Virus record (IMG/VR): IMGVR_UViG_3300017989_000003
Coordinates: 1 to 64,000 of that record
Strand: one strand, 5' to 3'
Length of the DNA: 64,000 nt
From: a virus
Positions within the stretch are counted from its first letter, which is position 1, and every line of letters starts with the position of its first letter. The position numbers and the translations under genes are program-made. Shown piece after piece: positions 1 through 64,000 of this stretch. The notes under the pieces were generated by a model. The model was not told where the DNA came from. It saw only the letters and a list, made by a program, of their open reading frames with translations, and searched no databases.

Positions 1-1
1 A

Positions 2-268
2 GAAGAAGAAGTCGAGTTGGATGGAACTGATGAAGAAGTTGACGCTGATGGTGTGGACGATGAGGACGAGGATGAAGGCGCTGACGATGTTGATGATGAA
101 GACGAAGGTGAAGAAGACGAAGAGGACGGTGAAGAACCTAACGCTAAGGAATCTTCTCCAAAGAAAGTACCTCAAAAGAAAATAGTTCCTGGTAAGAAGA
201 AAAAGCGTTCTCAGTCGAGTAACTTATCTAAAAAGAAAAACGCAAAAAAGAAAAAAACAAAGACTTAA
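2..268 (+). CDS. C-terminal fragment of a protein with acidic then lysine-rich tail (5' partial)
   Basis: The frame is open from the left edge and ends at TAA 266-268, so only the last 88 residues are seen and the gene starts outside the window. The visible part is about 45 residues almost wholly Asp/Glu, followed by about 35 residues dominated by Lys. No folded domain is visible and I cannot name the protein. Its position just before neck genes fits a head-module protein (scaffold, decoration or core-like), but that is inference. The acidic-then-basic layout closely resembles the C-terminus of the gp32-like protein at 42.9 kb. Confidence 0.7.
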   Translation, partial: EEEVELDGTDEEVDADGVDDEDEDEGADDVDDEDEGEEDEEDGEEPNAKESSPKKVPQKKIVPGKKKKRSQSSNLSKKKNAKKKKTKT

Positions 269-281
269 ATGGTGATGCCTA

Positions 282-1007
282 ATGCCGTTAACTATGAGAG
301 GTTTAATTGATGACACGTTGTTGCGCCTTGGTATATCATCTCTTAACGTAGAGTTATCGGCGCAGGATTTAGCTATTGCGATTCAAGATGCTTTACGCTT
401 ATTTAATCAATACTCTCCTGGTCAGAATTGGGATAATATGGCGATTAGTGGTGCTGTGAATAAGTACCCAATTAGCCAGAGAAACGTTATTGACGTAATG
501 GATGTAAAGTTTATTCGGGAGTACACTACTTTTGATTACGGTCTGGATGTTATTCCAGACTTTTTTGTTAATCTAGGTGAGATAGAGCAGTGGTTTCAAC
601 GGCGTAATGACGCTGGACGGATTTTATCTTTTAATCCCGTGTGGGAAAGTCAGTGGGAGGTTAATTCATTAACTGGCGAGAGGGAACTAGTTTTATACAT
701 AGACGTTCCTGAAAATACAGCGTATTATTGCTCTTACTTGTACGCCTGGTATAGGGATACTTCGGATGATTTAGCTTATGGTTTACCCTCTATACCAGAG
801 AATCAAGCTACATGGGTTGAAGATTACACGTTATCAGCAGCAAAGTATATTTTGGGGCGTGTGTTAGATAAGTTTAAGGGTATTCCATCCCCAGGTGGTT
901 TTGGACTAGATGGGGCTGATTTACGAAATGAAGCCTTACAGGAAATGGAGACTCTGAAAAGAGATTTAATATCCCGTAAGAGACAGCCACCTCCAATTAT
1001 AGGATAA
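282..1007 (+). CDS. Putative neck/head-completion structural protein
   Basis: 241 residues. The start ATG 282 has GGTG seven bases upstream. The N-terminus (MRGLIDDTLLRLGISS) is a short helical region and the middle is beta-rich. Near the C-terminus is a block with YILGRVLDKFKGIPSPGG followed by a helix ending in charged residues; this kind of block recurs in head-to-tail connector proteins of large phages. It is separated by 3 nt from the next gene and forms one run with the following five structural genes. No catalytic motif is seen. The neck role is inferred from position between a head-type gene and tail genes; the family is not certain. Confidence 0.5.
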   Translation: MPLTMRGLIDDTLLRLGISSLNVELSAQDLAIAIQDALRLFNQYSPGQNWDNMAISGAVNKYPISQRNVIDVMDVKFIREYTTFDYGLDVIPDFFVNLGEIEQWFQRRNDAGRILSFNPVWESQWEVNSLTGERELVLYIDVPENTAYYCSYLYAWYRDTSDDLAYGLPSIPENQATWVEDYTLSAAKYILGRVLDKFKGIPSPGGFGLDGADLRNEALQEMETLKRDLISRKRQPPPIIG

Positions 1008-1010
1008 ATT

Positions 1011-1733
1011 ATGACAGAAGAATACGTACATTCTACTAAGCATTTATTCATGGAGTACGCTGGTACGAATATTACTTTTCGTATGTATACGCCTATAGAC
1101 TCTGCAATAGATGTTGACTTTTCAGAAATTGATTACGCTGAGTTTAATGTGTTAGATAGTAACAATTCTGTTATAGTCAGCAAGGACTCGAGAGATTTCC
1201 CTTTAGTGTTTGATTTCGATTCTTCTAATAGTATTACCATTGTGGAGTTTGTACCACTCGACACAAAGTTTGTCCCACCAGGAGCATATAGTATTCAAGT
1301 TTCTCTTGCGTTTACATGTGGTGAAGTTCTAAAGTATTTCTTTTTGGACTCATTGCATGTTCTTAAACCATACATAGTAGTTCCAGAAATAGTCGTAGAG
1401 CAAGGGTCTATAGTTATACCTAACGGAGCTCCTGTTGGATACGATTTTGGTGCTCACGCTGTTGGCTCTAGTATTGCTGTAACATTTAAGATTAAAAATG
1501 ACGGCGTTGGATACCTAGATATAACATCAATGACATTCGAAAGTGGTGATACAGGTGACTTTTCTATAGATGTCGTGGGCATGGATAGCAGAGTAGCGTC
1601 GCAAGGATTTACTAATTTTAACGTAATGTTTACACCAAAAGTTGTCGGAAATCGTTCAGTTATGTTGTCGATAGTAAGTACGGACTTTAGGAATACTCCT
1701 TATAAGTTCGGTATAAAAGGGGCTGGTCTTTAG
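1011..1733 (+). CDS. Virion structural protein with C-terminal Ig-like (ASH/HYDIN-type) domain
   Basis: 240 residues; ATG 1011 follows AGGA that overlaps the upstream stop region. Residues 1-120 are beta-rich with no motif I recognise. Residues about 140-240 have the layout of ASH/HYDIN or choice-of-anchor-D Ig-like modules: YDFGAHAVGSSIAVTFKIKN, then DITSMTF, a phenylalanine-rich strand (FNVMFTPKVVGNR) and a final FGIKGAG. Such modules decorate surface and structural proteins. Nothing enzymatic is visible. In context it is probably a neck or head-surface protein; the exact role is unknown. Confidence 0.5.
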   Translation: MTEEYVHSTKHLFMEYAGTNITFRMYTPIDSAIDVDFSEIDYAEFNVLDSNNSVIVSKDSRDFPLVFDFDSSNSITIVEFVPLDTKFVPPGAYSIQVSLAFTCGEVLKYFFLDSLHVLKPYIVVPEIVVEQGSIVIPNGAPVGYDFGAHAVGSSIAVTFKIKNDGVGYLDITSMTFESGDTGDFSIDVVGMDSRVASQGFTNFNVMFTPKVVGNRSVMLSIVSTDFRNTPYKFGIKGAGL

Positions 1734-1745
1734 TGGGAGGTAGTA

Positions 1746-2537
1746 ATGCCAACAGCGATAATTAAAAAGGCGTCAGAGCAAACGGGTCGTAGTGTGAAAA
1801 AACTCGAGAGCATGTGGAAGAAAATAGAATCTAGTGTGAACAAGAACCCAAAGTATAAGGGGTACGCTAAAGATAAGAAATACGCGATAATTATGGGCGC
1901 GTTTGTTAAGAGTTCTGGCTATACTCCTGCTACTGAATCTGTAGTTGTAAATGTCGTACCATTACGTGATTTGGACGAAGACGACGTTATTGCTATGGCT
2001 AGAAGTAAAGACGGGCGGGGTCTTATTATAATTGAACTTCCAATGGAAGGCGTGTCAGAAAGATTTCTTTTATTTAAGACATCAAAGGCAGTAGAGATTG
2101 ATGAGGACTACGCTTTTGGTAACCTATATTCCGTTTACGACGATTTTCGTTCAATATCGGGTTGTATTTCTGATGTTACGCGCAAGATAATGAGTAAGTT
2201 ACCAAAAGATGCTTTTGCAGGTAACTACGCTAAGTACGATGAGAAATACGAAGAAGTACGGAGTAAAGTTAAGGATAAGATTATCGAATCTTTTAAGATA
2301 CCAGGTAACGAAGGTTCCAACAGGGTATTCCAGTTAAGTGAGGATGAATTTGATGACATAAAGTGCCTGGAAGACCCCACTGGTTTCCATGCTTTGTGGT
2401 CTCCCCAGATGGAGACTACGACTGACTTTTTTCACTGTTTATACGCTATAGATAAAGACGCGGCTATAAAGTTAGTTCGTGAAGGAACTTTATTCTCAGT
2501 GCATAGATATTTCTCAGATAAATCATTTGGAGCGTAG
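1746..2537 (+). CDS. Conserved phage protein with N-terminal YAIIMGAF-type motif, function unknown
   Basis: 263 residues; ATG 1746 is preceded by GGGAGG. The first 55 residues (PTAIIKKASEQTGRSVKKLE, then YAIIMGAFVKSSG) resemble a short helical module found at the ends of various phage proteins, where a YxIxxGxFKK signature recurs. The rest is mixed alpha/beta without catalytic motifs that I can see. It lies inside the neck operon and the next gene starts 1 nt after its stop. A head or connector-associated role is inferred only from neighbours. Confidence 0.5.
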   Translation: MPTAIIKKASEQTGRSVKKLESMWKKIESSVNKNPKYKGYAKDKKYAIIMGAFVKSSGYTPATESVVVNVVPLRDLDEDDVIAMARSKDGRGLIIIELPMEGVSERFLLFKTSKAVEIDEDYAFGNLYSVYDDFRSISGCISDVTRKIMSKLPKDAFAGNYAKYDEKYEEVRSKVKDKIIESFKIPGNEGSNRVFQLSEDEFDDIKCLEDPTGFHALWSPQMETTTDFFHCLYAIDKDAAIKLVREGTLFSVHRYFSDKSFGA

Positions 2538-2538
2538 T

Positions 2539-3132
2539 ATGTCGTATTTACCGCCGAGGGTTATTAATGACACTTTATTACCTACGGCTAATAATCCATA
2601 CAAAGACTTAAAAGTTACCTGTAGTTTGCTTGTTGAGCAGTGGAGAAGATTTTATCCAGTAATTAAGTATAAGATGATAAAGGTTGACTTGCAGGAAGCT
2701 GTCAATGATGCTGTGGGACGTGTTCCGTATACTAAGGTAGATGATTTATACGGAGAGAGTGTCCCTGATTCATCAATTTTGAGTAATGATTGGCACCAGC
2801 CACATGCTCAAGACCCTGAGGGGGAAGAATTAGATGCTACTCAGCATACTAAATACGAAGACGCTATTGATGTCAATATTCGTGTTGAAGTCGTATCCGA
2901 TGAGAAAGTTATTGGAACTGTATCTACGATTAACGACGAGCGTGATTTGGTGCTGTACATACCTACGTCACTTCTTGATTTAGTTGGTATAACTATATCG
3001 GCAGGCGATGTTTTTGAGTGGGATGGGGATAACTACGAAGTTGTAGCACATAATTTTGAGCAGAGATGGAAAAACACGAATTATTATTTGTTTATAAGAT
3101 TTTATGCTAAGAGACAAGAGATTGGGTCTTAG
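2539..3132 (+). CDS. Putative head-tail connector structural protein
   Basis: 197 residues if ATG 2539 is used. GGAGCG lies just upstream and this start avoids overlap with the preceding gene; an upstream GTG at 2479 would give a longer version and is less likely. The C-terminal half is beta-rich (DERDLVLYIPTSLLDLVGIT, then DVFEWDGDNYEVV, then a long strand ending FIRFYAKRQE), similar in style to small connector or stopper proteins that sit below the portal. No catalytic residues are seen. Assignment is by position and fold impression. Confidence 0.45.
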   Translation: MSYLPPRVINDTLLPTANNPYKDLKVTCSLLVEQWRRFYPVIKYKMIKVDLQEAVNDAVGRVPYTKVDDLYGESVPDSSILSNDWHQPHAQDPEGEELDATQHTKYEDAIDVNIRVEVVSDEKVIGTVSTINDERDLVLYIPTSLLDLVGITISAGDVFEWDGDNYEVVAHNFEQRWKNTNYYLFIRFYAKRQEIGS

Positions 3133-3134
3133 AT

Positions 3135-4025
3135 ATGGCTAGAGCATCGAGATTAAAATTAAAGCACGTCAGTGGTGTTAATGAGGTTTTATATAAACTA
3201 AAAAGGGCTGAGGATGCTATTGCGCGTAGGTCTATGGAGTTGTTGTTTTTTCTAACTTCTGCTGTTCATTATGACTTTATTTACAGAATAGTAAACGGTC
3301 AAGTTGAGGATATGTTTCAGCTTACTCCGAATAGTATATGTTACCTTCTTGACCTAAAATGGGAAAAGGCGGGGCATGACAAATTATTTATGTATTCTGG
3401 AAAGTACATTAAAAATATACAAATTATTAACTATGCGTCTAGGGTAGAGAATGTAAAGACCAGGGCTGTCTCAGCTGTTATTGGTGTGAGTAGTGATAGT
3501 CATGACCTAGCTATTAAACTTGAGGAAGGGTTTATGACTACTGTGAATGGCAAGACATATAATGTCCCAGCTAGACCACTTTGGGAGAGATACGGTATTT
3601 TCATAAAGCGTATTATGGATGCGAAAGGTTTTTCGTACTTAGAAGACTCCGAGTGGTTAGACGAATTTAATGCGTACTATAAGGATATGGCGGCGGTTAT
3701 TAAAGACGACTTACGCACGCGTGGTAGAAAATCTGACCCTTTTAGAATATTGAAGATGGAGAAAACTACGATAAAGGGATTAATATCTACAGAATACCCG
3801 AGCTTTGGTACTCCTAACGATATTGTTGACATAGCTCTTAGACATAAATCCGATATGACTCAGAAAGCTTGGAAGAATATAGTTCGTAAATTCAATAAAA
3901 AAGTTAAGGAAGGTCTGTTCCCAAAAAGTATAATGGATAGAATAGGAAAGGCTAGTGGTTCACACGTAAGTGACAACATGGTATTTCCTCAATCTGATAT
4001 ATATTTGTCGTCAGAACTTGATTAA
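3135..4025 (+). CDS. HK97 gp10-like tail completion/virion morphogenesis protein
   Basis: 296 residues; ATG 3135 follows the upstream stop directly. A helical N-terminus precedes a region with the signature of HK97-gp10/phage virion morphogenesis proteins: AIKLEEGFMTTVNGKTYNV, followed by PARPLWERYG, the equivalent of the family's PARPFL box. The C-terminal 100 residues are lysine-rich and helical, longer than the usual 110-150-residue family members. In this family the product joins or terminates the tail at the neck. The surrounding genes (connector before, tail genes after) agree. Confidence 0.5.
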   Translation: MARASRLKLKHVSGVNEVLYKLKRAEDAIARRSMELLFFLTSAVHYDFIYRIVNGQVEDMFQLTPNSICYLLDLKWEKAGHDKLFMYSGKYIKNIQIINYASRVENVKTRAVSAVIGVSSDSHDLAIKLEEGFMTTVNGKTYNVPARPLWERYGIFIKRIMDAKGFSYLEDSEWLDEFNAYYKDMAAVIKDDLRTRGRKSDPFRILKMEKTTIKGLISTEYPSFGTPNDIVDIALRHKSDMTQKAWKNIVRKFNKKVKEGLFPKSIMDRIGKASGSHVSDNMVFPQSDIYLSSELD

Positions 4026-4035
4026 TGGTGGTTTT

Positions 4036-4425
4036 ATGAGTTGTAAACTGTATTATGCAAAGACCGGAGTCATACGTACGTATGACAGTGTTGACTTTGA
4101 AATTAAGCTAGGGTTTGGTGTTAAGATTACGAAATGTATTAGGTTACAGCTTGGAATTCCTAAAGTTAAGGAATTTCTAAAAGCTAAAGCTAAAAGGTGT
4201 ATAGTTATACTATTCGGGGGTAAGAAAGTTCTTTTGGAAGTTACCGCCGATGAGCAGGCGGCTGCTGTGTATGCTATGCGGAAGTGTGGTAGTAGTGAAT
4301 ATGTTGTTGATATCGATGTTGAGAGCGCGGTGGATGTGACGCAGGTTATGCGAGAGTTGTACAAGCATGACTTTAGTCCTGATTACCTTGTGAATAATAT
4401 CTTGAAAATTGATAATTCTGAATGA
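4036..4425 (+). CDS. Small phage protein with SNase-like core, function unknown
   Basis: 129 residues from ATG 4036, which has GGTGGT upstream; a longer in-frame start at 3970 would lie inside the previous gene. The stretch IRLQLGIPKVKEFLKAKAKR followed by ILFGGKKVLLEV loosely follows the thermonuclease (SNase) pattern of RLxGIDxPE, helix, then GKxVxLE, but the catalytic Arg/Glu set is not evident. It may be a catalytically dead OB-type fold; this is a weak call. The TGA stop at 4423-4425 is formed by the first bases of a dispersed palindromic element. Confidence 0.4.
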   Translation: MSCKLYYAKTGVIRTYDSVDFEIKLGFGVKITKCIRLQLGIPKVKEFLKAKAKRCIVILFGGKKVLLEVTADEQAAAVYAMRKCGSSEYVVDIDVESAVDVTQVMRELYKHDFSPDYLVNNILKIDNSE

Positions 4426-4455
4426 CAGTTGTCGTCAAGTGGTAATTCGTTACTG
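4424..4455 (-). repeat. Dispersed palindromic element, copy 1 (inverted, half)
   Basis: GACAGTTGTCGTCAAGTGGT and the following AATTCGTTACTG are the reverse complement of the right half of the copies at 13.7 and 26.6 kb, with one substitution in the CAAGGGG arm. The second arm is absent, so this copy would not form the long hairpin. It abuts the upstream gene so that the TGA of the element is that gene's stop codon. Confidence 0.75.
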
Positions 4456-4495
4456 CGGTCATCGTAGTGTTGTGTTTTATTAACTAACGTACTAG

Positions 4496-6145
4496 ATGTG
4501 GTACACTATGGGAATGCCTTATTCTTTATTAGACCAGTATAGAATTTATGATGTTGCTGTGAGGGACTTTCTTAGTGAGTTTCTTGTGGATTATGGTGAC
4601 ATATCTGGTGGTACGAAAAAGAATTATCCTATACTTACAATTATGTCTACACCTGAAAGAGCGTTTGCGCGGATGTATTCTGTCCTCATTAGAAAAGGAT
4701 GGATTAAAGAGGCTACTAAGGAACAGACCCTATCTGAAGCACAGTTGTATAAGACTGTTCCGTTACCATTTGTATCTTTTGCTAGGCGTGAGTCTACACT
4801 AGACTTTTCGCGTTCTAACGCCCCTTTTATCTTTAATAAATTTGAACGTATGCCTGACGGCTCTACTATAAATCACCCACATCCTGTACCTTATGATATA
4901 GTGTACGAGATGGTTCTATGGTGTAAAAAAAGATATACTGCGAATTATTTCGAAGAGTGGGTGAATGGTCTCGTTGGATATCGAGGTTCTGCCCCACAAG
5001 AGTTATTTTTACATGTTGACCTAGGATTGTGGGGGACGCAAATTCATGGGTTTAGGCTAGACAGTATGTATGAAACTTCTAACCATACTGGTTTGTTATT
5101 TGGCTTTAGGGATTATACGTATACAATGAGTTGGACACTGAAAGGATGGTTGTTTAAGCGTCCAGATTACGATAATGACCGAGGTAGTGTATTTGTTAGC
5201 CAAACTCACCAATATTATGAAGTTGACAAAACGGTTACTCCTGCGGTAATACATAAAATGTCGACGGGAGTATCGACTAGAAATTTAATGGAGTATCTGT
5301 CTCCAGTTTACAATGTTGAGGCGATGTTTGATACGAAAGATTCCACTGTTGAGATTAGCAGTGATAATTCAGATAATAGGTATAACTATCTTGCGCCGTA
5401 TATTAACGGGACACCCCCAGCTTATAAATTCTCATTTAGCAGTATAAGTTCATACGTTAGAACAAAACGGATGTTACTTCATAATTATGACTCTATAGTC
5501 GCTATAAGATTTACAAGCAAAAGAATCACTCACCCCGCTGCGTTTTTCGATGTAATGGACAAAGATTTTAATATCATACGTAGGATTAATTTACCCGTTG
5601 CGAGTGATTGGAGCCGTATGCAAGAAATTTTTGTTCGAGTTTCAAACGGATTCTTCCTTAATTGGCACGCGGATAGTGGGGATATTCTGGTTGACGGACT
5701 TTCTGCATTTATCAGAGAACCTTACCGTGGAAGCAACGAATTTATAAATGATGCGGATATGAACGACCCTGGTGTAGCAGCTTGGACAGCGTTAGGTTTA
5801 GCTGGACTAAGTAAAGTTGTTACACCGTCTGGTAATTCTCTTAGAGTTGACACAACAAATGTTCTTGACGGTGTGTCACAAGATACTGTAGTTGACCGTA
5901 TGGGTATTTACTTTCTTGAGATAGAAGTTGTTGAGGCGACTTCTGATTACCAATTAACCTTTACTAATGGTTCAGAAAGTGATACAATTTTAATAAAACC
6001 ACTTGTAGATAAGTCTGTTTGTTTGGTATTATTTACGAGCAGTAACTTTAATGTTAAAATAGAGCAAGTTGGCTCGAGTGGTCACATCATAATTAACGAA
6101 ATAAGTATACGCTCCTTTAAGGGAGCGCCTCTTCTTCAGATATAG
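4496..6145 (+). CDS. Large tail/neck structural protein with C-terminal beta-jellyroll-like region
   Basis: 549 residues. Three ATGs are in frame (4496, 4508, 4514) and no strong ribosome site separates them; MPYSLLDQYRIYD (4514) is a good candidate start. Residues 1-250 are mixed, with YDIVYEMVLWCKKRYT and EEWVNGLVGYRG. Residues 250-549 are beta-rich and resemble a carbohydrate-binding jellyroll repeat (YDSIVAIRFTSKRI, then FFDVMDKDFN). It directly precedes the sheath gene after a small ORF, where T4-like phages carry terminator or sheath-completion proteins, so a tail-terminator or sheath-stabiliser role is possible. I do not recognise the family. Confidence 0.5.
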   Translation: MWYTMGMPYSLLDQYRIYDVAVRDFLSEFLVDYGDISGGTKKNYPILTIMSTPERAFARMYSVLIRKGWIKEATKEQTLSEAQLYKTVPLPFVSFARRESTLDFSRSNAPFIFNKFERMPDGSTINHPHPVPYDIVYEMVLWCKKRYTANYFEEWVNGLVGYRGSAPQELFLHVDLGLWGTQIHGFRLDSMYETSNHTGLLFGFRDYTYTMSWTLKGWLFKRPDYDNDRGSVFVSQTHQYYEVDKTVTPAVIHKMSTGVSTRNLMEYLSPVYNVEAMFDTKDSTVEISSDNSDNRYNYLAPYINGTPPAYKFSFSSISSYVRTKRMLLHNYDSIVAIRFTSKRITHPAAFFDVMDKDFNIIRRINLPVASDWSRMQEIFVRVSNGFFLNWHADSGDILVDGLSAFIREPYRGSNEFINDADMNDPGVAAWTALGLAGLSKVVTPSGNSLRVDTTNVLDGVSQDTVVDRMGIYFLEIEVVEATSDYQLTFTNGSESDTILIKPLVDKSVCLVLFTSSNFNVKIEQVGSSGHIIINEISIRSFKGAPLLQI

Positions 6146-6202
6146 TTGTCATATGTGGTCTAAGGTGTATCTAACAAAGTTTTACGGCTGAAGAGGCATA
6201 TT

Positions 6203-6409
6203 ATGACGAACCAGATTAAACTAGTTAATATGACTCGGCAACTTATCCGCACGCAGTTATATAAAGCGGGTAAGATAGGTAAGTCTGAACTGGAGATTGC
6301 GTTGGCGCCTAAAGAGACGTCCATTATCTTTCCAGAGGAGTTACTTACCCCTATTGCCAAAACACAAATCAAAAAGAAATTCTTGAGAAAAATTGTTGTC
6401 ACCACCTAA
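6203..6409 (+). CDS. Small protein of unknown function upstream of the sheath gene
   Basis: 68 residues; ATG 6203 has AAGAGG eight bases upstream. The sequence is basic at both ends (KAGKIGKSELEIALAPKE in the middle, KKKFLRKIVV at the end), with no recognised motif. It sits alone between the 549-residue tail protein and the sheath gene, on the coding strand and with its own ribosome site, which argues that it is real. The opposite-strand frame over the same bases has no ribosome site and is disregarded. Confidence 0.5.
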   Translation: MTNQIKLVNMTRQLIRTQLYKAGKIGKSELEIALAPKETSIIFPEELLTPIAKTQIKKKFLRKIVVTT

Positions 6410-6462
6410 AAATAACATGCGTTATTCAGTGGCTTCTTAATAATGAATTATAGGAGGTGATA

Positions 6463-8586
6463 ATGCCTAAGATAGACCCAGGCGTATACACCGAGACTCG
6501 AGATGAGTCTGAGTACGCTAATCTTGGTGGTGCTACTATTTTCGGTGTAGTAGGTACTGCCACAAAAGGTGAGATAAATAAACCTATCCTATGTTACGGG
6601 GAGCAAGACCTAGTTAACAAAGTGGGTTTACCTCTTACTTCTCTTCCAGATTATGCTGTTCAGTCAGCCATACAGTTTTTGCAGAGGGGTCAGATTGTTG
6701 CGTTTCTAAGGGTTGAGAGCGGTCTGACACCAGCTGTAGAGTCATCTGTGACAATAAATGACTATCCTTCTGATTCTTCTCCCACTGTTGACTTCGAGGC
6801 TATCTCTCCTGGAACATGGGGTGATGACCTAAAAGTTCAGATATTGCTTGAAGAAGATGATGAGTATAGTGAGGTTCTTGGTCAAGGAGATGGTATTACT
6901 ACTAATTTCCAATCTATTCCTGTTGCTAATATTAGCTCATTGACTAATTTCCCGGTTCTTCCAGGCACAGTTCAGATAAATGCTATTGTTGGTAGTAACG
7001 TAGTGGTATTTACTGACGACGGTCTTGGTAATTTAGCGGGTCCAGCTGTTGGTGATATAGGTACTGTTGATTATGAGACCGGTGACCTTGTGGTAGTTTT
7101 TGGTGGTAGTGGTGCACCTGATAACCTCACTGACATTACGGCTACATATCGTTCAGTACAGTACAACGAGACGTTTACTGCTACAGGTGGTGCTACAGTC
7201 CAATGGGACGAAACTCTTGCTGGAAATCCTGTCTTATCGTATGAAAATACCAACTTAATACAGCCTAACACTGTTTACGTGATGGGGAGTGATGGTGCTG
7301 GTGGTATGACTACGATAGGTGTCGACAATGGCGCTGGAGCGATAACTGGAACTAACATTGCTGCTGGAACCATTGATTACGTCACAGGAGCTATTTCAAT
7401 AACACTATTTCCAGCAGCTGCGTCACAACTTGTTGTATGCTACAGAGACCCGTATTTTGATGTGGCAATTCAAGCACTAGCTGATAGGTACGGCGCTGTT
7501 GCTGAAGTTGAAAAGTTTGAAGATGTCGTTATGGACTCTAATTCCGAAAGGTATATAGAGGACGTAATAAACGACGGTATTTCTGGAGAGATAGCTAAGT
7601 CAGCTTATGTGACAGCTACTGTTCCGTTAGTACCATCTGGGTATCAACCTATGTCTGGATTGTATGATTTAGCGGGTGGTGGCGATGGCACAGCTGGTAT
7701 CGCTGATGCGGATTACATTGGCACGTATGCTGGTGGTTCTGCAAGTGGACTTCAGGTTATGGCTAATCCTGAATCTGTAGTTATCGACTTATTGGCAGTT
7801 CCTGGAGTGTCGAGCGGCTCGGTTGTAAATGCAGGATTAGCTGTGTGTGCTGACAGAAAAGACGCTATGTTTATAGTAGACCCACCGTTTGGTTTAACTA
7901 CTACTGACGTTGCGAATTGGCACAATGGTATTGGGTATTCCCATGCTGCGTTTAACAATGAATACGGTATATTGGATTGGGCGTGGATAAAACGTTATGA
8001 TGCGTATAACCGTATGGATGTATGGCTTCCACCTTCGGGTTTTGCCGCTGCACAGATGGCGTACACTGATGAAGTTTCTTACCCATGGAATGCTCCAGCT
8101 GGTAGAAACAGAGGTGTGTTACGTGACGCTCAGGAAGTGGAATACTCTCCTACAAGAGCAGAGCGTATTATTCTGTATGGGCATCCAAACGCGATTAATT
8201 CGATTGTGGATTTCCAGAACACTGGAATTGTCATTTGGGGACAAAAAACACTTTATAGACGTAATACTGCGCGAAACCGCGTGAATGTTATGCGTATGAT
8301 GTGTTACATCCAAAGAAGTGTGGTCTCATCGTGTGAATATTTGACTTTCGAACAGAATGACGCTTTTCTGTGGGCTAGATTTAAGGCGCTTGTTGACCCT
8401 ATATTCTCTAGTATCAAATCGTCTGGTGGTTTAGAAGATTACACAATTATTTGTGATGAGTCTACTAATCCTCCTGCGGTTAGAGACCAGCTTGAAATGC
8501 ACGCAAGGGTCATACTTGTGCCGTTAAAGACTGCTGAGAAGATAGTCATTGAGTTTGTTCTTGAAGGTGCCGGCGCATCAGTTTAA
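6463..8586 (+). CDS. Contractile tail sheath protein with two inserted beta domains
   Basis: 707 residues; ATG 6463 follows a near-perfect Shine-Dalgarno AGGAGGTGA (6452-6460). The N-terminus PKIDPGVYTETRDES and GGATIFGVVGTATKGEINKP are classic sheath motifs. The C-terminal half shows the conserved sheath core (WAWIKRYDAYNRMDVWLPPS, then GRNRGVLRDAQEVEY, NSIVDFQNTGIVIWGQKTL and YIQRSV). Between them, residues about 140-330 hold two copies of a domain with a DDGxG...GTxDYxTG signature that also fills the baseplate proteins downstream. It polymerises around the tube and contracts on infection. Five tube paralogues follow. Confidence 0.95.
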   Translation: MPKIDPGVYTETRDESEYANLGGATIFGVVGTATKGEINKPILCYGEQDLVNKVGLPLTSLPDYAVQSAIQFLQRGQIVAFLRVESGLTPAVESSVTINDYPSDSSPTVDFEAISPGTWGDDLKVQILLEEDDEYSEVLGQGDGITTNFQSIPVANISSLTNFPVLPGTVQINAIVGSNVVVFTDDGLGNLAGPAVGDIGTVDYETGDLVVVFGGSGAPDNLTDITATYRSVQYNETFTATGGATVQWDETLAGNPVLSYENTNLIQPNTVYVMGSDGAGGMTTIGVDNGAGAITGTNIAAGTIDYVTGAISITLFPAAASQLVVCYRDPYFDVAIQALADRYGAVAEVEKFEDVVMDSNSERYIEDVINDGISGEIAKSAYVTATVPLVPSGYQPMSGLYDLAGGGDGTAGIADADYIGTYAGGSASGLQVMANPESVVIDLLAVPGVSSGSVVNAGLAVCADRKDAMFIVDPPFGLTTTDVANWHNGIGYSHAAFNNEYGILDWAWIKRYDAYNRMDVWLPPSGFAAAQMAYTDEVSYPWNAPAGRNRGVLRDAQEVEYSPTRAERIILYGHPNAINSIVDFQNTGIVIWGQKTLYRRNTARNRVNVMRMMCYIQRSVVSSCEYLTFEQNDAFLWARFKALVDPIFSSIKSSGGLEDYTIICDESTNPPAVRDQLEMHARVILVPLKTAEKIVIEFVLEGAGASV

Positions 8587-8600
8587 GAAAGAGGTGATTT

Positions 8601-9245
8601 ATGATGCCAGTTAGACTAGACGCAAGTCACTTAGGTACTTATGGCTCAAAGCAGACATTTGAACCTCAGCGTCAAAACAACTCGTTGTTGTTCTTAACTG
8701 GATTGCCAGCTCTTTTATCTGCTGGTGGTTTTGCAGCTAATCAGGACGCTGAAAGTATTATCGCTCTCAGTATTGATTCTTTCCCTGCTCCGAAGTATTC
8801 GAATAACATAATAGAAGTACCGTACAATAACATGCGAGTTAAATTTGCGGGTTCTATGATGTTCGAAGATATGGACGTGCAGCTTAAGGATTTTGTAGAT
8901 TCTGATACTGCGAAACTGTTACATCAGTGGAGACTGTGCTGCTCTAATCCTGTTAATGGTGCGGTTGGATTTGCGCGCGAATATAAGTTAAATGGAGTCT
9001 TTGTGGCGTTATACCCACCTGATGGACGACCTGATTACTTTAGGTATTTCCAGCTTGATGGTGTATGGCTTTCGAGACTAGACCAGGGTGATATTGACCA
9101 TGCATCTGACGACTATTTACGTATAATTGCCACACTTACGTGTGATAGAATTATACCTCTATTAGCTCTTGATGCTGGCGTTTCCCCAGAGAATGTCGGT
9201 GCTGGTAGTGGTTTTTCCACTCTAACTCCGCCTAAGACTCCATAG
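8601..9245 (+). CDS. Tail tube protein, paralogue 1 (probable main tube)
   Basis: 214 residues; GAGGTG precedes ATG 8601 and ATG 8604, and the second gives the better spacing. Motifs shared with the four following genes: FEPQRQN near residue 22, a DxQLKDFVDSDTAKLLHQW segment near 95, NPVNGAVGFA near 117, and a C-terminal YFQLDGVW...GDIDHASDDYLRI...CDRIIP block. This is the T4 gp19/contractile-tube family fold. Being first after the sheath and the most regular in sequence, it is the best candidate for the major tube subunit; the others may be tube ends or minor tube proteins. Confidence 0.8.
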   Translation: MMPVRLDASHLGTYGSKQTFEPQRQNNSLLFLTGLPALLSAGGFAANQDAESIIALSIDSFPAPKYSNNIIEVPYNNMRVKFAGSMMFEDMDVQLKDFVDSDTAKLLHQWRLCCSNPVNGAVGFAREYKLNGVFVALYPPDGRPDYFRYFQLDGVWLSRLDQGDIDHASDDYLRIIATLTCDRIIPLLALDAGVSPENVGAGSGFSTLTPPKTP

Positions 9246-9306
9246 ATGTATTAATAATGGGGGTTGGTTGACGCCAATCCCCTTATTCTTACTGTTAGGA
9301 ATGTTT

Positions 9307-10035
9307 ATGGGAAAGAAAGAAGTCGGTAAAGTTGGCGCTAAAACAAATTTTCCTCTAGTTGAAAGTCTGTTTTCGGCTAATTTTATTGGCGGCTCAGCGG
9401 TTAACAAACAAGATTATTACGGGTTTGAGCCACAGAGGCGTAATAATGGATTTTTGTTTGTTCCACTTCAAGAACTTAAGGGTATATCGGGATTTCCAGC
9501 ATATTTACCAGGTACTCTTGCGATGGCTCTTAAGAGTGTAGAATTACCGAAAGATGAAAATGAGATTATTGAGCTTGGGTATTTTAACCAAAAAAGGTTT
9601 TATGCTGGGCAACATAGGACACAAGAAATATCTATGGTATTTGTTGACTATGTTGATGTTCCCGTGGCTCACGCTTTAGAGTTTTGGAGAGCGACAGTCT
9701 ATAATGCTGTTAATGGTGCTGTAGGTTGGGCTTCTAGTAGCCCTAAGGCGATTATTCCATCTCTTGCTGGATACAAGCAAGATGTTTTTTTGATGACATT
9801 ATCACCGAATGCTGATTGGGTTTATTCTAAGATTTATATGCTCAAAGGTGCTTTTCCGTCGTCTATAGATAGAGGCGATATTGACTTTGCTGACGAAGAT
9901 ATATTAGAGATGACTTTAACTATCCACTACGACGAAGTTTTTTTGATATCACATGGATGGATACCTGAAATAGCACTTTATTACAATCCAATGACAGCTG
10001 GTGATATAGATATTAAACTTGAAATACCAACATAG
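9307..10035 (+). CDS. Tail tube protein, paralogue 2
   Basis: 242 residues from ATG 9307, which has TAGGA six bases upstream; the frame is open back to a TTG at 9268 but that start has no site. It carries FEPQRRNNGFLFVPL, then LEFWRATVYNAVNGAVGWAS, YSKIYMLKGAFPSSI and GDIDFADEDILEMTLTIHYD. The N-terminus has an extra lysine-rich 15 residues. It is one of five tandem tube-family paralogues, diverged enough to suggest a separate position in the tail. A GGGG/CCCC imperfect hairpin (9259-9282) lies between it and paralogue 1. Confidence 0.7.
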   Translation: MGKKEVGKVGAKTNFPLVESLFSANFIGGSAVNKQDYYGFEPQRRNNGFLFVPLQELKGISGFPAYLPGTLAMALKSVELPKDENEIIELGYFNQKRFYAGQHRTQEISMVFVDYVDVPVAHALEFWRATVYNAVNGAVGWASSSPKAIIPSLAGYKQDVFLMTLSPNADWVYSKIYMLKGAFPSSIDRGDIDFADEDILEMTLTIHYDEVFLISHGWIPEIALYYNPMTAGDIDIKLEIPT

Positions 10036-10042
10036 GCGTATA

Positions 10043-10759
10043 ATGACCTTACCTGTTCCAAGTAGAACACCAACGATGTCAGCTAAATTCTTAGGAAGTG
10101 CTCTAAGATATCGAGATGGTGCGCCTTATGGTGGAACTTTTCAACCTCAGATGTCTTATTTGGGGTTTGTATTATTTAGGTTTGATACATCACTTATATC
10201 AGGTTTTCAGGAGGCTGACAACAAGATAATATTGATGTCACTCGAATCTAGTAGCTTGCCTGAAATTGTAATTAATACGACTACTTTATCCTATAATAAT
10301 GAGCGGCGTAAATACCCTACGTCGGCTGAGTTTCCTGATTTTGAACTTACACTTAGAGATTTTGTGGACATACCAACGGCTAGGATAATTGATAAGTGGT
10401 TGTATCTTATTTACAACGAATATAATGGGGCTATTAATCCAAAGATAGCGTACCGTGTCAATACCTTTGTTTGTCTTATAGACCCTACAGGTAATCTCTC
10501 ACGGTATTATCGTATGATTTGTTTTCCAATAAGTGTAAATTTTGGAAATATTGATGGTAATTCTTCTGATTATGTTAAAATTAATGTAACGCTAGCTATA
10601 GATAAGCTATATCGGGTTCCAGAGGATGAGCTTAAAGACTGGGGTTTATCTGGTGCTGGAACATATCCCAATAGTAGGGATTTTAATTCTCGAAATATTA
10701 CCCAGCCTATAGACCTTGGTAAAAAGTTAAAGGTTGGTTTCAACAAACAGGCGTACTAG
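10043..10759 (+). CDS. Tail tube protein, paralogue 3 (most diverged)
   Basis: 238 residues from ATG 10043, with ATAGGCG upstream. The tube motifs are weaker: FQPQMSYLGFVLF in place of FEPQRQN, LTLRDFVDIPTARIIDKW, NEYNGAINPKIAY, YRMICFPISVNFGNIDGNSS and DYVKINVTLAIDKLYRVP. A C-terminal tail of about 40 residues is unique to this copy. It could be a tube-terminator or baseplate-proximal ring rather than a shaft subunit; this is inference from divergence. Confidence 0.6.
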   Translation: MTLPVPSRTPTMSAKFLGSALRYRDGAPYGGTFQPQMSYLGFVLFRFDTSLISGFQEADNKIILMSLESSSLPEIVINTTTLSYNNERRKYPTSAEFPDFELTLRDFVDIPTARIIDKWLYLIYNEYNGAINPKIAYRVNTFVCLIDPTGNLSRYYRMICFPISVNFGNIDGNSSDYVKINVTLAIDKLYRVPEDELKDWGLSGAGTYPNSRDFNSRNITQPIDLGKKLKVGFNKQAY

Positions 10760-10768
10760 GAGGATTTG

Positions 10769-11395
10769 ATGACTACTCCAAGCAGCATAGAATTTCACGC
10801 AGACTCCTTTATTAAGGAAAGAGAGTTTGAGCCACAGCGTCAGAATAGTGGGTTTTTATATGTTCCATTAATAGATGGGATTGTGATAAATGACCCTAAA
10901 GTGTTGGCGCTAGCCATAGATACGTTGCGTCTTCCGTCTTATGGCACAGAGGATATCCAAGTAGGTTATTTTAATGAATTTGTTAGCTTTGCTGGGAAGT
11001 CTGTGTTTGACGATATTGACATGACTATAAAGGACTTCGTTGATGGTGACGGTATGCTTGCCATAGACAAATGGTTCAACCAAGTGTATAGTCCAGGTAA
11101 TGGTGAGATGGAGATGGCGTATACTATTAAGAAAGATGCATATGCTGTTATATACGACACAGCAGGTGAGAATATGCGGTATTATCTTCTCAAAGGATGT
11201 TTTCCGTCGCATATAGCTCGCGGTGATTTAGACCAGAATACGTCTGACTATGTTAGAATTACAGTAACTTTCTCTGTGGATAGGGTTGTGCCGTGGTTTA
11301 TGGAAGGTAAACTTGGTAGTGGAGCAGCTAAATACCTTCCTGGTGGAACATCACCATTAAATTTAACTGACGCAGTTAGTAAATTAACTAAATAG
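10769..11395 (+). CDS. Tail tube protein, paralogue 4
   Basis: 208 residues; ATG 10769 is preceded by AGGAGG. Shows REFEPQRQNSGFLYVPL near residue 18, DMTIKDFVDGDGMLAIDKW, SPGNGEMEMAYTIK, YYLLKGCFPSHIARGDLDQN and DYVRITVTFSVDRVVPWF. Together with paralogues 1 and 5 it retains the full signature set of the tube family. Spacing to paralogue 5 is 7 nt, so the group is probably co-translated. Confidence 0.7.
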   Translation: MTTPSSIEFHADSFIKEREFEPQRQNSGFLYVPLIDGIVINDPKVLALAIDTLRLPSYGTEDIQVGYFNEFVSFAGKSVFDDIDMTIKDFVDGDGMLAIDKWFNQVYSPGNGEMEMAYTIKKDAYAVIYDTAGENMRYYLLKGCFPSHIARGDLDQNTSDYVRITVTFSVDRVVPWFMEGKLGSGAAKYLPGGTSPLNLTDAVSKLTK

Positions 11396-11402
11396 GTGTA
11401 GT

Positions 11403-12026
11403 ATGACGATACCATTAAGTGCTGATTTTCTCGGCAAGTATTCAACAACTGGTAAAGTAACACGAGAACCACAGCGTACTAGTGTTGGCACAATATACGT
11501 TAATTTTAACGTATCTGTCATGAACTTTAGCGAGATTATACGTTCGAGTTTATCTAATCCAGAGATTATGTTGGCTATGTCTATAGATTCATGTAATCTC
11601 CCAGGCTACGGCGTTGAAGTCATAACAATGGGGTGGTTTCTTGAGACTGTTAAGTTTCCAGGAAAGGCTATTGTTGATGATACTAACTGGGTACTTCGAG
11701 ACTTTGTTACAAGTGACGTGGCTGATATTTTAGATGCGTGGTGGGCTATGACGTTTAACCCATTAAGTGGCGCTGCGCATAAAGCGGCTAAGTACAAACA
11801 ATACGCATATGTTATGTTGTTTGGAACGGATGGCGAGATTGATAGTAATCGATGGTATAGGCTAGAAGGTTGCTATCCGTCTAGAATTGAGCGAGGGGAT
11901 ATTGACCATACTGGTGGAGACTACGTTAGGATAACCGTGTCGTTAAAAGCCGACAGGGTTGTTCCTTTAGTATTTGAACGTACTGGTGCTGACGTTGAGA
12001 GGGGTTTACCAACCCCAACTAAGTAA
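11403..12026 (+). CDS. Tail tube protein, paralogue 5
   Basis: 207 residues; ATG 11403 has TAGGTG upstream. Motifs: REPQRTSVGTIYVNF, TNWVLRDFVTSDVADILDAW, NPLSGAAHKAAKY, YRLEGCYPSRIERGDIDHTG and DYVRITVSLKADRVVPL. It ends the five-gene tube array; a 149-nt gap follows before the gp26-like gene. Confidence 0.7.
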   Translation: MTIPLSADFLGKYSTTGKVTREPQRTSVGTIYVNFNVSVMNFSEIIRSSLSNPEIMLAMSIDSCNLPGYGVEVITMGWFLETVKFPGKAIVDDTNWVLRDFVTSDVADILDAWWAMTFNPLSGAAHKAAKYKQYAYVMLFGTDGEIDSNRWYRLEGCYPSRIERGDIDHTGGDYVRITVSLKADRVVPLVFERTGADVERGLPTPTK

Positions 12027-12175
12027 TAATAAAATAGTCCTGGACGCATTTGCTGACGGGATAGAGGGCTTTAGGTTCAGCCCAGTTAGAGTAAATCTTT
12101 AACAAACATACATTTTTGCATGAGAATCATCCTATAACGGCTCATAAGAGTCAAATAAGTTGAAAGGAGTGTGTT
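12027..12175 (+). other. Intergenic gap with small hairpin, before the gp26-like gene
   Basis: This 149-nt gap is large for the window. It holds a short hairpin, GGGCT (12066-12070) with AGCCC (12079-12083), and a TTTTTGCAT stretch like those seen in other gaps. A strong ribosome site (AAAGGAG) precedes the next ATG. No convincing -35/-10 pair was found. Confidence 0.35.
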
Positions 12176-13432
12176 ATGACTAAAGGTAGTAGACCTAAGA
12201 AAAGACGTCCTTTATCGAAAGGAAATCCCGAGCAAAGTGTTCCTAAATCATTTCCTACTGTAATAGGTTCTGAGAAGGCTAAAAATATACCTCCAGAGCT
12301 TATGGAGCATCTAACAAACATGGGTGCTTCCAGAGAAAGTTTTGTCCCACCGTCTGCGTCACCAATCCCACCTATTAGGGGTAAAAGACCAAAAGTTAAA
12401 GTGTCTTCGAAAGTTACTGATGTAACAGGTGATGTTCCTGGTAATGTTAGTAACATTACTGACGAAATTCCCGCAAATGATTACGTTGAACAGGATGAGT
12501 ACGACGAGAGCGCAGAAGATGATAATTACGATTATCAATCGCAACCACCTATTCAACAACCACCTATTCAACAACCACCTATTCAACAACCACCTATTCA
12601 ACAACCACCTATTCAACAACCACCTATTCAACAACCACCTATTCAACAACCTGTATCTTACGTGCAGCAGAAACCAGCACATATACGAAGATTTGTTGGG
12701 CAGTTACCGTCAAAAGGTATTCCATATCGCAGCGTAGGTGCTTATGTTGATGGTAGAATAGATATATGCCCTATGACCACGAAGGAGGAGTCGTTATTGT
12801 ATTCTCCTGGTGACTCGTTGGCGCATATCAATAAAATATTGGACAGTTGCATTGTTGATGACGATAAGGCTAAGCTTAGTCCTATTGACTTAACAATAAA
12901 TGACAGATTTGCTGTACTTCTTTATATCCGAACATTTTCTTATGGCTCTGAATACGAAATACCGTTTACGTGTGCTTCATGTAATTACTACAACCCAAAA
13001 ACAATTATAGATATATCGTCTGATTTATCTATGAATTTTATGGACGAGGATGCTGAAGAGCCGTTTGAAGTTGATTTACCACGTTCTGGTGATTACATTC
13101 ATTTTAGGCTATTGCGTGGTAGAGACGAAGAGACTATCGCCAAATACGCCAAAAGACTCAAGATGCAGTCTACTGACGAAGGTGACCCTTCAAATATTTA
13201 CCGTTTGGCGTTATCCATTGTAGGTATTAATGGTATGGAAGTATCTGACTTCGACGCAAAAGTTGAGTACGTTAAGAACATGATTGCTGGTGATGCTAAT
13301 ACGTTGCGTCTAGCAATTCAAAATGCGGATGGTAGAATTGATACTACGTTGTTTATTGATTGTCCTGCGTGTGGTTTTGCGAACAGATTCGAGATGCCAT
13401 TTACTGCTGAATTTTTTCGCCCATCTAGGTAG
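12176..13432 (+). CDS. T4 gp26-like baseplate/tail assembly protein with Zn ribbon and PPIQQ repeats
   Basis: 418 residues; ATG 12176 after GAAAGGAG. Residues 1-120 are basic then acidic and probably disordered. Residues about 124-158 are seven perfect PPIQQ units. From about 180 the sequence matches the T4 baseplate protein family (Pfam T4_baseplate): LPSKGIPYRSVGAY, then ICPMTTKEESLLYSPGDS and LIHINK-like helices. CASCNYYN near 263 and CPACGFANR near 402 form a CxxC pair consistent with one zinc site. Members act during baseplate hub or tape-measure assembly rather than as major structure. The frame ends at TAG 13430-13432 and another frame runs across this stop. Confidence 0.65.
   Translation: MTKGSRPKKRRPLSKGNPEQSVPKSFPTVIGSEKAKNIPPELMEHLTNMGASRESFVPPSASPIPPIRGKRPKVKVSSKVTDVTGDVPGNVSNITDEIPANDYVEQDEYDESAEDDNYDYQSQPPIQQPPIQQPPIQQPPIQQPPIQQPPIQQPPIQQPVSYVQQKPAHIRRFVGQLPSKGIPYRSVGAYVDGRIDICPMTTKEESLLYSPGDSLAHINKILDSCIVDDDKAKLSPIDLTINDRFAVLLYIRTFSYGSEYEIPFTCASCNYYNPKTIIDISSDLSMNFMDEDAEEPFEVDLPRSGDYIHFRLLRGRDEETIAKYAKRLKMQSTDEGDPSNIYRLALSIVGINGMEVSDFDAKVEYVKNMIAGDANTLRLAIQNADGRIDTTLFIDCPACGFANRFEMPFTAEFFRPSR
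12545..12649 (+). repeat. Seven perfect 15-nt tandem repeats (PPIQQ)
   Basis: CCACCTATTCAACAA is repeated seven times with no base change, encoding seven PPIQQ units inside the gp26-like gene. Identity at synonymous positions points to recent slippage or unequal-recombination expansion, so the copy number may vary between relatives. It lies in a low-complexity linker between a charged N-terminus and the folded domain. Confidence 0.95.
13412..13418 (+). promoter_or_regulatory. Possible +1 (or -2) frameshift site
   Basis: TTT TTT C is read in the gp26-like frame just before CGC CCA TCT AGG TAG. A +1 slip of the phenylalanine tRNA from TTT to TTC moves the ribosome into the overlapping frame, which is open across the stop to 13640. 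No good start codon with a ribosome site exists for that second frame. This is a hypothesis from the sequence arrangement. Confidence 0.3.
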
Positions 13433-13457
13433 TAATGTCGGAGATTTATTCGACCAA

Positions 13458-13640
13458 GTGTTCTTTTTGGTGTATTATGGAAAGAATTACGACTATACTG
13501 CCGTTATGGATATGCCAACTGATGAGCGCATATGGAACATACAAAGATTACATCACCAACTAATGGAAGAGAAAAAAGCTCATGAGGAAGCGATGCGCGA
13601 GGCGAAAAGAAATAGTGCAAATAGACCTAGAAGAAGGTAG
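13458..13640 (+). CDS. Short protein following the gp26-like gene (possible frameshift extension)
   Basis: The frame is open from 13323 to TAG 13640. The plausible protein part begins around 13440 and has the look of the short ORFs that follow gp26-like genes in other myophages: FFLVYYGKNYDYTAVMDMP, then DERIWNIQRLHHQLMEEKKA and a basic tail. If independently started, GTG 13458 (60 residues) is the best codon; GGAG at 13440-13443 is 14 nt away, which is long. Alternatively it is made as a fusion by frameshifting at 13412-13418. A role as tape-measure or hub assembly chaperone is inferred from its position directly before the tape measure. Confidence 0.55.
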   Translation: MFFLVYYGKNYDYTAVMDMPTDERIWNIQRLHHQLMEEKKAHEEAMREAKRNSANRPRRR

Positions 13641-13660
13641 AATAGATGTATTGATAAAAC

Positions 13661-13710
13661 GTCAAGGGGTTTTTTGCAACCAGTAACGAATTACCCCTTG
13701 ACGACAACTG
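13661..13710 (+). repeat. Dispersed palindromic element, copy 2
   Basis: Arms GTCAAGGGGT (13661-13670) and ACCCCTTGAC (13692-13702 region) enclose TTTTTGCAACCAGTAACGAA, followed by GACAACTGTAG. The left arm has lost the AATT extension present in copy 3. It lies in the gap between the short gp26-associated frame and the tape measure gene. No T-tract follows, so it is not a standard intrinsic terminator. Confidence 0.9.
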
Positions 13711-13726
13711 TAGTTGAGGACGTGTA

Positions 13727-16700
13727 ATGGCTGACATAATATCGCTATCATTAAAGCTAGACGCAGTAGACGCACTAAAATCAATACAGTCTTTTACAAA
13801 GACGATAGAAGATGCAGCTAAATCATGGGATAAGGCTATTGACAAAGCTAGTAAAAATATCGACGAAAAGTTATCAGAAATGACGGACTCTATAAGCAGT
13901 TTATCGAAGGAGATTGACGTAAGTGTCGCAGTAGGGGAAATTAAGGTCGATGATAGTTTTGATAAAGCTCTTGAGTCATTCTATAAAAATGTAAAAAACC
14001 AAATACAACAAAAAGTTAAAACGGTATCTGCTGATATAACTACACCGTTAAAAGTTAGGGTGTCTTCATTATCAGGTAATATCGAGGATGTTATCGTGAG
14101 TGAAGTAGCTGATGCTGTCGCATTAGGAGTACGGAAAGCTCCGATTGGTGGTATTGGGATAGGTAATGCTGCACAGGAGTTAACTACTCTGTTGTTGGTT
14201 ACGTTACCTAGCGTCATAAACAAAGCGGTTTCTAATATAGGAAGCGAGATAGCTAATAGTATTAAGCCTATCACTGATGCTGTGTCAAATTTGCCTAAAG
14301 ACCTAAGTGTAACATTAGATTTATCTTCATCGATGGCGTCGATAAGGGACGAAATACAGCGTGAGCCCATAGACACTTATTTACGGGTGGTATCTGTTAC
14401 AACAACTAGTGATTTTACGCCTAGTGGAACTAAAGGCGCTGGCACTGGTGAGGGGGCTAGAATTAAAATCCCAGCGGCACTTAAAGTAGTAACTATAGTG
14501 GGTTCACCTATAACTGTTGATGCTAAACTTAACATAAAGGGTTATAATCCTAAGACTCTGAATATTGACGTAAAAGCTGCGGTGGATTTAAAATTATCTA
14601 ATGTAAATGATTTAGATGCGTTTGTTAAGAGTATTCAGGATAGCTTAACTGTTCAGTTGGTTGTGGATGGGTTTATCCCTGCCTCTGGTAAAACGTGGGA
14701 AGATTTTGCTGGCGAGATATCCAAAAAGTTACCAATATACCCATTAATTAAAGGTTTCGTAGAGGAATGGACGGAGTCAGATTTACCTAAAGTTCCAGAA
14801 TTACATGCCTGTATAAAAACTATTGATTTACGTCCTGACTTTAAGGCTCCAAAGGTAGATGAATACCTGAATGAGCTAAAGGCTAGTATTAAAAAGTTTG
14901 ATGTGACTAAGACAGTGATTAAAAAACTTACGTCTGATATATCTGATAGTCCAGATTTTGCTCCAACTATTAAGGATATAAAATTTGACTTAAGTGACGA
15001 CGTATTGTCTAACTTGGAATATGACCTAGAATTTATTATGTCTAATGTGGCTGTGTCACTTGAGCAGGATTTACTGGACGTACTAGGTAAGTTTCAGCTT
15101 AAGCTTATCGACCATGTAGTTGAAGGTATAGATTTAATGTCTAAGGAGATTGATGCTGTATTACAGAAAGAGCGTCATATTCCTACGGTGAAAGCTCAGG
15201 CTGGTGGTGGAGCTTTCACTCCTATAGATATCACTGATACTATAAAGGACGCAGTTACTAACGCCATTAACTCTGTGAGAACTACTAGTAAGGACATAAG
15301 TAAAGCTTCGCTAAAAATAGCGAAGGACGTTACAGACGAAGCTGTCAAAAATATTAGTGGTATTGATGTCGATAGACTTGTTGATGTACCGCATGAGAAG
15401 TTATACAATGCCATGCGTGTTTCTGAGGATGCGATAGTAAAGAGTGGAAAAGCTCATACTGAGTCTATATCTAGAGGATTAGGTAAGGTTGGAGATTTTC
15501 TAAAAGATGTGTTTATATCACCTAAGGTGAAGGATATTATCCGAAAAGGATTATCCACCGAGACACGTATTAAGGATTTGTCTGAAGTTTCAGATACGAT
15601 AGACAATATTGTAAAAGGGCTTTCTGATGAATTTGGGGATACTAAAGAGGCGTTAAGTAGTATTTCAAATAGTATTAAAAAGGCTAACGAGGCGGCTAAA
15701 GATGCTTCTAGCCTCTTTACTAAACCAGAGGATGTTGTAAGCGGTTTTGCTGATGCCTTTAATTTGATGAAGGAGTCTGGTGATTTAATGTCGAAGGAGA
15801 TAGTTAAATTACCAATGACTGATTTTAGTAAGGCGTATGACTCGCTTTTATTGTTGCAGAAAAACATCGATGAGTTTTCCGGCATCCAGGAAAAATTCTC
15901 AGGTATTCCTGAATTTCAATCTCGGATGGAAAAAGCTCAGATTATGATGGGTATGGTTGGAACTAACCTTGCAAATACGATTGAGGCGTTTGTACAAAAT
16001 ATAGAGAGTATCCAGGAAGGTTTGCCATTAGACGCAGATTTGTCAGAAGTAATAGCTTTGGAGTTGGAATCAATAGGCGACAAACTTAGAGACGTGTCCA
16101 TAGTTATTCCAACTGGCGTCGATGCTCCAGCTGTTCGTGATTTTATGGAGAGTCTTGACTACCTGTCGGTGGTGTTACAAAATGCAGGTGATGGCGTAGA
16201 GACTGTTGGGTTACAAGGACTGTCTAAAATAAGCTCGTCTATTAATACAGTGTTAAAGCAACTTGAATACAGTTCTGGGTCAGTTAACGACTATATAGAT
16301 GCAATGAATAGGGCATCTGTATCAGTTGGTGCTGTGCCCCCACAACATCAGGATGTTTTGACAAATACTATAATGTCGATGAAAAATGCGGTAGGCAGTC
16401 TTAAAGCTCTAGGTACTACGTCTGGTATAGTGTCTGGTACTTTTAAGAGTGTAGCTAACATAGTTAAGAGGTCTGGAAAGAAAATTGACTCAGCTTTTGG
16501 TAAATTATTAAAGTCTGGTCTTGGGCTTCTTGGTGGTTTTAGTTTAATACGTACGATGGTTCAAGGAATTGACCGAGAGTATAGAGCGGCGCAATTAGGT
16601 GCTGCTGGCGGTATGTACCAGCCAGGTAAAGAAGCATGGTGGCAGCAATTTAGAGGCGCTGCTATAAAGGGTCTTACCGAAGAAGAAATATCTGAAATGT

Positions 16701-18490
16701 TCGGTACGGCTATGATGCAAAAAATATTTGAAGCTGGGGAGCGTGGTGTGAAGCAAATGGAGTTATACACAAAATTAGCTTCTGAATCTACGCAGGCATG
16801 GAAAGTTTTTGGTGCTACAGCTGAGGGCGTAGGGGTGTTGCTGGGTAAGACTTTGCGGTTTGCTGGTGTGTCTATGCTTGGTTTTACTAAAGTACAAGAA
16901 TATATGACGATGGCTATGCAAAAGGGTAGAATGTCGTTCTTAGATGCTGCGGCTGCTATAGACGTATTTCGAGGAAGACTTGCTATATTAGAGACAATGG
17001 GTGGTGACGCTACTTTAGCTATAGCTGGAATTGAAGATGCGGTTGCTACACTTACTCTAGTTGGTATGGACGCGCAGGATGCCATTCAAACATTGTCTGG
17101 AATGTTCGACATTACAAATGCCCAGAAGTTTGCTGGCGTATTCGGTTTGATGGGTATGAATGTGATGGAGTTCCAGACTTTGTTGCTTAGGGGTGACACG
17201 CAAAAAGCTTTAGATGCGTTAATGACCGGACTTTCGAAATTACCAGCTGAGAGTGTACTGAGGTTTGGTACTATATGGGAGAGAATTACTGGTCTGTCTA
17301 GAGACGCTTTGGAGACAATGTACGCTGCTTCTACTAAGTGGTCTGACATATCTGAAGACATGCGAAAGGCTCAGCAAGAGCAGGAAGCTAGACTTAAGTC
17401 TATGGCTGAGTCGCCGTTTATTAAAATGCTTAACGAACAGATGGATACATTTCAGATGATGGTTAAAGTAACTGGAGGTCGTATTAGAAATGTCTCAGAC
17501 GTATTTATGTTAAGTCTACTACCGTCTCTTAAAAGAATTCTACCTGTAGTTGAATTAATCGCTGAAGGTCTATTTAAGGTTGTAAGTGTTGTGGCTTCAT
17601 TTGGTGAGACTCTATCGTATATAGTGCCGACTATTTTAGCTGCTGTGGCTGCTCTAAAGACATTTAGTATTGTTGCGGCAATAGCTCAGTCATTAGTACA
17701 TCCAGTAGCAGCTATAGCCGGTATTGCAGCAGCTGTTGGAGTAGGGGCAGTTGTATTTGGTGCTTTGAAATCTGTCACTCCTGATGAAAAATCTTTGAGA
17801 CGTGTGAGTGAGGAAATGGAGGCTATAAACGCTCAGTATAAAGAACGTAAAAAGTATGAGGGTATGATGCCACCAGCATATGGTGTTGGAGCAACTAGAC
17901 GCCAAGAATGGCGAATGAGTAATGAGACGTACCGCTTTGAAGGTGCTGTTCCAGGTTACCAAAAAGGTGTGGCGGGTATTGTTTCATCTCCTGCTATGGT
18001 TGGAGAAAAAGGCAAAGAACTTGTTATAGCAGCTCCTGTAAGTAAAATGAATGCGCCGGGTATGCAAGATGTGACTAGTATTTTTGGAAAACAAACGGAC
18101 TATTCTAATGTACTTACTAAAATTAACGATAATGTCGGCAGTATAAGTAGAAAGTTAAATGATGTAACAGCATCCACCATGAAAATGGTGGATAATGCTC
18201 AGATGGAAGTTGAGCGAGATAGAATTAGGAAAATAAAGGAGGAAGACTTTAGACCTTTACGAAAAGTTCCTATTATAGAAAAAGAATTACTCCAAACACA
18301 GGGTAATGGCGGGTTAGAGTCAAAGTCTGAATTAACGGATGAACTTATTGTTTCTAACAATAGACTTTCTACTTTAATCCAAAGAATGATTACTGTTCTT
18401 ACCGACATTAAGGATAATACTGAAGTAACTTCGAAGAATACGCGTAAAACGCGGGATGTAAGCTTATTTCACAGTAAAGAAGGTGTATAA
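13727..18490 (+). CDS. Tail tape measure protein
   Basis: 1587 residues; ATG 13727 follows GAGGACG. The sequence is long and mostly helical with heptad-like stretches throughout and no cysteine-rich or catalytic region. Residues about 1268-1350 are hydrophobic and glycine/alanine-rich (VVELIAEGLFKVVSVVASF, then IAGIAAAVGVGAVVFGAL), as expected for the membrane-active segment of tape measures. The C-terminal 150 residues are again charged and coiled. Tape measures set tail length at about 0.15 nm per residue, which would predict a tail near 240 nm. It is preceded by its probable assembly factors and followed by tail-junction and baseplate genes. Confidence 0.9.
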   Translation: MADIISLSLKLDAVDALKSIQSFTKTIEDAAKSWDKAIDKASKNIDEKLSEMTDSISSLSKEIDVSVAVGEIKVDDSFDKALESFYKNVKNQIQQKVKTVSADITTPLKVRVSSLSGNIEDVIVSEVADAVALGVRKAPIGGIGIGNAAQELTTLLLVTLPSVINKAVSNIGSEIANSIKPITDAVSNLPKDLSVTLDLSSSMASIRDEIQREPIDTYLRVVSVTTTSDFTPSGTKGAGTGEGARIKIPAALKVVTIVGSPITVDAKLNIKGYNPKTLNIDVKAAVDLKLSNVNDLDAFVKSIQDSLTVQLVVDGFIPASGKTWEDFAGEISKKLPIYPLIKGFVEEWTESDLPKVPELHACIKTIDLRPDFKAPKVDEYLNELKASIKKFDVTKTVIKKLTSDISDSPDFAPTIKDIKFDLSDDVLSNLEYDLEFIMSNVAVSLEQDLLDVLGKFQLKLIDHVVEGIDLMSKEIDAVLQKERHIPTVKAQAGGGAFTPIDITDTIKDAVTNAINSVRTTSKDISKASLKIAKDVTDEAVKNISGIDVDRLVDVPHEKLYNAMRVSEDAIVKSGKAHTESISRGLGKVGDFLKDVFISPKVKDIIRKGLSTETRIKDLSEVSDTIDNIVKGLSDEFGDTKEALSSISNSIKKANEAAKDASSLFTKPEDVVSGFADAFNLMKESGDLMSKEIVKLPMTDFSKAYDSLLLLQKNIDEFSGIQEKFSGIPEFQSRMEKAQIMMGMVGTNLANTIEAFVQNIESIQEGLPLDADLSEVIALELESIGDKLRDVSIVIPTGVDAPAVRDFMESLDYLSVVLQNAGDGVETVGLQGLSKISSSINTVLKQLEYSSGSVNDYIDAMNRASVSVGAVPPQHQDVLTNTIMSMKNAVGSLKALGTTSGIVSGTFKSVANIVKRSGKKIDSAFGKLLKSGLGLLGGFSLIRTMVQGIDREYRAAQLGAAGGMYQPGKEAWWQQFRGAAIKGLTEEEISEMFGTAMMQKIFEAGERGVKQMELYTKLASESTQAWKVFGATAEGVGVLLGKTLRFAGVSMLGFTKVQEYMTMAMQKGRMSFLDAAAAIDVFRGRLAILETMGGDATLAIAGIEDAVATLTLVGMDAQDAIQTLSGMFDITNAQKFAGVFGLMGMNVMEFQTLLLRGDTQKALDALMTGLSKLPAESVLRFGTIWERITGLSRDALETMYAASTKWSDISEDMRKAQQEQEARLKSMAESPFIKMLNEQMDTFQMMVKVTGGRIRNVSDVFMLSLLPSLKRILPVVELIAEGLFKVVSVVASFGETLSYIVPTILAAVAALKTFSIVAAIAQSLVHPVAAIAGIAAAVGVGAVVFGALKSVTPDEKSLRRVSEEMEAINAQYKERKKYEGMMPPAYGVGATRRQEWRMSNETYRFEGAVPGYQKGVAGIVSSPAMVGEKGKELVIAAPVSKMNAPGMQDVTSIFGKQTDYSNVLTKINDNVGSISRKLNDVTASTMKMVDNAQMEVERDRIRKIKEEDFRPLRKVPIIEKELLQTQGNGGLESKSELTDELIVSNNRLSTLIQRMITVLTDIKDNTEVTSKNTRKTRDVSLFHSKEGV

Positions 18491-19221
18491 TGACAGTATC
18501 TGAAAAACCAATAAGTCCTGTAACGTATAGGACTCCTAAAGATAAAGGGTTGCCTGTTGGGTATTTGGTGATAGACCCTCTTGGAGCTAATTACAAGGAG
18601 TATAAGAGGATAGCTGACTTAAGTAACTATCCTATACAATATCCTTTGTACTTGCAGTTTCTGGATTTTGAGTATGGAATCCAAGATAATGTTATACATA
18701 ACTACGATGATGTAGCCCCTTATATGCGGTCTGAACGACACAAATTCTATTCTGGCTCTCAGAACGTACAACTTGAGGTTATGGTCAGATTTTTTTCTAC
18801 ATGGAACGCCAAGGCAGAGGTTCATGCTAGTTATGAGTATCTACTAGCATTACAATACCCGTGGATTGACCCCCAAGGTGGATATAAATATGTTCCTCCA
18901 AAGTTGATTTTTGTTGCTAATTGGAGTATTCGAAGAACTGGGTATATTACAGCGATGAATACGACGTGGTTTAATCCTGTTGGATACGAACAGGAAGTGT
19001 ATATGACTCCAAGTACTAAGTACGGTGAACGGCAATATGCGGTTGTTAATTTTTATGCGGAAATGCTACTTACTTTCACGGTAGTTGGTAGCACAGTGTA
19101 CAATGGTAGCTTTAGGGATATTCCGTCAGCAAATACTAAGTTTGACAATTATAACAGGGCGTTACCTAATCTTGCAACTATGCCGTATCCATATGCTACA
19201 CCGCCTGGTTACCATTCATAG
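18490..19221 (+). CDS. Probable baseplate/tail-tube junction protein
   Basis: 243 residues; ATG 18490 overlaps the tape-measure stop by one base. A central segment (YLLALQYPWIDPQGG, YVPPKLIFVANWSIRRTGYI, TTWFNPVGYEQEVYM, then a long strand with VNFYAEMLLTFTV) follows the layout seen in tube-initiator or junction proteins such as T4 gp48/gp54: a YP box, a PP-strand, a G-turn and a strand ending in a V-x-F motif. The N-terminal half is unlike known families. Location between tape measure and gp53-like gene agrees. Family membership is inferred, not certain. Confidence 0.45.
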   Translation: MTVSEKPISPVTYRTPKDKGLPVGYLVIDPLGANYKEYKRIADLSNYPIQYPLYLQFLDFEYGIQDNVIHNYDDVAPYMRSERHKFYSGSQNVQLEVMVRFFSTWNAKAEVHASYEYLLALQYPWIDPQGGYKYVPPKLIFVANWSIRRTGYITAMNTTWFNPVGYEQEVYMTPSTKYGERQYAVVNFYAEMLLTFTVVGSTVYNGSFRDIPSANTKFDNYNRALPNLATMPYPYATPPGYHS

Positions 19222-19230
19222 GAGAGAGAG

Positions 19231-19554
19231 ATGCTATCACGTAGTTCAAGATATATTGATACTGAAATTCTTAGATATGACTCTAAGGACTGTTTTGATT
19301 TGTGGAAGCGTGTGTCTGAAATCTTACATAGCGATGATTCATTAAATTTTCTTGAGCATACAGTTAATTCACCTGAAGTTGGGTGTTTGGACTTAATCGC
19401 TGATAGGTATTATAACAATGAGAGGCTGTGGTGGTTTATCGCTGCGTTTAATAACATAATCGACCCTGTTGCGGATATGTATCCTGGACAGACTCTAAAA
19501 ATACCGTCTTTGCTGTTTATTCAATCTTTTATAGCGAGAAGTCAGAATGGGTGA
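19231..19554 (+). CDS. gp53-like baseplate wedge protein with LysM-like motif
   Basis: 107 residues; ATG 19231 after AGGAGAGAG. The C-terminal half holds the LysM/gp53 signature: LDLIADRYYNNERLWWFIAA, then FNNIIDPVADMYPGQTLKIP. In T4, gp53 is a wedge component that helps join wedges; small LysM-type baseplate proteins do the same in other myophages. Its last 8 nt overlap the start of the hub gene, suggesting translational coupling. Confidence 0.8.
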   Translation: MLSRSSRYIDTEILRYDSKDCFDLWKRVSEILHSDDSLNFLEHTVNSPEVGCLDLIADRYYNNERLWWFIAAFNNIIDPVADMYPGQTLKIPSLLFIQSFIARSQNG

Positions 19555-21961
19555 TAGTGTTGAGACACAACAGGTTTTACTGGAAATTATTCTTAATAAG
19601 GTGCGTATATTCCCTTCTTCAGAAGATGCTGATTACACTACTGTAGATGGTAAAAAAATTGACGGACTAAACCCAATTTATTTATCGCAGATAGGAGTAG
19701 AGAGTGTAAGAGTGGCGTTTGGTGAAGGTGGTTTTGATATAGAAGTTGTATTGTTTGACCCATCTATGGCGGCGTTGGATATAATTATTTACGGTGTGCC
19801 GTTCGCGGACAATGTTATTAAAGTAACGTTAGGTTGGATGGGGGATGGTCTTGACGAGAACAAGCGTACATTTGAAGGTAACTTGGTATCTGTACGTCCA
19901 GATATAACTGCTGGTGGTGTAAGGTACACTCTTAATTATTATTACTCATGGGTCGTTTATGGCGCTATAAAGAGTGATAATGAGTTTGTGGATTTTATTA
20001 CAAGAGTTTACGATGATGGATATTTTACTATAACTCCGTATACTTACTCATACCAGGATGACCCAGACAGCGATGTTTTTAAGGTTATATTGCGTTCTTT
20101 TACGACTGATTACACATGGGATATGTACGAAGATATGTCGCTGTTACTGTCGTACTCGTTAATGGAACTGTTGTTTGAGAGGTTTATGCGAAAGGATGTA
20201 GTTGTAAATGTAAATGGTTCTCCTGTAGTTTTGTTTAAGAGCGAGTATGTGGCGTATGTTAGAGGGCTCATGCGTCGTGTGAAAAATGGAGAAATTGAGC
20301 TTGCTAGATGCGTTAAAGTTATTAATAAATTACTTACAGGGAATTATATATTTCCAGATATAGGGGGTTTTGAGAACTATAGGGCGTATTATAAGCTATA
20401 TGTACATGGTAGTGGAGAGACTGGTTCAGAGTTAATGGCTGATAGTGCTACTTTATACAACAGTGTGGCGCATGTATCAGTTTTTAATAACCCTGATGAC
20501 TGTGTGTTGGGAAAGCCGGATTTTAGTGGATGTTTTACGCCTGTACATATACTGTTAATATTTGCTGCTTTGTACGGAATGGACGTTGAGATTGGTGAAG
20601 GGCTATTAAGGTCGTCCCAAAATGGGACTAAGGATAGTCTGTCTGTGTTTCTAAATGAGAAGGTAATGTCTATTCCTTATGCTGCTTATAGGGATTGCCG
20701 TGACACAGATGTTTTTGGGTACATGCGTGACGTGTTTGAATTTGCTACTAATAAACTTGACTCACTAGTTCGTACGTCAAGTTTTGGTATTAATGTCCTG
20801 TCAAATCCACCTTCTGGGTATACCCAGAAGGAGTACGCTGAAATGATTGGTGGGGCATTTTTCGCCGATAGATTACATGTTACTATTGTTTATATTCTCC
20901 GAAAGGTATTTGCTGAAGGAAAATCTGCTGAATTTAGCGACGATGAGCTTAAGGGTGTAATGGACGCTAGGCGTGGCAATGTCCCGTCTGAGGATGTAGC
21001 TAAGTCATACGCTGAATTCGCTATTAATTCATATGATGAGTCGCTTGGGTTCCACCGATATAAATTCAGCCAGGATTTTTATTCAGACTTAAGTTACACG
21101 CGTAACCCAGGAGACAAGCTTCTTGGGTTCTTACAGGATATGTTCAAGTATAGTGGATTTTACTCGCCAACTGGTTTTTCAGATTCGGCGGATGAAGACC
21201 CAGATTTGCTAAGATTGTTTGTAGATATAGCGCCTAGTAAAAATACAGGTAAGAGCGTAATTATTGTAAAGGGCGAACAGGTAGATATGCGTTTTAAGCC
21301 TACTCATATCTTTACTTACCCACGACAGAGTATTAAAGAGAAAGTGACCTCATTTGAAGTTGTCTCTGATGGCGGTGTATTTTTACCGTACTATGGCGGT
21401 ATTTTAGTTAATGACTTTAGTTCTATTCCGACAAGTTTGACCAGGAAAACTAAGTCAACCGACTTTAAGCCATCTCTTGTTGAGGGAGAGACTGTATGTA
21501 GGCTATACTCTGATGTAAATCTGGACAAAATTAAAGAACTTGTGAAGAAGACTGAGGATATTAACGCTAAGGTTATGACTGAGACGGCTAGAGCGGTAAT
21601 ATCTAAGTTAGTGTATCCGTTTTATTCGTCGGTTAAGCGGCGAGAACCTTTTGATATAGCTACTTATACTGCATCGTTGGTGTCGTTTCAACGTGTTGGT
21701 ATGATACAAGCTGATATGGAGATTATAGGAGATGTCAACGTAGACTTGTTTGACTACATATTTATAAGTATTGTTACTGAAAATTACACTATGTATCATC
21801 TAAGTGGTGTTTATCTGATTACACACGTTGAACATTCAGTAGCTGTAGGAACGTCGTTTACGACGAAACTGGCTATTCAGAGGATGGGTTCGTACGCTAG
21901 GGGAATAAAAGCTATTGATGTAGCTAACTTGCGTAAGTTTAAGCTCGAGGAGGAGAAATAG
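19547..21961 (+). CDS. Baseplate hub protein (gp27/gpD-like)
   Basis: 804 residues; ATG 19547 overlaps the previous gene by 8 nt. The N-terminal 130 residues (LSQIGVESVRVAFGEGGFDI, then DNVIKVTLGWMG and FEGNLVSVRPDI) and the C-terminal 130 (DIATYTASLVSFQRVGMIQA, then DYIFISIVTENYTMYHLSGV with YLITHVEHSV) follow the hub layout of gp27/gpD/Mu gp44: two beta-barrel domains forming the trimer ring on which the needle sits. The roughly 450-residue middle is long for the family and helical, with no lysozyme motif. The needle gene follows after 2 nt. Confidence 0.75.
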   Translation: MGDSVETQQVLLEIILNKVRIFPSSEDADYTTVDGKKIDGLNPIYLSQIGVESVRVAFGEGGFDIEVVLFDPSMAALDIIIYGVPFADNVIKVTLGWMGDGLDENKRTFEGNLVSVRPDITAGGVRYTLNYYYSWVVYGAIKSDNEFVDFITRVYDDGYFTITPYTYSYQDDPDSDVFKVILRSFTTDYTWDMYEDMSLLLSYSLMELLFERFMRKDVVVNVNGSPVVLFKSEYVAYVRGLMRRVKNGEIELARCVKVINKLLTGNYIFPDIGGFENYRAYYKLYVHGSGETGSELMADSATLYNSVAHVSVFNNPDDCVLGKPDFSGCFTPVHILLIFAALYGMDVEIGEGLLRSSQNGTKDSLSVFLNEKVMSIPYAAYRDCRDTDVFGYMRDVFEFATNKLDSLVRTSSFGINVLSNPPSGYTQKEYAEMIGGAFFADRLHVTIVYILRKVFAEGKSAEFSDDELKGVMDARRGNVPSEDVAKSYAEFAINSYDESLGFHRYKFSQDFYSDLSYTRNPGDKLLGFLQDMFKYSGFYSPTGFSDSADEDPDLLRLFVDIAPSKNTGKSVIIVKGEQVDMRFKPTHIFTYPRQSIKEKVTSFEVVSDGGVFLPYYGGILVNDFSSIPTSLTRKTKSTDFKPSLVEGETVCRLYSDVNLDKIKELVKKTEDINAKVMTETARAVISKLVYPFYSSVKRREPFDIATYTASLVSFQRVGMIQADMEIIGDVNVDLFDYIFISIVTENYTMYHLSGVYLITHVEHSVAVGTSFTTKLAIQRMGSYARGIKAIDVANLRKFKLEEEK

Positions 21962-21963
21962 GT

Positions 21964-22947
21964 ATGAAGTACGATGGAGTATACAGTGGATTTGTTGCTA
22001 GTGTTGACGGAGCTACTTCTAAAGAAGGTGTTAAGTCTGACGGTACTTTTCAGAAAATAAAGGTCATAGTTCCTGGTATCGATGCTATTGACGCTGATAT
22101 CAATGTCTTGCCTAATGCAGTGGTTAGATATAATAGGGCTGGGGATGGTTGGGGCGAGGTTTATCCTGTGTTGCCTAAGGATAGTGTCATAGTCGAGTTT
22201 GAGGGAGGTGACCCCACTAGACGTATAATTACAGGAATGGCGCATGGTTCTTGGAAGTTACCCGTGTTTTTTGCAGCTAATTATCCTCATCGTGAGGGGT
22301 TTGTCAGCCGTGGGGGTCATCTGCTTGCTTTTGATAATTTTGTTGATTACGATGTAATGAGGTCATTTATACTTATGTCGTCGATTGGTGGAAACTCTAT
22401 TAGGATGCGTGATTTTTATTCTACGCTAGAGGGTTCCATTAATACTGGAGCTAAAATAGTTCTTCGAGGAACGGCGTCTGATTCTGACGATACTTTTCCA
22501 ACTAACGTTGGTGTGTTAATTACGGGTAATCCAGATGTGAGTGTGTCTCCTCTTAAAAATTATACTATTAAATTTGACGAGGAAAATCTTGAGCTAGAGA
22601 TAAAAAGTCGCGAAGGTTATACTGTGACTTTACGGGATAAAGATGCCTCGGGTGGTTCTGTCAATAAAGGTATTACTGTAAAGACACAAACTGGTCGAGA
22701 GATAGTAATCGACGAAGAAGATGGTAAGATATATATTAGGAATACAGATGAAATTCATTTGAGTGGAAGTAAAGTTGTCGTTGATAGTGATTTGGAGGTT
22801 AACGGTAAGATTGATGCCACTGACAATATATCTACTCTTGGTGAGGTGTTTGATACGTATATGGGCGTGCCAAGTAATTTAAGTCAGCATGACCACACTA
22901 TTCCTCCTCCTCAGGGTGGTACTACTATTCCTCCACGGACACCGTAA
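21964..22947 (+). CDS. Cell-puncturing needle (gp5/gpV-like) with HxH tip
   Basis: 327 residues; GAGGAGAAA precedes ATG 21964. Residues 1-95 look like the OB-fold base (FQKIKVIVPGID, then YPVLPKDSVIVEFEGGDPTR). Residues 190-300 are short alternating strands typical of an intertwined beta-helix (YTVTLRDKDASGG, GREIVIDEEDGKIYIRN, SGSKVVVDSDLEVNGKI). The C-terminus reads QHDHTIPPPQGGTT: an HxH pair, which in P2 gpV and related needles binds the iron ion at the tip. It has no lysozyme domain. The needle pierces the outer layer on contraction. Confidence 0.85.
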   Translation: MKYDGVYSGFVASVDGATSKEGVKSDGTFQKIKVIVPGIDAIDADINVLPNAVVRYNRAGDGWGEVYPVLPKDSVIVEFEGGDPTRRIITGMAHGSWKLPVFFAANYPHREGFVSRGGHLLAFDNFVDYDVMRSFILMSSIGGNSIRMRDFYSTLEGSINTGAKIVLRGTASDSDDTFPTNVGVLITGNPDVSVSPLKNYTIKFDEENLELEIKSREGYTVTLRDKDASGGSVNKGITVKTQTGREIVIDEEDGKIYIRNTDEIHLSGSKVVVDSDLEVNGKIDATDNISTLGEVFDTYMGVPSNLSQHDHTIPPPQGGTTIPPRTP

Positions 22948-22957
22948 AGAGGTTAAA

Positions 22958-23329
22958 ATGGATTATAGAGGATTGGCTGCACCGATAACTAAAGGAAATG
23001 GCGGTTATTTTGTATCTGCTAGATTCGAGGAGTTAGTTTGGTCTTCGATATCGTTAATACTGTTTACGCCATTAGGTTCGACGCCAGGTAGACGTAAATT
23101 TGGTACGTCTATTGTAGATATGGTATTCGCGCAGGTTGATTACTTAATGCTTTATGAGCTTCAAGCTCAAATTAAAGGCGCTATCGAAAAATACGAACCG
23201 CGAGTTTTTGTAGATAGTGTGGTTTGTTATCAACAACAGCATTCTGTTTATGCTAAAATAAGATTGAGAATTCGAAGAAGTCTACAGACTACGGAAAGAA
23301 TTCTAGTTTTTAATGATTTTGAGGTGTAA
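22958..23329 (+). CDS. gp25-like baseplate wedge protein
   Basis: 123 residues from ATG 22958 (AAGAGG upstream; the frame is open further 5' without a site). The family signature is present: ISLILFTPLGSTPGRRKFGT near residue 32, then a helix with LYELQAQIKGAIEKYEPRV and VDSVVCY. This is the gp25/lysozyme-like wedge fold of T4, P2 W and R-type pyocins, which helps nucleate sheath assembly. It overlaps nothing and is followed 2 nt later by the gp6-like gene, the usual partner order. Confidence 0.9.
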   Translation: MDYRGLAAPITKGNGGYFVSARFEELVWSSISLILFTPLGSTPGRRKFGTSIVDMVFAQVDYLMLYELQAQIKGAIEKYEPRVFVDSVVCYQQQHSVYAKIRLRIRRSLQTTERILVFNDFEV

Positions 23330-23331
23330 AT

Positions 23332-26300
23332 ATGACGTTACCTACTACACTTGATTACACGGCTCGAGATTTTGACTCAATAAAAATCTCGTTGGAAAAT
23401 TATGTTAGAGCCACAGAACCCACACTGTGGACTGATTTCTTTGAAAGTAATTTGGGTGTTTTACTCATAGATTTTAATGCGTATGTGGGCGATATTGTGT
23501 CATTTGTTGCTGATAGAATATCAGAGGAAGTGTTTCCTGTTACAGCCAAAAGGCGTAATAGTCTCATAAAATACGCGAGAGGCGTGGCGTATTCACCGCA
23601 AGGTTCGTCTCCGTCGACTGTTCGCGTAGTTGCGAATAATGACTCTATACCATCTACTTTTAGTACACAGGGTCTGTTGTTTTATGCAGGTACTGTTTTT
23701 ACGGTAGATGAGGTTACGTTTGAGTTAATTAAGGACTACTATTTTCCTGCACTCACTAATCCAGTTGAGATGGATTTTACGTCGGGTCTGTCTGACGCTG
23801 AAACTTTTATTGCTGATGGTAGACAATGGCAAGAATATACTGTTGAAGTTGACGACGTGATAAATGATTCATGGAAAGTATTTGTGGATGGAATCGAGTG
23901 GGATTTCGTGGATAATTTGCTTTTTTATGAAGCTGAGCGTGTTTACGAAGTAGTGTATGAAGACGACGGTAGTATTACCGTTAGGTTTGGTAATGGCGTT
24001 CATGGTCTTATTCCTGCTTCTGGTTTATCTGTTGAAATACGATATAGGTATGGTGGCGGAATAAGTGGTAATATTGAATCTAGGTCAGTTAACACGACTA
24101 TTACTGGATATTTCGATGACGGCAGTTCCGCTTCTATTAGCATAAATAACCCGAATCGTGCTTCAGGCGGCGAAGACCCTGAAACTATTGAACACATTAA
24201 ACAATGGTTGCCCGGTTGGATTAAATCTAACAATAGGGCTGTGTCTGTTGAAGACTATATGACATTAGTTAATAAATTTACAGACCCTGATTATGGTTCT
24301 CCATATCGTGCTAATGCTCGGTTACGTATTAGTGGTTTCGGTAACATAATCGGTGGTATATACCTAGAATCTGCATTGATGCCGTATGTGGAGTCATCTT
24401 CGTTTGAGATATTTGCTGTTGGTGATGGCTCCACTACTAATTTTACTTACAATACATTACAAAAACCTATAGTCCCGTATACTGTTAGAATTACGGGTTA
24501 TTTGACCTTTGGTTTTCCGCCAACTACTGTTGCGTTTGAGGTGAGGGATGATGGGCGTGGTGGACTTGAGAGTGATTATATTATAGGAGGCTCAGTGGAC
24601 TACGATAACGGTATTATACAAGTTAGTTTTCGAACTGGTAATGCCCCTGTAGCTTCTGCTGGGATTTCCTTATATTACGAATTTTCTCCAGTGTCAATAA
24701 CAGGTGTTAACAGGTACGACTATTCCCATTTGCTAGGAATAGGTGATGGAATAGTTACGGCGTTTAGTGACACTATTATAATACCAACTAGTTTATTAGT
24801 ACCGAATGAAGATGCTTATTTGTTTTCGTCTATTAACGATTTTGGGATAAGGTTGAAAACTGTGTTGGACAATGCAGGTACTGACATTCCGATTGACCTT
24901 TTTGACGGCTCTTTAACCGTTCCAGTAACTCAACCTGTTGGTACATTTACGGACTTAACTGGTGCCCCAGACCCAAATGTGATATCTAGTACGATAAATT
25001 ATGAATCTGGGTTTATATCAATAACATTCGCGCATCCTGTAAAACTAGATGAGGGAATTAAAATATACTTCACAGCGTTTAATTTTAATTGGGATGAAGG
25101 CGATGGTATTAGCGTGGCATTTTCAGGTTATGTCGGTGAGGACATAGTTCCAGGAACGTTGCGAGTGCATCTAGTTGTAGGTACAACTGATATATTTATC
25201 CGTGATAATCTAGTGGCTGGTGTGTGGTCTCTAATAGTGATAAATGCGGCTACTGGGGTGTCTGTTGTTACATCTGATATAGATTATGATGCAGGATATT
25301 TGTCATTCACACTGTCCCATCCACCGGATAATCTTACGCTAGTTTCGTTAGCGTATAGAACTGCCGCCGAGGTTACTGACTTGCCTTACGGAGTTATGAA
25401 CTTTGTGACTGCTATAGATAGTACTACGGGAGGTCTTGATAACGCTGGTGTTTACCAGTGGTTATCTGATAGGTGGAATTTACTTGTAAAACAGGGTGAA
25501 TTTGATTACGCTCTTCCTGCTAACGTTGTTGACCTGTGGCTATGGTCACAGGATACCGATGGGTATTTAGCGTTTGCGTCTGAAGGTCTTATAGATGCGG
25601 TGAGGGATTGGTTACTTGATTATGAGATTTCGACTGTGCAATTGAATGTAGAGTCAGGATTACTACAGCCGTTTAATATAGACATAGGAACTGTGTATTA
25701 CGATAAACAGTATGAGGTTAATGACATTCGGATTGACATACAAGAAGCTATTCGGCAATTGTTAACGTCAGACGCCGTGTATCCTGGTGAGGAAATTACA
25801 GTATCTGAATTATATAGTGCTATTTATGACGTTGAGGGTGTGTTGGGGTTCAAAATGTTGTCTCCAACATCTAATATATCGCTATCGAAGAATGAGATGG
25901 CTTCTTTTGGTAAAGTTGAACGTTATGACACTGGGGTTAAGGGTCTTCCGTCAGAGCAAACTATTGGTTATGGTGACCCTAGTATCCCAACTTTAGTGTT
26001 TTCATCAACTTTGTCAGGGGTTGGAGCATCTAATAATGTCATTGAAACCGCTAATTCTGTTATTGTCGAGACGTATGTTGTAACTCCTACTGGTATAGAA
26101 TTCAGTCAGGCAAAAAGTATAGTAGGGGCTGTTCCTGGTGTTATGGAGTTTGTAAATACTGTTGGTAATTACGTTGATACCTTAGCTGCTAATTCGTATG
26201 TTAATGTATCCACTGGAGCTATTCAGGTAACATATAATGGTGGAAATCCTCCAGATACTGATGTGGCAGTGGTGGTAACATATTGGACTGAGCATTTTGT

Positions 26301-26610
26301 CGTAATAAGTCAACTTATGTACTATCCTGTAACGGGTGGTACTGTAAGATTAGAATTTGGAGATTTGCTTATTGTAGATGACGGTGCGGGTAATCTTGTG
26401 TCAAATCAAGTTTCGGGTTCGATAGATTATGATACTGGTGCCCTAAAATTTGATTTTAATAATGACACATTATCTATACCACCACCTATTGACGGTGAGT
26501 CTCTTTTAGCTACGTATAATTATACATATAAGGCTAATTTTGTGCCTTTGGTGAAAGGAAGTGTGACTGACAAGATGGGTTATTGTCCTGATTGGGACTG
26601 TCCAGATTAA
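23332..26610 (+). CDS. gp6/J-like baseplate wedge protein with repeated beta domains
   Basis: 1092 residues; ATG 23332. The N-terminus (LDYTARDFDSIKISLENYV, then ESNLGVLLIDFNAYVGDIVS, ISEEVFPVTAKRRNSLIKYA) and GNGVHGLIPASG with GGEDPETIEHIKQWLPGW identify the baseplate J/gp6 family. From about residue 364 to 690 three copies of the DDGxG...DYxTG domain interrupt the usual order; the rest of the J core (VNVESG-type strand, DIRIDIQEAIRQLL, ISELYSAIYDVEGV-like) follows. Two more copies close the C-terminus. The result is much longer than typical gp6. The role is wedge ring formation around the hub. Confidence 0.85.
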   Translation: MTLPTTLDYTARDFDSIKISLENYVRATEPTLWTDFFESNLGVLLIDFNAYVGDIVSFVADRISEEVFPVTAKRRNSLIKYARGVAYSPQGSSPSTVRVVANNDSIPSTFSTQGLLFYAGTVFTVDEVTFELIKDYYFPALTNPVEMDFTSGLSDAETFIADGRQWQEYTVEVDDVINDSWKVFVDGIEWDFVDNLLFYEAERVYEVVYEDDGSITVRFGNGVHGLIPASGLSVEIRYRYGGGISGNIESRSVNTTITGYFDDGSSASISINNPNRASGGEDPETIEHIKQWLPGWIKSNNRAVSVEDYMTLVNKFTDPDYGSPYRANARLRISGFGNIIGGIYLESALMPYVESSSFEIFAVGDGSTTNFTYNTLQKPIVPYTVRITGYLTFGFPPTTVAFEVRDDGRGGLESDYIIGGSVDYDNGIIQVSFRTGNAPVASAGISLYYEFSPVSITGVNRYDYSHLLGIGDGIVTAFSDTIIIPTSLLVPNEDAYLFSSINDFGIRLKTVLDNAGTDIPIDLFDGSLTVPVTQPVGTFTDLTGAPDPNVISSTINYESGFISITFAHPVKLDEGIKIYFTAFNFNWDEGDGISVAFSGYVGEDIVPGTLRVHLVVGTTDIFIRDNLVAGVWSLIVINAATGVSVVTSDIDYDAGYLSFTLSHPPDNLTLVSLAYRTAAEVTDLPYGVMNFVTAIDSTTGGLDNAGVYQWLSDRWNLLVKQGEFDYALPANVVDLWLWSQDTDGYLAFASEGLIDAVRDWLLDYEISTVQLNVESGLLQPFNIDIGTVYYDKQYEVNDIRIDIQEAIRQLLTSDAVYPGEEITVSELYSAIYDVEGVLGFKMLSPTSNISLSKNEMASFGKVERYDTGVKGLPSEQTIGYGDPSIPTLVFSSTLSGVGASNNVIETANSVIVETYVVTPTGIEFSQAKSIVGAVPGVMEFVNTVGNYVDTLAANSYVNVSTGAIQVTYNGGNPPDTDVAVVVTYWTEHFVVISQLMYYPVTGGTVRLEFGDLLIVDDGAGNLVSNQVSGSIDYDTGALKFDFNNDTLSIPPPIDGESLLATYNYTYKANFVPLVKGSVTDKMGYCPDWDCPD

Positions 26611-26624
26611 TAAGTGTCAATTTT

Positions 26625-26680
26625 GTCAAGGGGTAATTTGCAACCAGTAACGAATTACCCCTTGACGACAACTGTCAAGG
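26625..26680 (+). repeat. Dispersed palindromic element, copy 3 (most complete hairpin)
   Basis: Perfect 14-bp arms GTCAAGGGGTAATT (26625-26638) and AATTACCCCTTGAC (26653-26666) enclose TGCAACCAGTAACG, followed by GACAACTGTC. A second smaller pairing, GGTAA-type against TTACC, is possible in related copies. It fills the gap between the gp6-like and gpI-like genes. There is no poly-T tail. Confidence 0.95.
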
Positions 26681-26686
26681 ATTGCT

Positions 26687-29600
26687 ATGTTAAAGATAGA
26701 AGTTACAACGCCAAACGTAGTAAATAACGTAGTTTTCGGAGAAAATGTTGAGTTATCGTACTTATTATACGATGCCTCATACAGTCTTTGTGATTTGTCT
26801 GTAGAGTATAGCATTAATTCAGGTCTTACGTGGAATGCTTGTACGCCAAATTTACTAAATCCTTTGCATGAGAATCCAGCCAATTTAACCTCGTCTCCGT
26901 CAGGTGTTAAACATTTTTTCGTATGGGAGTCTCCGACTGATATACCTAGTACCGGCTCTGTTAGGATTAGAATTCAAGCTACTAATTTACCTAGTAATCA
27001 GGCTATAACTGACTTATTCCAAGTTGATAATATACACGCTATTGTGTTGGTTGCAACACCCGATAAATTACAGACAGGTAGTTTTACTATTGGCTATACT
27101 GTATATAACTATTCTGGAGATGACGCTGATATTGTTTGTTATTACTCAAAAGACGGAGGCTATAACTGGTGGGAAGCTAAGGAAGATGTGAGTATTGGCG
27201 ATGGAGTTGAAAATTTAAGTACGTCTGTAGATGGTGATACCCATTTATTTGGGTGGGATAGTGCTGAGGATATTCCTGTTGGGTCTGTATATGTTAAAAT
27301 TGAGCCCTCTAATTCGAGTACATCCGAGATTGGGTATTCTGGCTCATCTGAAGAATTTTTTGTAAATAATACGACTTCTTGGCTTGAGAAGAAAGTACCA
27401 TTTACATTATTTGCTCTTGACCCTGATGATGTACTTAAATTCTACATTAATATATTGGACTTTGAACGGGCGCATAACACTGAGATAACCACCTCACTAA
27501 TAGAGCTTTTGGACCCACTAAAATGCCCTGAACAGTATTTGAATGTATTAGGGGATACTCTGGGGGTGAGACTAGACGGTGAAGCTCCAACTGATATAAA
27601 ACGTAGGCAGATAGCGTCTGCGGTATTATGGTACAAAGAAAAAGGTACTTTATCAGCGTTCGAAGCATTTTTCATGACATTGGGTTATAAAATAGATGTG
27701 TACGAAGTAACTACGGATGGTAAAGATTGTGATACTGATTTTGTAAGTAGTAATTGGTATAAGACGGCTAGACTTAGACTAACGTTTCTAAAGTATGATG
27801 ATGACGCATGGATAGAGCCATGGGAAACAGAAGAATTGATGTCGCTTCTTGAGGAAGTTAGACCAATTCATGACCTTATAACAACATATAACTGGGGATT
27901 TGATTTTAGCGAAGTACTCTTGTTTGATGATGATAACGAAAAAGACGTGCTTGTAGATAGATTGAGTTACATAGCAGACGAGTGGATTAACCCACCTTTG
28001 GAGATAGAGCTATTTGATGCATGGTTTGGGGATGGTATTCTGGCTACGTTCGCTGGTATAATACCATTACCAGCTGGTGTACAAATTTTACCTGAGTCAC
28101 TCCAAGTGTTTGCCACTGGTGTTGGTAATCAGCCAATGATTGGTACTGATGACGGTCTTGGTATAATTGATGGGGCGTATATAATAAACGGAACTATTGA
28201 CTACGTCACTGGGTCGATTTTTGTACTATTTGGCGTTGCTCCAGATATTGGGGCTGAGGTTACTATAAAATATTCGTTGGATTCGTCTTATTACAGTTAT
28301 CCGATTGATGCCCCCCATCATTACTACACTAGAGATGGAAATTCGTTACTTGTTCGCGATAGGGCGTGGTTAACGCAAGTAGCTCCGTTTGACGTGACTG
28401 TTGGGGTTATTGATAGCGTAGGAACGCTTTTACCTGCTACTGCTAGTAGAATGGGGGTATTGATTGATATATTTCAAACTAGCTCTAATCGTAAAGTAGC
28501 CACTGTCTGTGAATATGATAACGGTAATTTACGTAATGTCGAGAATGTCATCCATAATGACATAAACGATTATTTACTATTAGCGAATACTGTTGGTGGT
28601 GTCCCTGTTTATGGCGGAAACTTAAATAACAATGTTATCCCAAGTTCTGTAATCATGTCTATAGATGAGTTATGGGCGTATGATGACGGAAATGGGGTCT
28701 TATCTGGCTCTGGTAACATAAGTGGTGTACCTACAGATTTAACTGGTACTATTACGTATGATACAGGAGCTATTTCTGTTACGCTTAATCCTGCCCCTGG
28801 TGTTGCCGGCATTCCAATAAATATAAATTACAAAACTTACGAATATTTTGTTACAGGTACTGGTGGAGCTATGCCTGCGGTGTTGTACACCACAGATTTC
28901 ACAAATATAGAGCCAGGAACGGTGAGAATATTTTCTCGGGACGGAGAGTTGGCTTCAGATGATACGGTAGGCAACATAACAGGCAGTGGAATCACGGGTA
29001 CAATAAACTACGCTACTGGTGCGATGAATCTTAGTTTTGCTTCATCCGTGCTAAATTGGAATTATGGAGTCCAATACCGTATTTATCCATTACGTGTTGA
29101 TGAGGGTTTATCGAGACTTAACCGGGGTATGCAGAGTGTTATAGCTACAGGAGATGGTGTTTCAACTATATTTCGTTCTACGCTTGACCCTAATGGAGTT
29201 CCAGTCTCGCTAGGGAGTTTATTATCTCCAATACCTATACTTCCAGGTTCATTTTATGTTAAATCAGCTCTAAATTCTGGAAGGAGTGATACTACACAGC
29301 CTTTTGGTAACGTAGTTGGTAGTATAACTGGGACAATCGAGTGGTCGTCAGGATTCTATGAGTTAGTATTTGCAGTAGCCCCAGCTGACGGTGAGGAAAT
29401 AGTAGCGGGATGGGAGAGTAACTACCTTAATTTGGTGTTTGAGCAACCATTCGACCAAAGTTTGTACAATGTACAAGTACGTAATTCGTGGAATACTATT
29501 GATAGTAATTATGACCAGGCTAATAGTCATCATTACACTCGCGATAGCTATAATTATTCATACTCGAAGCCGTTTATAGGGCGTGAGGGTCACGCTCATA

Positions 29601-30010
29601 ATATAGGAATTGGGGATGGTTTTACTCCTTTGTTTACCGGAACATTACCGAATACACCTGTTTTGCCGAATTCTGTGACTGTATTAGTTTGGTGTGAGAA
29701 CAAACAAATGTTACCTCATCAGTCACTTATTCCAGTACAAGTTTTAGCCTATGATGATGGCGCGAATAATATTATTGGAATGGACGATGACCTAGCGCCT
29801 GTATGGGGTACAATAAACTATTTGACGGGTGCTATCACTGTTAATTTTAGTTTTGGTAATATGTGCGTACCAATTTCTGGAGCTAATGTCGTGGTACATT
29901 ACTCGACACAGGTTGACGGAGCACTTCAGGAAATAGGGTGGAATCACTGGAAGAAAAAAGGAAGTAGATTATCCATTTTACGTAATTCAGTTTTATTCTA
30001 TAATGGGTAG
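26687..30010 (+). CDS. gpI/gp7-like baseplate protein with Ig-like and repeated beta domains
   Basis: 1107 residues; ATG 26687. Residues 1-230 contain two Ig-like modules (VEYSINSGLTWNACTP; IVCYYSKDGGYNWWEA). Residues about 235-420 match P2 tail protein I: EITTSLIELLDPLKCPEQYL, NVLGDTLGVRLDG, DIKRRQIASAVLWYKEKGT and SAFEAFFMTLGYKIDVYEV. From about 445 to the end are five copies of the DDGxG...DYxTG domain. P2-type gpI links wedges to fibres, so the C-terminal domain array may form an extended arm; this is inferred. There is no visible enzymatic motif. Confidence 0.8.
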   Translation: MLKIEVTTPNVVNNVVFGENVELSYLLYDASYSLCDLSVEYSINSGLTWNACTPNLLNPLHENPANLTSSPSGVKHFFVWESPTDIPSTGSVRIRIQATNLPSNQAITDLFQVDNIHAIVLVATPDKLQTGSFTIGYTVYNYSGDDADIVCYYSKDGGYNWWEAKEDVSIGDGVENLSTSVDGDTHLFGWDSAEDIPVGSVYVKIEPSNSSTSEIGYSGSSEEFFVNNTTSWLEKKVPFTLFALDPDDVLKFYINILDFERAHNTEITTSLIELLDPLKCPEQYLNVLGDTLGVRLDGEAPTDIKRRQIASAVLWYKEKGTLSAFEAFFMTLGYKIDVYEVTTDGKDCDTDFVSSNWYKTARLRLTFLKYDDDAWIEPWETEELMSLLEEVRPIHDLITTYNWGFDFSEVLLFDDDNEKDVLVDRLSYIADEWINPPLEIELFDAWFGDGILATFAGIIPLPAGVQILPESLQVFATGVGNQPMIGTDDGLGIIDGAYIINGTIDYVTGSIFVLFGVAPDIGAEVTIKYSLDSSYYSYPIDAPHHYYTRDGNSLLVRDRAWLTQVAPFDVTVGVIDSVGTLLPATASRMGVLIDIFQTSSNRKVATVCEYDNGNLRNVENVIHNDINDYLLLANTVGGVPVYGGNLNNNVIPSSVIMSIDELWAYDDGNGVLSGSGNISGVPTDLTGTITYDTGAISVTLNPAPGVAGIPININYKTYEYFVTGTGGAMPAVLYTTDFTNIEPGTVRIFSRDGELASDDTVGNITGSGITGTINYATGAMNLSFASSVLNWNYGVQYRIYPLRVDEGLSRLNRGMQSVIATGDGVSTIFRSTLDPNGVPVSLGSLLSPIPILPGSFYVKSALNSGRSDTTQPFGNVVGSITGTIEWSSGFYELVFAVAPADGEEIVAGWESNYLNLVFEQPFDQSLYNVQVRNSWNTIDSNYDQANSHHYTRDSYNYSYSKPFIGREGHAHNIGIGDGFTPLFTGTLPNTPVLPNSVTVLVWCENKQMLPHQSLIPVQVLAYDDGANNIIGMDDDLAPVWGTINYLTGAITVNFSFGNMCVPISGANVVVHYSTQVDGALQEIGWNHWKKKGSRLSILRNSVLFYNG

Positions 30011-30028
30011 TATATACGGGAGATAAAA

Positions 30029-31174
30029 ATGCAAAGAGTAAACAAAGTAGTAGACTATATTCCATTCAGGGGAATTTTCGAAATTCTTAGGTACAAAGAG
30101 GATGGTAAGACGTTACTACATAAGCCATACCGTGACCCTAACACAATTGTTAATATAGGTCGACAGTTTATTCGCGGTATGCTGGCATCATCATCTACAT
30201 GGAGTAATTTTCCTACTGTAGGAACCTCCTGGGGAGATATGCAGCCATTGGCTAATAACGATTTATTCATAAGTCGTATGAAGCTGGGTATGTCTTCGAT
30301 ATCTGCGTCTCCAGTTGACGAAGAACTTATATCACCTATAGGCGATAATATAGCTAAAGAGAATCTCGCTACTGGTGATGGTGCCACAACGGTGTTTGCT
30401 CCTGCTGCACTTGTTGGCGCTCCTGTTCGGAAGACTTTAGTAATATCAACTTGGGTTAGGTTAACTGCTACAGTAAAAACGTATCTTTATGCGGTGGATG
30501 ACGGCAATGGTAATATTTTTGGCAGCAAAGATGTGTTTGTAACTGGTACTGGTTGGGTATCGACTTCTGTAACAGGAACTATTGATTACACGACCAAGCT
30601 TATAAACTTAACTTATTCCCATGCTCCATGGGCTGGTGATAATATCGATGTGACATATGAGACAGCAGTTACAGCTGTTGACGTATTTGCAGCCGGAGGT
30701 GTTTCTTATAGTAATAATTTCGGTGTTTTACCTATTGGTCATAGGTCGCTTACTATTGTGGCTTCTGGCGGTGGTGGCGGTGGTACTGTAGGATTCGCAT
30801 CTGACGTAGGGTCAGGTATTATCCAGGGAACGTTTTTAATAGGCGGTGTGACACTAGTTAATGTTACTGGAACTATAGAGTACACAACTGGTTCGTTGGT
30901 TCTTAACTTTTCTGTTCCGTTACCGCCAGGTGTTAATTTCGCATTTGGATACCGTGTTGACTGGTCTCATTCTGTATCGACTTACTTTCCTAGTCCATAT
31001 ACCGTAAGGTTTGAAGTCACATTAGGGGCTGCGGACTTTGCTGGCTATAGATTTGCGGAAGAAGGTATTTTTACGGATTCTACGCTAGACTTAATGCTAG
31101 CTAGAAAAGCTTTTACGCCCTTTGAAAAGGGTGTTGGTGAGATAACTGTGTTTAGACATTCTATTCTGTTTTAA
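30029..31174 (+). CDS. Tail/baseplate-associated protein with two copies of the repeated beta domain
   Basis: 381 residues; ATG 30029 after GGGAGAT. The N-terminal 110 residues (VNKVVDYIPFRGIFEILRYK, NTIVNIGRQFIRGMLAS) are unlike known families. Two repeated domains follow, with VDDGNGNIFG...GTIDYTT near 155-200 and SGIIQG...GTIEYTTGSLVLNF near 265-295. The last 70 residues (TVRFEVTLGAADFAGYRFAE, then FEKGVGEITVFRHSILF) resemble phage tail or fibre-attachment ends. Placement between gpI-like and fibre genes suggests an adaptor for the fibre. Confidence 0.55.
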   Translation: MQRVNKVVDYIPFRGIFEILRYKEDGKTLLHKPYRDPNTIVNIGRQFIRGMLASSSTWSNFPTVGTSWGDMQPLANNDLFISRMKLGMSSISASPVDEELISPIGDNIAKENLATGDGATTVFAPAALVGAPVRKTLVISTWVRLTATVKTYLYAVDDGNGNIFGSKDVFVTGTGWVSTSVTGTIDYTTKLINLTYSHAPWAGDNIDVTYETAVTAVDVFAAGGVSYSNNFGVLPIGHRSLTIVASGGGGGGTVGFASDVGSGIIQGTFLIGGVTLVNVTGTIEYTTGSLVLNFSVPLPPGVNFAFGYRVDWSHSVSTYFPSPYTVRFEVTLGAADFAGYRFAEEGIFTDSTLDLMLARKAFTPFEKGVGEITVFRHSILF

Positions 31175-31185
31175 GGGGATTGATT

Positions 31186-34008
31186 ATGACTTTTCCCATT
31201 GCTAGACTTGATTTAACAGCAGCTGGTGGTGAGTTCTGCATAAATAATGGGGTTGATTATTACGGTTCAAATACTCCGTATGATGAGAATTCTGACAACC
31301 ATCCTATACGTACATTAACCGCTAGAACTACGTTAATCGCTAATCGGGTTGACTCTCTTATCGACTTTATAGATAACGCCTTAAATGGTTCTGAAATACG
31401 CGGTAGTAGCGACCCTGGTACGTCTGATGTAACCGATAGTGTAGATACACTTGAGAAATTTTTGGCTGTATCGCATAATGCAGATGGTTCTATAAAGAAA
31501 TCTGCTATTGGTGATATTCACCCTCCTGTTACCGAAGCAGCTGGAAATAGCTCAGCTTTGAAAATTTTTGTTGGTTCTCAGAAAATAAAATTGGAAGCTG
31601 GCATAGGTAACAATAAAGTGGCATATTCTACCGACGCGAGATTTGCTTACTTTGATGCTGTAATAGCTCCTTCTGGCTCACAATCTCGTGTTAATTCACC
31701 AGGAGTATTACCCCCAGCACCTTTTACTTATCACGAGTCGATTCCTTTTGTTGAAGGGATAACTTATTACACTTCTCTGGAAACTGCTCTTGATGCTGGA
31801 GCGAGAAGAATACTAGCATTAGAGGGTACATTTGTTGAGTCTACTTTAACTGGTGTTTACGACCTAGGGAGTAGGGATTTGTATTTGTATGGAATCGAGG
31901 AAGGGGCAGTAGTCGTAAAGTTACCTAATGGTACTACCCAATTCGATAACGGCTCAGTGATTCTGGAGAATATAAAAATTCAGGCTATAAGTGGAACAGC
32001 TACTGTTTCTATTACAGGAGCTAATGACTTAAAAATGTATTCATCAGTTGGAGATGCGAATACCGTGTTGTCGGTTGCATCTGGCAGGTGTGAAATAAAC
32101 GACTCTGAGGTACGTAAATTATCTCTTAATAGTTCAAGTAATTGTACTATTACGGCATCATCGTTATTTACTGTGGTAGCCACTAATATTGATACAACTG
32201 TATTTACGAATTGTGGGATAGGTGACATCACCTTTTTTGGAACTGCTAATTTTGTTAATTTTGTAGACACAGCTATTTATGTCTATAGTTCTGATTTGGC
32301 GTTAGCTACCGCGTATTTTAAGTTTGACAAATGTTATATAGAGGTAATGTTAGCGGGTAAGTCTGACTTCTTTTCATTTCTTACGTGTAATATAATAACT
32401 AGTTTGACTTTTGTTACGGCTATAACGAACGTGATAATGAGTAATTGCGACGTTGATGCAACTGTATCGTTTGCTGGTGATGTTACTGCATTGATTTTGG
32501 ATAATAACGTATTTAACGATACTGTGTCGAATGCGGCGTTAATGTCAATAAACTACTTTAGGTTCGATACGAACACGTTTAACGCAGTTGTTTCTATAGT
32601 TAGATTACTCAATGGGTCAGTGTCTGGTAATGCATTTAACAATGATTTCGAGTGTACTGACTGGATATCAGATGTAGATTTTTCCGGCAATGATTTTGCT
32701 TCTGACTTTTTATTTGATTGTGACCTATCGAATATAGTACTAAATGGGAATGACTTTGCTGAGGGTATTAAGTTTGTAAAGTCTGGAAGTTCAATTGACA
32801 GTCTGTCTATTGGTGACAATAAGCTTAATGACAAATACATCGGAGTTTCGGGGTTGGGATGGGTCGATAGCGCTACAAATGTGATTATTCACGATATATT
32901 TGACCTCCTAGGTGTGTATTTTCTAGGAGATGCTGTCACTGGAGAGACTATAAGTTTGTTTACTGTTAGGAATTGTGTTATAACGAATCCAAATGTTAAC
33001 GAAGGTATTGTGTTGGCTAATGTAGCGGATATTAGCTCGATAAATATTGATGCAGTTAGCCTTAACACTAGTGTTACAGGAGCGTGTCGTATAATAATTA
33101 GCTCTGTAGCTAATCTGTACACAACATGGAGTGATATCTACATTACTAACACTACACATAATGGTGCTCCAGCGGCTAGTGCGCACATTATTGACCTTAA
33201 CGAGGTAGTTGAACTCTATAATTATCATATTCTGAATTGTAGCGGTCTTAACTCGCATATTAGTGTAAGTACTTACTACAGTGGTGTAGTGCAGCCTAGA
33301 GTGTTATCTCAGCATAACGTTGATGGGTGTTTTAATTGCGCTTACTACGTGGATTTTGCGGGAGTTCCTGCACATTCTGGAAATCATCTGGCTATGGCTA
33401 ACATTATAATGAGCTCGTGTAGGTATTTGGATAATCTTACGTATTTCTTCAAAGCTGACGTAACTGATGTATTTGAACAAAGTTACTTAACTGGAGACTT
33501 TTCAGATATATCAGGTACATTTGATATTACTGATAGTCAGAGTCCTATTAATTTGAATTTTGCAAATGTTGTCAATGTTAATCTGGACATTTCTGATATA
33601 AAAGTTATTGCGATGCTGGGAGACGCTACAATTACGAATCACGCGTTTTTGATGCGGCATATTAATTCCGATGCGGTGTTAACTAATATTTCGATAAATG
33701 ACATACATGTAATGATTCGAGATGATTGGACAGGTATAGAAACATGTCTTGTAAGTCATGACAGGACTGTTGGTGCGGCTGCTCCAGAGTCTTTATGGTT
33801 TATGAGAGAATGTCACGTTCAGCGTAAGTACGGCTCCACTACGTATAATATAGGAACGTTTGCTTTTGCTGTTAATACAGCTGCTGCGGCAAAGAAAAGA
33901 TACTTTTCTGGGTATGATGTAGCGGGGTTAGGTGCTCCTCTTTATGCTGAAGACGAGACTGGCTCAACTAACAAGGCTTACCTCATGAATTTGTATGTCT
34001 TCCCATAA
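31186..34008 (+). CDS. Tail fibre/spike with right-handed beta-helix
   Basis: 940 residues from ATG 31186, preceded by AAGGGGAT; an upstream TTG is less likely. The N-terminal 230 residues include a helical trimer-like stretch (RTLTARTTLIANRVDSLIDF) and a linker. From about 230 to 800 the sequence is a long run of short strands with N/S/G turns (SGRCEINDSEVRKLSLNSSS, NNVFNDTVSNAALM, SGNAFNNDFECTDW), the pattern of a pectate-lyase-type parallel beta-helix. No catalytic set was recognised. As the last gene of the tail module it is the best candidate for host-surface binding or depolymerising fibre. No tail-fibre chaperone follows. Confidence 0.6.
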   Translation: MTFPIARLDLTAAGGEFCINNGVDYYGSNTPYDENSDNHPIRTLTARTTLIANRVDSLIDFIDNALNGSEIRGSSDPGTSDVTDSVDTLEKFLAVSHNADGSIKKSAIGDIHPPVTEAAGNSSALKIFVGSQKIKLEAGIGNNKVAYSTDARFAYFDAVIAPSGSQSRVNSPGVLPPAPFTYHESIPFVEGITYYTSLETALDAGARRILALEGTFVESTLTGVYDLGSRDLYLYGIEEGAVVVKLPNGTTQFDNGSVILENIKIQAISGTATVSITGANDLKMYSSVGDANTVLSVASGRCEINDSEVRKLSLNSSSNCTITASSLFTVVATNIDTTVFTNCGIGDITFFGTANFVNFVDTAIYVYSSDLALATAYFKFDKCYIEVMLAGKSDFFSFLTCNIITSLTFVTAITNVIMSNCDVDATVSFAGDVTALILDNNVFNDTVSNAALMSINYFRFDTNTFNAVVSIVRLLNGSVSGNAFNNDFECTDWISDVDFSGNDFASDFLFDCDLSNIVLNGNDFAEGIKFVKSGSSIDSLSIGDNKLNDKYIGVSGLGWVDSATNVIIHDIFDLLGVYFLGDAVTGETISLFTVRNCVITNPNVNEGIVLANVADISSINIDAVSLNTSVTGACRIIISSVANLYTTWSDIYITNTTHNGAPAASAHIIDLNEVVELYNYHILNCSGLNSHISVSTYYSGVVQPRVLSQHNVDGCFNCAYYVDFAGVPAHSGNHLAMANIIMSSCRYLDNLTYFFKADVTDVFEQSYLTGDFSDISGTFDITDSQSPINLNFANVVNVNLDISDIKVIAMLGDATITNHAFLMRHINSDAVLTNISINDIHVMIRDDWTGIETCLVSHDRTVGAAAPESLWFMRECHVQRKYGSTTYNIGTFAFAVNTAAAAKKRYFSGYDVAGLGAPLYAEDETGSTNKAYLMNLYVFP

Positions 34009-34103
34009 TTGTAAAGTAAAAATTTTACATAATTTTTGCAAAAAGTGCTTGACAACACCCTGTTAACGGATTATACTCTATGTAAAACATAAGAGGATTT
34101 TAT
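34009..34103 (+). promoter_or_regulatory. Strong sigma70-type promoter with upstream palindrome
   Basis: TTGACA (34049-34054), a 17-bp spacer and TATACT (34072-34077) match the sigma70 consensus very closely. Immediately upstream lies the perfect palindrome TTTTTGCAAAAA (34033-34044) and an AT-rich self-complementary stretch GTAAAAATTTTAC (34016-34028), possible operator or weak terminator of the fibre gene. It faces the replication module, so this is likely an early or host-polymerase promoter. Confidence 0.75.
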
Positions 34104-34517
34104 ATGTCGTTAACTGCTAGGAAATTTAACAAATTGGTAGAAAAAGCTAAAAAAGACGAGGATGTTCTTGTTCGGTCTACGCATGAGTCTGCCGTATTAT
34201 ACGGAGTTTCATACAAGGATATGTCTCGAATAAGAAGTAAAGTTCGTTTTATCGTGGGAACAGTTAAGAGTGTAGAGCATTTGAGAGAGTTGGATAAGAA
34301 GCGGCGTATTAACCGTATTGAGAGAAATTTACAAGGTGTTAACGAAACATACCCTGGTATGTTAGCTTATATCTACACTGGTGAGGTTCTCGCGGCTATA
34401 GGTAGAAAATATAATATATCAAGGCAACGTGTCCATCAAATTAAGACGCAACTCGACGAGCTTATCGAAGAGAAGGGTCTTGTCTACGTACGTCATAATG
34501 TAATTTACAAAAAGTAA
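34104..34517 (+). CDS. HTH DNA-binding protein (sigma region 4-like)
   Basis: 137 residues; ATG 34104 after AAGAGG. The C-terminal third has GEVLAAIGRKYNISRQRVHQ followed by IKTQLDELIEE, the classic helix-turn-helix of sigma region 4 or LuxR-type regulators (x-AxxxxISxQRVxQI). The first 85 residues are basic and helical without a region 2 signature, so it is not a complete sigma factor. As first gene behind the promoter at 34.05 kb it may control the module or redirect host RNA polymerase; this is inference. Confidence 0.6.
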   Translation: MSLTARKFNKLVEKAKKDEDVLVRSTHESAVLYGVSYKDMSRIRSKVRFIVGTVKSVEHLRELDKKRRINRIERNLQGVNETYPGMLAYIYTGEVLAAIGRKYNISRQRVHQIKTQLDELIEEKGLVYVRHNVIYKK

Positions 34518-34523
34518 CTAACA

Positions 34524-36056
34524 ATGCAGAAGAATAAGTACAAATTTAGTGTCGGAGCGGCTACGACTAAGCTTACGCGTGGTGACCATCGTGTAGTTAA
34601 TCGGTGTTTACGGGTTTTGAAAGATGATAAGTATGATAGAAAATTTGGAGGCGGAGGTCTCTCATACGTTAGTTTTTTCAATATAGAGAAGAAGAGTTTT
34701 CCGACGGGTTTACTTCTTTATGTTACGGAGTTTCTTAAGAAACATGTCGATAATGTGTCTATAACCATTAATGATACTGTCGTAAAGCCAGAATTGGGTT
34801 CTATTGACAAAGATATCCTTCCTGGAATAACTCTTTATGATTATCAGGTAGCTACAGCTAATAAAGCTCTAGAATGTCAAAGGGGTACAATTATTGCTGC
34901 TACTGGTTCTGGTAAGACTGTAATAATGATGGCTATTCTGGCTGAGTTGTCATTCCATAAACTGAAAACTCTTATCATAGTCCCAACGACGAATATATTG
35001 CTTAATACAGCCCAAAATATTAGAGATAAGCTTGATATAGATGTGGGTATGTACGGCGATAAATTTCACGATATTAAGGATGTTACGGTAATAACAAACC
35101 AATCTCTTGATGCTTATCTCAGGGGTAGCCATTATAAATCAAATCTTCCTATATTCGAAGCTAAAGTATCGCTTGCTCGAGATGACGCCTTAGGAAAATA
35201 TGTAGCTAGCTGTGACGCTATTATGGTAGATGAGGTTCACTTATCTACTGCACCAGCGTGGTATAATGCGTGTATGCTTTGTAATGGCTGGTTTAGGATA
35301 GGTTTAACTGGTACTGTGGATAGTACAAATGAGGAAAGAATGTTCAGGTTAAGAGCAGCTACCGGTGATATTATAACTGAAATAACTGCTGATAGTCTTA
35401 TAAATTCAGGTCATTTGGCTAAGCCGTATATCCACGCTGTGATTGACCAAGAAGTTTATAGTGGGTACAATATCCCTGATTTTACAGTAGACCTAGATGG
35501 TGGAGCTTTCTACCATAAATTATACAATTTGTCTACAGTCGAGAATGTACAGTATAACACTAAAATTGTTGATTTAATCGAGGTTTTGTATACTTATGGT
35601 CAGGCTGTGTTGATACTCACAAATCGTAAAAAGCAATTAAGTTTATTGTCTCAGTTACTAAGTGAGCGCGATATTGAGTTTTTTATGTTAAGTGGCGATA
35701 CACCGTTAGGTGTACGTGCTGAGGCTGTTGAGGTTGTTGAGCGCGACGGACATGGTGTAATTCTAGCTACTAAGATATTCGATATAGGCGTGGATATTCC
35801 TGCATTAAATTCGGTAATACTTACAGCTGGTGGAAGGGCTGAGATATCCACAAGACAGAGAATAGGTAGGGGGTTAAGAGCGAAACCAGGTGAGAATGTA
35901 GTACATATTTACGATTTTATGAATGTATCACACACATTGTTGGCAAAACATTCTCTACAGCGTTGGGAGATATATGAGGCAGAGAAGTTTACGATTATTC
36001 CTGAAGATAACTTCGAAGAAATGCTGGATGATATTAGAGGATTAACAGATGGATAG
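34524..36056 (+). CDS. UvsW-like superfamily 2 DNA helicase
   Basis: 510 residues; ATG 34524 has only a weak upstream site. Motif I ATGSGKT (about 126-132), motif II DEVH (236-239), motif III LTGT (261-264), and in the second RecA domain DIGVDIPALNSVIL then QRIGRGLRAKPG (motif VI) are all present. The N-terminal 100 residues are a small extra domain, as in T4 UvsW. UvsW-type helicases branch-migrate recombination and stalled-fork structures and unwind R-loops. It overlaps the next gene by 8 nt. Confidence 0.85.
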   Translation: MQKNKYKFSVGAATTKLTRGDHRVVNRCLRVLKDDKYDRKFGGGGLSYVSFFNIEKKSFPTGLLLYVTEFLKKHVDNVSITINDTVVKPELGSIDKDILPGITLYDYQVATANKALECQRGTIIAATGSGKTVIMMAILAELSFHKLKTLIIVPTTNILLNTAQNIRDKLDIDVGMYGDKFHDIKDVTVITNQSLDAYLRGSHYKSNLPIFEAKVSLARDDALGKYVASCDAIMVDEVHLSTAPAWYNACMLCNGWFRIGLTGTVDSTNEERMFRLRAATGDIITEITADSLINSGHLAKPYIHAVIDQEVYSGYNIPDFTVDLDGGAFYHKLYNLSTVENVQYNTKIVDLIEVLYTYGQAVLILTNRKKQLSLLSQLLSERDIEFFMLSGDTPLGVRAEAVEVVERDGHGVILATKIFDIGVDIPALNSVILTAGGRAEISTRQRIGRGLRAKPGENVVHIYDFMNVSHTLLAKHSLQRWEIYEAEKFTIIPEDNFEEMLDDIRGLTDG

Positions 36057-36657
36057 GAAGTTGCTGAGTACTATACGTAGTGCTGCTTTTGCGTATTGTG
36101 AATGCTCAGATAAGTATTTTGGGCATGGAGTGCGCAATATGCGCGATGATTCTGTTAAGATTAAATATTTCTCAGATGTTTCGGAATATTGCATCGAGAA
36201 CTTAATTGATGTAGCTCTATTTGTTGAAGCTCAGTTTTATTGTCTTACTGATTTTTTCAAAAGTAAAGGTGTCAGGAGTCTACCAGTTAATACCATAAAT
36301 GATAGTGCTAAAGCTATCGAGAGATATAACCGGTTTTTATCCGATAATCTGGAAATAAGTGGTACTTACTCACAGTCTGAGAAATCTTTAGTTAACGACG
36401 ACCCTGACAAAAATAGCCAGAAGTTAGCTTTGTTTGAGTATGTATTATCTTTACTACGTGGTAATAGTAAAGTTAAGTCTGCTAAGATAGCGCAAAATAT
36501 TTATAGCAAATTTAAGGTGACAATAGACAGAGATACTGCGCTAGATGTTATTACGAAAGTATGCCCCACTATGGTTAGTAATATTACGTTTGAAGATGGG
36601 TGGGATTGGGAAGATTTGCGCCAATTTCTTATTGACCTAGGAGTTTTACATGGATAA
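36049..36657 (+). CDS. Unknown replication-module protein between two helicases
   Basis: 202 residues; overlaps both neighbours by 8 nt (starts 36049, ends 36657), so it is translationally coupled to the UvsW-like and DnaB-like helicases. It is mixed helical with no recognised domain. The C-terminal part (VCPTMVSNITFEDGWDWEDL, then RQFLIDLGVLHG) looks like a compact helical end. In T4 the helicase loader gp59 is about this size, and a loader role is possible here, but sequence support is lacking; I cannot name it. Confidence 0.45.
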   Translation: MDRKLLSTIRSAAFAYCECSDKYFGHGVRNMRDDSVKIKYFSDVSEYCIENLIDVALFVEAQFYCLTDFFKSKGVRSLPVNTINDSAKAIERYNRFLSDNLEISGTYSQSEKSLVNDDPDKNSQKLALFEYVLSLLRGNSKVKSAKIAQNIYSKFKVTIDRDTALDVITKVCPTMVSNITFEDGWDWEDLRQFLIDLGVLHG

Positions 36658-38029
36658 GTTTAACAAAAAGTTTCAAAATCATGTGGTTAGTACGATACTT
36701 AAGTCATATAGAGCAGCAGCAGCTATATTACCAATAATTGAGACGAGATACTTTGAATATGATGGCAATAGACTATTAGTACGTGAACTAAAAGAATACT
36801 ATAAGATATACAGGACTTTGCCGTCTAAAGCAACTCTTAGTCAGGTAATGGACGATACATACCATGAGCATATTCGAAAGCTGTTTAAGAAAAAAATACC
36901 TGATGTTGATATTGTAGTGGCTGAGGTTAAAGAGTTTATAAATTTTCAAAATGCACGTGAGGCGTTTTATAAGGGAGCAGAGTTAATTGAGCGTGGGGAT
37001 ATCGATGGTGTTTTTCCACTTATGAGGACAGCTTTTTCCAATAGAAGTAATAGCGTTACAGGACATGGAACTTCAGGTAGTTTTTTCAAGAAGCAATTAC
37101 TCTCGAATATCATTGAAATTACAGTAATGGACACTGAAAAGGTTGTCCCTACTGGGTTCACACATCTAGATGAAACTATGAACGGGGGATTGCATCCAGG
37201 CGAGCTTGGTGTGATTATGGGTAGGCTAAAACTTGGTAAGTCGTTTTTCCTTCTGAATGTTGCATTTAATGCTGCTAGTTTCTTGGGTGGATTGAATGTA
37301 GTGCATTATACTCTAGAGAACTCTAGATGGAAGACACTAAGACGGTATTATAGGAGGCTTATTCATCAATCTGAAATAACTATGGAAGAGGAAGACGTTA
37401 TTCGAGAACGAATGGATTTATGTTTTACAGGGGATGTGTACGTTCAGCAGTTTCCTACGAAGAAAGCTTCTGTTTCGAGTTTATACTCGCATATGGACTA
37501 TCTAATAGGCGACGTAGGATTTAACCCTGATTTGATAGTGGTTGACTATGCTGACTTGCTTAAACCAGAGCGCGGTGTTGGTGAGAAAAGATTTGAGTTA
37601 AGCGCTATATTTGAGGATTTGCGGGCTATGGCTATTGAATTTGATGTACCAATATGGACTGCTACTCAAACTCGACGTCTTGGGCATAGTAAGTGGCTTG
37701 TTGACGCCGATGATGCGTCGGAGAGTTACGAAAAGCCACAAATAGCTGATGTATTTGTTACAATGTCACGTACTCCAGAAGAAAAAGCTAATCATCAGAT
37801 ACGTCTTAATTGTGCGGCTATGCGTGACTCTCCTAGCGACAAGGTAATTATGGTACATACGGACTATAGAAAGTCGCTGATGTACACAACAGATGTTGCA
37901 GATGTCGAAGAACTTGCAGAGAAAGAAGCACAGGAAAAAGAAAATTATGAGAAACGGCGAAGATTTAAGAAAACTGATTCCAGAACTGTCGGTGAAGAAT
38001 TATCCAAAAAGCGCAAGAATAAGCAGTAA
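36650..38029 (+). CDS. Replicative DNA helicase (DnaB/T4 gp41-like)
   Basis: 459 residues; ATG 36650. Walker A GRLKLGKS (191-198) follows PTGFTHLDETMNGGLHPGEL, the standard DnaB-type entry. Walker B is DLIVVDYADLL (D299). WTATQTRR near 345 is the equivalent of the conserved T-Q helicase motif. The N-terminal 150 residues are helical, shorter than bacterial DnaB and more like gp41. The C-terminal 50 residues are charged and overlap the primase start. It unwinds the fork 5'-3' and pairs with the primase encoded immediately downstream. Confidence 0.9.
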   Translation: MDKFNKKFQNHVVSTILKSYRAAAAILPIIETRYFEYDGNRLLVRELKEYYKIYRTLPSKATLSQVMDDTYHEHIRKLFKKKIPDVDIVVAEVKEFINFQNAREAFYKGAELIERGDIDGVFPLMRTAFSNRSNSVTGHGTSGSFFKKQLLSNIIEITVMDTEKVVPTGFTHLDETMNGGLHPGELGVIMGRLKLGKSFFLLNVAFNAASFLGGLNVVHYTLENSRWKTLRRYYRRLIHQSEITMEEEDVIRERMDLCFTGDVYVQQFPTKKASVSSLYSHMDYLIGDVGFNPDLIVVDYADLLKPERGVGEKRFELSAIFEDLRAMAIEFDVPIWTATQTRRLGHSKWLVDADDASESYEKPQIADVFVTMSRTPEEKANHQIRLNCAAMRDSPSDKVIMVHTDYRKSLMYTTDVADVEELAEKEAQEKENYEKRRRFKKTDSRTVGEELSKKRKNKQ

Positions 38030-38987
38030 AAGCGCGTTATCGGCTTTGAAAAGAGTTTTGGGGGATTTCACACGGACAGGCGGGGAATATAACTTTGAGT
38101 GCCCTTTTTGTGAAAGCAGTGGGAATTCAGTTATAGGTCACCTGCATGTTAGTCTTAAAAAGGGTAAGGCACTGTGTCATAAATGTGGGTATGGGGCTGG
38201 GGTATTAATTAAACTTTTCTATGACCTTGGCATTGACGACCCTGACTTGTTTGTAGCTATACCTACTAAGATAAAAACATTTCTGAACGATGTATTCTAT
38301 AAAGACGATAGTAGTGACTCAGTCGAGCCTGTAGAGTTGCCTAAAGGGTATACGGCACTCAGTATCAATTCTAAGGATATTGTTGATAAGCTTTTTTTAA
38401 CGTATTTGAAGCGTTATCGCGGTGTAACTGATAAAGAAATGTCGTTAATACCAATGGGGTACACTGTGTCTGGACAGTACAGTGGTAGGCTTATATTTCC
38501 AGTTTACATGCATGGAAAATTTGTATATTTTACTAGCAGGTCGGTCATTGCAGGTAAACCTAAATCCTTGCATCCTGGAACTTCTAAGAAATATGTTGTA
38601 TATGGTCTCGATTGGCTGGTCGATACATCTCATGTTTTTATTGTCGAGGGAGTTTTTGATACATTTGCTTTCCCAGGACGTTCTCTTGCAGTTCTAGGTC
38701 ATTTTATTACTCCGCAACAAGCTGAGGTGTTACGACGACTAGACGCTAGGGAATTTACCATATGCTTTGATTCAGACGTACCTATAGAGGTTATTCGTAG
38801 AACCTGTAGGTATTTGTCAACTCAGACGGAGTCTACGGTGTCTTTTATAGAGTTGGAACATGGAGACCCTTTTGACAATCGGCATACTATAGATAGGTAT
38901 ATAAGACGTAGGATAGTGTATAACCAAGGACAGGCTATGCGTAATAAGCTCGAGGAGGTGTTTGAAAATGGGCGAAAGTTTCGTTAA
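37947..38987 (+). CDS. DNA primase with zinc ribbon and Toprim domain
   Basis: 346 residues from ATG 37947, chosen because AGGA lies at a suitable distance; the frame is open to 37893. It overlaps the helicase gene by 83 nt. Residues about 50-85 form a zinc ribbon (ECPFCESSG, then a HLHVS turn and CHKCGYG). The Toprim fold follows: VFIVEGVFDTFAF with the catalytic Glu (about 235), then FTICFDSD with the acidic pair. It makes RNA primers for lagging-strand synthesis with the helicase upstream. The linker between zinc and Toprim domains carries the RNA polymerase basic subdomain. Confidence 0.85.
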   Translation: MRNGEDLRKLIPELSVKNYPKSARISSKSALSALKRVLGDFTRTGGEYNFECPFCESSGNSVIGHLHVSLKKGKALCHKCGYGAGVLIKLFYDLGIDDPDLFVAIPTKIKTFLNDVFYKDDSSDSVEPVELPKGYTALSINSKDIVDKLFLTYLKRYRGVTDKEMSLIPMGYTVSGQYSGRLIFPVYMHGKFVYFTSRSVIAGKPKSLHPGTSKKYVVYGLDWLVDTSHVFIVEGVFDTFAFPGRSLAVLGHFITPQQAEVLRRLDAREFTICFDSDVPIEVIRRTCRYLSTQTESTVSFIELEHGDPFDNRHTIDRYIRRRIVYNQGQAMRNKLEEVFENGRKFR

Positions 38988-39444
38988 AAAATGTTTTGGA
39001 AAGTTCAAATATCCTAAGTGTTTAACGCAGCCGTGTAGGCATGAGTGTGTTGATAAGTTTAACTCTGGTCGTAAAATCAAATTTGCCCTAAAACGTCAGA
39101 GTAAAAAAAGGTCTGAGACCAAAAAAATTTATAAGGGTGTGGGAAATGTCAGATTTGATGCTAAAACTGTTAGTAAATTTATTACCAAGGTGCTTAGAGG
39201 TATCCCCCTTAACAAGAATCAGGGAGTTGATGTAATAACGTGGTCTTACCGGAATAAGAGGTTAATATGGCTAAAAAAGGCAAAAAACCAAAAGGTTCAG
39301 ATAGAGTTGATAAACGAGATGAGTTGCCCCGGAGCGCGGGTCACGAAGAAGAAGAGGATTTCGATAAGCGTATCATTAGACGACGAGATAAAATTAGAGC
39401 AGCTAAAAGAAAGCATACGTCGCTGGTTTCGCAACCGCAACTAA
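38968..39444 (+). CDS. Small basic cysteine-motif protein overlapping the polymerase gene
   Basis: 158 residues if it ends at 39444; ATG 38968 has GAGGAGGTG eight bases upstream, an excellent site. The N-terminus is KCFGKFKYPKCLTQPCRHEC, four cysteines of the type CFG-x-C-x-C-x-C seen in small phage and plasmid proteins with an unknown metal or iron-sulfur role. The rest is very basic. The last 178 nt overlap the start of the polymerase gene in another frame, unusually long for this genome, so either the C-terminal half is a genuine overlap or the stop was lost. Function unknown. Confidence 0.55.
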   Translation: MGESFVKKCFGKFKYPKCLTQPCRHECVDKFNSGRKIKFALKRQSKKRSETKKIYKGVGNVRFDAKTVSKFITKVLRGIPLNKNQGVDVITWSYRNKRLIWLKKAKNQKVQIELINEMSCPGARVTKKKRISISVSLDDEIKLEQLKESIRRWFRNRN

Positions 39445-42296
39445 ACTTACACTATCCTGCGGAATTAAAAGATAGCAAGGATGCTAAGATTAAGCGTTGG
39501 TTTAACGCCGGTTGTTTGCATTGTTACATGTATCCATGCACTGGTTCCCCTATTATGGATAAATTTAAGGGCAAAGCTAGTAAGCAGCAAGAGGATTATT
39601 ACGTAAATACCTATAAGGTTTCTGGACGTGGAAATACCGACCCTGCTATACTGTTTGTTGGCGAAGCGCCTGGTTACATGGAAGATAAGCTCGGCAAAGT
39701 TTTTGTTGGGGAATCTGGTAAAATATTACAAGATGCTATTCGGGATTCTGGTATAACTAAGTCATCTAAATGTAGTTGGTATATAGATAATGTTGTGTGT
39801 TGTAGACCAAATGAGAATAAGACACCCTCATTTACTGAAATGATACCGTGTTCAGCATTTTTAGCGGATAAGATTAAAGAGCTAAATCCATCTGTGATTG
39901 TGCCTCTTGGCGGGTCCCCGCTTAAGATACTACTGAATGATAAAGACGCTAGAATAGGAACTTATGTCGGTAATATTCGGGATATAGAGCTTAGTATGGG
40001 TACGTTTAAGATGTTTCCTATGTGGCATCCTGCTTATATACTCCGTAATATGAATGTTTACGGAGATTACGTATTCTACTTGAAGCGTCTAAAAGACTTC
40101 TTGACTGGCGATGCGTCTGTGGATGAATCTTTTGATATTGTTATTTCGAAAACTGAAAAGAGCGTGGTTAAGGCTGAGAAAGTAATTCAGAAAATGCTTA
40201 TTGGTACAAAGAAAACTGCATTTGATATTGAGACAGCTTCCGTAGCTGATGTTGAGAATGACGCTCTTAACCCATTTTCTTCGACGTCTAGAATTGTATC
40301 TATTGCATTTACATATGGAAGTGATAAAGCTGTTACTTTATATACTTACCACCCTGATATTAAAGACTCGGTACTTAATAAGAATCGCAAACTAGCGGAA
40401 CTCATTCTTAAGTCTAATATTAGGAAAATAGCCCATAATGCTAAATTTGACGTGTTGTTTATTCTTGAGAAGTGGGGGTTTGAGGTTAATAATCTTGTAG
40501 AGGATACATTGCTGACTCATTACAGTCTTGTAACTGAACAGCAGGGTACTCATGGGTTAAAGGCGTTAGCTACTCGATATGCGGGTTTAAGTGACTATTC
40601 TGACTACGTACGCGATGAGGATATATTTAAGCGGAATCTTGTGTTCTCTATGTCAAAGAAGAAATTTGGGGAGTATAACGCTATGGATGTCATAGCCACT
40701 GACCGTATTAGTAAATCTTTTCGGGAGAAATCCAAAGATTTTATGGTATCTGTTAGTAACCCTGTGGCGTACAAGTTGATGCCAAAAGCTACAATTGCGC
40801 TCACACGTATGGAACATAATGGTATGTTTATTGATATTGACATTGCCCGCGTAATTAAGAATATTTTTAAGAGAACGCGCAAAATATATAAGTCTAAGAT
40901 AAGTAGTCACCACGTCATTAGAAGATACAAAAAATTGTTACCAAAACTACGTGAAAAAGGTGTAGTTGGAAAAACGGTTAAGAAGTTTACGATACGTTCT
41001 CATCCCCAGCTTAGGGTTATACTTTTTGACAAAAAGTTTTTAGGTTTGCCTGTGATTGCCCTCACAAAAAAGGCGAAGCTACCATCGACAAACAATAACG
41101 TTATGACAACTTTATCCGCTAGGCATGACTGTGACTTATGTGGGTTAATACTGAATTATAGAGGAGTTGATAAGACTTATGGGACATACCTTAAGCCCTT
41201 TTACAAGATGGCTCGGGCAAATAATGGTTATATCCATGGAAGGTTTATGCTTTCAACTACTGTTACAGGTAGGTTGAGCAGTGTATCTCCAAATCTCCAA
41301 AATATTCCTAACAAAAGTGCAGGACATGTTAAACGACTTGTAGTGTCTAGATATGGGGATGATGGTCTTATTCTTAGTATTGACTACTCTCAGTTGGAAC
41401 TACGTGTTCTTGCAGCGCTGAGTGGCGATGAGAAAATGATGTCTGCTTACAAAGAGGGCAAGGATTTGCACAGGCTAACCATGTTGTCAATATATGGAAT
41501 ATCTGAGGAAGAGTATAATTCGTATGATAAGGATAAACAGGTTCTAATGAGAACTGTGGCTAAGAGAGTCAATTTTGGGGTTATATACGGTATTACCGCT
41601 GGTGGTATAGTAAACATATTAGAAGGTGAGGGCATTGTTATCGAGGAAGACGAAGCTGAGCTTTATATTGGTAGATTTTTTGAAGCGTATCCTGGCGTCG
41701 AGGAATTTATCCAGAATGTTAAGGGCAAAATGTATGAGGATGGAGTGGCTGTATCAGCGTTTGGTCGTGTTAGGCGTTTTGCTGAGGCTCTTCTCGCGTC
41801 GTATTTAAGAAAAATAGCAGGCTATGATTCTCCGCATCTATATGGAACTTTAAGTAAGTCTGAACGCCAGGCGGCGAATCATGTTATACAATCTACTGCT
41901 AGTGATTTAACATTATGTAGCCTGATAGCTTTTGACGATTGGTTAATTAAGCAGGATGTTGAGAAGGCTAAAACATTCGCTGTTATACATGATGCTATTG
42001 ACGTGGATGTGAAACGGGAGTACGCTGTTGAAGTTATACAGAAACTTATTCATATCATGGAGCATGTACCTGAGTACTCTAATCTTATATTTACTAAGAA
42101 ATTGGGTATTAATTGGGATTTTTTTAACCAAGTTCCCATTAAGGCTGATGCTGATATTGGGGTTAATTGGAGGGATATGGTGTCTTTAGAAGGTGAAATT
42201 ACGGACATAAATATCAGCAAATTACTTAATAAGTCGCTAGAGCGCCAAAACGAAGTTGACGCAGATTTGTTGGAGGGTAATTATTATGAAGGATAA
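39267..42296 (+). CDS. Uracil-DNA glycosylase/family A DNA polymerase fusion
   Basis: 1009 residues; ATG 39267 after AAGAGG. Residues 1-75 are a Lys/Arg-rich tail. Residues about 80-280 match family 4 uracil-DNA glycosylase: C83, C86, C91 and C178/C179, C195 as candidate [4Fe-4S] ligands, FVGEAPGYMED (130-140), KVFVGESGKIL, CRPNENKTP and WHPAYILRN (253-261). Residues 315-490 are a 3'-5' exonuclease (AFDIET; AHNAKFD; YNAMD). From about 500 is the polymerase: LQNIP, motif A SIDYSQLELR (about 705), motif B RTVAKRVNFGVIYG (about 765), motif C IHDAIDVD (about 906). There is no 5'-3' nuclease; a separate flap nuclease lies at 46.9 kb. Confidence 0.9.
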   Translation: MAKKGKKPKGSDRVDKRDELPRSAGHEEEEDFDKRIIRRRDKIRAAKRKHTSLVSQPQLNLHYPAELKDSKDAKIKRWFNAGCLHCYMYPCTGSPIMDKFKGKASKQQEDYYVNTYKVSGRGNTDPAILFVGEAPGYMEDKLGKVFVGESGKILQDAIRDSGITKSSKCSWYIDNVVCCRPNENKTPSFTEMIPCSAFLADKIKELNPSVIVPLGGSPLKILLNDKDARIGTYVGNIRDIELSMGTFKMFPMWHPAYILRNMNVYGDYVFYLKRLKDFLTGDASVDESFDIVISKTEKSVVKAEKVIQKMLIGTKKTAFDIETASVADVENDALNPFSSTSRIVSIAFTYGSDKAVTLYTYHPDIKDSVLNKNRKLAELILKSNIRKIAHNAKFDVLFILEKWGFEVNNLVEDTLLTHYSLVTEQQGTHGLKALATRYAGLSDYSDYVRDEDIFKRNLVFSMSKKKFGEYNAMDVIATDRISKSFREKSKDFMVSVSNPVAYKLMPKATIALTRMEHNGMFIDIDIARVIKNIFKRTRKIYKSKISSHHVIRRYKKLLPKLREKGVVGKTVKKFTIRSHPQLRVILFDKKFLGLPVIALTKKAKLPSTNNNVMTTLSARHDCDLCGLILNYRGVDKTYGTYLKPFYKMARANNGYIHGRFMLSTTVTGRLSSVSPNLQNIPNKSAGHVKRLVVSRYGDDGLILSIDYSQLELRVLAALSGDEKMMSAYKEGKDLHRLTMLSIYGISEEEYNSYDKDKQVLMRTVAKRVNFGVIYGITAGGIVNILEGEGIVIEEDEAELYIGRFFEAYPGVEEFIQNVKGKMYEDGVAVSAFGRVRRFAEALLASYLRKIAGYDSPHLYGTLSKSERQAANHVIQSTASDLTLCSLIAFDDWLIKQDVEKAKTFAVIHDAIDVDVKREYAVEVIQKLIHIMEHVPEYSNLIFTKKLGINWDFFNQVPIKADADIGVNWRDMVSLEGEITDINISKLLNKSLERQNEVDADLLEGNYYEG

Positions 42297-42723
42297 AACA
42301 AGTGTGTTTAAGATGTCTAGTGTATCTGTAAAAGTGGATGGTGTGGTGTACACATTTGAAGCATCTGTTTCTTTAGATTTAAGAAGTGCGGACTTTGACG
42401 CTATTTTGCATACACATGCTGAGGAGTACTATTTTTGGAGAAATCTTAGAGATAGAGTCAAGAAAAAATTGAGGTCTCTCAGATTTGAATATGAAGTTGT
42501 CTATTCTGAGGATTATTTCAGACATTTTTCAGTGGCGGAAAACTCTTACAATTTTGTTAGCAATAAAGTTATTGAGGGATTAATGACTGTATCAAATAAC
42601 CAAGATATAGCTAAATTAGCGCATAAGATTCGTTTAGCCGAGGATAAGCTCGATAAGCTAAATTCAATAGTATATGCGTTGGAGCATCGCAAGGCTATGA
42701 TATCGTTAATTTCTAATATGTGA
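42286..42723 (+). CDS. Small helical protein, possible UvsY-like recombination mediator
   Basis: 145 residues from ATG 42286 (TGGAGGG upstream), overlapping the polymerase by 11 nt. It has a beta N-terminus (SVSVKVDGVVYTFEASVSLD), then a long helix with aromatic and basic residues and a C-terminal helix KLDKLNSIVYALEHRKAMIS. Size, order and the final Le-R-K helix recall T4 UvsY, the loader of UvsX onto gp32-coated DNA, and gp32- and UvsX-like genes follow. The call rests on context and general layout, not on a firm sequence match. Its TGA stop comes from the adjacent palindromic element. Confidence 0.4.
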   Translation: MKDKTSVFKMSSVSVKVDGVVYTFEASVSLDLRSADFDAILHTHAEEYYFWRNLRDRVKKKLRSLRFEYEVVYSEDYFRHFSVAENSYNFVSNKVIEGLMTVSNNQDIAKLAHKIRLAEDKLDKLNSIVYALEHRKAMISLISNM

Positions 42724-42760
42724 CATCTGTCGTCAAGGACTTTTTTGCAACCGGTAACGG
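42721..42760 (+). repeat. Dispersed palindromic element, copy 4 (degenerate)
   Basis: TGACATCTGTCGTCAAGGAC followed by TTTTTTGCAACCGGTAACGG aligns with copy 5 through the central GCAACCGGTAACG, but the right arm is lost, so no long hairpin forms. The TGA at its start is the stop codon of the upstream gene. The region downstream (42771-42792) keeps a GTGT...TATACA stretch like that in copy 5. Confidence 0.8.
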
Positions 42761-42765
42761 TCTAG

Positions 42766-42901
42766 CTGTGTTTATAAATTTGTATACACAATATGAAGTG
42801 TAAATAGAATTTTTTTGAATTTTTTTACTTTTTTTACTTGACATTCAGTAAAATTTGACTAAAATTCTAAATGATTAACAACCCTGTTAGAAGGAGAAAT
42901 T
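42766..42901 (+). promoter_or_regulatory. Promoter region for the SSB/RecA/ParB operon
   Basis: TTGACA (42838-42843) is followed by TAAAAT (42860-42865) at 16 bp, a good sigma70-type pair; a T-rich stretch (about 42808-42836) directly upstream could act as an UP element or slow transcription. The start codon of the gp32-like gene at 42902 has AAGGAG upstream. A second TATACA box lies at 42783-42788, with a degraded -35 in the repeat. Confidence 0.6.
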
Positions 42902-44254
42902 ATGGCAAAATCCAAAAAGCCTTTGAAAAAGGCTAAAAGTAAGTTTGACTTTGGTAGCATAGAGCAGTACCAGGGTGCAGATATGATGCCTGCTCTAAAC
43001 GATGACACTAGCTTTTTTTCAATGAAGGGCAAAAAGAATGCTCAGTTGCGTTTATTGCCAGTTGTTCGGAAGGGTGACGTACTGGTTAAAAAGGTTGGTA
43101 GACACTGGTTCGATTCAAAGCCTTTTACATGTCCTAATATAACTTTCGGAAAACCTTGCTTAGTGTGCGAGCTTCGTAAGTTGTTACCTGACTTGCTTGA
43201 GAGTGCTACTAAAGCTAAACAAAAAATAATTGAAAAGGTCGCAGAAGCTTTGCGTCCTAAAGTCAGGTATTTTATGCGGGTGCTTGACCGAAAAGACATC
43301 GGCACTGGTGTTCAAGTTTATGACGCTCCTTACCAAGTATTTCAGGTAGTATGGGAAGCTGTTAATAATTATAATATCAATGTTGCGCATCCTGAAGAAG
43401 GGTTTGACCTTTTTATTAGCAAAACTGGCAAGAATCGCGATACTAACTACAACTCACATTTTTCTGATAGTCCATCTGTCTTGGCTGATGATTACGACGA
43501 GTTAATCCTTGCAATGGAAAATTCAAAATGGGAGTCTTTATGGGACTTAAAACCTGAATTGCAAGAATTTGCAGAGACATACGCTGAAGAAATCGGGGTT
43601 GACTTTAGGGAACTTGCTGAGACATGTGGTATCGAGCTAGATGCTGATGAATACGATGACGACCTTCCTGATATAGGAGAGGCTGACTCTGATGATGTCG
43701 AAGAGGACGAAGAGGACGAAGAGGACGAAGAGGACGAAGAAGATGACGATGAAGATGATGAGGAAGACGAAGAGGACGAAGAGGACGAAGAGGACGAAGA
43801 TGATGAAGAGGACGAAGATGATGAAGATGATGAAGACGAAGAGGACGAAGAGGACGAAGAGGACGAAGATGAAGATGATGATGATGATGATGAAGAAGAT
43901 GATGAGGAAGACGATGAAGACGAGGTAGTAGAAAGTGCCACTGAAGCAGCAAGAAAAGACAAGGGCGAAGGTAAAGTGGTGAGAAAGAAGAATGGGAAAC
44001 TTTCTTACGTTAAGGCTGAGGATGCCCCTGACGACGCGAAAGCTAAAAAGGCAGTTGTTAAGAAAAAGCCTGCTGTTAGAGCTAAAGGCAAGAGCGGTGG
44101 CTCGAACAAAGGAAGCGCTGTATCTGGTAAGAAAGGCAAATCTGTCGCTAACTCCGCTGTTACTAAAAAGAAATTCGAAAAGAAGGCATCTGCAAAAAAG
44201 AGTACTAAGGCTGGAAAAGCTATTGTCAAAAAAGCAACAAAAAATAAAAAGTAG
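42902..44254 (+). CDS. gp32-like single-stranded DNA-binding protein with acidic and lysine-rich tails
   Basis: 450 residues; ATG 42902 after AGAAGGAG. The core (about 20-240) has the gp32 layout: RLLPVVRKGD strand, then a metal site formed by HWFDSKPFTCPNITFGKPC with C-x-x-C (H, then three Cys), and YDAPYQVFQVVWEAVNN. Residues about 246-345 are nearly all Asp/Glu. T4 gp32 ends in an acidic tail that recruits partners, but here about 105 further residues, rich in Lys and Ala (KAKKAVVKKKP and similar), follow. It coats ssDNA for replication and recombination and opens the operon with RecA and ParB. Confidence 0.75.
   Translation: MAKSKKPLKKAKSKFDFGSIEQYQGADMMPALNDDTSFFSMKGKKNAQLRLLPVVRKGDVLVKKVGRHWFDSKPFTCPNITFGKPCLVCELRKLLPDLLESATKAKQKIIEKVAEALRPKVRYFMRVLDRKDIGTGVQVYDAPYQVFQVVWEAVNNYNINVAHPEEGFDLFISKTGKNRDTNYNSHFSDSPSVLADDYDELILAMENSKWESLWDLKPELQEFAETYAEEIGVDFRELAETCGIELDADEYDDDLPDIGEADSDDVEEDEEDEEDEEDEEDDDEDDEEDEEDEEDEEDEDDEEDEDDEDDEDEEDEEDEEDEDEDDDDDDEEDDEEDDEDEVVESATEAARKDKGEGKVVRKKNGKLSYVKAEDAPDDAKAKKAVVKKKPAVRAKGKSGGSNKGSAVSGKKGKSVANSAVTKKKFEKKASAKKSTKAGKAIVKKATKNKK
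43700..43926 (+). repeat. Low-complexity acidic repeat (GAAGAGGAC units)
   Basis: GAAGAGGAC (Glu-Glu-Asp) and GATGAA/GATGAT variants are repeated across about 225 nt in the gp32-like gene. The near-identical units point to slippage expansion. The antisense frame reads as poly-serine and is an artefact of the repeat. Confidence 0.9.
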
Positions 44255-44260
44255 GTGGTC

Positions 44261-45259
44261 ATGGCTAAAAAGCGCTCGAGTGTTAAGAAAACTGAGAATA
44301 CCCCCAAAAAAAAGAACGCATCTGAGCTTACGGGTGGTAAGTCTATTTTTTCGTTGCTATCAGAGGAAGACCCTATATCTAAGGTTAAGCATTGGTTTCC
44401 AACTGGGTTGCCTCTTATGGATACATTTTTATCAGATGGTAGAGGCATCCCTGGGGGAAAGCTTATTGAAGTGTTTGGGAATTTCTCTACAGGCAAAACA
44501 GCGCTGTGTCACTACTTTATACAGATGATTCACCGTCTAGGAGGATGGGCAGTATTTATTGACTTTGAGTCCACTCTTGATGATGAACATCTTAGTTGTT
44601 ATAAGGATATAGACTTAAGTAGAGTGTTGTACTCTGCTCCAGAGACTATTGAGGATGCATGGGGAGGAATCTTTGACTTTATTGACAAGTCGAAAGATTA
44701 CTCCCCTTTTATTATATGTTTGGATTCGGTATCCGCTGGAGTCCCAAAAGCTGAATTAGGTGATGTACCATCTGTAGCTCCATTAGCCAGGGCGATGTCC
44801 CGTAATCTGCGTAAGCTAATATTGAAACTTGCTGGAAAGCCTGGGTTTGCTTATTTTACTAATCAGGTTCGGACAAACATAGGTGCGATATCATTTGATA
44901 AGACAACTAGACCTGGCGGTCATGCTCTGGATTTCTATTCGGACATAATAATAAAAAGTGCGATGAAGAAGAACCTAACAAAAACTGTCAATGGTGTTAC
45001 AAAATCTACGGGATACTTGATAGAACTAACTAGCAAGAAAAACAGGAAAGCTGCTCCTCGGGCTAAATATGAGTTTGTGTTGTCATTTAATCGGGGGGTG
45101 GATGTTCCAGAAACGATATTACATACGTTATTGAAAAATGACATTGCTAGAAAGCGTGGTAATAAGATAGTTGTTGGCGAGAAAGAGTATTCTTCGCGCA
45201 ATGCACTTATTGCTGCTATTGACAAGGACTCTGCTGAGTTTATGAAGTACTTTGGCTAA
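44261..45259 (+). CDS. RecA/UvsX-like recombinase
   Basis: 332 residues from ATG 44261 (an alternative GTG at 44255 is in frame). After a basic 20-residue tail comes GLPLMDTFLSDGRGIPGGKL, Walker A GNFSTGKT (73-80), FESTLDDEH with the conserved Glu, Walker B FIICLDSVSA (D155), and FTNQVRTNIGAISFDKTTRP with GGHALDFYSD, the L2/MAW region of RecA. It catalyses strand exchange with the upstream gp32-like and possible UvsY-like partners. Spacing of 6 nt places it in the same operon. Confidence 0.9.
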   Translation: MAKKRSSVKKTENTPKKKNASELTGGKSIFSLLSEEDPISKVKHWFPTGLPLMDTFLSDGRGIPGGKLIEVFGNFSTGKTALCHYFIQMIHRLGGWAVFIDFESTLDDEHLSCYKDIDLSRVLYSAPETIEDAWGGIFDFIDKSKDYSPFIICLDSVSAGVPKAELGDVPSVAPLARAMSRNLRKLILKLAGKPGFAYFTNQVRTNIGAISFDKTTRPGGHALDFYSDIIIKSAMKKNLTKTVNGVTKSTGYLIELTSKKNRKAAPRAKYEFVLSFNRGVDVPETILHTLLKNDIARKRGNKIVVGEKEYSSRNALIAAIDKDSAEFMKYFG

Positions 45260-45282
45260 TAAATTACACGAAAGGTAATAAC

Positions 45283-46350
45283 ATGGCTAAATCGAAGAAA
45301 AATAGTAAAGGGAAGTCTAAAGCAAAGAGCAAGAAAGAGTCGCCGGTTTCAAGTGCGACTATGGTGTGGCTTCCTATAAACGATATTGAGGTAATTGAGG
45401 GATTTAATCCAAGGGAGAACCTGGGAGCTCTCAAAGCTTTGGTTGATAGCATAAAGAAGAACGGAATTATCGAAAATTTGGTTGTGTGGGTAAAGGACAG
45501 TGTGTACTACTTAATATGTGGGCATCGTCGTCTCAAAGCTGCTGTTGAAGCTGGTATGACTGAAGTTCCAGTTACTGTTAGAACTGACGTTAAAGATGCA
45601 AATCAGGCGTTGTTAATAGCTATAGCCGAGAATTCGTCTGATAGCAGGTATAACCTAACTCCTATTGAGGAAGCTATAGCGTTTAATCGACTTAAGGAGG
45701 AAGGGTATAATATTACGGAGATTGCTCTTCAAAGTGGACTGTCCAGGACTAAAGTTAGTCGTACACTTAAGATTTTGGAGTTGCCTGACAGGGTTAGGGA
45801 CAATGTTCGTTCTAGCTTACTGTCGGCTAATGCTGCTATGGCTATAGCTGATTTACCAGAGAAAGAAAGAAATGCTGTGTTTAAGAATATCGACAATATT
45901 GCGAATAAAGCTCAGTTAGACTCAATGCTTGAGAAAATAAGCGTTAAAAAGAAGTCTGATAAAGTCGATATTGAGTATATCACAAAGAACCGCACGAACA
46001 AGGACATCCGCAACGCTATTCTTAACTTTTACGACGATTACAAAAATGAGAAAAAGAAAACTGTTCAAGCTAACATTCTCCACATTATAGCTACGCTACT
46101 GTGGACATTGGGAGAAATTGACTTTATTGATATCGAGGACAAAGTGTTTCTAGAACAGATAGAGTTCATAGATTCGGAGTGGGAAGAGTTGGAGCACAGT
46201 GAACCTGAAGAAGAAGGCGAAGAAGATGACGAGACTTCCGAATACGAAGAAGACGAGGACGCCGATGAGGAAGAGTACGAAGAGGATGATGAAGTCGAGG
46301 ACGAAGACGACGAAGAGTACGAAGATGACGACGACGAAGAGTACGAATAG
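45283..46350 (+). CDS. ParB-like DNA-binding protein with acidic C-terminus
   Basis: 355 residues; ATG 45283 with GAAAGG upstream. A Lys/Ser-rich 22-residue tail precedes the ParB core: FNPRENLGALKALVDSIKKN (box I), GHRRLKAA (80-87, the CTP-binding box), ENSSDSRYNLTPIEEA (116-131), and an HTH at 143-164 (NITEIALQSGLSRTKVSRTL). The last 60 residues are acidic. No ParA partner is seen nearby; phage ParB-like proteins also serve as nucleases or regulators. Its place beside SSB and RecA suggests a role in replication or genome maintenance. The dispersed palindromes are candidate binding sites, untested. Confidence 0.85.
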   Translation: MAKSKKNSKGKSKAKSKKESPVSSATMVWLPINDIEVIEGFNPRENLGALKALVDSIKKNGIIENLVVWVKDSVYYLICGHRRLKAAVEAGMTEVPVTVRTDVKDANQALLIAIAENSSDSRYNLTPIEEAIAFNRLKEEGYNITEIALQSGLSRTKVSRTLKILELPDRVRDNVRSSLLSANAAMAIADLPEKERNAVFKNIDNIANKAQLDSMLEKISVKKKSDKVDIEYITKNRTNKDIRNAILNFYDDYKNEKKKTVQANILHIIATLLWTLGEIDFIDIEDKVFLEQIEFIDSEWEELEHSEPEEEGEEDDETSEYEEDEDADEEEYEEDDEVEDEDDEEYEDDDDEEYE

Positions 46351-46361
46351 AAGGGGGTTTC

Positions 46362-46862
46362 ATGTTAATTATATTTGATAAACTAGTGGATTTCCTGAAA
46401 GCTGGAGCGCTCAGTATATTTATTAAAGAGTTGCCCCCGAATGAACTACGAACTGAGGATATAATAGTTCTATGTGGGATTGTTTTGGTGTCATTGGATA
46501 CGGACATAATAGCTAGTACGTCTGTAAGGGTAAAGATGTGCGAGGGTCTTACTAAGGAATCTGTAGTTGAAGAGCTCTCAAAATACTGGCGTATGTATCC
46601 TGGAACTATAGTTGAATCAATGTCTGACGCTAAATCATTTACGGATGACTCTTTTTTGCTTAAGTCCGTTGAGAAAATTGACGGAGTTGAACATCTCAAA
46701 GAGATAATTGAAACTGCGGTTAACCATATAGAAGAGAGCAAGCGAAAATCGCCACCTAAGACCTCTGCTCATGATATTGAGGAAATGCTTCGTAAAAGGA
46801 AGCAAAATAAGCTTGCGAAGTTTACTAATCCTATTAACAACAATAGACGTAATAAACCATAA
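46362..46862 (+). CDS. Unknown protein in the recombination operon
   Basis: 166 residues; ATG 46362 after GAAGGGGG. The first 100 residues are mixed (DIIVLCGIVLVSLDTDIIAS, KMCEGLTKESVVEELSKYWR) and the last 45 are helical and basic (SAHDIEEMLRKRKQNKLAKF). No domain is recognised. It lies 11 nt after the ParB-like gene and 10 nt before the flap nuclease, so it is probably part of the DNA-metabolism unit. Confidence 0.5.
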   Translation: MLIIFDKLVDFLKAGALSIFIKELPPNELRTEDIIVLCGIVLVSLDTDIIASTSVRVKMCEGLTKESVVEELSKYWRMYPGTIVESMSDAKSFTDDSFLLKSVEKIDGVEHLKEIIETAVNHIEESKRKSPPKTSAHDIEEMLRKRKQNKLAKFTNPINNNRRNKP

Positions 46863-46872
46863 GGTGTAGCAT

Positions 46873-47826
46873 ATGGCGACTCTTATAGTTGATGGAAATA
46901 ATATGTGCGCAAGATTTGCACATTCATACGACTTGCTAACTTCTACTGGAAAGCTGTCGGGTGTAGTTTATGGCGTTATGTTGTTTCTTAGACGGTTTCT
47001 GAGTTCGCACAGGGAGTACGATAGGGTTATATTTGCGTTTGACTCTTCTGTACCAAAGTTTAGGTACAAATTATGCCCAGAATACAAAGCTACTAGGGCG
47101 GCTCAACGTAAGAAGCGTAAGGAGTCAGAGCTTTTTTACTATTCATATATGGAGCAGGTAGAAATTCTTAAAGAGGTATTGCCGAAGTTGAACGTCATAG
47201 TTGCAGTACTACCGAATTTTGAAGCTGATGACGCTGTTTATAAATTGACGCGAGAAATTAAATGCGACGATGGTTTTGCCCTGTATAGCAATGACAGGGA
47301 TTTTCTTCAGATGGTTTCGAAAAAGCGTAGGATTGTAGTTGTTAAGCCTGTTCATCATAGACCTATTGACGAGTTTATATCAACAAAGCCTAAATATTAT
47401 TTGATGCAAAGAGCTTTATGGGGAGATGTTTCGGATAATATTAAAGGTGTTAGTGGTATAGGGGAAAAGAGGTCTAACGAGATTATAAAAGCAATTGGCG
47501 AATCGTCTTTAAGTAAGTTTTTCAAGAATGTCGATAAGTGCCCGAAATACCGTGATAAACTCATTGAGAACGAGACTGTAATTAAAAATAATTACAGGGT
47601 TATGTCGTTGAAGTATGCATACGATAACTATTCAGGAGCTGCTATGGGTTTGTACGTGAAAGCAAGATTCTCACCAACTGGGTTTATAGAAATATGCCGC
47701 GAGTATGAGTTAAAAAGTATGTCGCTTGAGGGTGAGATTTTCGAAAGGTTGTTGCGTGTTATGGAACATTCAATTCCTTCAGATAACTTTAAGAAAGTTA
47801 AGAAACTTGAGCCTAGAAGAGAGTAA
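46873..47826 (+). CDS. 5'-3' exonuclease/flap endonuclease (T4 RNase H-like)
   Basis: 317 residues; ATG 46873. The metal-binding acids are visible: LIVDGNNM (D7), FAFDSSVPKFR, FEADDAVYKL (about 117), YSNDRDFLQM and GDVSDNIKGVSGIGEKRS, the helix-3-turn-helix with its Asp pair. It removes RNA primers and 5' flaps, a task the polymerase at 39.3 kb lacks because it carries no 5'-3' nuclease domain. The last helix region is shorter than bacterial PolI N-domains, like T4 RNase H. Confidence 0.9.
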   Translation: MATLIVDGNNMCARFAHSYDLLTSTGKLSGVVYGVMLFLRRFLSSHREYDRVIFAFDSSVPKFRYKLCPEYKATRAAQRKKRKESELFYYSYMEQVEILKEVLPKLNVIVAVLPNFEADDAVYKLTREIKCDDGFALYSNDRDFLQMVSKKRRIVVVKPVHHRPIDEFISTKPKYYLMQRALWGDVSDNIKGVSGIGEKRSNEIIKAIGESSLSKFFKNVDKCPKYRDKLIENETVIKNNYRVMSLKYAYDNYSGAAMGLYVKARFSPTGFIEICREYELKSMSLEGEIFERLLRVMEHSIPSDNFKKVKKLEPRRE

Positions 47827-48004
47827 ATATGAGTGTCCATACTGTGGTTATAAGATACTACTAAGTGTTCTATTGGACGCTTGGATTGACGATATTATCG
47901 TCAAGAAGACAAAAGATGTCAAAGCTTCAACCTGGGAGATTTGTCCAGAGTGCGGCAAAGATTTCAGGATAGTGTGGAGGCTGGATAAAATTGTAAAAGG
48001 TTAA
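47807..48004 (+). CDS. Small zinc-ribbon protein (start uncertain)
   Basis: 65 residues if TTG 47807 is used; no ATG exists in the useful part of the frame and the ribosome site is weak, so the start is uncertain. YECPYCGYKILLS and ICPECGKDFRIVWR form a CxxC...CxxC ribbon about 40 residues apart. It overlaps the end of the flap nuclease by 20 nt. This is the first of a group of very small zinc-ribbon proteins. Function unknown. Confidence 0.5.
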   Translation: MSLEESKYECPYCGYKILLSVLLDAWIDDIIVKKTKDVKASTWEICPECGKDFRIVWRLDKIVKG

Positions 48005-48018
48005 CTTTGGAGGTTATT

Positions 48019-48231
48019 ATGTCACAAAAAGTACTTAAGTGTAGTAGTTGCGGTGCTGTTATAGATAGATATCAGAAATTTTGCACAAAATGTGGTGTGA
48101 GACTTGTAGCTACTGAGTCAACATTACCAGACACAAAAAAGTTGTGTCGCAAGTGTAATAAAGTTAACGAAGCTAGTGCCACTTACTGTGAGAATTGTGG
48201 TGAGGATATCCGTGATTTGCTGATGGAGTAG
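48019..48231 (+). CDS. Double zinc-ribbon protein
   Basis: 70 residues from ATG 48019 with TTGGAGG upstream. It holds CSSCGAVIDRYQKFCTKCG and CRKCNKVNEASATYCENCG, two complete CxxC...CxxC ribbons, the double-zinc-ribbon pattern. Such proteins bind nucleic acid or act as adaptors. No other domain is present. Confidence 0.75.
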   Translation: MSQKVLKCSSCGAVIDRYQKFCTKCGVRLVATESTLPDTKKLCRKCNKVNEASATYCENCGEDIRDLLME

Positions 48232-48245
48232 AACCGGAGGTTAAG

Positions 48246-48521
48246 ATGGAAAAAGATTTTACGCAAAGATTCTGGGTTTCGCATGAACACAAAAATCCAT
48301 TGAACTTACAAAAAGAAGAAATAGCAATTTTCAAGTATTTTGAAGATATGAGGGAGTGTGTTGATACGCTCCTTAAATTGGCAGAATACAAAAATCATCG
48401 TTTCGTTGTCAAAACAAAATGTCCGAATTGTCATATGATGATGGAAATTGACATTGATAACGAAACATGGATTTGCGATGAGTGCGACTGCCATTTTAGT
48501 AGTGATTTTGATATTTATTAA
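48246..48521 (+). CDS. Small protein with C-terminal zinc ribbon
   Basis: 91 residues; ATG 48246 after CCGGAGG. The N-terminal half is charged and helical. The C-terminus contains KCPNCHMMMEIDIDN and TWICDECDCHFSSDF, a CxxC...CxxC ribbon. It is in a run of small genes between the flap nuclease and the DUF3310 gene. Function unknown. Confidence 0.65.
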   Translation: MEKDFTQRFWVSHEHKNPLNLQKEEIAIFKYFEDMRECVDTLLKLAEYKNHRFVVKTKCPNCHMMMEIDIDNETWICDECDCHFSSDFDIY

Positions 48522-48533
48522 TCTGAGGCTAAG

Positions 48534-48878
48534 ATGTGGAAAAATTTATTGCTTACTAAATTATGGTTTCATAATAAAAATATGTGAGCTTCAAATTGTC
48601 CGTGTTTGCGGGCAGATAAAATACCTGCTGAATGTGAAGCTATTGGCGTTAATTTAGAGGACATTACAATAGACGAACAAGAAGGGTGGAAAAGAACAGA
48701 TGTATGCAAAGACAGCGAGTTGCCGTTACAGGTTTTAATTGACAGCCTTGATTTGCTATTAAACGAATGGGCTATAAACAACATGGATTACTATTGGAAA
48801 AAACATCCTGACGATAAAGAAACGATTGAAGAAGCCAAAGTTTTATATAAACAGCTTACAAAGATTATCGGAGGTTAA
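48534..48878 (+). pseudogene. Small gene interrupted by an in-frame TGA
   Basis: ATG 48534, with TGAGG upstream, opens a frame that meets TGA at 48585-48587 and then stays open to 48878. Downstream of the stop are ASNCPC and a plausible protein segment of about 91 residues (AECEAIGVNLEDITIDEQEG, then SLDLLLNEWAINNMDYYWKK) which has no ATG start; TTG 48606 could reinitiate. TGG encodes all tryptophans elsewhere and TGA ends other genes here, so recoding is unlikely. Either a nonsense mutation or an unusual leader with reinitiation. Confidence 0.45.
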
Positions 48879-48879
48879 T

Positions 48880-49452
48880 ATGGCTGATGATGTAATGAAA
48901 AAACAAGTTGGTGGTGACCATTATGTAGATTCAGAGGTACAGCCTATAGAAGTCATAATGAGTAAAAATCTAAATTTTCAGATAGGAAGTGTGGTAAAGT
49001 ACATAGCGCGTCGTAACCGCAAGAATAATTCTACGGAAGACTTGAAAAAGGCTGTACACTACCTGGAATTTGAATTGCATCGTATTTCTAATCCTACAGA
49101 GTACCCAAACTTACCAGATATCATAGACGCGTGGGAACTAGATAGCGACTTAACTAAAGTTGTTGAATTACTAACGCAGGACGTGGAAGATTACGCAGTC
49201 GCACTGCGTGAGTGTATAGAACTACTTAATTCTGAGTTGAAGTACATGGAGACTATAAAATCTGTTACGTTACCGATGCAAGATGTGGCTCATTGTAAGT
49301 GCACAAAATGCCCATATAGACATACGCCAAATATGACACAGGAAGAGTTTGATAGGGAATTGGAAAATGCCATGATGGAGAAAAGTGGTTGTGTATTTCC
49401 GCTATGTTTTACTGTAGTGGTTATCATACTTATTCTATATTGTATTTTATAA
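48880..49452 (+). CDS. DUF3310 (T7 gp1.7-like) protein with C-terminal membrane helix
   Basis: 190 residues from ATG 48880, with GGAGG upstream. GGDHYVDSEVQPIEVIMSKN, GSVVKYIARRNRKNNSTEDL and KKAVHYLEFELHR are the DUF3310 signature, which in T7 gp1.7 is a nucleotide kinase acting on dTMP/dGMP. After an acidic helical region come CKCTKCPYRHTPNM and a hydrophobic end (FPLCFTVVVIILILYCIL), a likely membrane anchor not usual for this family. Kinase activity here is inferred from the family, not from visible catalytic residues. Confidence 0.7.
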   Translation: MADDVMKKQVGGDHYVDSEVQPIEVIMSKNLNFQIGSVVKYIARRNRKNNSTEDLKKAVHYLEFELHRISNPTEYPNLPDIIDAWELDSDLTKVVELLTQDVEDYAVALRECIELLNSELKYMETIKSVTLPMQDVAHCKCTKCPYRHTPNMTQEEFDRELENAMMEKSGCVFPLCFTVVVIILILYCIL

Positions 49453-49470
49453 AACGGAAAGGTGGTCGGG

Positions 49471-50427
49471 ATGCAAAGTGAGCCAATTTTATCTATTGAT
49501 GTTATTACTGACGACGAGACTGGGTTATGGTCACGCGATATTTGCGATATGACCATAGTCACAGACAGAGTTGATAATATCCTTAGGGTTTATGGTGAAA
49601 AAGGCTTTAAGGAAATTATGGAGTTACTTGACGTAATTAAAAACTCTGTTACAGACATGTGGGAAGAGCTTAATGAACTAAATACCTCAAGTAAACTTGA
49701 ATACTTATCTAAAAACGAAGAACACGTAAAAACGTTCTTGAGGTCTTTAGGCGCGGTTGAGGTTGACAGTATAGGCAAATACGGTTTCTCACACAGTGAA
49801 AGAACGAATTCGTACATTACTTGTTGGAACCAACGCACTAAGAAACTAGATGAACCTGAGCGGCTTGTTGAAATTTACTGGCATAATGAAAAGTGTAATC
49901 AAAGCGGTGGAAGTGACGGGCATACAAACGGTATAGACATGCCTGAAATGCGGTTAATGACGCTCCGCGAATTCTATGAGATATTAGATGAGGTGGTAGA
50001 AAAAGTCAAGAAGATAGAAAAAGACGCGACGCCGCCATTTTTAGAAGAGTATAACATCATAGATGTAGACCCTCGGGGTAATGTTATTCGTTTCTACCTT
50101 GGTAAAAATGGGAGTCAATATGGTGATGACTGGAATGACGCGCCATATGAGCATAACGCTGGTCGTGTTTACTTAGAATTTGTGGTGGGTTACGTTGACG
50201 TTGCGTTTCCATTTGAGAGTCATATTGTGTATCCAGAGGAAGGTACGTATCCGCATGAAAGTGGTGCTGAGTATACTAAAAACGATATGCGAGACAGAAA
50301 AATACACGCTGTAGAAGTTAATTCTCATAAAATATATTTCGGGGATTACATCAACGACGATTTTAGGAACAAAACTTCTGGGTTTATTTTAAGAGTAATC
50401 AAGAAAATAGAAAATAACCGTGTATAA
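49471..50427 (+). CDS. Conserved phage protein, function unknown
   Basis: 318 residues from ATG 49471, with GGTGGTCGGG upstream (an in-frame GTG at 49462 also exists). The N-terminal 190 residues are helical. The C-terminal half contains VIRFYLGKNGSQYGDDWNDA, PYEHNAGRVYLEFV and FPFESHIVYPEEG, a DDWxDxPYEHNAGxVY motif I have seen in proteins of unrelated phages, without known function. It sits in the accessory block between the DUF3310 gene and a small lipoprotein. Confidence 0.55.
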   Translation: MQSEPILSIDVITDDETGLWSRDICDMTIVTDRVDNILRVYGEKGFKEIMELLDVIKNSVTDMWEELNELNTSSKLEYLSKNEEHVKTFLRSLGAVEVDSIGKYGFSHSERTNSYITCWNQRTKKLDEPERLVEIYWHNEKCNQSGGSDGHTNGIDMPEMRLMTLREFYEILDEVVEKVKKIEKDATPPFLEEYNIIDVDPRGNVIRFYLGKNGSQYGDDWNDAPYEHNAGRVYLEFVVGYVDVAFPFESHIVYPEEGTYPHESGAEYTKNDMRDRKIHAVEVNSHKIYFGDYINDDFRNKTSGFILRVIKKIENNRV

Positions 50428-50442
50428 CAGAAAGGATTTATT

Positions 50443-50763
50443 ATGAAGTTGGTAGTACTTGTGCTTGTAGTGTTTCTCACAGGTTGTCTTCCGTATAACA
50501 TTAATGTCGATAACGACATAGCGATAGCTGAGTATAAAGCAGAGCAGATGGTTAGCATAGTTACTTGTGGGCTATTACTACTTATATTGTCGATTGGGCT
50601 GATTGTCTTTATGAAAAATATAAGCGCTATTGATAAAGACGATAGGACGTTTGCTGTTACCATGACATGTGTTGTTTACGGAGCATTAGCAATACTTTTG
50701 CTTATTGTTATTGGTATATTTACAGGCAATTACGTCGCTCCTAACATTAACTTTCGCCCATAG
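50443..50763 (+). CDS. Small predicted lipoprotein with two membrane helices
   Basis: 106 residues; ATG 50443 after AGAAAGG. The N-terminus KLVVLVLVVFLTGCLPYNIN is a lipoprotein signal with lipobox LTGC (Cys15). Two further hydrophobic segments follow (VTCGLLLLILSIGLIVFM and ALAILLLIVIGIFTG), with charged residues between. A surface or inner-membrane role is possible. It could be a superinfection-exclusion or spanin-like membrane protein, but no partner gene supports that. Confidence 0.6.
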   Translation: MKLVVLVLVVFLTGCLPYNINVDNDIAIAEYKAEQMVSIVTCGLLLLILSIGLIVFMKNISAIDKDDRTFAVTMTCVVYGALAILLLIVIGIFTGNYVAPNINFRP

Positions 50764-50777
50764 AAAGGAGCTTTGTA

Positions 50778-50996
50778 ATGCCTACTGATAGTAATGACAG
50801 TATCATACTGGTATATCAAAAGAACGGTATTGTATACCCTGTTGCTCTCACAAAAGAGCAAGACGAACTCGTAAAAATGGCGTTAAGTGCTATTTTTACA
50901 AAAGGCAACGAAATTGTGGTTTGCATAGATAAACCAATAGGTATCGTAAAGGATTTGAAAATTAACAAAGATAAAATCATAAACGGTGGAGGTTAA
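50778..50996 (+). CDS. Small phage protein, function unknown
   Basis: 72 residues; ATG 50778 after AAAGGAG. Sequence: a short strand (SIILVYQKNGIVYPVALTKE) followed by a helix and a basic end. Compact alpha/beta layout without catalytic residues. The ribosome site for the next gene, GGTGGAGG, is inside its last codons. Confidence 0.5.
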   Translation: MPTDSNDSIILVYQKNGIVYPVALTKEQDELVKMALSAIFTKGNEIVVCIDKPIGIVKDLKINKDKIINGGG

Positions 50997-50997
50997 A

Positions 50998-51417
50998 GTG
51001 CGAATAGTCTACGATAAAGAAGCGGTCAGGTCTTGGGGAAATCGTCATGAGCCGGGAAATACTCCAGATGATTTAGAGAGAAAAGTCATAGAAAAATTAA
51101 CTCTTATCGGAAAGTGGATGCTCGCCGATAAAGTTATATTCCACGATTACGATAAGGGACAAGCCTACTATATTATTAAAGGCGACAAAATGCTTGTATT
51201 GTCGGCACTTTCGACGCCGATTGATGGAGGGTGGATTAACTTTGACGAAAAGGCTATTCCCGATAAATTCAAAGACCCCGCGTTTTGCCCGGATAGTATG
51301 AAATACGTTGAAATCAACGGGGTTTATTTCAGAGAAATAGACGCAAAAACGGGGTTACCCACAGGTGAATTTTATCACGAAAAATTAGAAGAAGGAGGAA
51401 ATAATGCAACTAGTTAA
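50998..51417 (+). CDS. Small alpha/beta protein of unknown function (GTG start)
   Basis: 139 residues. GTG 50998 is chosen because GGAGG lies 6 nt upstream; the in-frame GTG at 50986 lies inside that site. No family is recognised: it starts MRIVYDKEAVRSWGNRHEPG and ends in a Gly/Lys/Glu-rich tail (DAKTGLPTGEFYHEKLEEGG). It overlaps the ThyX gene by 14 nt, implying co-translation. Confidence 0.5.
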   Translation: MRIVYDKEAVRSWGNRHEPGNTPDDLERKVIEKLTLIGKWMLADKVIFHDYDKGQAYYIIKGDKMLVLSALSTPIDGGWINFDEKAIPDKFKDPAFCPDSMKYVEINGVYFREIDAKTGLPTGEFYHEKLEEGGNNATS

Positions 51418-53023
51418 TCCAAAAGTAATCGTGTATAAAATGCACGAATTTGACGTAATCAAAAAACTCATTGAAATCAACGCTCGACGTTGTTGGCGCT
51501 CAGAGGATAGAATCGGCGAAGGTTCTGCCGACAAAATCATCAAGTTTCTTCGAGACAAAGGGCATCACGCAATGCTCGAATTCGGTGTTATTGCCGTTGA
51601 AATCACTTGCGACCGCGGAATTAGTCATGAAATTGTGCGTCACAGACTAGCGTCTTACGCGCAACAGTCTACAAGGTACTGTGATGAGGGTAGCGAGAAA
51701 AAATTCGGTGGAGTTAATTTTATCGAGCCATTTTTCTTTGACGAATATGACGATGCTTCTGACGACGATAGAAAAGATATACAATTGCCGCATCCAATAC
51801 CTGTTACATGTATTTCGGTTGGTAGTAAAGCACCAAAAATAACTCCTTGGCATTTTGTAAATGCAGATAAAGGAAGTAAACATTCAATGACCGCGTGGGA
51901 CGTGTGGTTCATATCCTGTTTATGGTCTGAGTGGGCTTACAATACACTTCGAAATGAATTTGGAGCAAAACCTCAAGAAGCGCGTGCGGTGCTTCCTAAC
52001 TGCCTAAGAACTGTAATTGGAATGCAAGCATCTATTCGTGAGTGGCGTCATGTGCTCAAGCTTCGGTGCCACAAAGATGCACACCCACAAATTAGACAAG
52101 TTATGATTCCGCTGCTTAAGTTCTTCCAAAAAGAACTGCTTGTATTATTCGAGGATATCGAATACGACGATACGTACAAAGGCGAAAAGATTCCATTACC
52201 AGAAGTCGAAGTAGTCGAGGTTTATGACGAGTTCATCTATAGTAATACGAAAGCAGCAGCATATTGCGAAATACATGACCCGCGCCCTTACGAAGAACCT
52301 TACTGTGACGACGCCGAGGAAGAGGAAGATACTGACGATGAGGATATTTCTAAGGAAGAAGTAAAATTGCATGAGAAACAAAAGTTGCGTTGTGTAGAAA
52401 TTGAATGTCCTTGGCTTGATGAAATCGGTTGCAGAAATCCAGATGGGGCAGAATGTCCAATAAGAAAGAATTTTATTATAGCAACAGTAGGTATTAAGGC
52501 GGACGAACCAACAGCAAATGGCGACATTTACCCACGTGAAGTTGTCGAGAAGATGGTTAATGACGTGAAGGATAAAACTATACTTTTGTATCCATCACAG
52601 CCTTTGGGTGTAAGTGAAGATTCACAAGAAGCTATCGGAGAAGTAGAAAAATTGGAAATTAACAATAACAATGAATTGATTATGAACTGTAAAATTCTTA
52701 AACACAAAGATGACTTTCCTATTTCAAAATTAATTGAAGATGGGCTTGTTAAAGTCGTACCTAGTGGTGTTGGTAAGTTCGAAGTTGATTCCCAAATTGT
52801 AGAGGAGTTCCAAATAACAAGCTTTGGGGTTGTCGAAACACAACCTATGAAAGAAATGGCACCAATACCCAAAGATACGGTGAAGAAGGTCATAGACTAT
52901 CTTCAAGGTATTGCAGGTTCAAGGAAGGCGAGTTTAGGCGACCATCAATCTTATGATGCTTTACTGCCTGTCAAACAAACCGACGGGTTGCTTGATGAAC
53001 TTAAACAAATATTGGAGGATTAA
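51404..53023 (+). CDS. thyX: ThyX flavin-dependent thymidylate synthase fused to an extra C-terminal domain
   Basis: 539 residues; ATG 51404 after AGAAGGAGG. Residues 1-270 match ThyX: RHRLASYAQQSTRY (79-92) is the RHRxxS...QQSTRY signature, with GHHAMLEF before it and NCLRTVIGMQASIREWRHVL with RCHKDAHPQIRQ after it. It makes dTMP from dUMP with FAD. After an acidic linker (about 300-325) and a Cys-rich stretch (CVEIECPWLDEIGCRNPDGA) comes a 170-residue domain (FIIATVGIKADEPTANGDIY, then YPSQPLGVSEDSQEAIGEVE) that resembles the core of prohead-protease/S78-type proteins, a tentative match. Confidence 0.8.
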   Translation: MQLVNPKVIVYKMHEFDVIKKLIEINARRCWRSEDRIGEGSADKIIKFLRDKGHHAMLEFGVIAVEITCDRGISHEIVRHRLASYAQQSTRYCDEGSEKKFGGVNFIEPFFFDEYDDASDDDRKDIQLPHPIPVTCISVGSKAPKITPWHFVNADKGSKHSMTAWDVWFISCLWSEWAYNTLRNEFGAKPQEARAVLPNCLRTVIGMQASIREWRHVLKLRCHKDAHPQIRQVMIPLLKFFQKELLVLFEDIEYDDTYKGEKIPLPEVEVVEVYDEFIYSNTKAAAYCEIHDPRPYEEPYCDDAEEEEDTDDEDISKEEVKLHEKQKLRCVEIECPWLDEIGCRNPDGAECPIRKNFIIATVGIKADEPTANGDIYPREVVEKMVNDVKDKTILLYPSQPLGVSEDSQEAIGEVEKLEINNNNELIMNCKILKHKDDFPISKLIEDGLVKVVPSGVGKFEVDSQIVEEFQITSFGVVETQPMKEMAPIPKDTVKKVIDYLQGIAGSRKASLGDHQSYDALLPVKQTDGLLDELKQILED

Positions 53024-53024
53024 A

Positions 53025-53582
53025 ATGGGTTTATTCAAACGAAAATACAGCAAAAAATTTCGAGAAACTATTGACGCTATTATTGATGAGGGAGACAAAA
53101 AAGACAAGCTCGAAGAAGATAACAATAGATTGCGCAGCTATGCCGCTGGGATAGAGGAAGGCGCATTAAAACTTTTTTTGGTAGATGGGATAGAATCTAA
53201 TCCTAAAAAATTGGGTGGGCGGTGGTGTCTTAAAGGAACGAGATTCCCTTTATCCAGAGTGTTAGCAGAAATTTCAGATGATAACAAACTGTCTGAAATT
53301 GCAGATGATTGTGATTTGGATTTGAAACTTCTTAAGTCAATATTTGAGGATTTAAGTGGTGCGTTGGACGAAAAACCTAACTCCGTAGCTTCTGATAATT
53401 CCAGTTCCATAGATAGCACAAAAACACAAGAAGAAATGGCACTGACGATGCTGCGTGAAGGTTACGAAAATTTCTGCATCGACTACGAAGAAAAGACAGG
53501 GCAGGCAAGACACGATTGCCCATTTACCTTTGAGGGCTACGTTGAACACCTAATCAAAACTAATTGTGGAGAAGGGGGTTAA
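53025..53582 (+). CDS. DUF433-like protein A
   Basis: 185 residues from ATG 53025 (TTGGAGGAT upstream). After a basic N-terminus and coiled segment, residues about 66-118 read KKLGGRWCLKGTRFPLSRVL followed by IADDCDLDLKLLKSIFED, the DUF433 arrangement GxPxxKGTRxPxxxVL, an HTH-like domain found in antitoxins. A nearly matching domain occurs in the gene at 56.5 kb. The rest is helical, ending CPFTFEGYVEHLIKTNCGEG. The role may be regulatory; it is not proven. Confidence 0.6.
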   Translation: MGLFKRKYSKKFRETIDAIIDEGDKKDKLEEDNNRLRSYAAGIEEGALKLFLVDGIESNPKKLGGRWCLKGTRFPLSRVLAEISDDNKLSEIADDCDLDLKLLKSIFEDLSGALDEKPNSVASDNSSSIDSTKTQEEMALTMLREGYENFCIDYEEKTGQARHDCPFTFEGYVEHLIKTNCGEGG

Positions 53583-53584
53583 TT

Positions 53585-54934
53585 ATGACAGTACGTGACA
53601 AGTTCAAATTCGGAAAAGTAGTTTATTGCCCTAATTGTGGTAAAGCCCACGATTACGTTGAAAGTTATTCATTCAGCGACGAACTAATGCTGGTTTACAA
53701 CGTAGGTGACGAAGTTCCGTCGCATAAAAATAAGAATGTCGTTGTTAAAGAAGACATGGTTTGTTGCGGTGGTAATTTTTATGTCTATGTTGTTATCGAA
53801 CACGGTATTTATGTTGGAGCTTTCGTTTGGGACGAAATGCTGTTTCAACTAAGCTACGATGAGGAAGAGTATGACACGTCAGATAGTGGTTACACCTTCG
53901 CACTTCCCGGATGCAAGTTCGATGCCGGGGTTACGTTTCGTGAGGTCGATGAATCTTTCGTCGGTATCCCTGAAGACGTCAAAGACAAACTCAATGAAGT
54001 TATTGAGAACGCCTTTGCTGATACAATTATAACTACAGCGTTAGAGGACGAACTGAAGAAGCATTTTAACGCAGTCAATATAAGAAAAGACAACAATAAT
54101 TTATACATCGACGTTCAGCCTGTAAAGTCAGCAGAATTTATAAAGACGCAGGTCGTTATAGATACCGGTTTATCGTTGGCTAATCGTATAGTATTGCCAA
54201 TAGTGAGACCAATGGGTAAATTACATAAGTTAATGACGATTACTGACGACGTAAAAATCACCGCAGATGCTATTATTCTCGAAGATAACCCTACGAAAGA
54301 AACGCTCGAACGTGCTGAAAAAGAGCACAAGATGATTATAGTTCGAGTTGACGGGGATGCCCATGCGGTCTTAGAAAAACAGGAACAATTAATGCGAGAA
54401 CTTGGGGAATCGAAACGTGTGGCGGTTTATACAACACCTTACGTCGAGGAAAAAGAAACCGAAGAAGTTGTTAATGAATTTTTATCACTTGGTGGTTTTA
54501 CAACTAATTATAGCTGGACGCTTCACAATAATAGCATTGTTCCAAAAAGTGTGTGGATTAGGTACGACGAGTGGACGAGTCCGAAAGATGATGGAAATGG
54601 TTCAATAAAGGACGGTTATAAGTTGGTCAAGATAGATTATGATACGGGTAGCTTATCGCTTCAAGTGTTTAATGACAAAGAAACACCTACACCGAATAAG
54701 CCTATTTACGTTTCTTATAGTTATACCGAAACAAAGATTCGTAAAATGACCGATGAAGAGGCTAAAGAATTTTTCGTTAGCAGGCTCAACAATGAGGGTT
54801 GGGTTGCTCCTGCTGGTAAGAAATTTAATTTATCAAATATCACTGTCGTCGATTGCGATGCAATACGCAAAGGCGACGAAATGAAATCTGAAGGTCATGA
54901 CAAAATAGATTTCGAGGAGGATGACAATGAATAG
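53585..54934 (+). CDS. Zinc-motif accessory protein carrying one copy of the tail beta domain
   Basis: 449 residues from ATG 53585 (GAAGGGGG upstream). The N-terminus has CPNCGKAHDY and later CCGGNFYVYV, a likely zinc site. The middle is a repetitive alpha/beta region (helices with EDELKKHFNAVNI, then IVLPIVRPMGKLHKLMTI). Residues about 303-382 read FTTNYSWTLHNNSIVPKSVW then DDGNGSIKD and KIDYDTGSLSLQVFN, ending PIYVSYSY: the same signature as the domains in the sheath and baseplate proteins. It overlaps the next gene by 8 nt. The combination is unexplained. Confidence 0.55.
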   Translation: MTVRDKFKFGKVVYCPNCGKAHDYVESYSFSDELMLVYNVGDEVPSHKNKNVVVKEDMVCCGGNFYVYVVIEHGIYVGAFVWDEMLFQLSYDEEEYDTSDSGYTFALPGCKFDAGVTFREVDESFVGIPEDVKDKLNEVIENAFADTIITTALEDELKKHFNAVNIRKDNNNLYIDVQPVKSAEFIKTQVVIDTGLSLANRIVLPIVRPMGKLHKLMTITDDVKITADAIILEDNPTKETLERAEKEHKMIIVRVDGDAHAVLEKQEQLMRELGESKRVAVYTTPYVEEKETEEVVNEFLSLGGFTTNYSWTLHNNSIVPKSVWIRYDEWTSPKDDGNGSIKDGYKLVKIDYDTGSLSLQVFNDKETPTPNKPIYVSYSYTETKIRKMTDEEAKEFFVSRLNNEGWVAPAGKKFNLSNITVVDCDAIRKGDEMKSEGHDKIDFEEDDNE

Positions 54935-55352
54935 AAAAGTTTATGTTGCAAGTAAGCTACGAAACAAAGAAAAAGTTGCAGAAGTCCAAGAGTTTGTTAA
55001 GTCTTTGGGTTGGTCTATTGCCTATGATTGGGCTTCAATGTCCAAGGTTAAACCCTACACCGACCACATTGGGCATTGCAATCAACGGGCAAAAGCTGAA
55101 ATTGACGCTATTGTGGACTCTAAAATATTTATACTACTTCTTCATAATGAAATCGGGAGTGGAATGTATACGGAATTCGGAGCGGCTTTAGCTTCCAGCT
55201 TACTAACCAACAAACCTCATATTTTTGTTGTTTATGAAAACAAAGAACAGAAGAACAACTGCCTTTTCCATTTTCATCCATTTGTTCAGTGGTGTAATAG
55301 TTTAGAAAAGTTAAAGAGAGAGTTAAACAATTTGAAAGTTGCAATGGACTAG
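54927..55352 (+). CDS. Nucleoside 2-deoxyribosyltransferase-like protein
   Basis: 141 residues; ATG 54927 is chosen because GAGGAGG ends 6 nt before it (an ATG at 54921 would touch the site). RKVYVASKLRNKEKVAEVQE, then AEIDAIVDSKIFILLLHNEI and GSGMYTEFGAALAS follow the PF05014 pattern, including the E-xG motif near the acceptor site. Members move deoxyribose between bases or cleave nucleosides. Together with ThyX, DUF3310 and HAD genes it suggests nucleotide-pool control; substrate unknown. Confidence 0.65.
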   Translation: MNRKVYVASKLRNKEKVAEVQEFVKSLGWSIAYDWASMSKVKPYTDHIGHCNQRAKAEIDAIVDSKIFILLLHNEIGSGMYTEFGAALASSLLTNKPHIFVVYENKEQKNNCLFHFHPFVQWCNSLEKLKRELNNLKVAMD

Positions 55353-55388
55353 GGCAACTAATCCCAATTGTAGAGAAAGGAGCTGGTT

Positions 55389-55673
55389 ATGGCGGAAGAA
55401 GTAGTCGAAGGATACCCGGAACACGAAAAACTCAAAAAGATAAATGATAAAAGCCAGACTATTGGCGAGTTCATCGATTGGATAAATTACGAAAAAGATA
55501 TAGTTCTCGCAAAATACGAAGACTACTGCTTGTTTCCGATACGCACTCCAATCGAAAAACTTCTCGCTGAGTTCTTTGAAATAGATTCGGATAAGTTGGA
55601 AAGTGAAAAATGTCAAATGCTTGAACTGATTCGTAAACGAAATCTCGAAAAACCAAAACCGACGAGTCAATAG
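55389..55673 (+). CDS. Conserved small phage protein, function unknown
   Basis: 94 residues; ATG 55389 after AAAGGAG. The pattern HEKLKKINDKSQTIGEFIDW, then LLAEFFEIDSDKLESEKCQM, is one I recognise from many unrelated phage and prophage genomes as a small protein of unknown role. It is followed by a ribosome site for the next gene overlapping its end. Confidence 0.55.
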   Translation: MAEEVVEGYPEHEKLKKINDKSQTIGEFIDWINYEKDIVLAKYEDYCLFPIRTPIEKLLAEFFEIDSDKLESEKCQMLELIRKRNLEKPKPTSQ

Positions 55674-55689
55674 ATTTCGAGGAGTGATA

Positions 55690-56265
55690 ATGCCACGAAA
55701 AGAACGTTATCCATATTCGCATCATGTAAACAAAACCCGCAAAGAACACAAATGTGTTGCCTGTGGAAAAATAATTCCGAAAGGAAGTACCGCAAGGTAT
55801 AAAAACGGGTTTGATGGTAAACGTATGTATATACATTGTGTTCCAGATTGTGACAAATTCAAACTAAATTATACTCTCCCTGCAATCTTACACAATAGTT
55901 TTAACCTTGAAGACGAACATCATATTGACGTGACTACGGAAAAGCCCGGTGTCGTATCTTTATGGATTCCTATTCCCGGAGAGGAAGGAGAAGGTATTTA
56001 TGGAGATATTCTTTGGGGTGACTTCAGAAGACTTTATGATGCATTGAAAAAAGTTTTTGATGTTTCAGAGGATAAGCCAAAAGAAAAACCAACTATCAAG
56101 GGATATGATTTCAAGTGTCCTAAGTGTGGAAAATGGGTTGATGCTACTGATTTAGTAGGAAGTGTTATCAATGAACTTCATACAGAAGGTGATATGGAGT
56201 GCCCTCACTGTGGAGTTCTTGTAGTATTTCAGTGGGAACTTGCCAATTGGGGAGCGGACGAATAA
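55690..56265 (+). CDS. Protein with two zinc-binding modules
   Basis: 191 residues; ATG 55690 after CGAGGAGTG. N-terminal CVACGKIIPKGS with a later IHCVPDC forms one site (about residues 19-56). Near residues 135-175 CPKCGKWVDATD and ECPHCGVLV form a classic ribbon. A beta region lies between. The last base of its stop is the first of the next ATG. A nucleic-acid or protein adaptor role is plausible; not recognised. Confidence 0.5.
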   Translation: MPRKERYPYSHHVNKTRKEHKCVACGKIIPKGSTARYKNGFDGKRMYIHCVPDCDKFKLNYTLPAILHNSFNLEDEHHIDVTTEKPGVVSLWIPIPGEEGEGIYGDILWGDFRRLYDALKKVFDVSEDKPKEKPTIKGYDFKCPKCGKWVDATDLVGSVINELHTEGDMECPHCGVLVVFQWELANWGADE

Positions 56266-56444
56266 TGCCTAACATCATAAAAATTTATTGGGAATATGAA
56301 GATAATTTACCAGACGATTTATCAGATGCAGAATACGATGCTATGTTTCTATTGAGTAAAGTAGACATAGTACGAATGTTTCCCTATATTATAGTCAAAG
56401 GTAAAAAGTTATTTTTATCCGAACGTATACTACTGAGGAAATAA
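56265..56444 (+). CDS. Small protein, unknown
   Basis: 59 residues from ATG 56265, which overlaps the preceding TAA by one base, typical of coupled genes. Sequence starts PNIIKIYWEYEDNLPDDLSD and ends IIVKGKKLFLSERILLRK; a small alpha/beta unit with no recognised motif. Its place and coupling are the main evidence that it is real. Confidence 0.4.
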   Translation: MPNIIKIYWEYEDNLPDDLSDAEYDAMFLLSKVDIVRMFPYIIVKGKKLFLSERILLRK

Positions 56445-56456
56445 GAAAGGATAGTC

Positions 56457-57146
56457 ATGGGACAAGTGGATATTGTTGGAGAGATAGTGTCGCTTTTCGT
56501 TGGGTTAATAACGGGTATAGTTGTCTTTATTATAATTTATTTAGAAAGAAAGAAGTCTCGCGAATGGTGGCGCGAGGGTGTCGAAGATACTAAGAAAAGG
56601 GGAATAGGCATGAATAAGGATACTAAATACGTAGAGTTTACTTCTGACGTAGAGGTGTCAGCTAAGGTATTGGCTAGTTACGACGACGCCATAGAAGAAA
56701 CGTTGGAACTAGCAAAGAAAATGAATTGTGAACTAGTGCTTAAGCATAACTCGGTAAAATTAGTAATTGGGGCAAAAGACACACTTAGTGAGCTAATTGA
56801 TGCATGGTGGAACGCAGCGTATCCTACTAACGGAAATGTCGCAGAAAATACGGCAAATGTTGCTGAGAATGTGAGTGTAAGATTAAACGATGTCGTAGAC
56901 CTGACCAAGATACAGGGTATTGAGTATAGTGCTAAGAAACTTGGTGGTGTATGGTGCCTTAAAGGTACGGGATTTCCGTTATCAAGGATATTTATGGAGC
57001 TAGCTTCAGAAGAGTCTACGTTAGAAGGGATAGCTGAATATTACAATCTAGACATGTGTTTATTGAACGATATATTTCGTGCATTCGGTGAAGCTATATG
57101 TGTAGCGCACGAAGGAAGTACCGGGAAAGAAGGCGGCATTTGTTAA
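56457..57146 (+). CDS. Membrane-anchored DUF433-like protein B
   Basis: 229 residues; ATG 56457 after AGAAAGG. Residues 5-30 are a membrane helix (IVSLFVGLITGIVVFIIIYL). An internal in-frame ATG at 56610 has its own GGGGAATAGG site and could make a shorter soluble form of 178 residues. The C-terminus repeats the DUF433 pattern: KKLGGVWCLKGTGFPLSRIF then IAEYYNLDMCLLNDIF, close to that in protein A at 53.0 kb. The middle domain (DTKYVEFTSDVEVSAKVLAS) is unknown. Confidence 0.5.
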   Translation: MGQVDIVGEIVSLFVGLITGIVVFIIIYLERKKSREWWREGVEDTKKRGIGMNKDTKYVEFTSDVEVSAKVLASYDDAIEETLELAKKMNCELVLKHNSVKLVIGAKDTLSELIDAWWNAAYPTNGNVAENTANVAENVSVRLNDVVDLTKIQGIEYSAKKLGGVWCLKGTGFPLSRIFMELASEESTLEGIAEYYNLDMCLLNDIFRAFGEAICVAHEGSTGKEGGIC

Positions 57147-57173
57147 CTAGAAACAGAAAGAACAGGATTAAAA

Positions 57174-57920
57174 TTGTTAGATTCAAAAATAATTAATAAA
57201 ATACACTGCGCTGACTGCATAGAATTTATGCAAGACAAAATCGTTGATAACTCAGTCGATTTAGTGGTAACTTCCCCACCTTATAATATTGGACAGGATT
57301 ACGGCATTTACAAGGACAACATGACGTGGGGGAAGTACTTAAAGTGGTGCCGTAAATGGCTTTCAGAAATTTATAGGGTATTAAAGCCTGATGGACGTAT
57401 TGCTCTTAATTGTTTGTTAGAGATGGGTACACAGAACAATAAGGTAAGAGTTAGTCCGTTTGCTTCATTCCAGCGTTTGTTCAAAAAAGTTGGGTTACAC
57501 TATAACGGAGTTGCGGTTTGGACAGATAGACACAGAGGAAGACATTCAGCCTTTGGAAGTTATTTAAGTGCTAGTGCGCCTTATATCTATTGTCCTTTTG
57601 AGGTTGTAATGTTTGGGTATAAAAAGCAATGGAAAAAAATACAAAGGGGTGTTTCAACTATAGAAAAAGATGACTTTATGAAGGGCGTATGCGGTATTTG
57701 GAACTTGCCTACACAGCCAGAATTAACCAAAGCAAACTTTCATACGGACTTATCGGACTTGTGTATTAACTTATTGAGTTACAAAGGAGACTTAGTACTA
57801 GACCCGTTTGCTGGGGCATCTACGGTAGCTGTATCATGTATAAATCTTGGCAGAAACTTTGTAATGATAGAGTTATCCCAGGAATATTGTGAGATAGGAC
57901 TAGAAAGGATTGGTGTTTAG
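57174..57920 (+). CDS. Beta-class DNA methyltransferase (N6-adenine or N4-cytosine), TTG start
   Basis: 248 residues. Start TTG 57174 is supported by AGGA 7 nt upstream and by no ATG nearby. Motif IV TSPPYNIG (33-40) precedes motif I DPFAGASTVAVSC (about 208), the order of the beta class; SPPY fits N6-adenine or N4-cytosine methylation. No restriction gene lies beside it, so it is an orphan enzyme that may protect the phage DNA or regulate expression. Confidence 0.85.
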   Translation: MLDSKIINKIHCADCIEFMQDKIVDNSVDLVVTSPPYNIGQDYGIYKDNMTWGKYLKWCRKWLSEIYRVLKPDGRIALNCLLEMGTQNNKVRVSPFASFQRLFKKVGLHYNGVAVWTDRHRGRHSAFGSYLSASAPYIYCPFEVVMFGYKKQWKKIQRGVSTIEKDDFMKGVCGIWNLPTQPELTKANFHTDLSDLCINLLSYKGDLVLDPFAGASTVAVSCINLGRNFVMIELSQEYCEIGLERIGV

Positions 57921-57921
57921 G

Positions 57922-58140
57922 ATGATTAAACTACATGAAAAAGTTATTGTGAGTGACGCTAGTGTTATAAAGTTTGCTGTTAGAATGGGTAGTAACATAA
58001 GGTTACTTTTGAATCTAGGTGGTACGTGTTTTACAGAAGATATCCAGTTTACTAGTGAAGGTGTAGCTAAGAATGTTATGAAGAGAATACTGGACATAAA
58101 GCAAGATGACGGCGATGTGCCTGCTGGTTTTCGTAAATAA
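57922..58140 (+). CDS. Small protein, unknown
   Basis: 72 residues; ATG 57922, one base after the methyltransferase stop, with GGTG upstream. It has a short beta N-terminus (IKLHEKVIVSDASVIKFAVR) and a helix with GVAKNVMKRILDIKQ. No family is recognised. It sits between the methyltransferase and HAD genes with tight spacing. Confidence 0.45.
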   Translation: MIKLHEKVIVSDASVIKFAVRMGSNIRLLLNLGGTCFTEDIQFTSEGVAKNVMKRILDIKQDDGDVPAGFRK

Positions 58141-58162
58141 TACTACGGGAAAGGAAAAATTT

Positions 58163-58714
58163 ATGGATTACAAGATATTTCTGGATATGGACGGTGTTCT
58201 TTCTGATTTTGTGCGTGCGTGCGAGATGCTATTTAACCGAAATTTATACCATAGTGCTATGTGGGAGAAGTCTACTGTATATGACAGGATTGGAGTACCT
58301 GAGGATATATTTTGGAGGTTTATCGAGATGAACTCCAAAGAGTTTTGGCTTAATATGCCCGAATACAATATAGCTAAGACCCTGTTTTACACATGTACGG
58401 ACTATGTTGGCAAAGAGAATGTGTTTATATGCTCGACTCCATGCGCTGACCCGAATAGCGCTGGATATAAGGCAGCGTGGATTAATAAGCGCTTTGGTAT
58501 ATTACCTGAAAACTACTTTTTATGTAAGCAGAAGCATTTAATAGCAAGAGACAATCATATACTAATAGATGACCAGGATTCCGTAATAGAGAAGTGGGAT
58601 GTCGCAGGTGGTATACCCATTATGGTTCCAAGACCATGGAATTCGCTCTATGACTTATGGTACAATGACTTAGAATATGTACGGAAAAAACTAAGAAAAA
58701 TAATGTACCCATGA
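58163..58714 (+). CDS. HAD-family 5'(3')-deoxyribonucleotidase-like phosphatase
   Basis: 183 residues from ATG 58163 (GGGAAAGGA upstream). IFLDMDGVLSDFV gives the DxDG nucleophile motif (D8, D10), FICSTPCADPN the second HAD motif with the Ser/Thr, KQKHLIARDNHIL the Lys motif and LIDDQDSVIEKW the acidic motif. The layout fits the cytosolic 5'(3')-deoxyribonucleotidase group, which controls dNMP pools. Confidence 0.8.
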   Translation: MDYKIFLDMDGVLSDFVRACEMLFNRNLYHSAMWEKSTVYDRIGVPEDIFWRFIEMNSKEFWLNMPEYNIAKTLFYTCTDYVGKENVFICSTPCADPNSAGYKAAWINKRFGILPENYFLCKQKHLIARDNHILIDDQDSVIEKWDVAGGIPIMVPRPWNSLYDLWYNDLEYVRKKLRKIMYP

Positions 58715-58758
58715 GTAAAACCCTGGAATAAAGTCTGACAAAGTATGAAAGGCAAGTA

Positions 58759-58923
58759 ATGAGTAAAAAAAGAAAAGAAAAATCCTGTAATAATTGTAAA
58801 TATCAGGACAAAAACGGTAATTGCACTAATCGCAAAAATAAAAAACCAAAAGATTATGGGATGACAAAATTTACATGGTGTATACACTGGAAAGAAAAAG
58901 ACATTAAAGAAAGTGGGGTGTAA
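58759..58923 (+). CDS. Tiny cysteine-rich protein
   Basis: 54 residues, ATG 58759 with AAAGG upstream. Basic sequence with CNNCKYQDKNGNC and TWCIHW, an arrangement C-x2-C-x8-C-x18-C that could bind zinc. It fills the gap between the HAD and MazG genes, ends 3 nt before the MazG start and has a good ribosome site. Similar short CxxCKxxxxGxC proteins occur in other phages and plasmids. Confidence 0.55.
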   Translation: MSKKRKEKSCNNCKYQDKNGNCTNRKNKKPKDYGMTKFTWCIHWKEKDIKESGV

Positions 58924-58926
58924 GCG

Positions 58927-59295
58927 ATGTTAAATTTTTCTGAATACCAACAGGAAGCACGGAAAACAGCTATATACCCAAAGGAATATAGTATCATCTA
59001 CCCTGCTCTTGGTCTTAATGGGGAAGCGGGTGAGGTTGCTGAAAAGATTAAAAAACTCATAAGAGACGGTGCTATTGAAGAATTACAAGACGAAAGTTTT
59101 AGGGAAAATAACCCTAATATTTGCGCCACTGTTATTGATATGGTTACAAAGGAAATGGGAGACGTACTGTGGTATTTAGCCGCTCTTGCGTCAGACCTGG
59201 GTGTTGATTTGGCTGATGTAGCAGCTGAAAATATTGCTAAACTTAGTAGCCGCCAACAGCGAAACAAACTTTCTGGTTCTGGGGATGAAAGGTAA
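58927..59295 (+). CDS. MazG-like nucleoside triphosphate pyrophosphohydrolase
   Basis: 122 residues; ATG 58927 after GTGGGGTG. ALGLNGEAGEVAEKIKKLIR supplies the ExxE pair and KEMGDVLWYLAALASDLGVD the ExxD pair of the MazG all-alpha fold. It hydrolyses NTPs or dNTPs to monophosphates and would feed the nucleotide genes beside it. The final helix with RQQRNKLSGSG looks like a disordered tail. Confidence 0.85.
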   Translation: MLNFSEYQQEARKTAIYPKEYSIIYPALGLNGEAGEVAEKIKKLIRDGAIEELQDESFRENNPNICATVIDMVTKEMGDVLWYLAALASDLGVDLADVAAENIAKLSSRQQRNKLSGSGDER

Positions 59296-59300
59296 CATTT

Positions 59301-59870
59301 ATGAAAGAAGTTGATATTCCTACTTGCGGGGAGATGATGTATCTCAGAGGATATAACTATGGCGTTGCGGGTAATATTAGTGTTCGCAAGCCATATGGCA
59401 TTTCTATTACTGCGTCGGGTACTCATCTAGGTTTTTTGCAAAGTGAGGACTTGGTCATTGTAACTCATGGTGGTAAATGTAAACATAAGAACGCAAATCC
59501 GTCTTCTGAGGTACAAACACACCTTTCCATATACAATATTGACGATTCTGTAAACGCTGTAATACACGTACATCCCGTAAGTGTGATAGCGGCTATGAAG
59601 AATCATATCCAGTGGTATAATCGTATTTCGACTGAACAATCTAAGCATTTTCTTAGGATAAAAACGACAGAATTATACCATAAGTCTGGTAGTAAAGCGT
59701 CTAGGCTTGCTGCTATGAAGATAGCTGGGGAAAAATACAACACTATTTTGATGTTGCATCACGGTGTGTTTGTAACAGGGAATACTTTGTTTGAGGCATT
59801 TGTTAGGTTAGAGATGGTGTGTGAGTTGGCTGAGTTGTATAACACTGTGTATAGAGGATTAAATGCATAA
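59301..59870 (+). CDS. Class II aldolase/adducin-family enzyme
   Basis: 189 residues; ATG 59301. GVAGNISVR (21-29), ITASGTHLG (36-44), NPSSEVQTHLSIYN with Glu70, VIHVHPVS with H89 and H91, and LMLHHGVFVTG with H153/H154 reproduce the class II aldolase site (in FucA the catalytic Glu and three Zn His occupy the same places in order). Enzymes of this family cleave or isomerise sugar phosphates or act on methylthioribulose phosphate. It lies between MazG and gp47-like genes and overlaps gp47 by 8 nt. Its phage role is unknown. Confidence 0.8.
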   Translation: MKEVDIPTCGEMMYLRGYNYGVAGNISVRKPYGISITASGTHLGFLQSEDLVIVTHGGKCKHKNANPSSEVQTHLSIYNIDDSVNAVIHVHPVSVIAAMKNHIQWYNRISTEQSKHFLRIKTTELYHKSGSKASRLAAMKIAGEKYNTILMLHHGVFVTGNTLFEAFVRLEMVCELAELYNTVYRGLNA

Positions 59871-60852
59871 AATAGCTGTATGTGCTGATGTACATGCTCA
59901 TAATTATGTGCAGTACTCTAGTATAACTAAGGATGGTCTTAACTCCAGGTTAGAGTGGGTATTGCAAGCTTTGTCCAGTATAATTTCCATAAGTGAAGAC
60001 AAAGGAGTCGACGCATTAATAATCGCAGGTGACTTGTTTCATAGTCGTAAATCTATTGATGTAACCGTATTGGATAGCGTATACTCGGTGCTTTCGAAGT
60101 CTACTATTCCGTTGTACATTCTTAAGGGTAATCATGACATCTCAAACGATGGAACACGGGTATCAATTAGAATACTTAGTAAAATAGCTAAAGTTATAGT
60201 TAAACCATCAGTTGTTAATGTTGCGGGTAAAAGCGTAGGTTTTATTCCGTGGAGTGATTCTCCAGAATACGTGGGCGAAAAGGTACGGTCGCTGAGAAAA
60301 AATGGGGCTACTTGTTTAGTTGGTCATTTTGGTGTTAAAGGAGCGATGGTTGGAGCACATGAATATGTAATGGAAGGCGGTGTCCAACGTGGTATATTTA
60401 AGAATTATGAATGGGTGGCTCTAGGACACTACCATAAACAACAGAAAATTCGTAAAAATGTCTATTATGTCGGCTCCCCGCTACAGCATACCTGGGGTGA
60501 GTCTGGGAATACTAATGGATTTATGATATTTGGTGGTACAGCTCCTGAGTTTGTGAAGCTTAATAATCTCCCAAAGTTCGTACGTGTTACGTGCGAAGAT
60601 GACATGCAAGAAGTTCGGGATATAGACTACGTTAAAGTAATCGCAGATGGCGATACAATTAGCAAAATAAAACCAAAGTCTGGCATGAAGGTTATACAGA
60701 CTGTTGCTGCCGAAGACGAATATAAGCCTCGAATAATGTTTGACCAAACATCTGTTAAGGGTATTCTTCGTCAGTATGTCGAAGAATTTCCACATGATTC
60801 TGCTGAAAGTGACTTTCTAGTTAGTAAGGGATTATATTACCTAAAGGAATGA
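59863..60852 (+). CDS. gp47/SbcD/Mre11-like nuclease subunit
   Basis: 329 residues; ATG 59863. Calcineurin-type phosphoesterase motifs in order: ADVHAHN (about 8-14), IAGDLFHSRKS (about 53), LKGNHDISN (about 86), VGHFGVKGAM (about 155) and LGHYHKQQ (about 185). With the next gene it forms a Mre11/Rad50-type nuclease for processing ends; its start overlaps the aldolase gene and its stop lies 1 nt before the gp46-like ATG. Confidence 0.9.
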   Translation: MHKIAVCADVHAHNYVQYSSITKDGLNSRLEWVLQALSSIISISEDKGVDALIIAGDLFHSRKSIDVTVLDSVYSVLSKSTIPLYILKGNHDISNDGTRVSIRILSKIAKVIVKPSVVNVAGKSVGFIPWSDSPEYVGEKVRSLRKNGATCLVGHFGVKGAMVGAHEYVMEGGVQRGIFKNYEWVALGHYHKQQKIRKNVYYVGSPLQHTWGESGNTNGFMIFGGTAPEFVKLNNLPKFVRVTCEDDMQEVRDIDYVKVIADGDTISKIKPKSGMKVIQTVAAEDEYKPRIMFDQTSVKGILRQYVEEFPHDSAESDFLVSKGLYYLKE

Positions 60853-60853
60853 A

Positions 60854-62698
60854 ATGCGAGTATTAACAATAACGGCTGTTAATTTTATGTCGTTTAAGTC
60901 CCTAAAGTTGGATTTGCGCGAATTTTATGGCGTTACGCTGATAAATGGGCGAAATGGTTCAGGTAAGAGCACGTTACTCGAAGCAATATCATGGGCTATA
61001 TTTGGTAAGACTATTCGTAAAACAAGAGCAGATGATGTAATTCATTCCGATGCGAATGCTTGCGAGGTATGGTTAGAAATTGAAACGCCTAATGACACTT
61101 TTGAGATTAGACGTAGACGTGAGCGTGGAAGTGGCACAACTCTATCGTTTAGTAGCGTGACTGACGGTACTAACAAGGGCAAGCAAGCTCTTTTAGAGCA
61201 ATATTTAGGGTTTGACTATCAATACTTTACAAGTACGGTTCTATTTGCTGGTAGTACTTCGTCGTTTTGTAGGCTTACTGACTCTGCTAGAAAGAAGGTT
61301 CTCGAAGAGTTGCTTGGCTTTGATGCTTATGCTAAAGCTTACGTAAAGGCGCAGAAAGACAAAAATACGTATGAAAGTAGGCTATCCCAGATAAAATCGC
61401 AGATATTTGGAAAAGAACAGGAAGTTAGTAATCTTCAGGAAAGTCTTGCTGAGTATACCGAGGAGTCACGTATATTTGACTTTAGGTGGCAATCTAACTA
61501 TATTGATTTTATTAAGGATATAGGAGAATTGCAAGAAGAGGAACATACTCTGATAGATGAAATGCTAAATAACGAGATTATTACGACGGATATAAGAGAT
61601 AGTTATATGCAGAGAGTGGAGAAGTATAACTCCCAGAAAAAAAGATACACTACAAGTTTAAGACGTATCAGCCAGGAGCTTCGGGAGGTAGTGGGAAAGA
61701 TTTCAGCTATTAAGGAGCGTGTTAAAGTAGCAAAGAAAGACGTGATTGATAAAAGCGACGCTAACGCAAAACAAGAAGAAGGTATTTGTCCTTTTTGCGG
61801 TCAGTACTTACCGAGAGCTTTTGAGAAAAGGGTGTATGCCGTACAACCTTTGCGAGATGAACTTGAGAAATTAGAATCTGAATACAAAGAGCACGTTAAT
61901 AAGCAATCTAGTCTTGAAACAGAGTTTGATGACATAGAGTCTAAACTAAATTCATTAGAAGAGCCTGACGAACCTGATTATTCGGTTGTCAGTAGGTTAA
62001 AGGTTGAGTTGCGTAATAATCGAATATCGCAAAGTTCTGCGTGGGTTAAGGTACGGAAACACATTAATGACAGTGACAATAGATTTGTGACACTGATTAG
62101 CAACGCTGAGTTAAAAATTAAGTCTGCACTGTCCCAAATAGACAAATTGAAGTCTGAGGCAATCGACGTTGAGGAATACCTGTTTGTAGCAGAATATTGG
62201 ATGAAGGCGTTTCATTATAATGGTATCCCTTCGTACCTGCTTGATAATTTGTATCCTGTAATAAATAAGTGCGCAGTTAGCCATTCTGAGTTTTTAACAG
62301 ATGGTGACCTTAAGATACGCTTTAGGAATGATGACGGTAATTTGGGACTAGATGTCTCTTATAGTGATGGCGGAGATGCTTACGATATTGTGTCTACTGG
62401 TGAAAAGACTCGAGTTGACCTAGTTGTGTTATTATCTATTCGTGATGCCATTGAGTTTACGTATAGTAGTTCGTTCTCACAGTTATTCCTAGACGAGATA
62501 TTTAACGGTTTAGATGAGTCTGGCGTAGAGTCCGCGATGAATTTACTCCGTAAGAATTTCAAGGATAAACAGGTATTTTTAATAACTCATGAGAGTTCTC
62601 TTAAGGATTTGGCTGATAATGTCATTAATGTCGTAAAAACAAATGATGGTTCATTTGTAAGTGACATTTGTCGTCAAGGGGTATTTTGCAACCGGTAA
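60854..62698 (+). CDS. gp46/SbcC/Rad50-like ATPase
   Basis: 614 residues; ATG 60854. NGRNGSGKST (31-40) is Walker A; a coiled-coil arm runs to CPFCGQYLPRAFE (about 312), the zinc hook, and back; signature STGEKTRVDL (about 515) and Walker B LFLDEIFNGLDE (about 543-554) end the ATPase. Partner of the upstream gp47-like nuclease. The last residues (about SDICRQGVFCNR) are encoded by the dispersed palindrome, whose TAA stops the gene at 62698. Confidence 0.9.
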   Translation: MRVLTITAVNFMSFKSLKLDLREFYGVTLINGRNGSGKSTLLEAISWAIFGKTIRKTRADDVIHSDANACEVWLEIETPNDTFEIRRRRERGSGTTLSFSSVTDGTNKGKQALLEQYLGFDYQYFTSTVLFAGSTSSFCRLTDSARKKVLEELLGFDAYAKAYVKAQKDKNTYESRLSQIKSQIFGKEQEVSNLQESLAEYTEESRIFDFRWQSNYIDFIKDIGELQEEEHTLIDEMLNNEIITTDIRDSYMQRVEKYNSQKKRYTTSLRRISQELREVVGKISAIKERVKVAKKDVIDKSDANAKQEEGICPFCGQYLPRAFEKRVYAVQPLRDELEKLESEYKEHVNKQSSLETEFDDIESKLNSLEEPDEPDYSVVSRLKVELRNNRISQSSAWVKVRKHINDSDNRFVTLISNAELKIKSALSQIDKLKSEAIDVEEYLFVAEYWMKAFHYNGIPSYLLDNLYPVINKCAVSHSEFLTDGDLKIRFRNDDGNLGLDVSYSDGGDAYDIVSTGEKTRVDLVVLLSIRDAIEFTYSSSFSQLFLDEIFNGLDESGVESAMNLLRKNFKDKQVFLITHESSLKDLADNVINVVKTNDGSFVSDICRQGVFCNR

Positions 62699-62714
62699 CG
62701 AATTACCCCTTGAC
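62662..62714 (+). repeat. Dispersed palindromic element, copy 5
   Basis: TGACATTTGTCGTCAAGGGG (62662 on) through GCAACCGGTAACG to TACCCCTTGAC (62704-62714). The first half lies inside the gp46-like reading frame and encodes its last residues, including the TAA. The right arm ends TTGACA and serves as a -35 box. Arms GTCAAGGGGTA and TACCCCTTGAC are perfect. Confidence 0.9.
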
Positions 62715-62737
62715 ATTTTAGGCTATGTGTATACAAT
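62710..62737 (+). promoter_or_regulatory. Sigma70-type promoter built on the palindrome
   Basis: TTGACA (62710-62715), a 16-bp spacer and TACAAT (62732-62737) form a consensus-like promoter facing the zinc protein at 62755, whose ribosome site is GTGGAGGT. The -35 box is the end of the right palindrome arm. Confidence 0.65.
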
Positions 62738-62754
62738 ATATAGTGGAGGTTTTT

Positions 62755-63462
62755 ATGGGAAGTGACCATTCTTTTGTACCATGTCAGTATTGCGAGGAAG
62801 ATACAGAGCCAGACTCTTTGTATACTATATGCAAAGATGGGTTGTTTTTCTCCGTTTGTATGAAGTGTCTGGCAGTTTATAAACCTCAAGAGGTTTTTGC
62901 TAAGATGATAGAGGAAGGGGTATCTTCAGTTATTCCAGCTAGTAGCCAAGTTGTGTCTAATAGGTACTTAACGTGTCCGGTGTGTTCGGGTAGTTATGTA
63001 GAGACTGATTTTGTCGTGTTGATATACGACGATGAAACAGTTCCTTATGGAAGTGATGGTATCGTCATATGCAAAGGTTGTTTTAGGAGTAAGTTTGAGG
63101 GAACTTACCTTAAGAATCCTGATAAAACACTAGATAAAATAGCTAGTAAGAATCTTACAGTAGCTGAGATAGTCACGACTAAACAAGTAGAGTCGTTATC
63201 AAAGTTCCATGACATAATAGACAGTAAAGTTCCAAGAGTAGAGACAGAGGGATTTGATTGTGTAATTTGCAAATCTCACTTTTCGTCTAGGGAAATGGCT
63301 TATGTTATTCCTTACGAATGTGACGCTACTCTCGGAGTATACACTCCGAAGTCTGAGAGCAAGGTCTGTGTTGATTGCTATAAGAAGTTATGGATAGTTG
63401 CAGCTCAGAGAGTACCGTCTAATATATACAAAACTGTAATGGAAGCTATGGTTGAGTTATGA
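62755..63462 (+). CDS. Multi-zinc-site protein (six CxxC pairs)
   Basis: 235 residues from ATG 62755. Six CxxC pairs: CQYC, CMKC, CPVC, CKGC, CVIC and CVDC, arranged as three sites in three similar segments of 75 residues, each with YxxPxx strand and helix (e.g. PCQYCEEDTEPDS; TCPVCSGSYVETD; DCVICKSHFSSRE). This looks like an internally triplicated zinc fold. It is the first gene behind the palindrome promoter and overlaps the terminase start. A regulatory or packaging-related role is possible but unsupported. Confidence 0.65.
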   Translation: MGSDHSFVPCQYCEEDTEPDSLYTICKDGLFFSVCMKCLAVYKPQEVFAKMIEEGVSSVIPASSQVVSNRYLTCPVCSGSYVETDFVVLIYDDETVPYGSDGIVICKGCFRSKFEGTYLKNPDKTLDKIASKNLTVAEIVTTKQVESLSKFHDIIDSKVPRVETEGFDCVICKSHFSSREMAYVIPYECDATLGVYTPKSESKVCVDCYKKLWIVAAQRVPSNIYKTVMEAMVEL

Positions 63463-64000
63463 CACTAGATATACCTCTTACACCTGATGAGATAAAATTG
63501 GCTAAGAAATACGTAGTCCATGGAGAGGCTGCGCTCTTATCTGCTGGTTTAACCCCTAATGAGGTGTCATCATTCCTAAATAGGTATGATATTCAGTATT
63601 TCCTTAAGACTTTATATAAGGATTTCGAATTTAAGGACTCGAGATGGGAAAGGGTACAATTTTATGCGCTTAGCGAGCTAGAGAAGTTAATGGCTCAAGC
63701 TTTGTCAGTTATAGCTAGGTCTTTAATGGGCATAACATCAGACATGACTGATTTACCGCCGTCTGGACAGCAGTATAAGGCTGCTGTAGACTTACTGGAT
63801 AGGTTAGGCGTTAAAGTTAACCAGCAACCTGCTAACAATCAGGAGAATCCAACTATTGCCCTAAACAGTATTAATGTGAATATAAGCGAAGACATAGATT
63901 CAGTGTCTAGAGAGAGAATACTGACGATGGTTGATATGTTCGTCGGTGGGGCAGATAAAGTTGTTAGTACAGACGATGACGTTACGCGTTCGGTAAATGT
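63459..64000 (+). CDS. Probable terminase small subunit (3' truncated by window)
   Basis: ATG 63459 overlaps the previous stop (ATGA); the frame is open to the right edge (180 codons). The start LTPDEIKLAKKYVVHGEAAL, followed by SAGLTPNEVSSFL, is the HTH pattern of small terminases (LTxxxxxFxxxYxxxxxAAxxAG). A central helical part (YALSELEKLMAQALSVIARS) and KAAVDLLDRLGVK follow, as in oligomerising small subunits. It recognises packaging sites for the large subunit, which should lie beyond the window. Confidence 0.6.
   Translation, partial: MTLDIPLTPDEIKLAKKYVVHGEAALLSAGLTPNEVSSFLNRYDIQYFLKTLYKDFEFKDSRWERVQFYALSELEKLMAQALSVIARSLMGITSDMTDLPPSGQQYKAAVDLLDRLGVKVNQQPANNQENPTIALNSINVNISEDIDSVSRERILTMVDMFVGGADKVVSTDDDVTRSVN

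Follow-up and report, generated by a model that had tools for sequence, protein, structure and literature searches.

A module homologous by sequence to the P1-type capsid I-domain recurs in capsid, tail sheath and baseplate proteins of an uncultivated phage

The tail genes of an uncultivated phage raise the question of how one beta-rich domain came to recur in sheath and baseplate proteins, and what it does there. An earlier note, based on the window (the first 64,000 of the 155,386 bases in a record from an uncultivated virus), had listed 14 copies of a unit of about 90 residues and read them as a sign of active duplication. We seeded a profile HMM with six eye-picked copies and iterated it over every open frame of 60 residues or more in the full record, 654 in all. 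The HMM placed 16 modules, all on the + strand: two in the tail sheath, five in a gp6/J-like protein, five in a gpI-like protein, two in p381, and single modules in p456 and the gp23-type major capsid protein (MCP; Table 1). When each protein in turn was excluded from its own HMM, with 200 shuffles and the reversal of each protein as decoys, 15 of the 16 placements scored 20.7-62 bits (E 2e-5 to 2e-18), and the highest decoy reached 9.0 bits. The existence of the repeat was thereby confirmed, with 13 of the 14 copies first listed recovered above decoys at 20-53 bits; the remaining one, gp6 module 4, lies at decoy level (5.7 bits) and is not significant, and the p456 and MCP copies are additions to that list. 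An external-only HMM, built from the modules of other phages, gave 13.3-71 bits for 15 copies and 4.4 bits for gp6 module 4, with a top decoy of 5.7 bits, in a second test that partly depends on the first because the external modules had been collected with the original HMM. The true copy count is 15, with gp6 module 4 perhaps a sixteenth.

Table 1. Module-bearing genes and module placements. Positions are those of the window, except for the MCP module, which is given in positions of the whole record.
Feature	Position	Strand	Evidence and remarks
Tail sheath gene, gp18-type, 709 aa	6457..8586	+	PF04984, PF17482, phrog_23; two modules between conserved N- and C-terminal parts
Sheath module 1	6871..7152	+	held-out HMM 53.0 bits; same-place counterparts in L022, L029 and L081 sheaths
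Sheath module 2	7168..7446	+	held-out HMM 40.6 bits; absent in L022, L029 and L081 sheaths
gp6/baseplate-J-like wedge gene, 1092 aa	23332..26610	+	phrog_219 6e-35; modules after core residues 1-316
gp6 module 1	24406..24681	+	held-out HMM 35.7 bits
gp6 module 2	24727..25074	+	held-out HMM 24.3 bits; longer loop
gp6 module 3	25087..25359	+	held-out HMM 25.0 bits
gp6 module 4	26008..26286	+	held-out HMM 5.7 bits, external 4.4 bits; doubtful or degenerate
gp6 module 5	26293..26520	+	held-out HMM 29.7 bits; short first strand
gpI/Tail_P2_I-like gene, 1107 aa	26687..30010	+	PF09684 8e-12; five modules C-terminally
gpI module 1	28016..28276	+	held-out HMM 47.6 bits; structure predicted (AlphaFold2)
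gpI module 2	28574..28834	+	held-out HMM 20.7 bits; external model 42.5 bits
gpI module 3	28844..29065	+	held-out HMM 34.1 bits
gpI module 4	29135..29416	+	held-out HMM 26.1 bits
gpI module 5	29597..29905	+	held-out HMM 35.9 bits
p381 gene, 381 aa, role not assigned	30029..31174	+	phrog_5417 at residues 322-379; two modules
p381 module 1	30359..30661	+	held-out HMM 48.7 bits
p381 module 2	30683..30955	+	held-out HMM 24.4 bits
p456 module (gene 53564-54934)	54476..54721	+	held-out HMM 33.3 bits, external 49.5 bits; missed in the earlier note
MCP module	record 153859-154116	+	HMM; host is a gp23-type MCP; missed in the earlier note

The sheath protein shows most clearly how the module is accommodated. 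The subtilisin-like sheath domain (PF04984) and the sheath C-terminal domain (PF17482) are both matched above curated cut-offs, the profile aligns over its full length with T4-type gp18, its PDB homologues are gp18, and the best Foldseek match of the fold is T4 gp18 (E 1.4e-31). Sheaths that lack the module, about 500 residues long, align on both flanks of residues 133-345 of the phage's sheath; in one of them (L150), residues 1-122 correspond to residues 3-132 here and residues 138-493 to residues 346-708, with an insert of about 200 residues standing where L150 has about 15. The insertion had been placed at 6880-7455, which was right within a few residues, the block of modules running from about 6865 to 7446. 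This block maps near gp18 residues 103-182, which we take to be domain I, the outermost domain. By alignment, the modules would thus sit roughly where T4 gp18 has its domain I, a comparison of position, not descent. The L022, L029 and L081 sheaths each carry a single module, at the site of sheath module 1, and module 2 is extra in this phage. A single-sequence scan of viral contigs with the sheath returned as its sole match the same phage (L015).

In the gp6-like wedge protein, the core is homologous to gp6-like proteins by blastp, with a match to TIGR02243 below the cut-off. Neither the whole gpI-like protein nor gpI module 1 gave any match by tblastn against cultured phages, and BLAST found no match between the J and I proteins of the cultured phages LIS04 and SP-15 and the gp6 and gpI proteins of this phage. 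The gene for p456 (456 aa) has metabolic and DNA genes as its neighbours.

The MCP lies at the far end of the record (PF07068, 4e-39; phrog_138). Its module occupies residues 173-258 of the open frame, and T4 gp23 aligns on either side of it. A profile of 90 modules, searched against the sequences of the PDB, had as its sole significant match residues 208-294 of P1 Gp23 (E 5.1e-6), the next match standing at 0.32. The I-domain of P1 Gp23 is beta-rich and protrudes outward, touches the P-domain of the adjacent capsomere and is reported to stabilise the shell (PMC12810830). The phage's own MCP, an HK97-type protein, likewise has its module inserted where the I-domain lies. Five cultured phages (Listeria LIS04, Bacillus SP-15, Xanthomonas phiXF1, Vibrio 1.031.O and Escherichia IME392) have exactly one module each, always in a gp23-type MCP, as seen in 50-kb regions and then in whole records; a profile search of their whole records found no module in their sheath and baseplate proteins. 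Judged by sequence, the module family is homologous to the insertion domain (I-domain) that gp23 capsid proteins of the P1 type carry.

We predicted the structure of gpI module 1 with AlphaFold2 and a 90-sequence alignment, which yielded a fold of seven strands (pLDDT 96.0, pTM 0.83). Searched with Foldseek against the PDB, this model placed P1 Gp23 at rank 1 of 350,542 chains (probability 0.98, E 0.079, TMq 0.54), a model-based match that, with an E of 0.079 alone, is persuasive only jointly with the profile match. In BFVD, a viral library, rank 1 was a tail sheath (E 3e-6, TM 0.86) and ranks 2-3 were MCPs, the sheath and MCP matches together spanning TM 0.72-0.86. In the model of the full sheath, pLDDT exceeds 90 in the core, is fair for part of module 1 and falls below 50 in module 2. 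Structure prediction, the check that the earlier note proposed for a common fold, gave a confident model of gpI module 1, the single copy modelled on its own, and no confident model of sheath module 2.

Across the 90 modules, the conserved positions are alternating strand hydrophobics and two turns, DDGxG and DYxTG, in which Asp, Gly, Tyr and Thr are the conserved residues. With exposure taken from secondary structure, no exposed patch conserved across hosts was evident among the 90 modules. The conserved core and turn positions would favour a shared fold rather than a shared binding face, and they lend no support to the common docking function that the earlier note had suggested. Given that the conserved residues cluster in two hairpins and that short beta-repeat motifs can converge, unrelated beta domains might have arrived independently at one turn pattern, DDGxG ... 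GTIDYxTG. This origin is highly improbable, as the matches span most of the roughly 90 positions at 20-62 bits with held-out models, and Foldseek recovers the sheath and MCP domains at the TM values given above; the two lines of evidence largely refute convergent look-alikes. That sheath and baseplate proteins share one family, as had been claimed, is supported by the held-out HMMs, and the sharing is wider, since it includes the MCP and, in other phages, an adaptor-type protein. The copies, gp6 module 4 being doubtful, form a single family of modules of about 90 residues, with a beta fold predicted for one of them; the full explanation, beta-sandwich modules with their role and spread included, we regard as probable.

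The same module was found in virion proteins of other phages, the outcome of the HMM and phage search that the earlier note had suggested. A degenerate DNA pattern of the motif matched at least 119 stretches of viral contigs, and module hits occur in at least 123 loci, including related loci that were fetched. With modules masked, the host proteins among the matches listed fell into clusters of gp6-like wedges (43), gp23-type MCPs (26), gp18-type sheaths (18), SU10-adaptor-like proteins (15) and PHROG_6128 (11), besides Tail_P2_I-like and other proteins, where each family was assigned from one or two members of its cluster and the counts are not frequencies, as the pattern favours copies with a strict motif. 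Among sheaths gathered by module-blind core patterns, 19 of 74 loci carry the module, several of these being duplicate contigs already seen. Counts over the whole of 18 records give 16 here, the most of any; three other records have 7-8 and the remaining ones 1-6. G001-G003 and G012 have one copy within or adjoining the gp23 match, and very long open frames in Verrucomicrobiota assemblies also bear the module. Its presence in many other uncultivated phages points to a standard exchangeable part of the virion surface, rather than to a recent burst of copying.

The claim of active duplication fared less well. Had a founding module recently been copied again and again into neighbouring structural genes of the phage lineage, one might expect the high number of matches seen here (16, against 1-8 in the other records) and patches of close identity such as that between the MCP module and sheath module 2, which are 81% identical in DNA over 53 nt (E 9e-10) and have in common the peptide GTNIAAG, which all other modules in the set lack. 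However, protein identity among the 16 copies reaches at most 38% (median 26%), and sheaths of other phages have a module at the position of sheath module 1. The phage's own copies are also scattered on a tree of 111 modules, where the 16 need 15 label changes against a shuffled mean of 15.1, and we consider recent duplication very improbable. On the starred branches of this tree, the MCP modules and the sheath modules are each forced into at least two changes. Built from few columns and with 8 of its 108 branches well supported, the tree appears to argue against a recent burst, the history itself being beyond its reach and old duplications possible. The patch common to the MCP module and sheath module 2 hints at a recent exchange. 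Overall, the copies would have spread over a long time through exchange and old duplication, and not through recent amplification in this phage.

What the module does can be approached by analogy. We think it probable that it is an exchangeable, outward-facing virion module that serves as a stabiliser or spacer, is homologous to the P1-type I-domain and was spread by old exchange and duplication. Such a block would be placed at exposed loops of virion proteins, an arrangement that would keep the contacts of lattice, tube or wedge untouched. Its main role would be to stabilise or space the outer layer by packing on the neighbouring subunit, much as the P1 I-domain does, and it might also, as a secondary role, adhere weakly to surfaces. 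For the tail proteins, we infer the stabiliser role by carrying it over from the P1 capsid. p456 may be no virion protein, and it fits a stabiliser role poorly.

The main rival to a stabiliser or spacer is an adhesion array, in which carbohydrate- or surface-binding Ig-like modules would let the whole particle stick weakly to cells, mucus or sediment; such adhesion would account for modules on capsid, sheath and baseplate alike. The identifiable virion hosts are indeed proteins expected to expose surface, the very long open frames of Verrucomicrobiota also carry the module, and adhesion was proposed for Ig-like sheath domains by the authors of PMC9230969. Against this, binding modules in the PDB give no significant match by profile or by Foldseek, and what is conserved among the 90 modules is core and turns, while no surface or binding residue stands out as conserved, a pattern that fits an exchangeable outer-layer fold better than a shared receptor site. 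Adhesion as the main function is possible but, in our estimate, unlikely.

Several known systems bear comparison with the stabilising or spacing module proposed here. The P1 Gp23 I-domain (PDB 9ukm, 9vl4) resembles it in profile (E 5e-6) and in being a beta-rich protruding insertion, and ranks first, at E 0.079, in the PDB fold search, but the P1 paper describes the domain in a capsid (PMC12810830), whereas relatives here also occur in the sheath, the gp6-like and gpI-like proteins and two others. In large phages, extra beta domains of the sheath are inserted away from the tube (PMC9230969); the likeness to these domains and to T4 gp18 domain I is that the present sheath resembles gp18 from end to end. 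The profile searches of the PDB with the module listed no sheath protein and so gave no sequence homology to T4 domain I. Both the PHROG_6128 and the PHROG_1014 profiles match the module. PHROG_6128, a phage protein of about 1200 aa with no assigned function, holds up to five module copies, but once modules are masked it forms its own cluster, separate from the sheath, gp6 and gpI genes. Exchange of Ig-like domains among phage virion proteins is a general phenomenon (cited in PMC9230969), and the module is similarly a beta domain that recurs promiscuously among proteins of capsid, tail and baseplate; at an E cut-off of 0.1, no curated Pfam Ig-like family matched a region that bears modules, so the module is apparently a separate, unnamed family.

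Extra sheath beta domains and promiscuous Ig-like domains are thus already known kinds. A limited search of the open-licence literature returned only works on Ig-like domains and the P1 structure, with no description of a single module common to capsid, sheath and baseplate. What appears to be new, and was not found described, is a sequence family that would link the P1-type capsid I-domain with modules of sheath, gp6, adaptor and gpI proteins. We speculate further, as a rather doubtful extension, that a distinct, unnamed and widely exchanged surface family unites the capsid I-domain, a sheath domain placed like T4 domain I, and the baseplate and adaptor domains of many large phages, and that modules matching between head and tail may allow adjacent parts of the virion, or whole particles, to pack by like-with-like contacts. 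The capsid I-domain, the extra sheath domains, the C-terminal modules of gp6-like proteins and the adaptor domains, now treated separately, would here be one family. Homologues of one sheath exist side by side with and without the module, which makes the effect of the module measurable, and how phages assemble their outer layers from exchangeable parts becomes a testable question. In module copy number, this phage stands near the upper end.

The module, a beta-sandwich unit of about 90 residues, was also found in assemblies assigned to Verrucomicrobiota and Akkermansiaceae, where the fetched DNA stretches L224 and L229-L232 carry one or two copies in very long open frames of about 1,965 to 2,666 residues, most of which reach an end of the stretch. 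The range of the module therefore exceeds the phage virion proteins listed. Within the record, the module of the gp23-type major capsid protein (record 153859-154116) and the second module of the gp18-type tail sheath (window 7168-7446) share 53 nt at 81% DNA identity and the peptide GTNIAAG, likenesses that could be a trace of recombination between a head gene and a tail gene.

Despite its virion-type module, p456, a 456-residue protein, is encoded among nucleotide-metabolism and DNA genes. Its N-terminus is zinc-ribbon-like (CPNC...CC), and family searches of the protein returned no match for the remainder. A further, weak half-module-like stretch, VIDYESGSVTFSSSQSGKTVTAIYSY, scored 9.4 bits (E 0.04) with the external model, an HMM built only from other phages' modules, against 5.7 bits for the top decoy.

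Features in the window and the wider record
Feature	Coordinates	Strand	Basis or remark
240-residue protein	window 1011-1733		weak HYDIN/ASH-type Ig-like match
Five consecutive paralogous genes	window 8601-9245, 9268-10035, 10019-10759, 10766-11395, 11403-12026		mutual similarity
Protein with short tandem PPIQQ repeat in N-terminal half	window 12176-13432		seen in sequence
539-residue open frame	window 51404-53023		inspection by eye
p456 gene	window 53564-54934		clear module
358-residue open frame	record 128190-129263		half-module-like stretch

The five paralogues that follow the sheath gene show 27-38% identity among themselves, with E-values down to 1e-42, and the first matches tail-tube families; the run is an unusually long tandem array of tube-like genes. 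The 240-residue protein near the sheath matches PF22544 weakly, under the cut-off (E 3e-4), and is a second candidate Ig-like element, unrelated to the module. Lastly, the 539-residue frame looks like a putative ThyX-type thymidylate synthase N-terminus fused to an unrelated C-terminal part.

Follow-up and report, generated by a model that had tools for sequence, protein, structure and literature searches.

Contractile tails are usually viewed as having a single tube protein, to which one or two initiators are added. The locus described here, from a large uncultured tailed bacterial virus, encodes five intact, tandem tube genes of the gp19 type (‘tt1’ to ‘tt5’), and raises the question of why a virus should keep so many, and of what each might do. 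The genes lie in ‘the window’, a stretch of 64,000 nucleotides that forms the first part of a 155-kb (155,386-base) virus record. A search of the entire record finds exactly five tube copies, with no sixth outside the array.

The array and its protein family

The five genes are consecutive, and all on the + strand. They are listed below with the genes that flank them and a hairpin that interrupts them. Comparisons are with L007, a 6.5-kb contig from a clearly different species, the sheath of which is 55% identical to that of the window.

6457..8586, + strand: tail sheath gene, immediately before tt1 (PF17482, PF04984, PHROG 23)
8601..9245, + strand: tt1, probable major tail tube protein (PHROG 4542/45; 56% identity with L007 copy 1)
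9259..9282, + strand: terminator-like hairpin between tt1 and tt2 (10 pairs, the strongest of its region)
about 9307..10035, + strand: tt2, tube paralogue (PHROG 4542, 2e-10; 53% identity with L007 copy 2)
10043..10759, + strand: tt3, fastest-evolving tube paralogue (PHROG 4542, 1e-15; clade with L007 copy 3, 97/86)
10769..11395, + strand: tt4, tube paralogue (PHROG 4542, 1.5e-16; pairs with L007 copy 4, 97/76)
11403..12026, + strand: tt5, tube paralogue (PHROG 4542, 3e-11; clade with L007 copies 5 and 6, 99/97)
12176..13432, + strand: gp26/51-like baseplate gene, found beside the single tube gene in the loci of close relatives (PF12322, PHROG 150, synteny)

The position of tt1, directly after the sheath gene and followed by tt2–tt5, is that of a gp19-type tube gene, and the gaps within the tt2–tt5 block are only 7–10 bases. 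For tt2, the ATG at 9307 is preferred as start over the listed TTG at 9268, because the L007 orthologue starts at the equivalent position and the TTG falls within the hairpin. The proteins are 207–242 aa in length and 28–38% identical to one another, tt4 and tt5 being the most similar pair (38%). Their homology is far above chance (pairwise blastp E-values of 1e-17 to 1e-42), and each of the five matches the PHROG 4542 ‘tail tube’ family (3e-8 to 1e-16). The Pfam family of T4 gp19 (PF06841, Phage_T4_gp19) is detected only in tt4 (1.2e-4) and tt5 (0.04), in both under the Pfam gathering cut-off, and plain annotation would therefore overlook most of the array. tt2 carries a conserved N-arm, an insert of 11–12 aa and a C-terminal extension.

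T4 gp19 is among the best PDB matches of the array, both by sequence and by fold. A combined profile matches T4 gp19 at 1.8e-14, and matches T4 gp54 (0.013) and Pvc1 (E 0.003) weakly. Separate profiles also match gp19 (the tt2 pair at 0.2, tt4/tt5 at 2.8e-6); among the matches listed for these two, none is to gp48 or gp54, and neither profile proved closer to those proteins than to gp19. AF2 models of tt1 (pLDDT 79.7) and tt2 (pLDDT 71.3, with a confident core and low-confidence N- and C-terminal extensions) are both predicted to form the tube β-barrel with its helix and long hairpin. The tt1 model aligns with the KP1 tube and with a chain of the KP1 baseplate cup at a VIA Z of 14.6 each, with the T4 gp19 tube at 14.4 and with tubes of the eCIS at up to 12.9; the core of tt2 aligns with T4, KP1 and eCIS tube proteins at a Z of about 10 (T4 tube, 10.0). 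Fold does not separate tube from initiator here, since for both models the KP1 baseplate chain 9f4a_BQ ties with the tube proteins. The fold is shared, too, by a T4 neck-complex chain (9mkb_AC) and by phiKZ neck chains.

An earlier note on this DNA had proposed five adjacent tail-tube paralogues, and families, the profile match to T4 gp19 and the predicted fold all bear this out. The shared motifs that it listed are real, and no copy has lost the tube motifs, the long hairpin and the helix among them, but some of the listed ones are degenerate: FQPQMSY in tt3, REPQRTS and DFVT in tt5, DYVD and DILEM in tt2, and DGVWLSRL in tt1. The listed motifs belong to the gp19 family as a whole, recurring in relatives with a single copy, and so are nothing special to the array.

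Age and distribution of the array

The array is not an artefact of assembly, because the same DNA is present in contigs from two further metagenomes. One (3300029258) carries the array in full and differs from the window by no more than one mismatch across about 20 kb; the match of the other (3300017987) to the window starts at 10383, within tt3, and runs on from there. L007 has six tandem tube copies in the same slot as in the window. Five are orthologous one-to-one to tt1–tt5, in the same order, and the sixth is an extra duplicate of tt5. In a tree built from 35 tube proteins by maximum likelihood, the array copies of the two species form a single clade (99/97), within which they pair by position (tt1, 100/97; tt2, 100/100; tt3, 97/86; tt4, 97/76; tt5 with copies 5 and 6, 99/97). 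A tree in which the five window copies form a clade of their own is rejected by the AU test (p-AU 5e-6). Since orthologues cluster across species, the duplications predate the split between the window and L007, and the copies have not been homogenized since; recent duplication and gene conversion are thus ruled out.

The copies have also been maintained by selection. In all five window/L007 pairs, identity at codon position 2 (57–78%) far exceeds that at position 3 (33–42%), which indicates purifying selection on each gene, including tt3 (57% versus 33%). Constraint on tt1 and tt2 is about equal to that on the sheath, and on tt3 it is much lower. Judged by these sequence comparisons, the array is real: an ancient, selected expansion in tandem of a tail tube gene of the gp19 type, within a single lineage of large myoviruses. 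The keeping of five distinct tube proteins in order, over such deep divergence, implies a separate task for each.

Other relatives have mostly a single tube gene, and at most two, in the place that the array occupies in this lineage. L022 (a 156-kb contig), L023, L024 and L025 all have the order sheath, single tube, gp26/51-like gene, with LysM and baseplate genes further downstream where the contig extends that far; in L008, the gp26/51-like gene comes at a greater distance downstream. Bacillus phage SP-15 and Listeria phage LIS04 (Thornevirus), which are among the closest isolate matches to the sheath (43 and 40% identity), share the order sheath, tube, terminator, gp26/51-like gene, tape measure, initiator and baseplate, but have only one tube gene. 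Among contigs retrieved through their sheath genes, 44 have one tube-like ORF, 25 have none (many of these being short fragments) and nine have two; no sheath-found contig has more than two, beyond the window's own and L007. L020 has two adjacent tube copies, and L019 two that are separated. No relative turned up when bacterial and archaeal genomes were scanned with the tt4/tt5 profile. Nor did the collections and open-licence PMC literature that we searched contain five or six tandem gp19-type copies in a kept order, together with a separate initiator-like gene; an earlier report elsewhere is possible.

In the contigs with two tube-like ORFs, the second is mostly a protein of ~400 aa with weak tube similarity. 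Loci L106, L107, L112–L116, L121 and L122 have a tube gene followed immediately by such a protein, of ~380–430 aa (E about 1e-5 to 1e-6), possibly another two-tube arrangement. The second gp19-like copy of L019 (13694–14239) comes after an initiator-like gene and directly before the LysM gene, and is a possible extra baseplate ring.

Signals that set tt1 apart

The hairpin at 9259–9282 lies between tt1 and the other four genes. Its fold z-score is -4.8, and none of 200 shuffles is as stable. The counterpart in L007 (1946–1974) is likewise the strongest in its region (z -4.7; 0 of 200 shuffles as stable), and none of the other array copies is followed by a hairpin that compares with it. A rho-independent terminator is annotated by the depositors right after the single tube gene of SP-15, and hairpins occur in the same place in LIS04 and in phage GXN1, although some single-copy relatives lack a terminator there. 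tt1 thus appears to retain an ancestral sheath–tube–terminator layout, with tt2–tt5 lying beyond it. The hairpin probably ends transcription in vivo.

Codon choice points the same way. Among the genes tested, only tt1, besides the sheath gene itself, leans clearly to sheath codons, with a z of +2.5 that is modest, being taken over 206 codons with the sheath alone as reference; values for tt2–tt5 lie between -1.7 and +0.5. Together, hairpin position and sheath-like codons suggest that tt1 is likely the bulk, or major, tube subunit, and that tt2–tt5 are probably lower in dose. Strong Shine–Dalgarno sequences precede the sheath gene (aggaggtgata) and tt4 (aggagg). In a promoter scan of the window, sites were no more frequent than in shuffles, and we claim no promoter for tt2; at this chance level of detection, tt2–tt5 could own a promoter, and need not be low-dose, a point against the low-dose reading to which the excellent ribosome-binding site of tt4 adds.

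What the extra copies might build

The earlier note named tube ends, rings at the baseplate or neck and a mixed tube as options, with no preference among them; the present evidence adds a division into a main subunit, the marks of which are seen in tt1, and minor ones. We think it fairly probable that tt1 builds most of the tube, and that tt2–tt5 are specialized ring proteins of lower dose. tt1 would be transcribed with the sheath as far as the terminator, and hence made in large amounts, while tt2–tt5, past the terminator, would be expressed at lower dose through read-through. The latter would form specialized hexameric rings of the same fold, stacking with tt1 at set positions along the tail and acting like gp48 and gp54 of T4, and Alg5 and Alg7 of the eCIS. 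From the sequences, we infer that all five proteins are present in the virion; that they form stacked hexameric rings in its tail, and where the rings of tt2–tt5 would sit, are suggested by analogy with these systems.

In T4, homologous ring proteins of different type, gp19 with gp48 and gp54, are stacked within one tube, and the genes for gp48 and gp54 are located apart from gene 19. The PDB describes gp54 as the ‘Baseplate tail-tube junction protein’. The array resembles these proteins in its gp19-family fold and sequence signal, and differs in that its five copies are adjacent, and in the tube slot, with an initiator-like gene in addition. The statement in the earlier note that one tube protein is the rule in most contractile phages holds for the gp19-type main tube, but omits homologous rings such as these. 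AlgoCIS has a bulk tube protein, Alg1, and further homologous layers of one β-barrel fold, Alg5 and Alg7, the tube initiators (PMC8894135). The likeness to eCIS (AFP and PVC alike) is in having one bulk tube protein plus homologous extra layers; these systems have two accessory layers, versus four copies and an initiator-like gene in the window, and their similarity in sequence is weak. Bacillus phage G has two side-by-side tube candidates, gp179 and gp180, downstream of its sheath gene (PMC8570332), versus five or six here, the comparison being by description of these proteins. Extra tube-fold rings are, then, of a known kind. For phage 0305phi8-36, a possible precedent, the passages on paralogue families that were covered mention no tube paralogues.

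A gene further downstream, outside the array, probably takes the usual role of initiator:

13727..18490, + strand: tape measure protein of 1587 aa (identified by position and length, with a weak match to the long ORF of L025)
18490..19221, + strand: probable tube initiator, apart from the array (lies after the tape measure gene and before the LysM gene; matches LIS04_73 by profile)
19231..19554, + strand: LysM-type baseplate protein (PHROG 7145, baseplate wedge)

The product of 18490–19221 matches LIS04_73 (E 8e-14, with an hhalign probability of 98), which is annotated as a ‘contractile injection system tube protein’, and groups with its positional equivalents in other loci; the array profile does not match it. 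Two tails of known structure have a single initiator ring beneath the tube: XM1 has one tube protein in 18 uniform rings, plus gp11 as one initiator ring (PMC10457771), and A-1(L) one in 24 uniform rings, plus one initiator ring (PMC10966104). By location, tt2–tt5 are not of the gp48/gp54 type, as they lie between the sheath and gp26/51-like genes, ahead of the tape measure, and the initiator slot is that of 18490–19221.

The tail shaft as a whole might even be a designed composite, with the five or six tube proteins in fixed zones, or in hetero-hexamers, along one tail. We hold this only tentatively, and rather doubt it; if true, a zoned or mixed tube would be seen here for the first time in a contractile tail. 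Several paralogues co-assembling over the full length of the shaft, in hetero-hexamers or in alternating rings, would give an ordered or graded tube. Retention of the tube motifs by all five copies agrees with this, as do the similarity of tt4 to tt5, the highest of any pair, and the strong Shine–Dalgarno of tt4, and hetero-hexamers of the tube-fold protein Hcp exist, going by the title of PDB entry 9vne. We consider it unlikely, however: the terminator that parts tt1 from the rest in both species, and the codon bias, suggest unequal dose, and no myophage with a mixed shaft was found in the literature searched.

Some of the paralogues might act outside the shaft, serving as the tail terminator, as a ring in the neck or as a component of the baseplate, or else helping assembly without being part of the virion. 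The T4 and phiKZ neck chains that share the fold would fit, as would the conserved extensions peculiar to tt2 and the fast evolution of tt3, and the same possibility is raised by the phage G authors for gp179 and gp180 (PMC8570332). This seems to us quite improbable, given that the array occupies the tube slot, and that single-copy relatives possess equivalents of the head-proximal genes 282, 2542 and 4496, so that tail terminator functions are probably already covered. Recent or neutral redundancy, or a recombining reservoir of tube variants for evading tube-sensing defences such as DSR2 (reported to recognize a phage tail tube protein), would suit the extra tt5 copy of L007, but is largely refuted, and very improbable, in view of the grouping of orthologues across species (with no homogenizing gene conversion), the purifying selection on every copy and the kept gene order.

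A major tube protein with specialized, lower-dose rings is thus the reading that we prefer. The array suggests a tube of several specialized ring kinds rather than one, and offers a natural system for studying ring ordering, zoning of the tube along its length and dose set by a terminator. It bears, too, on the question posed by phage G, of why some large phages have more than one tube gene.

Several observations concern other genes of the window. The gp26/51-like gene contains a 15-bp minisatellite, CAACCACCTATTCAA, at 12542–12651 (7.3 perfect copies), which encodes an IQQPP repeat; contig L009, otherwise identical, has one unit fewer, and so the length varies in frame between near-identical strains. 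The motif DDGxGN..GTIDYxTGxIxVxF recurs at 26416, 28190, 28997, 29330 and 30869, in the gp6-like, gp7-like and 30029–31174 proteins, and an insertion in the sheath near 7000–7400 has a stretch that resembles it; it is possibly a shared surface domain of tail proteins. The 42902–44254 protein contains a long Asp/Glu-rich repeat tract (43699–43923), followed by a Lys-rich tail.
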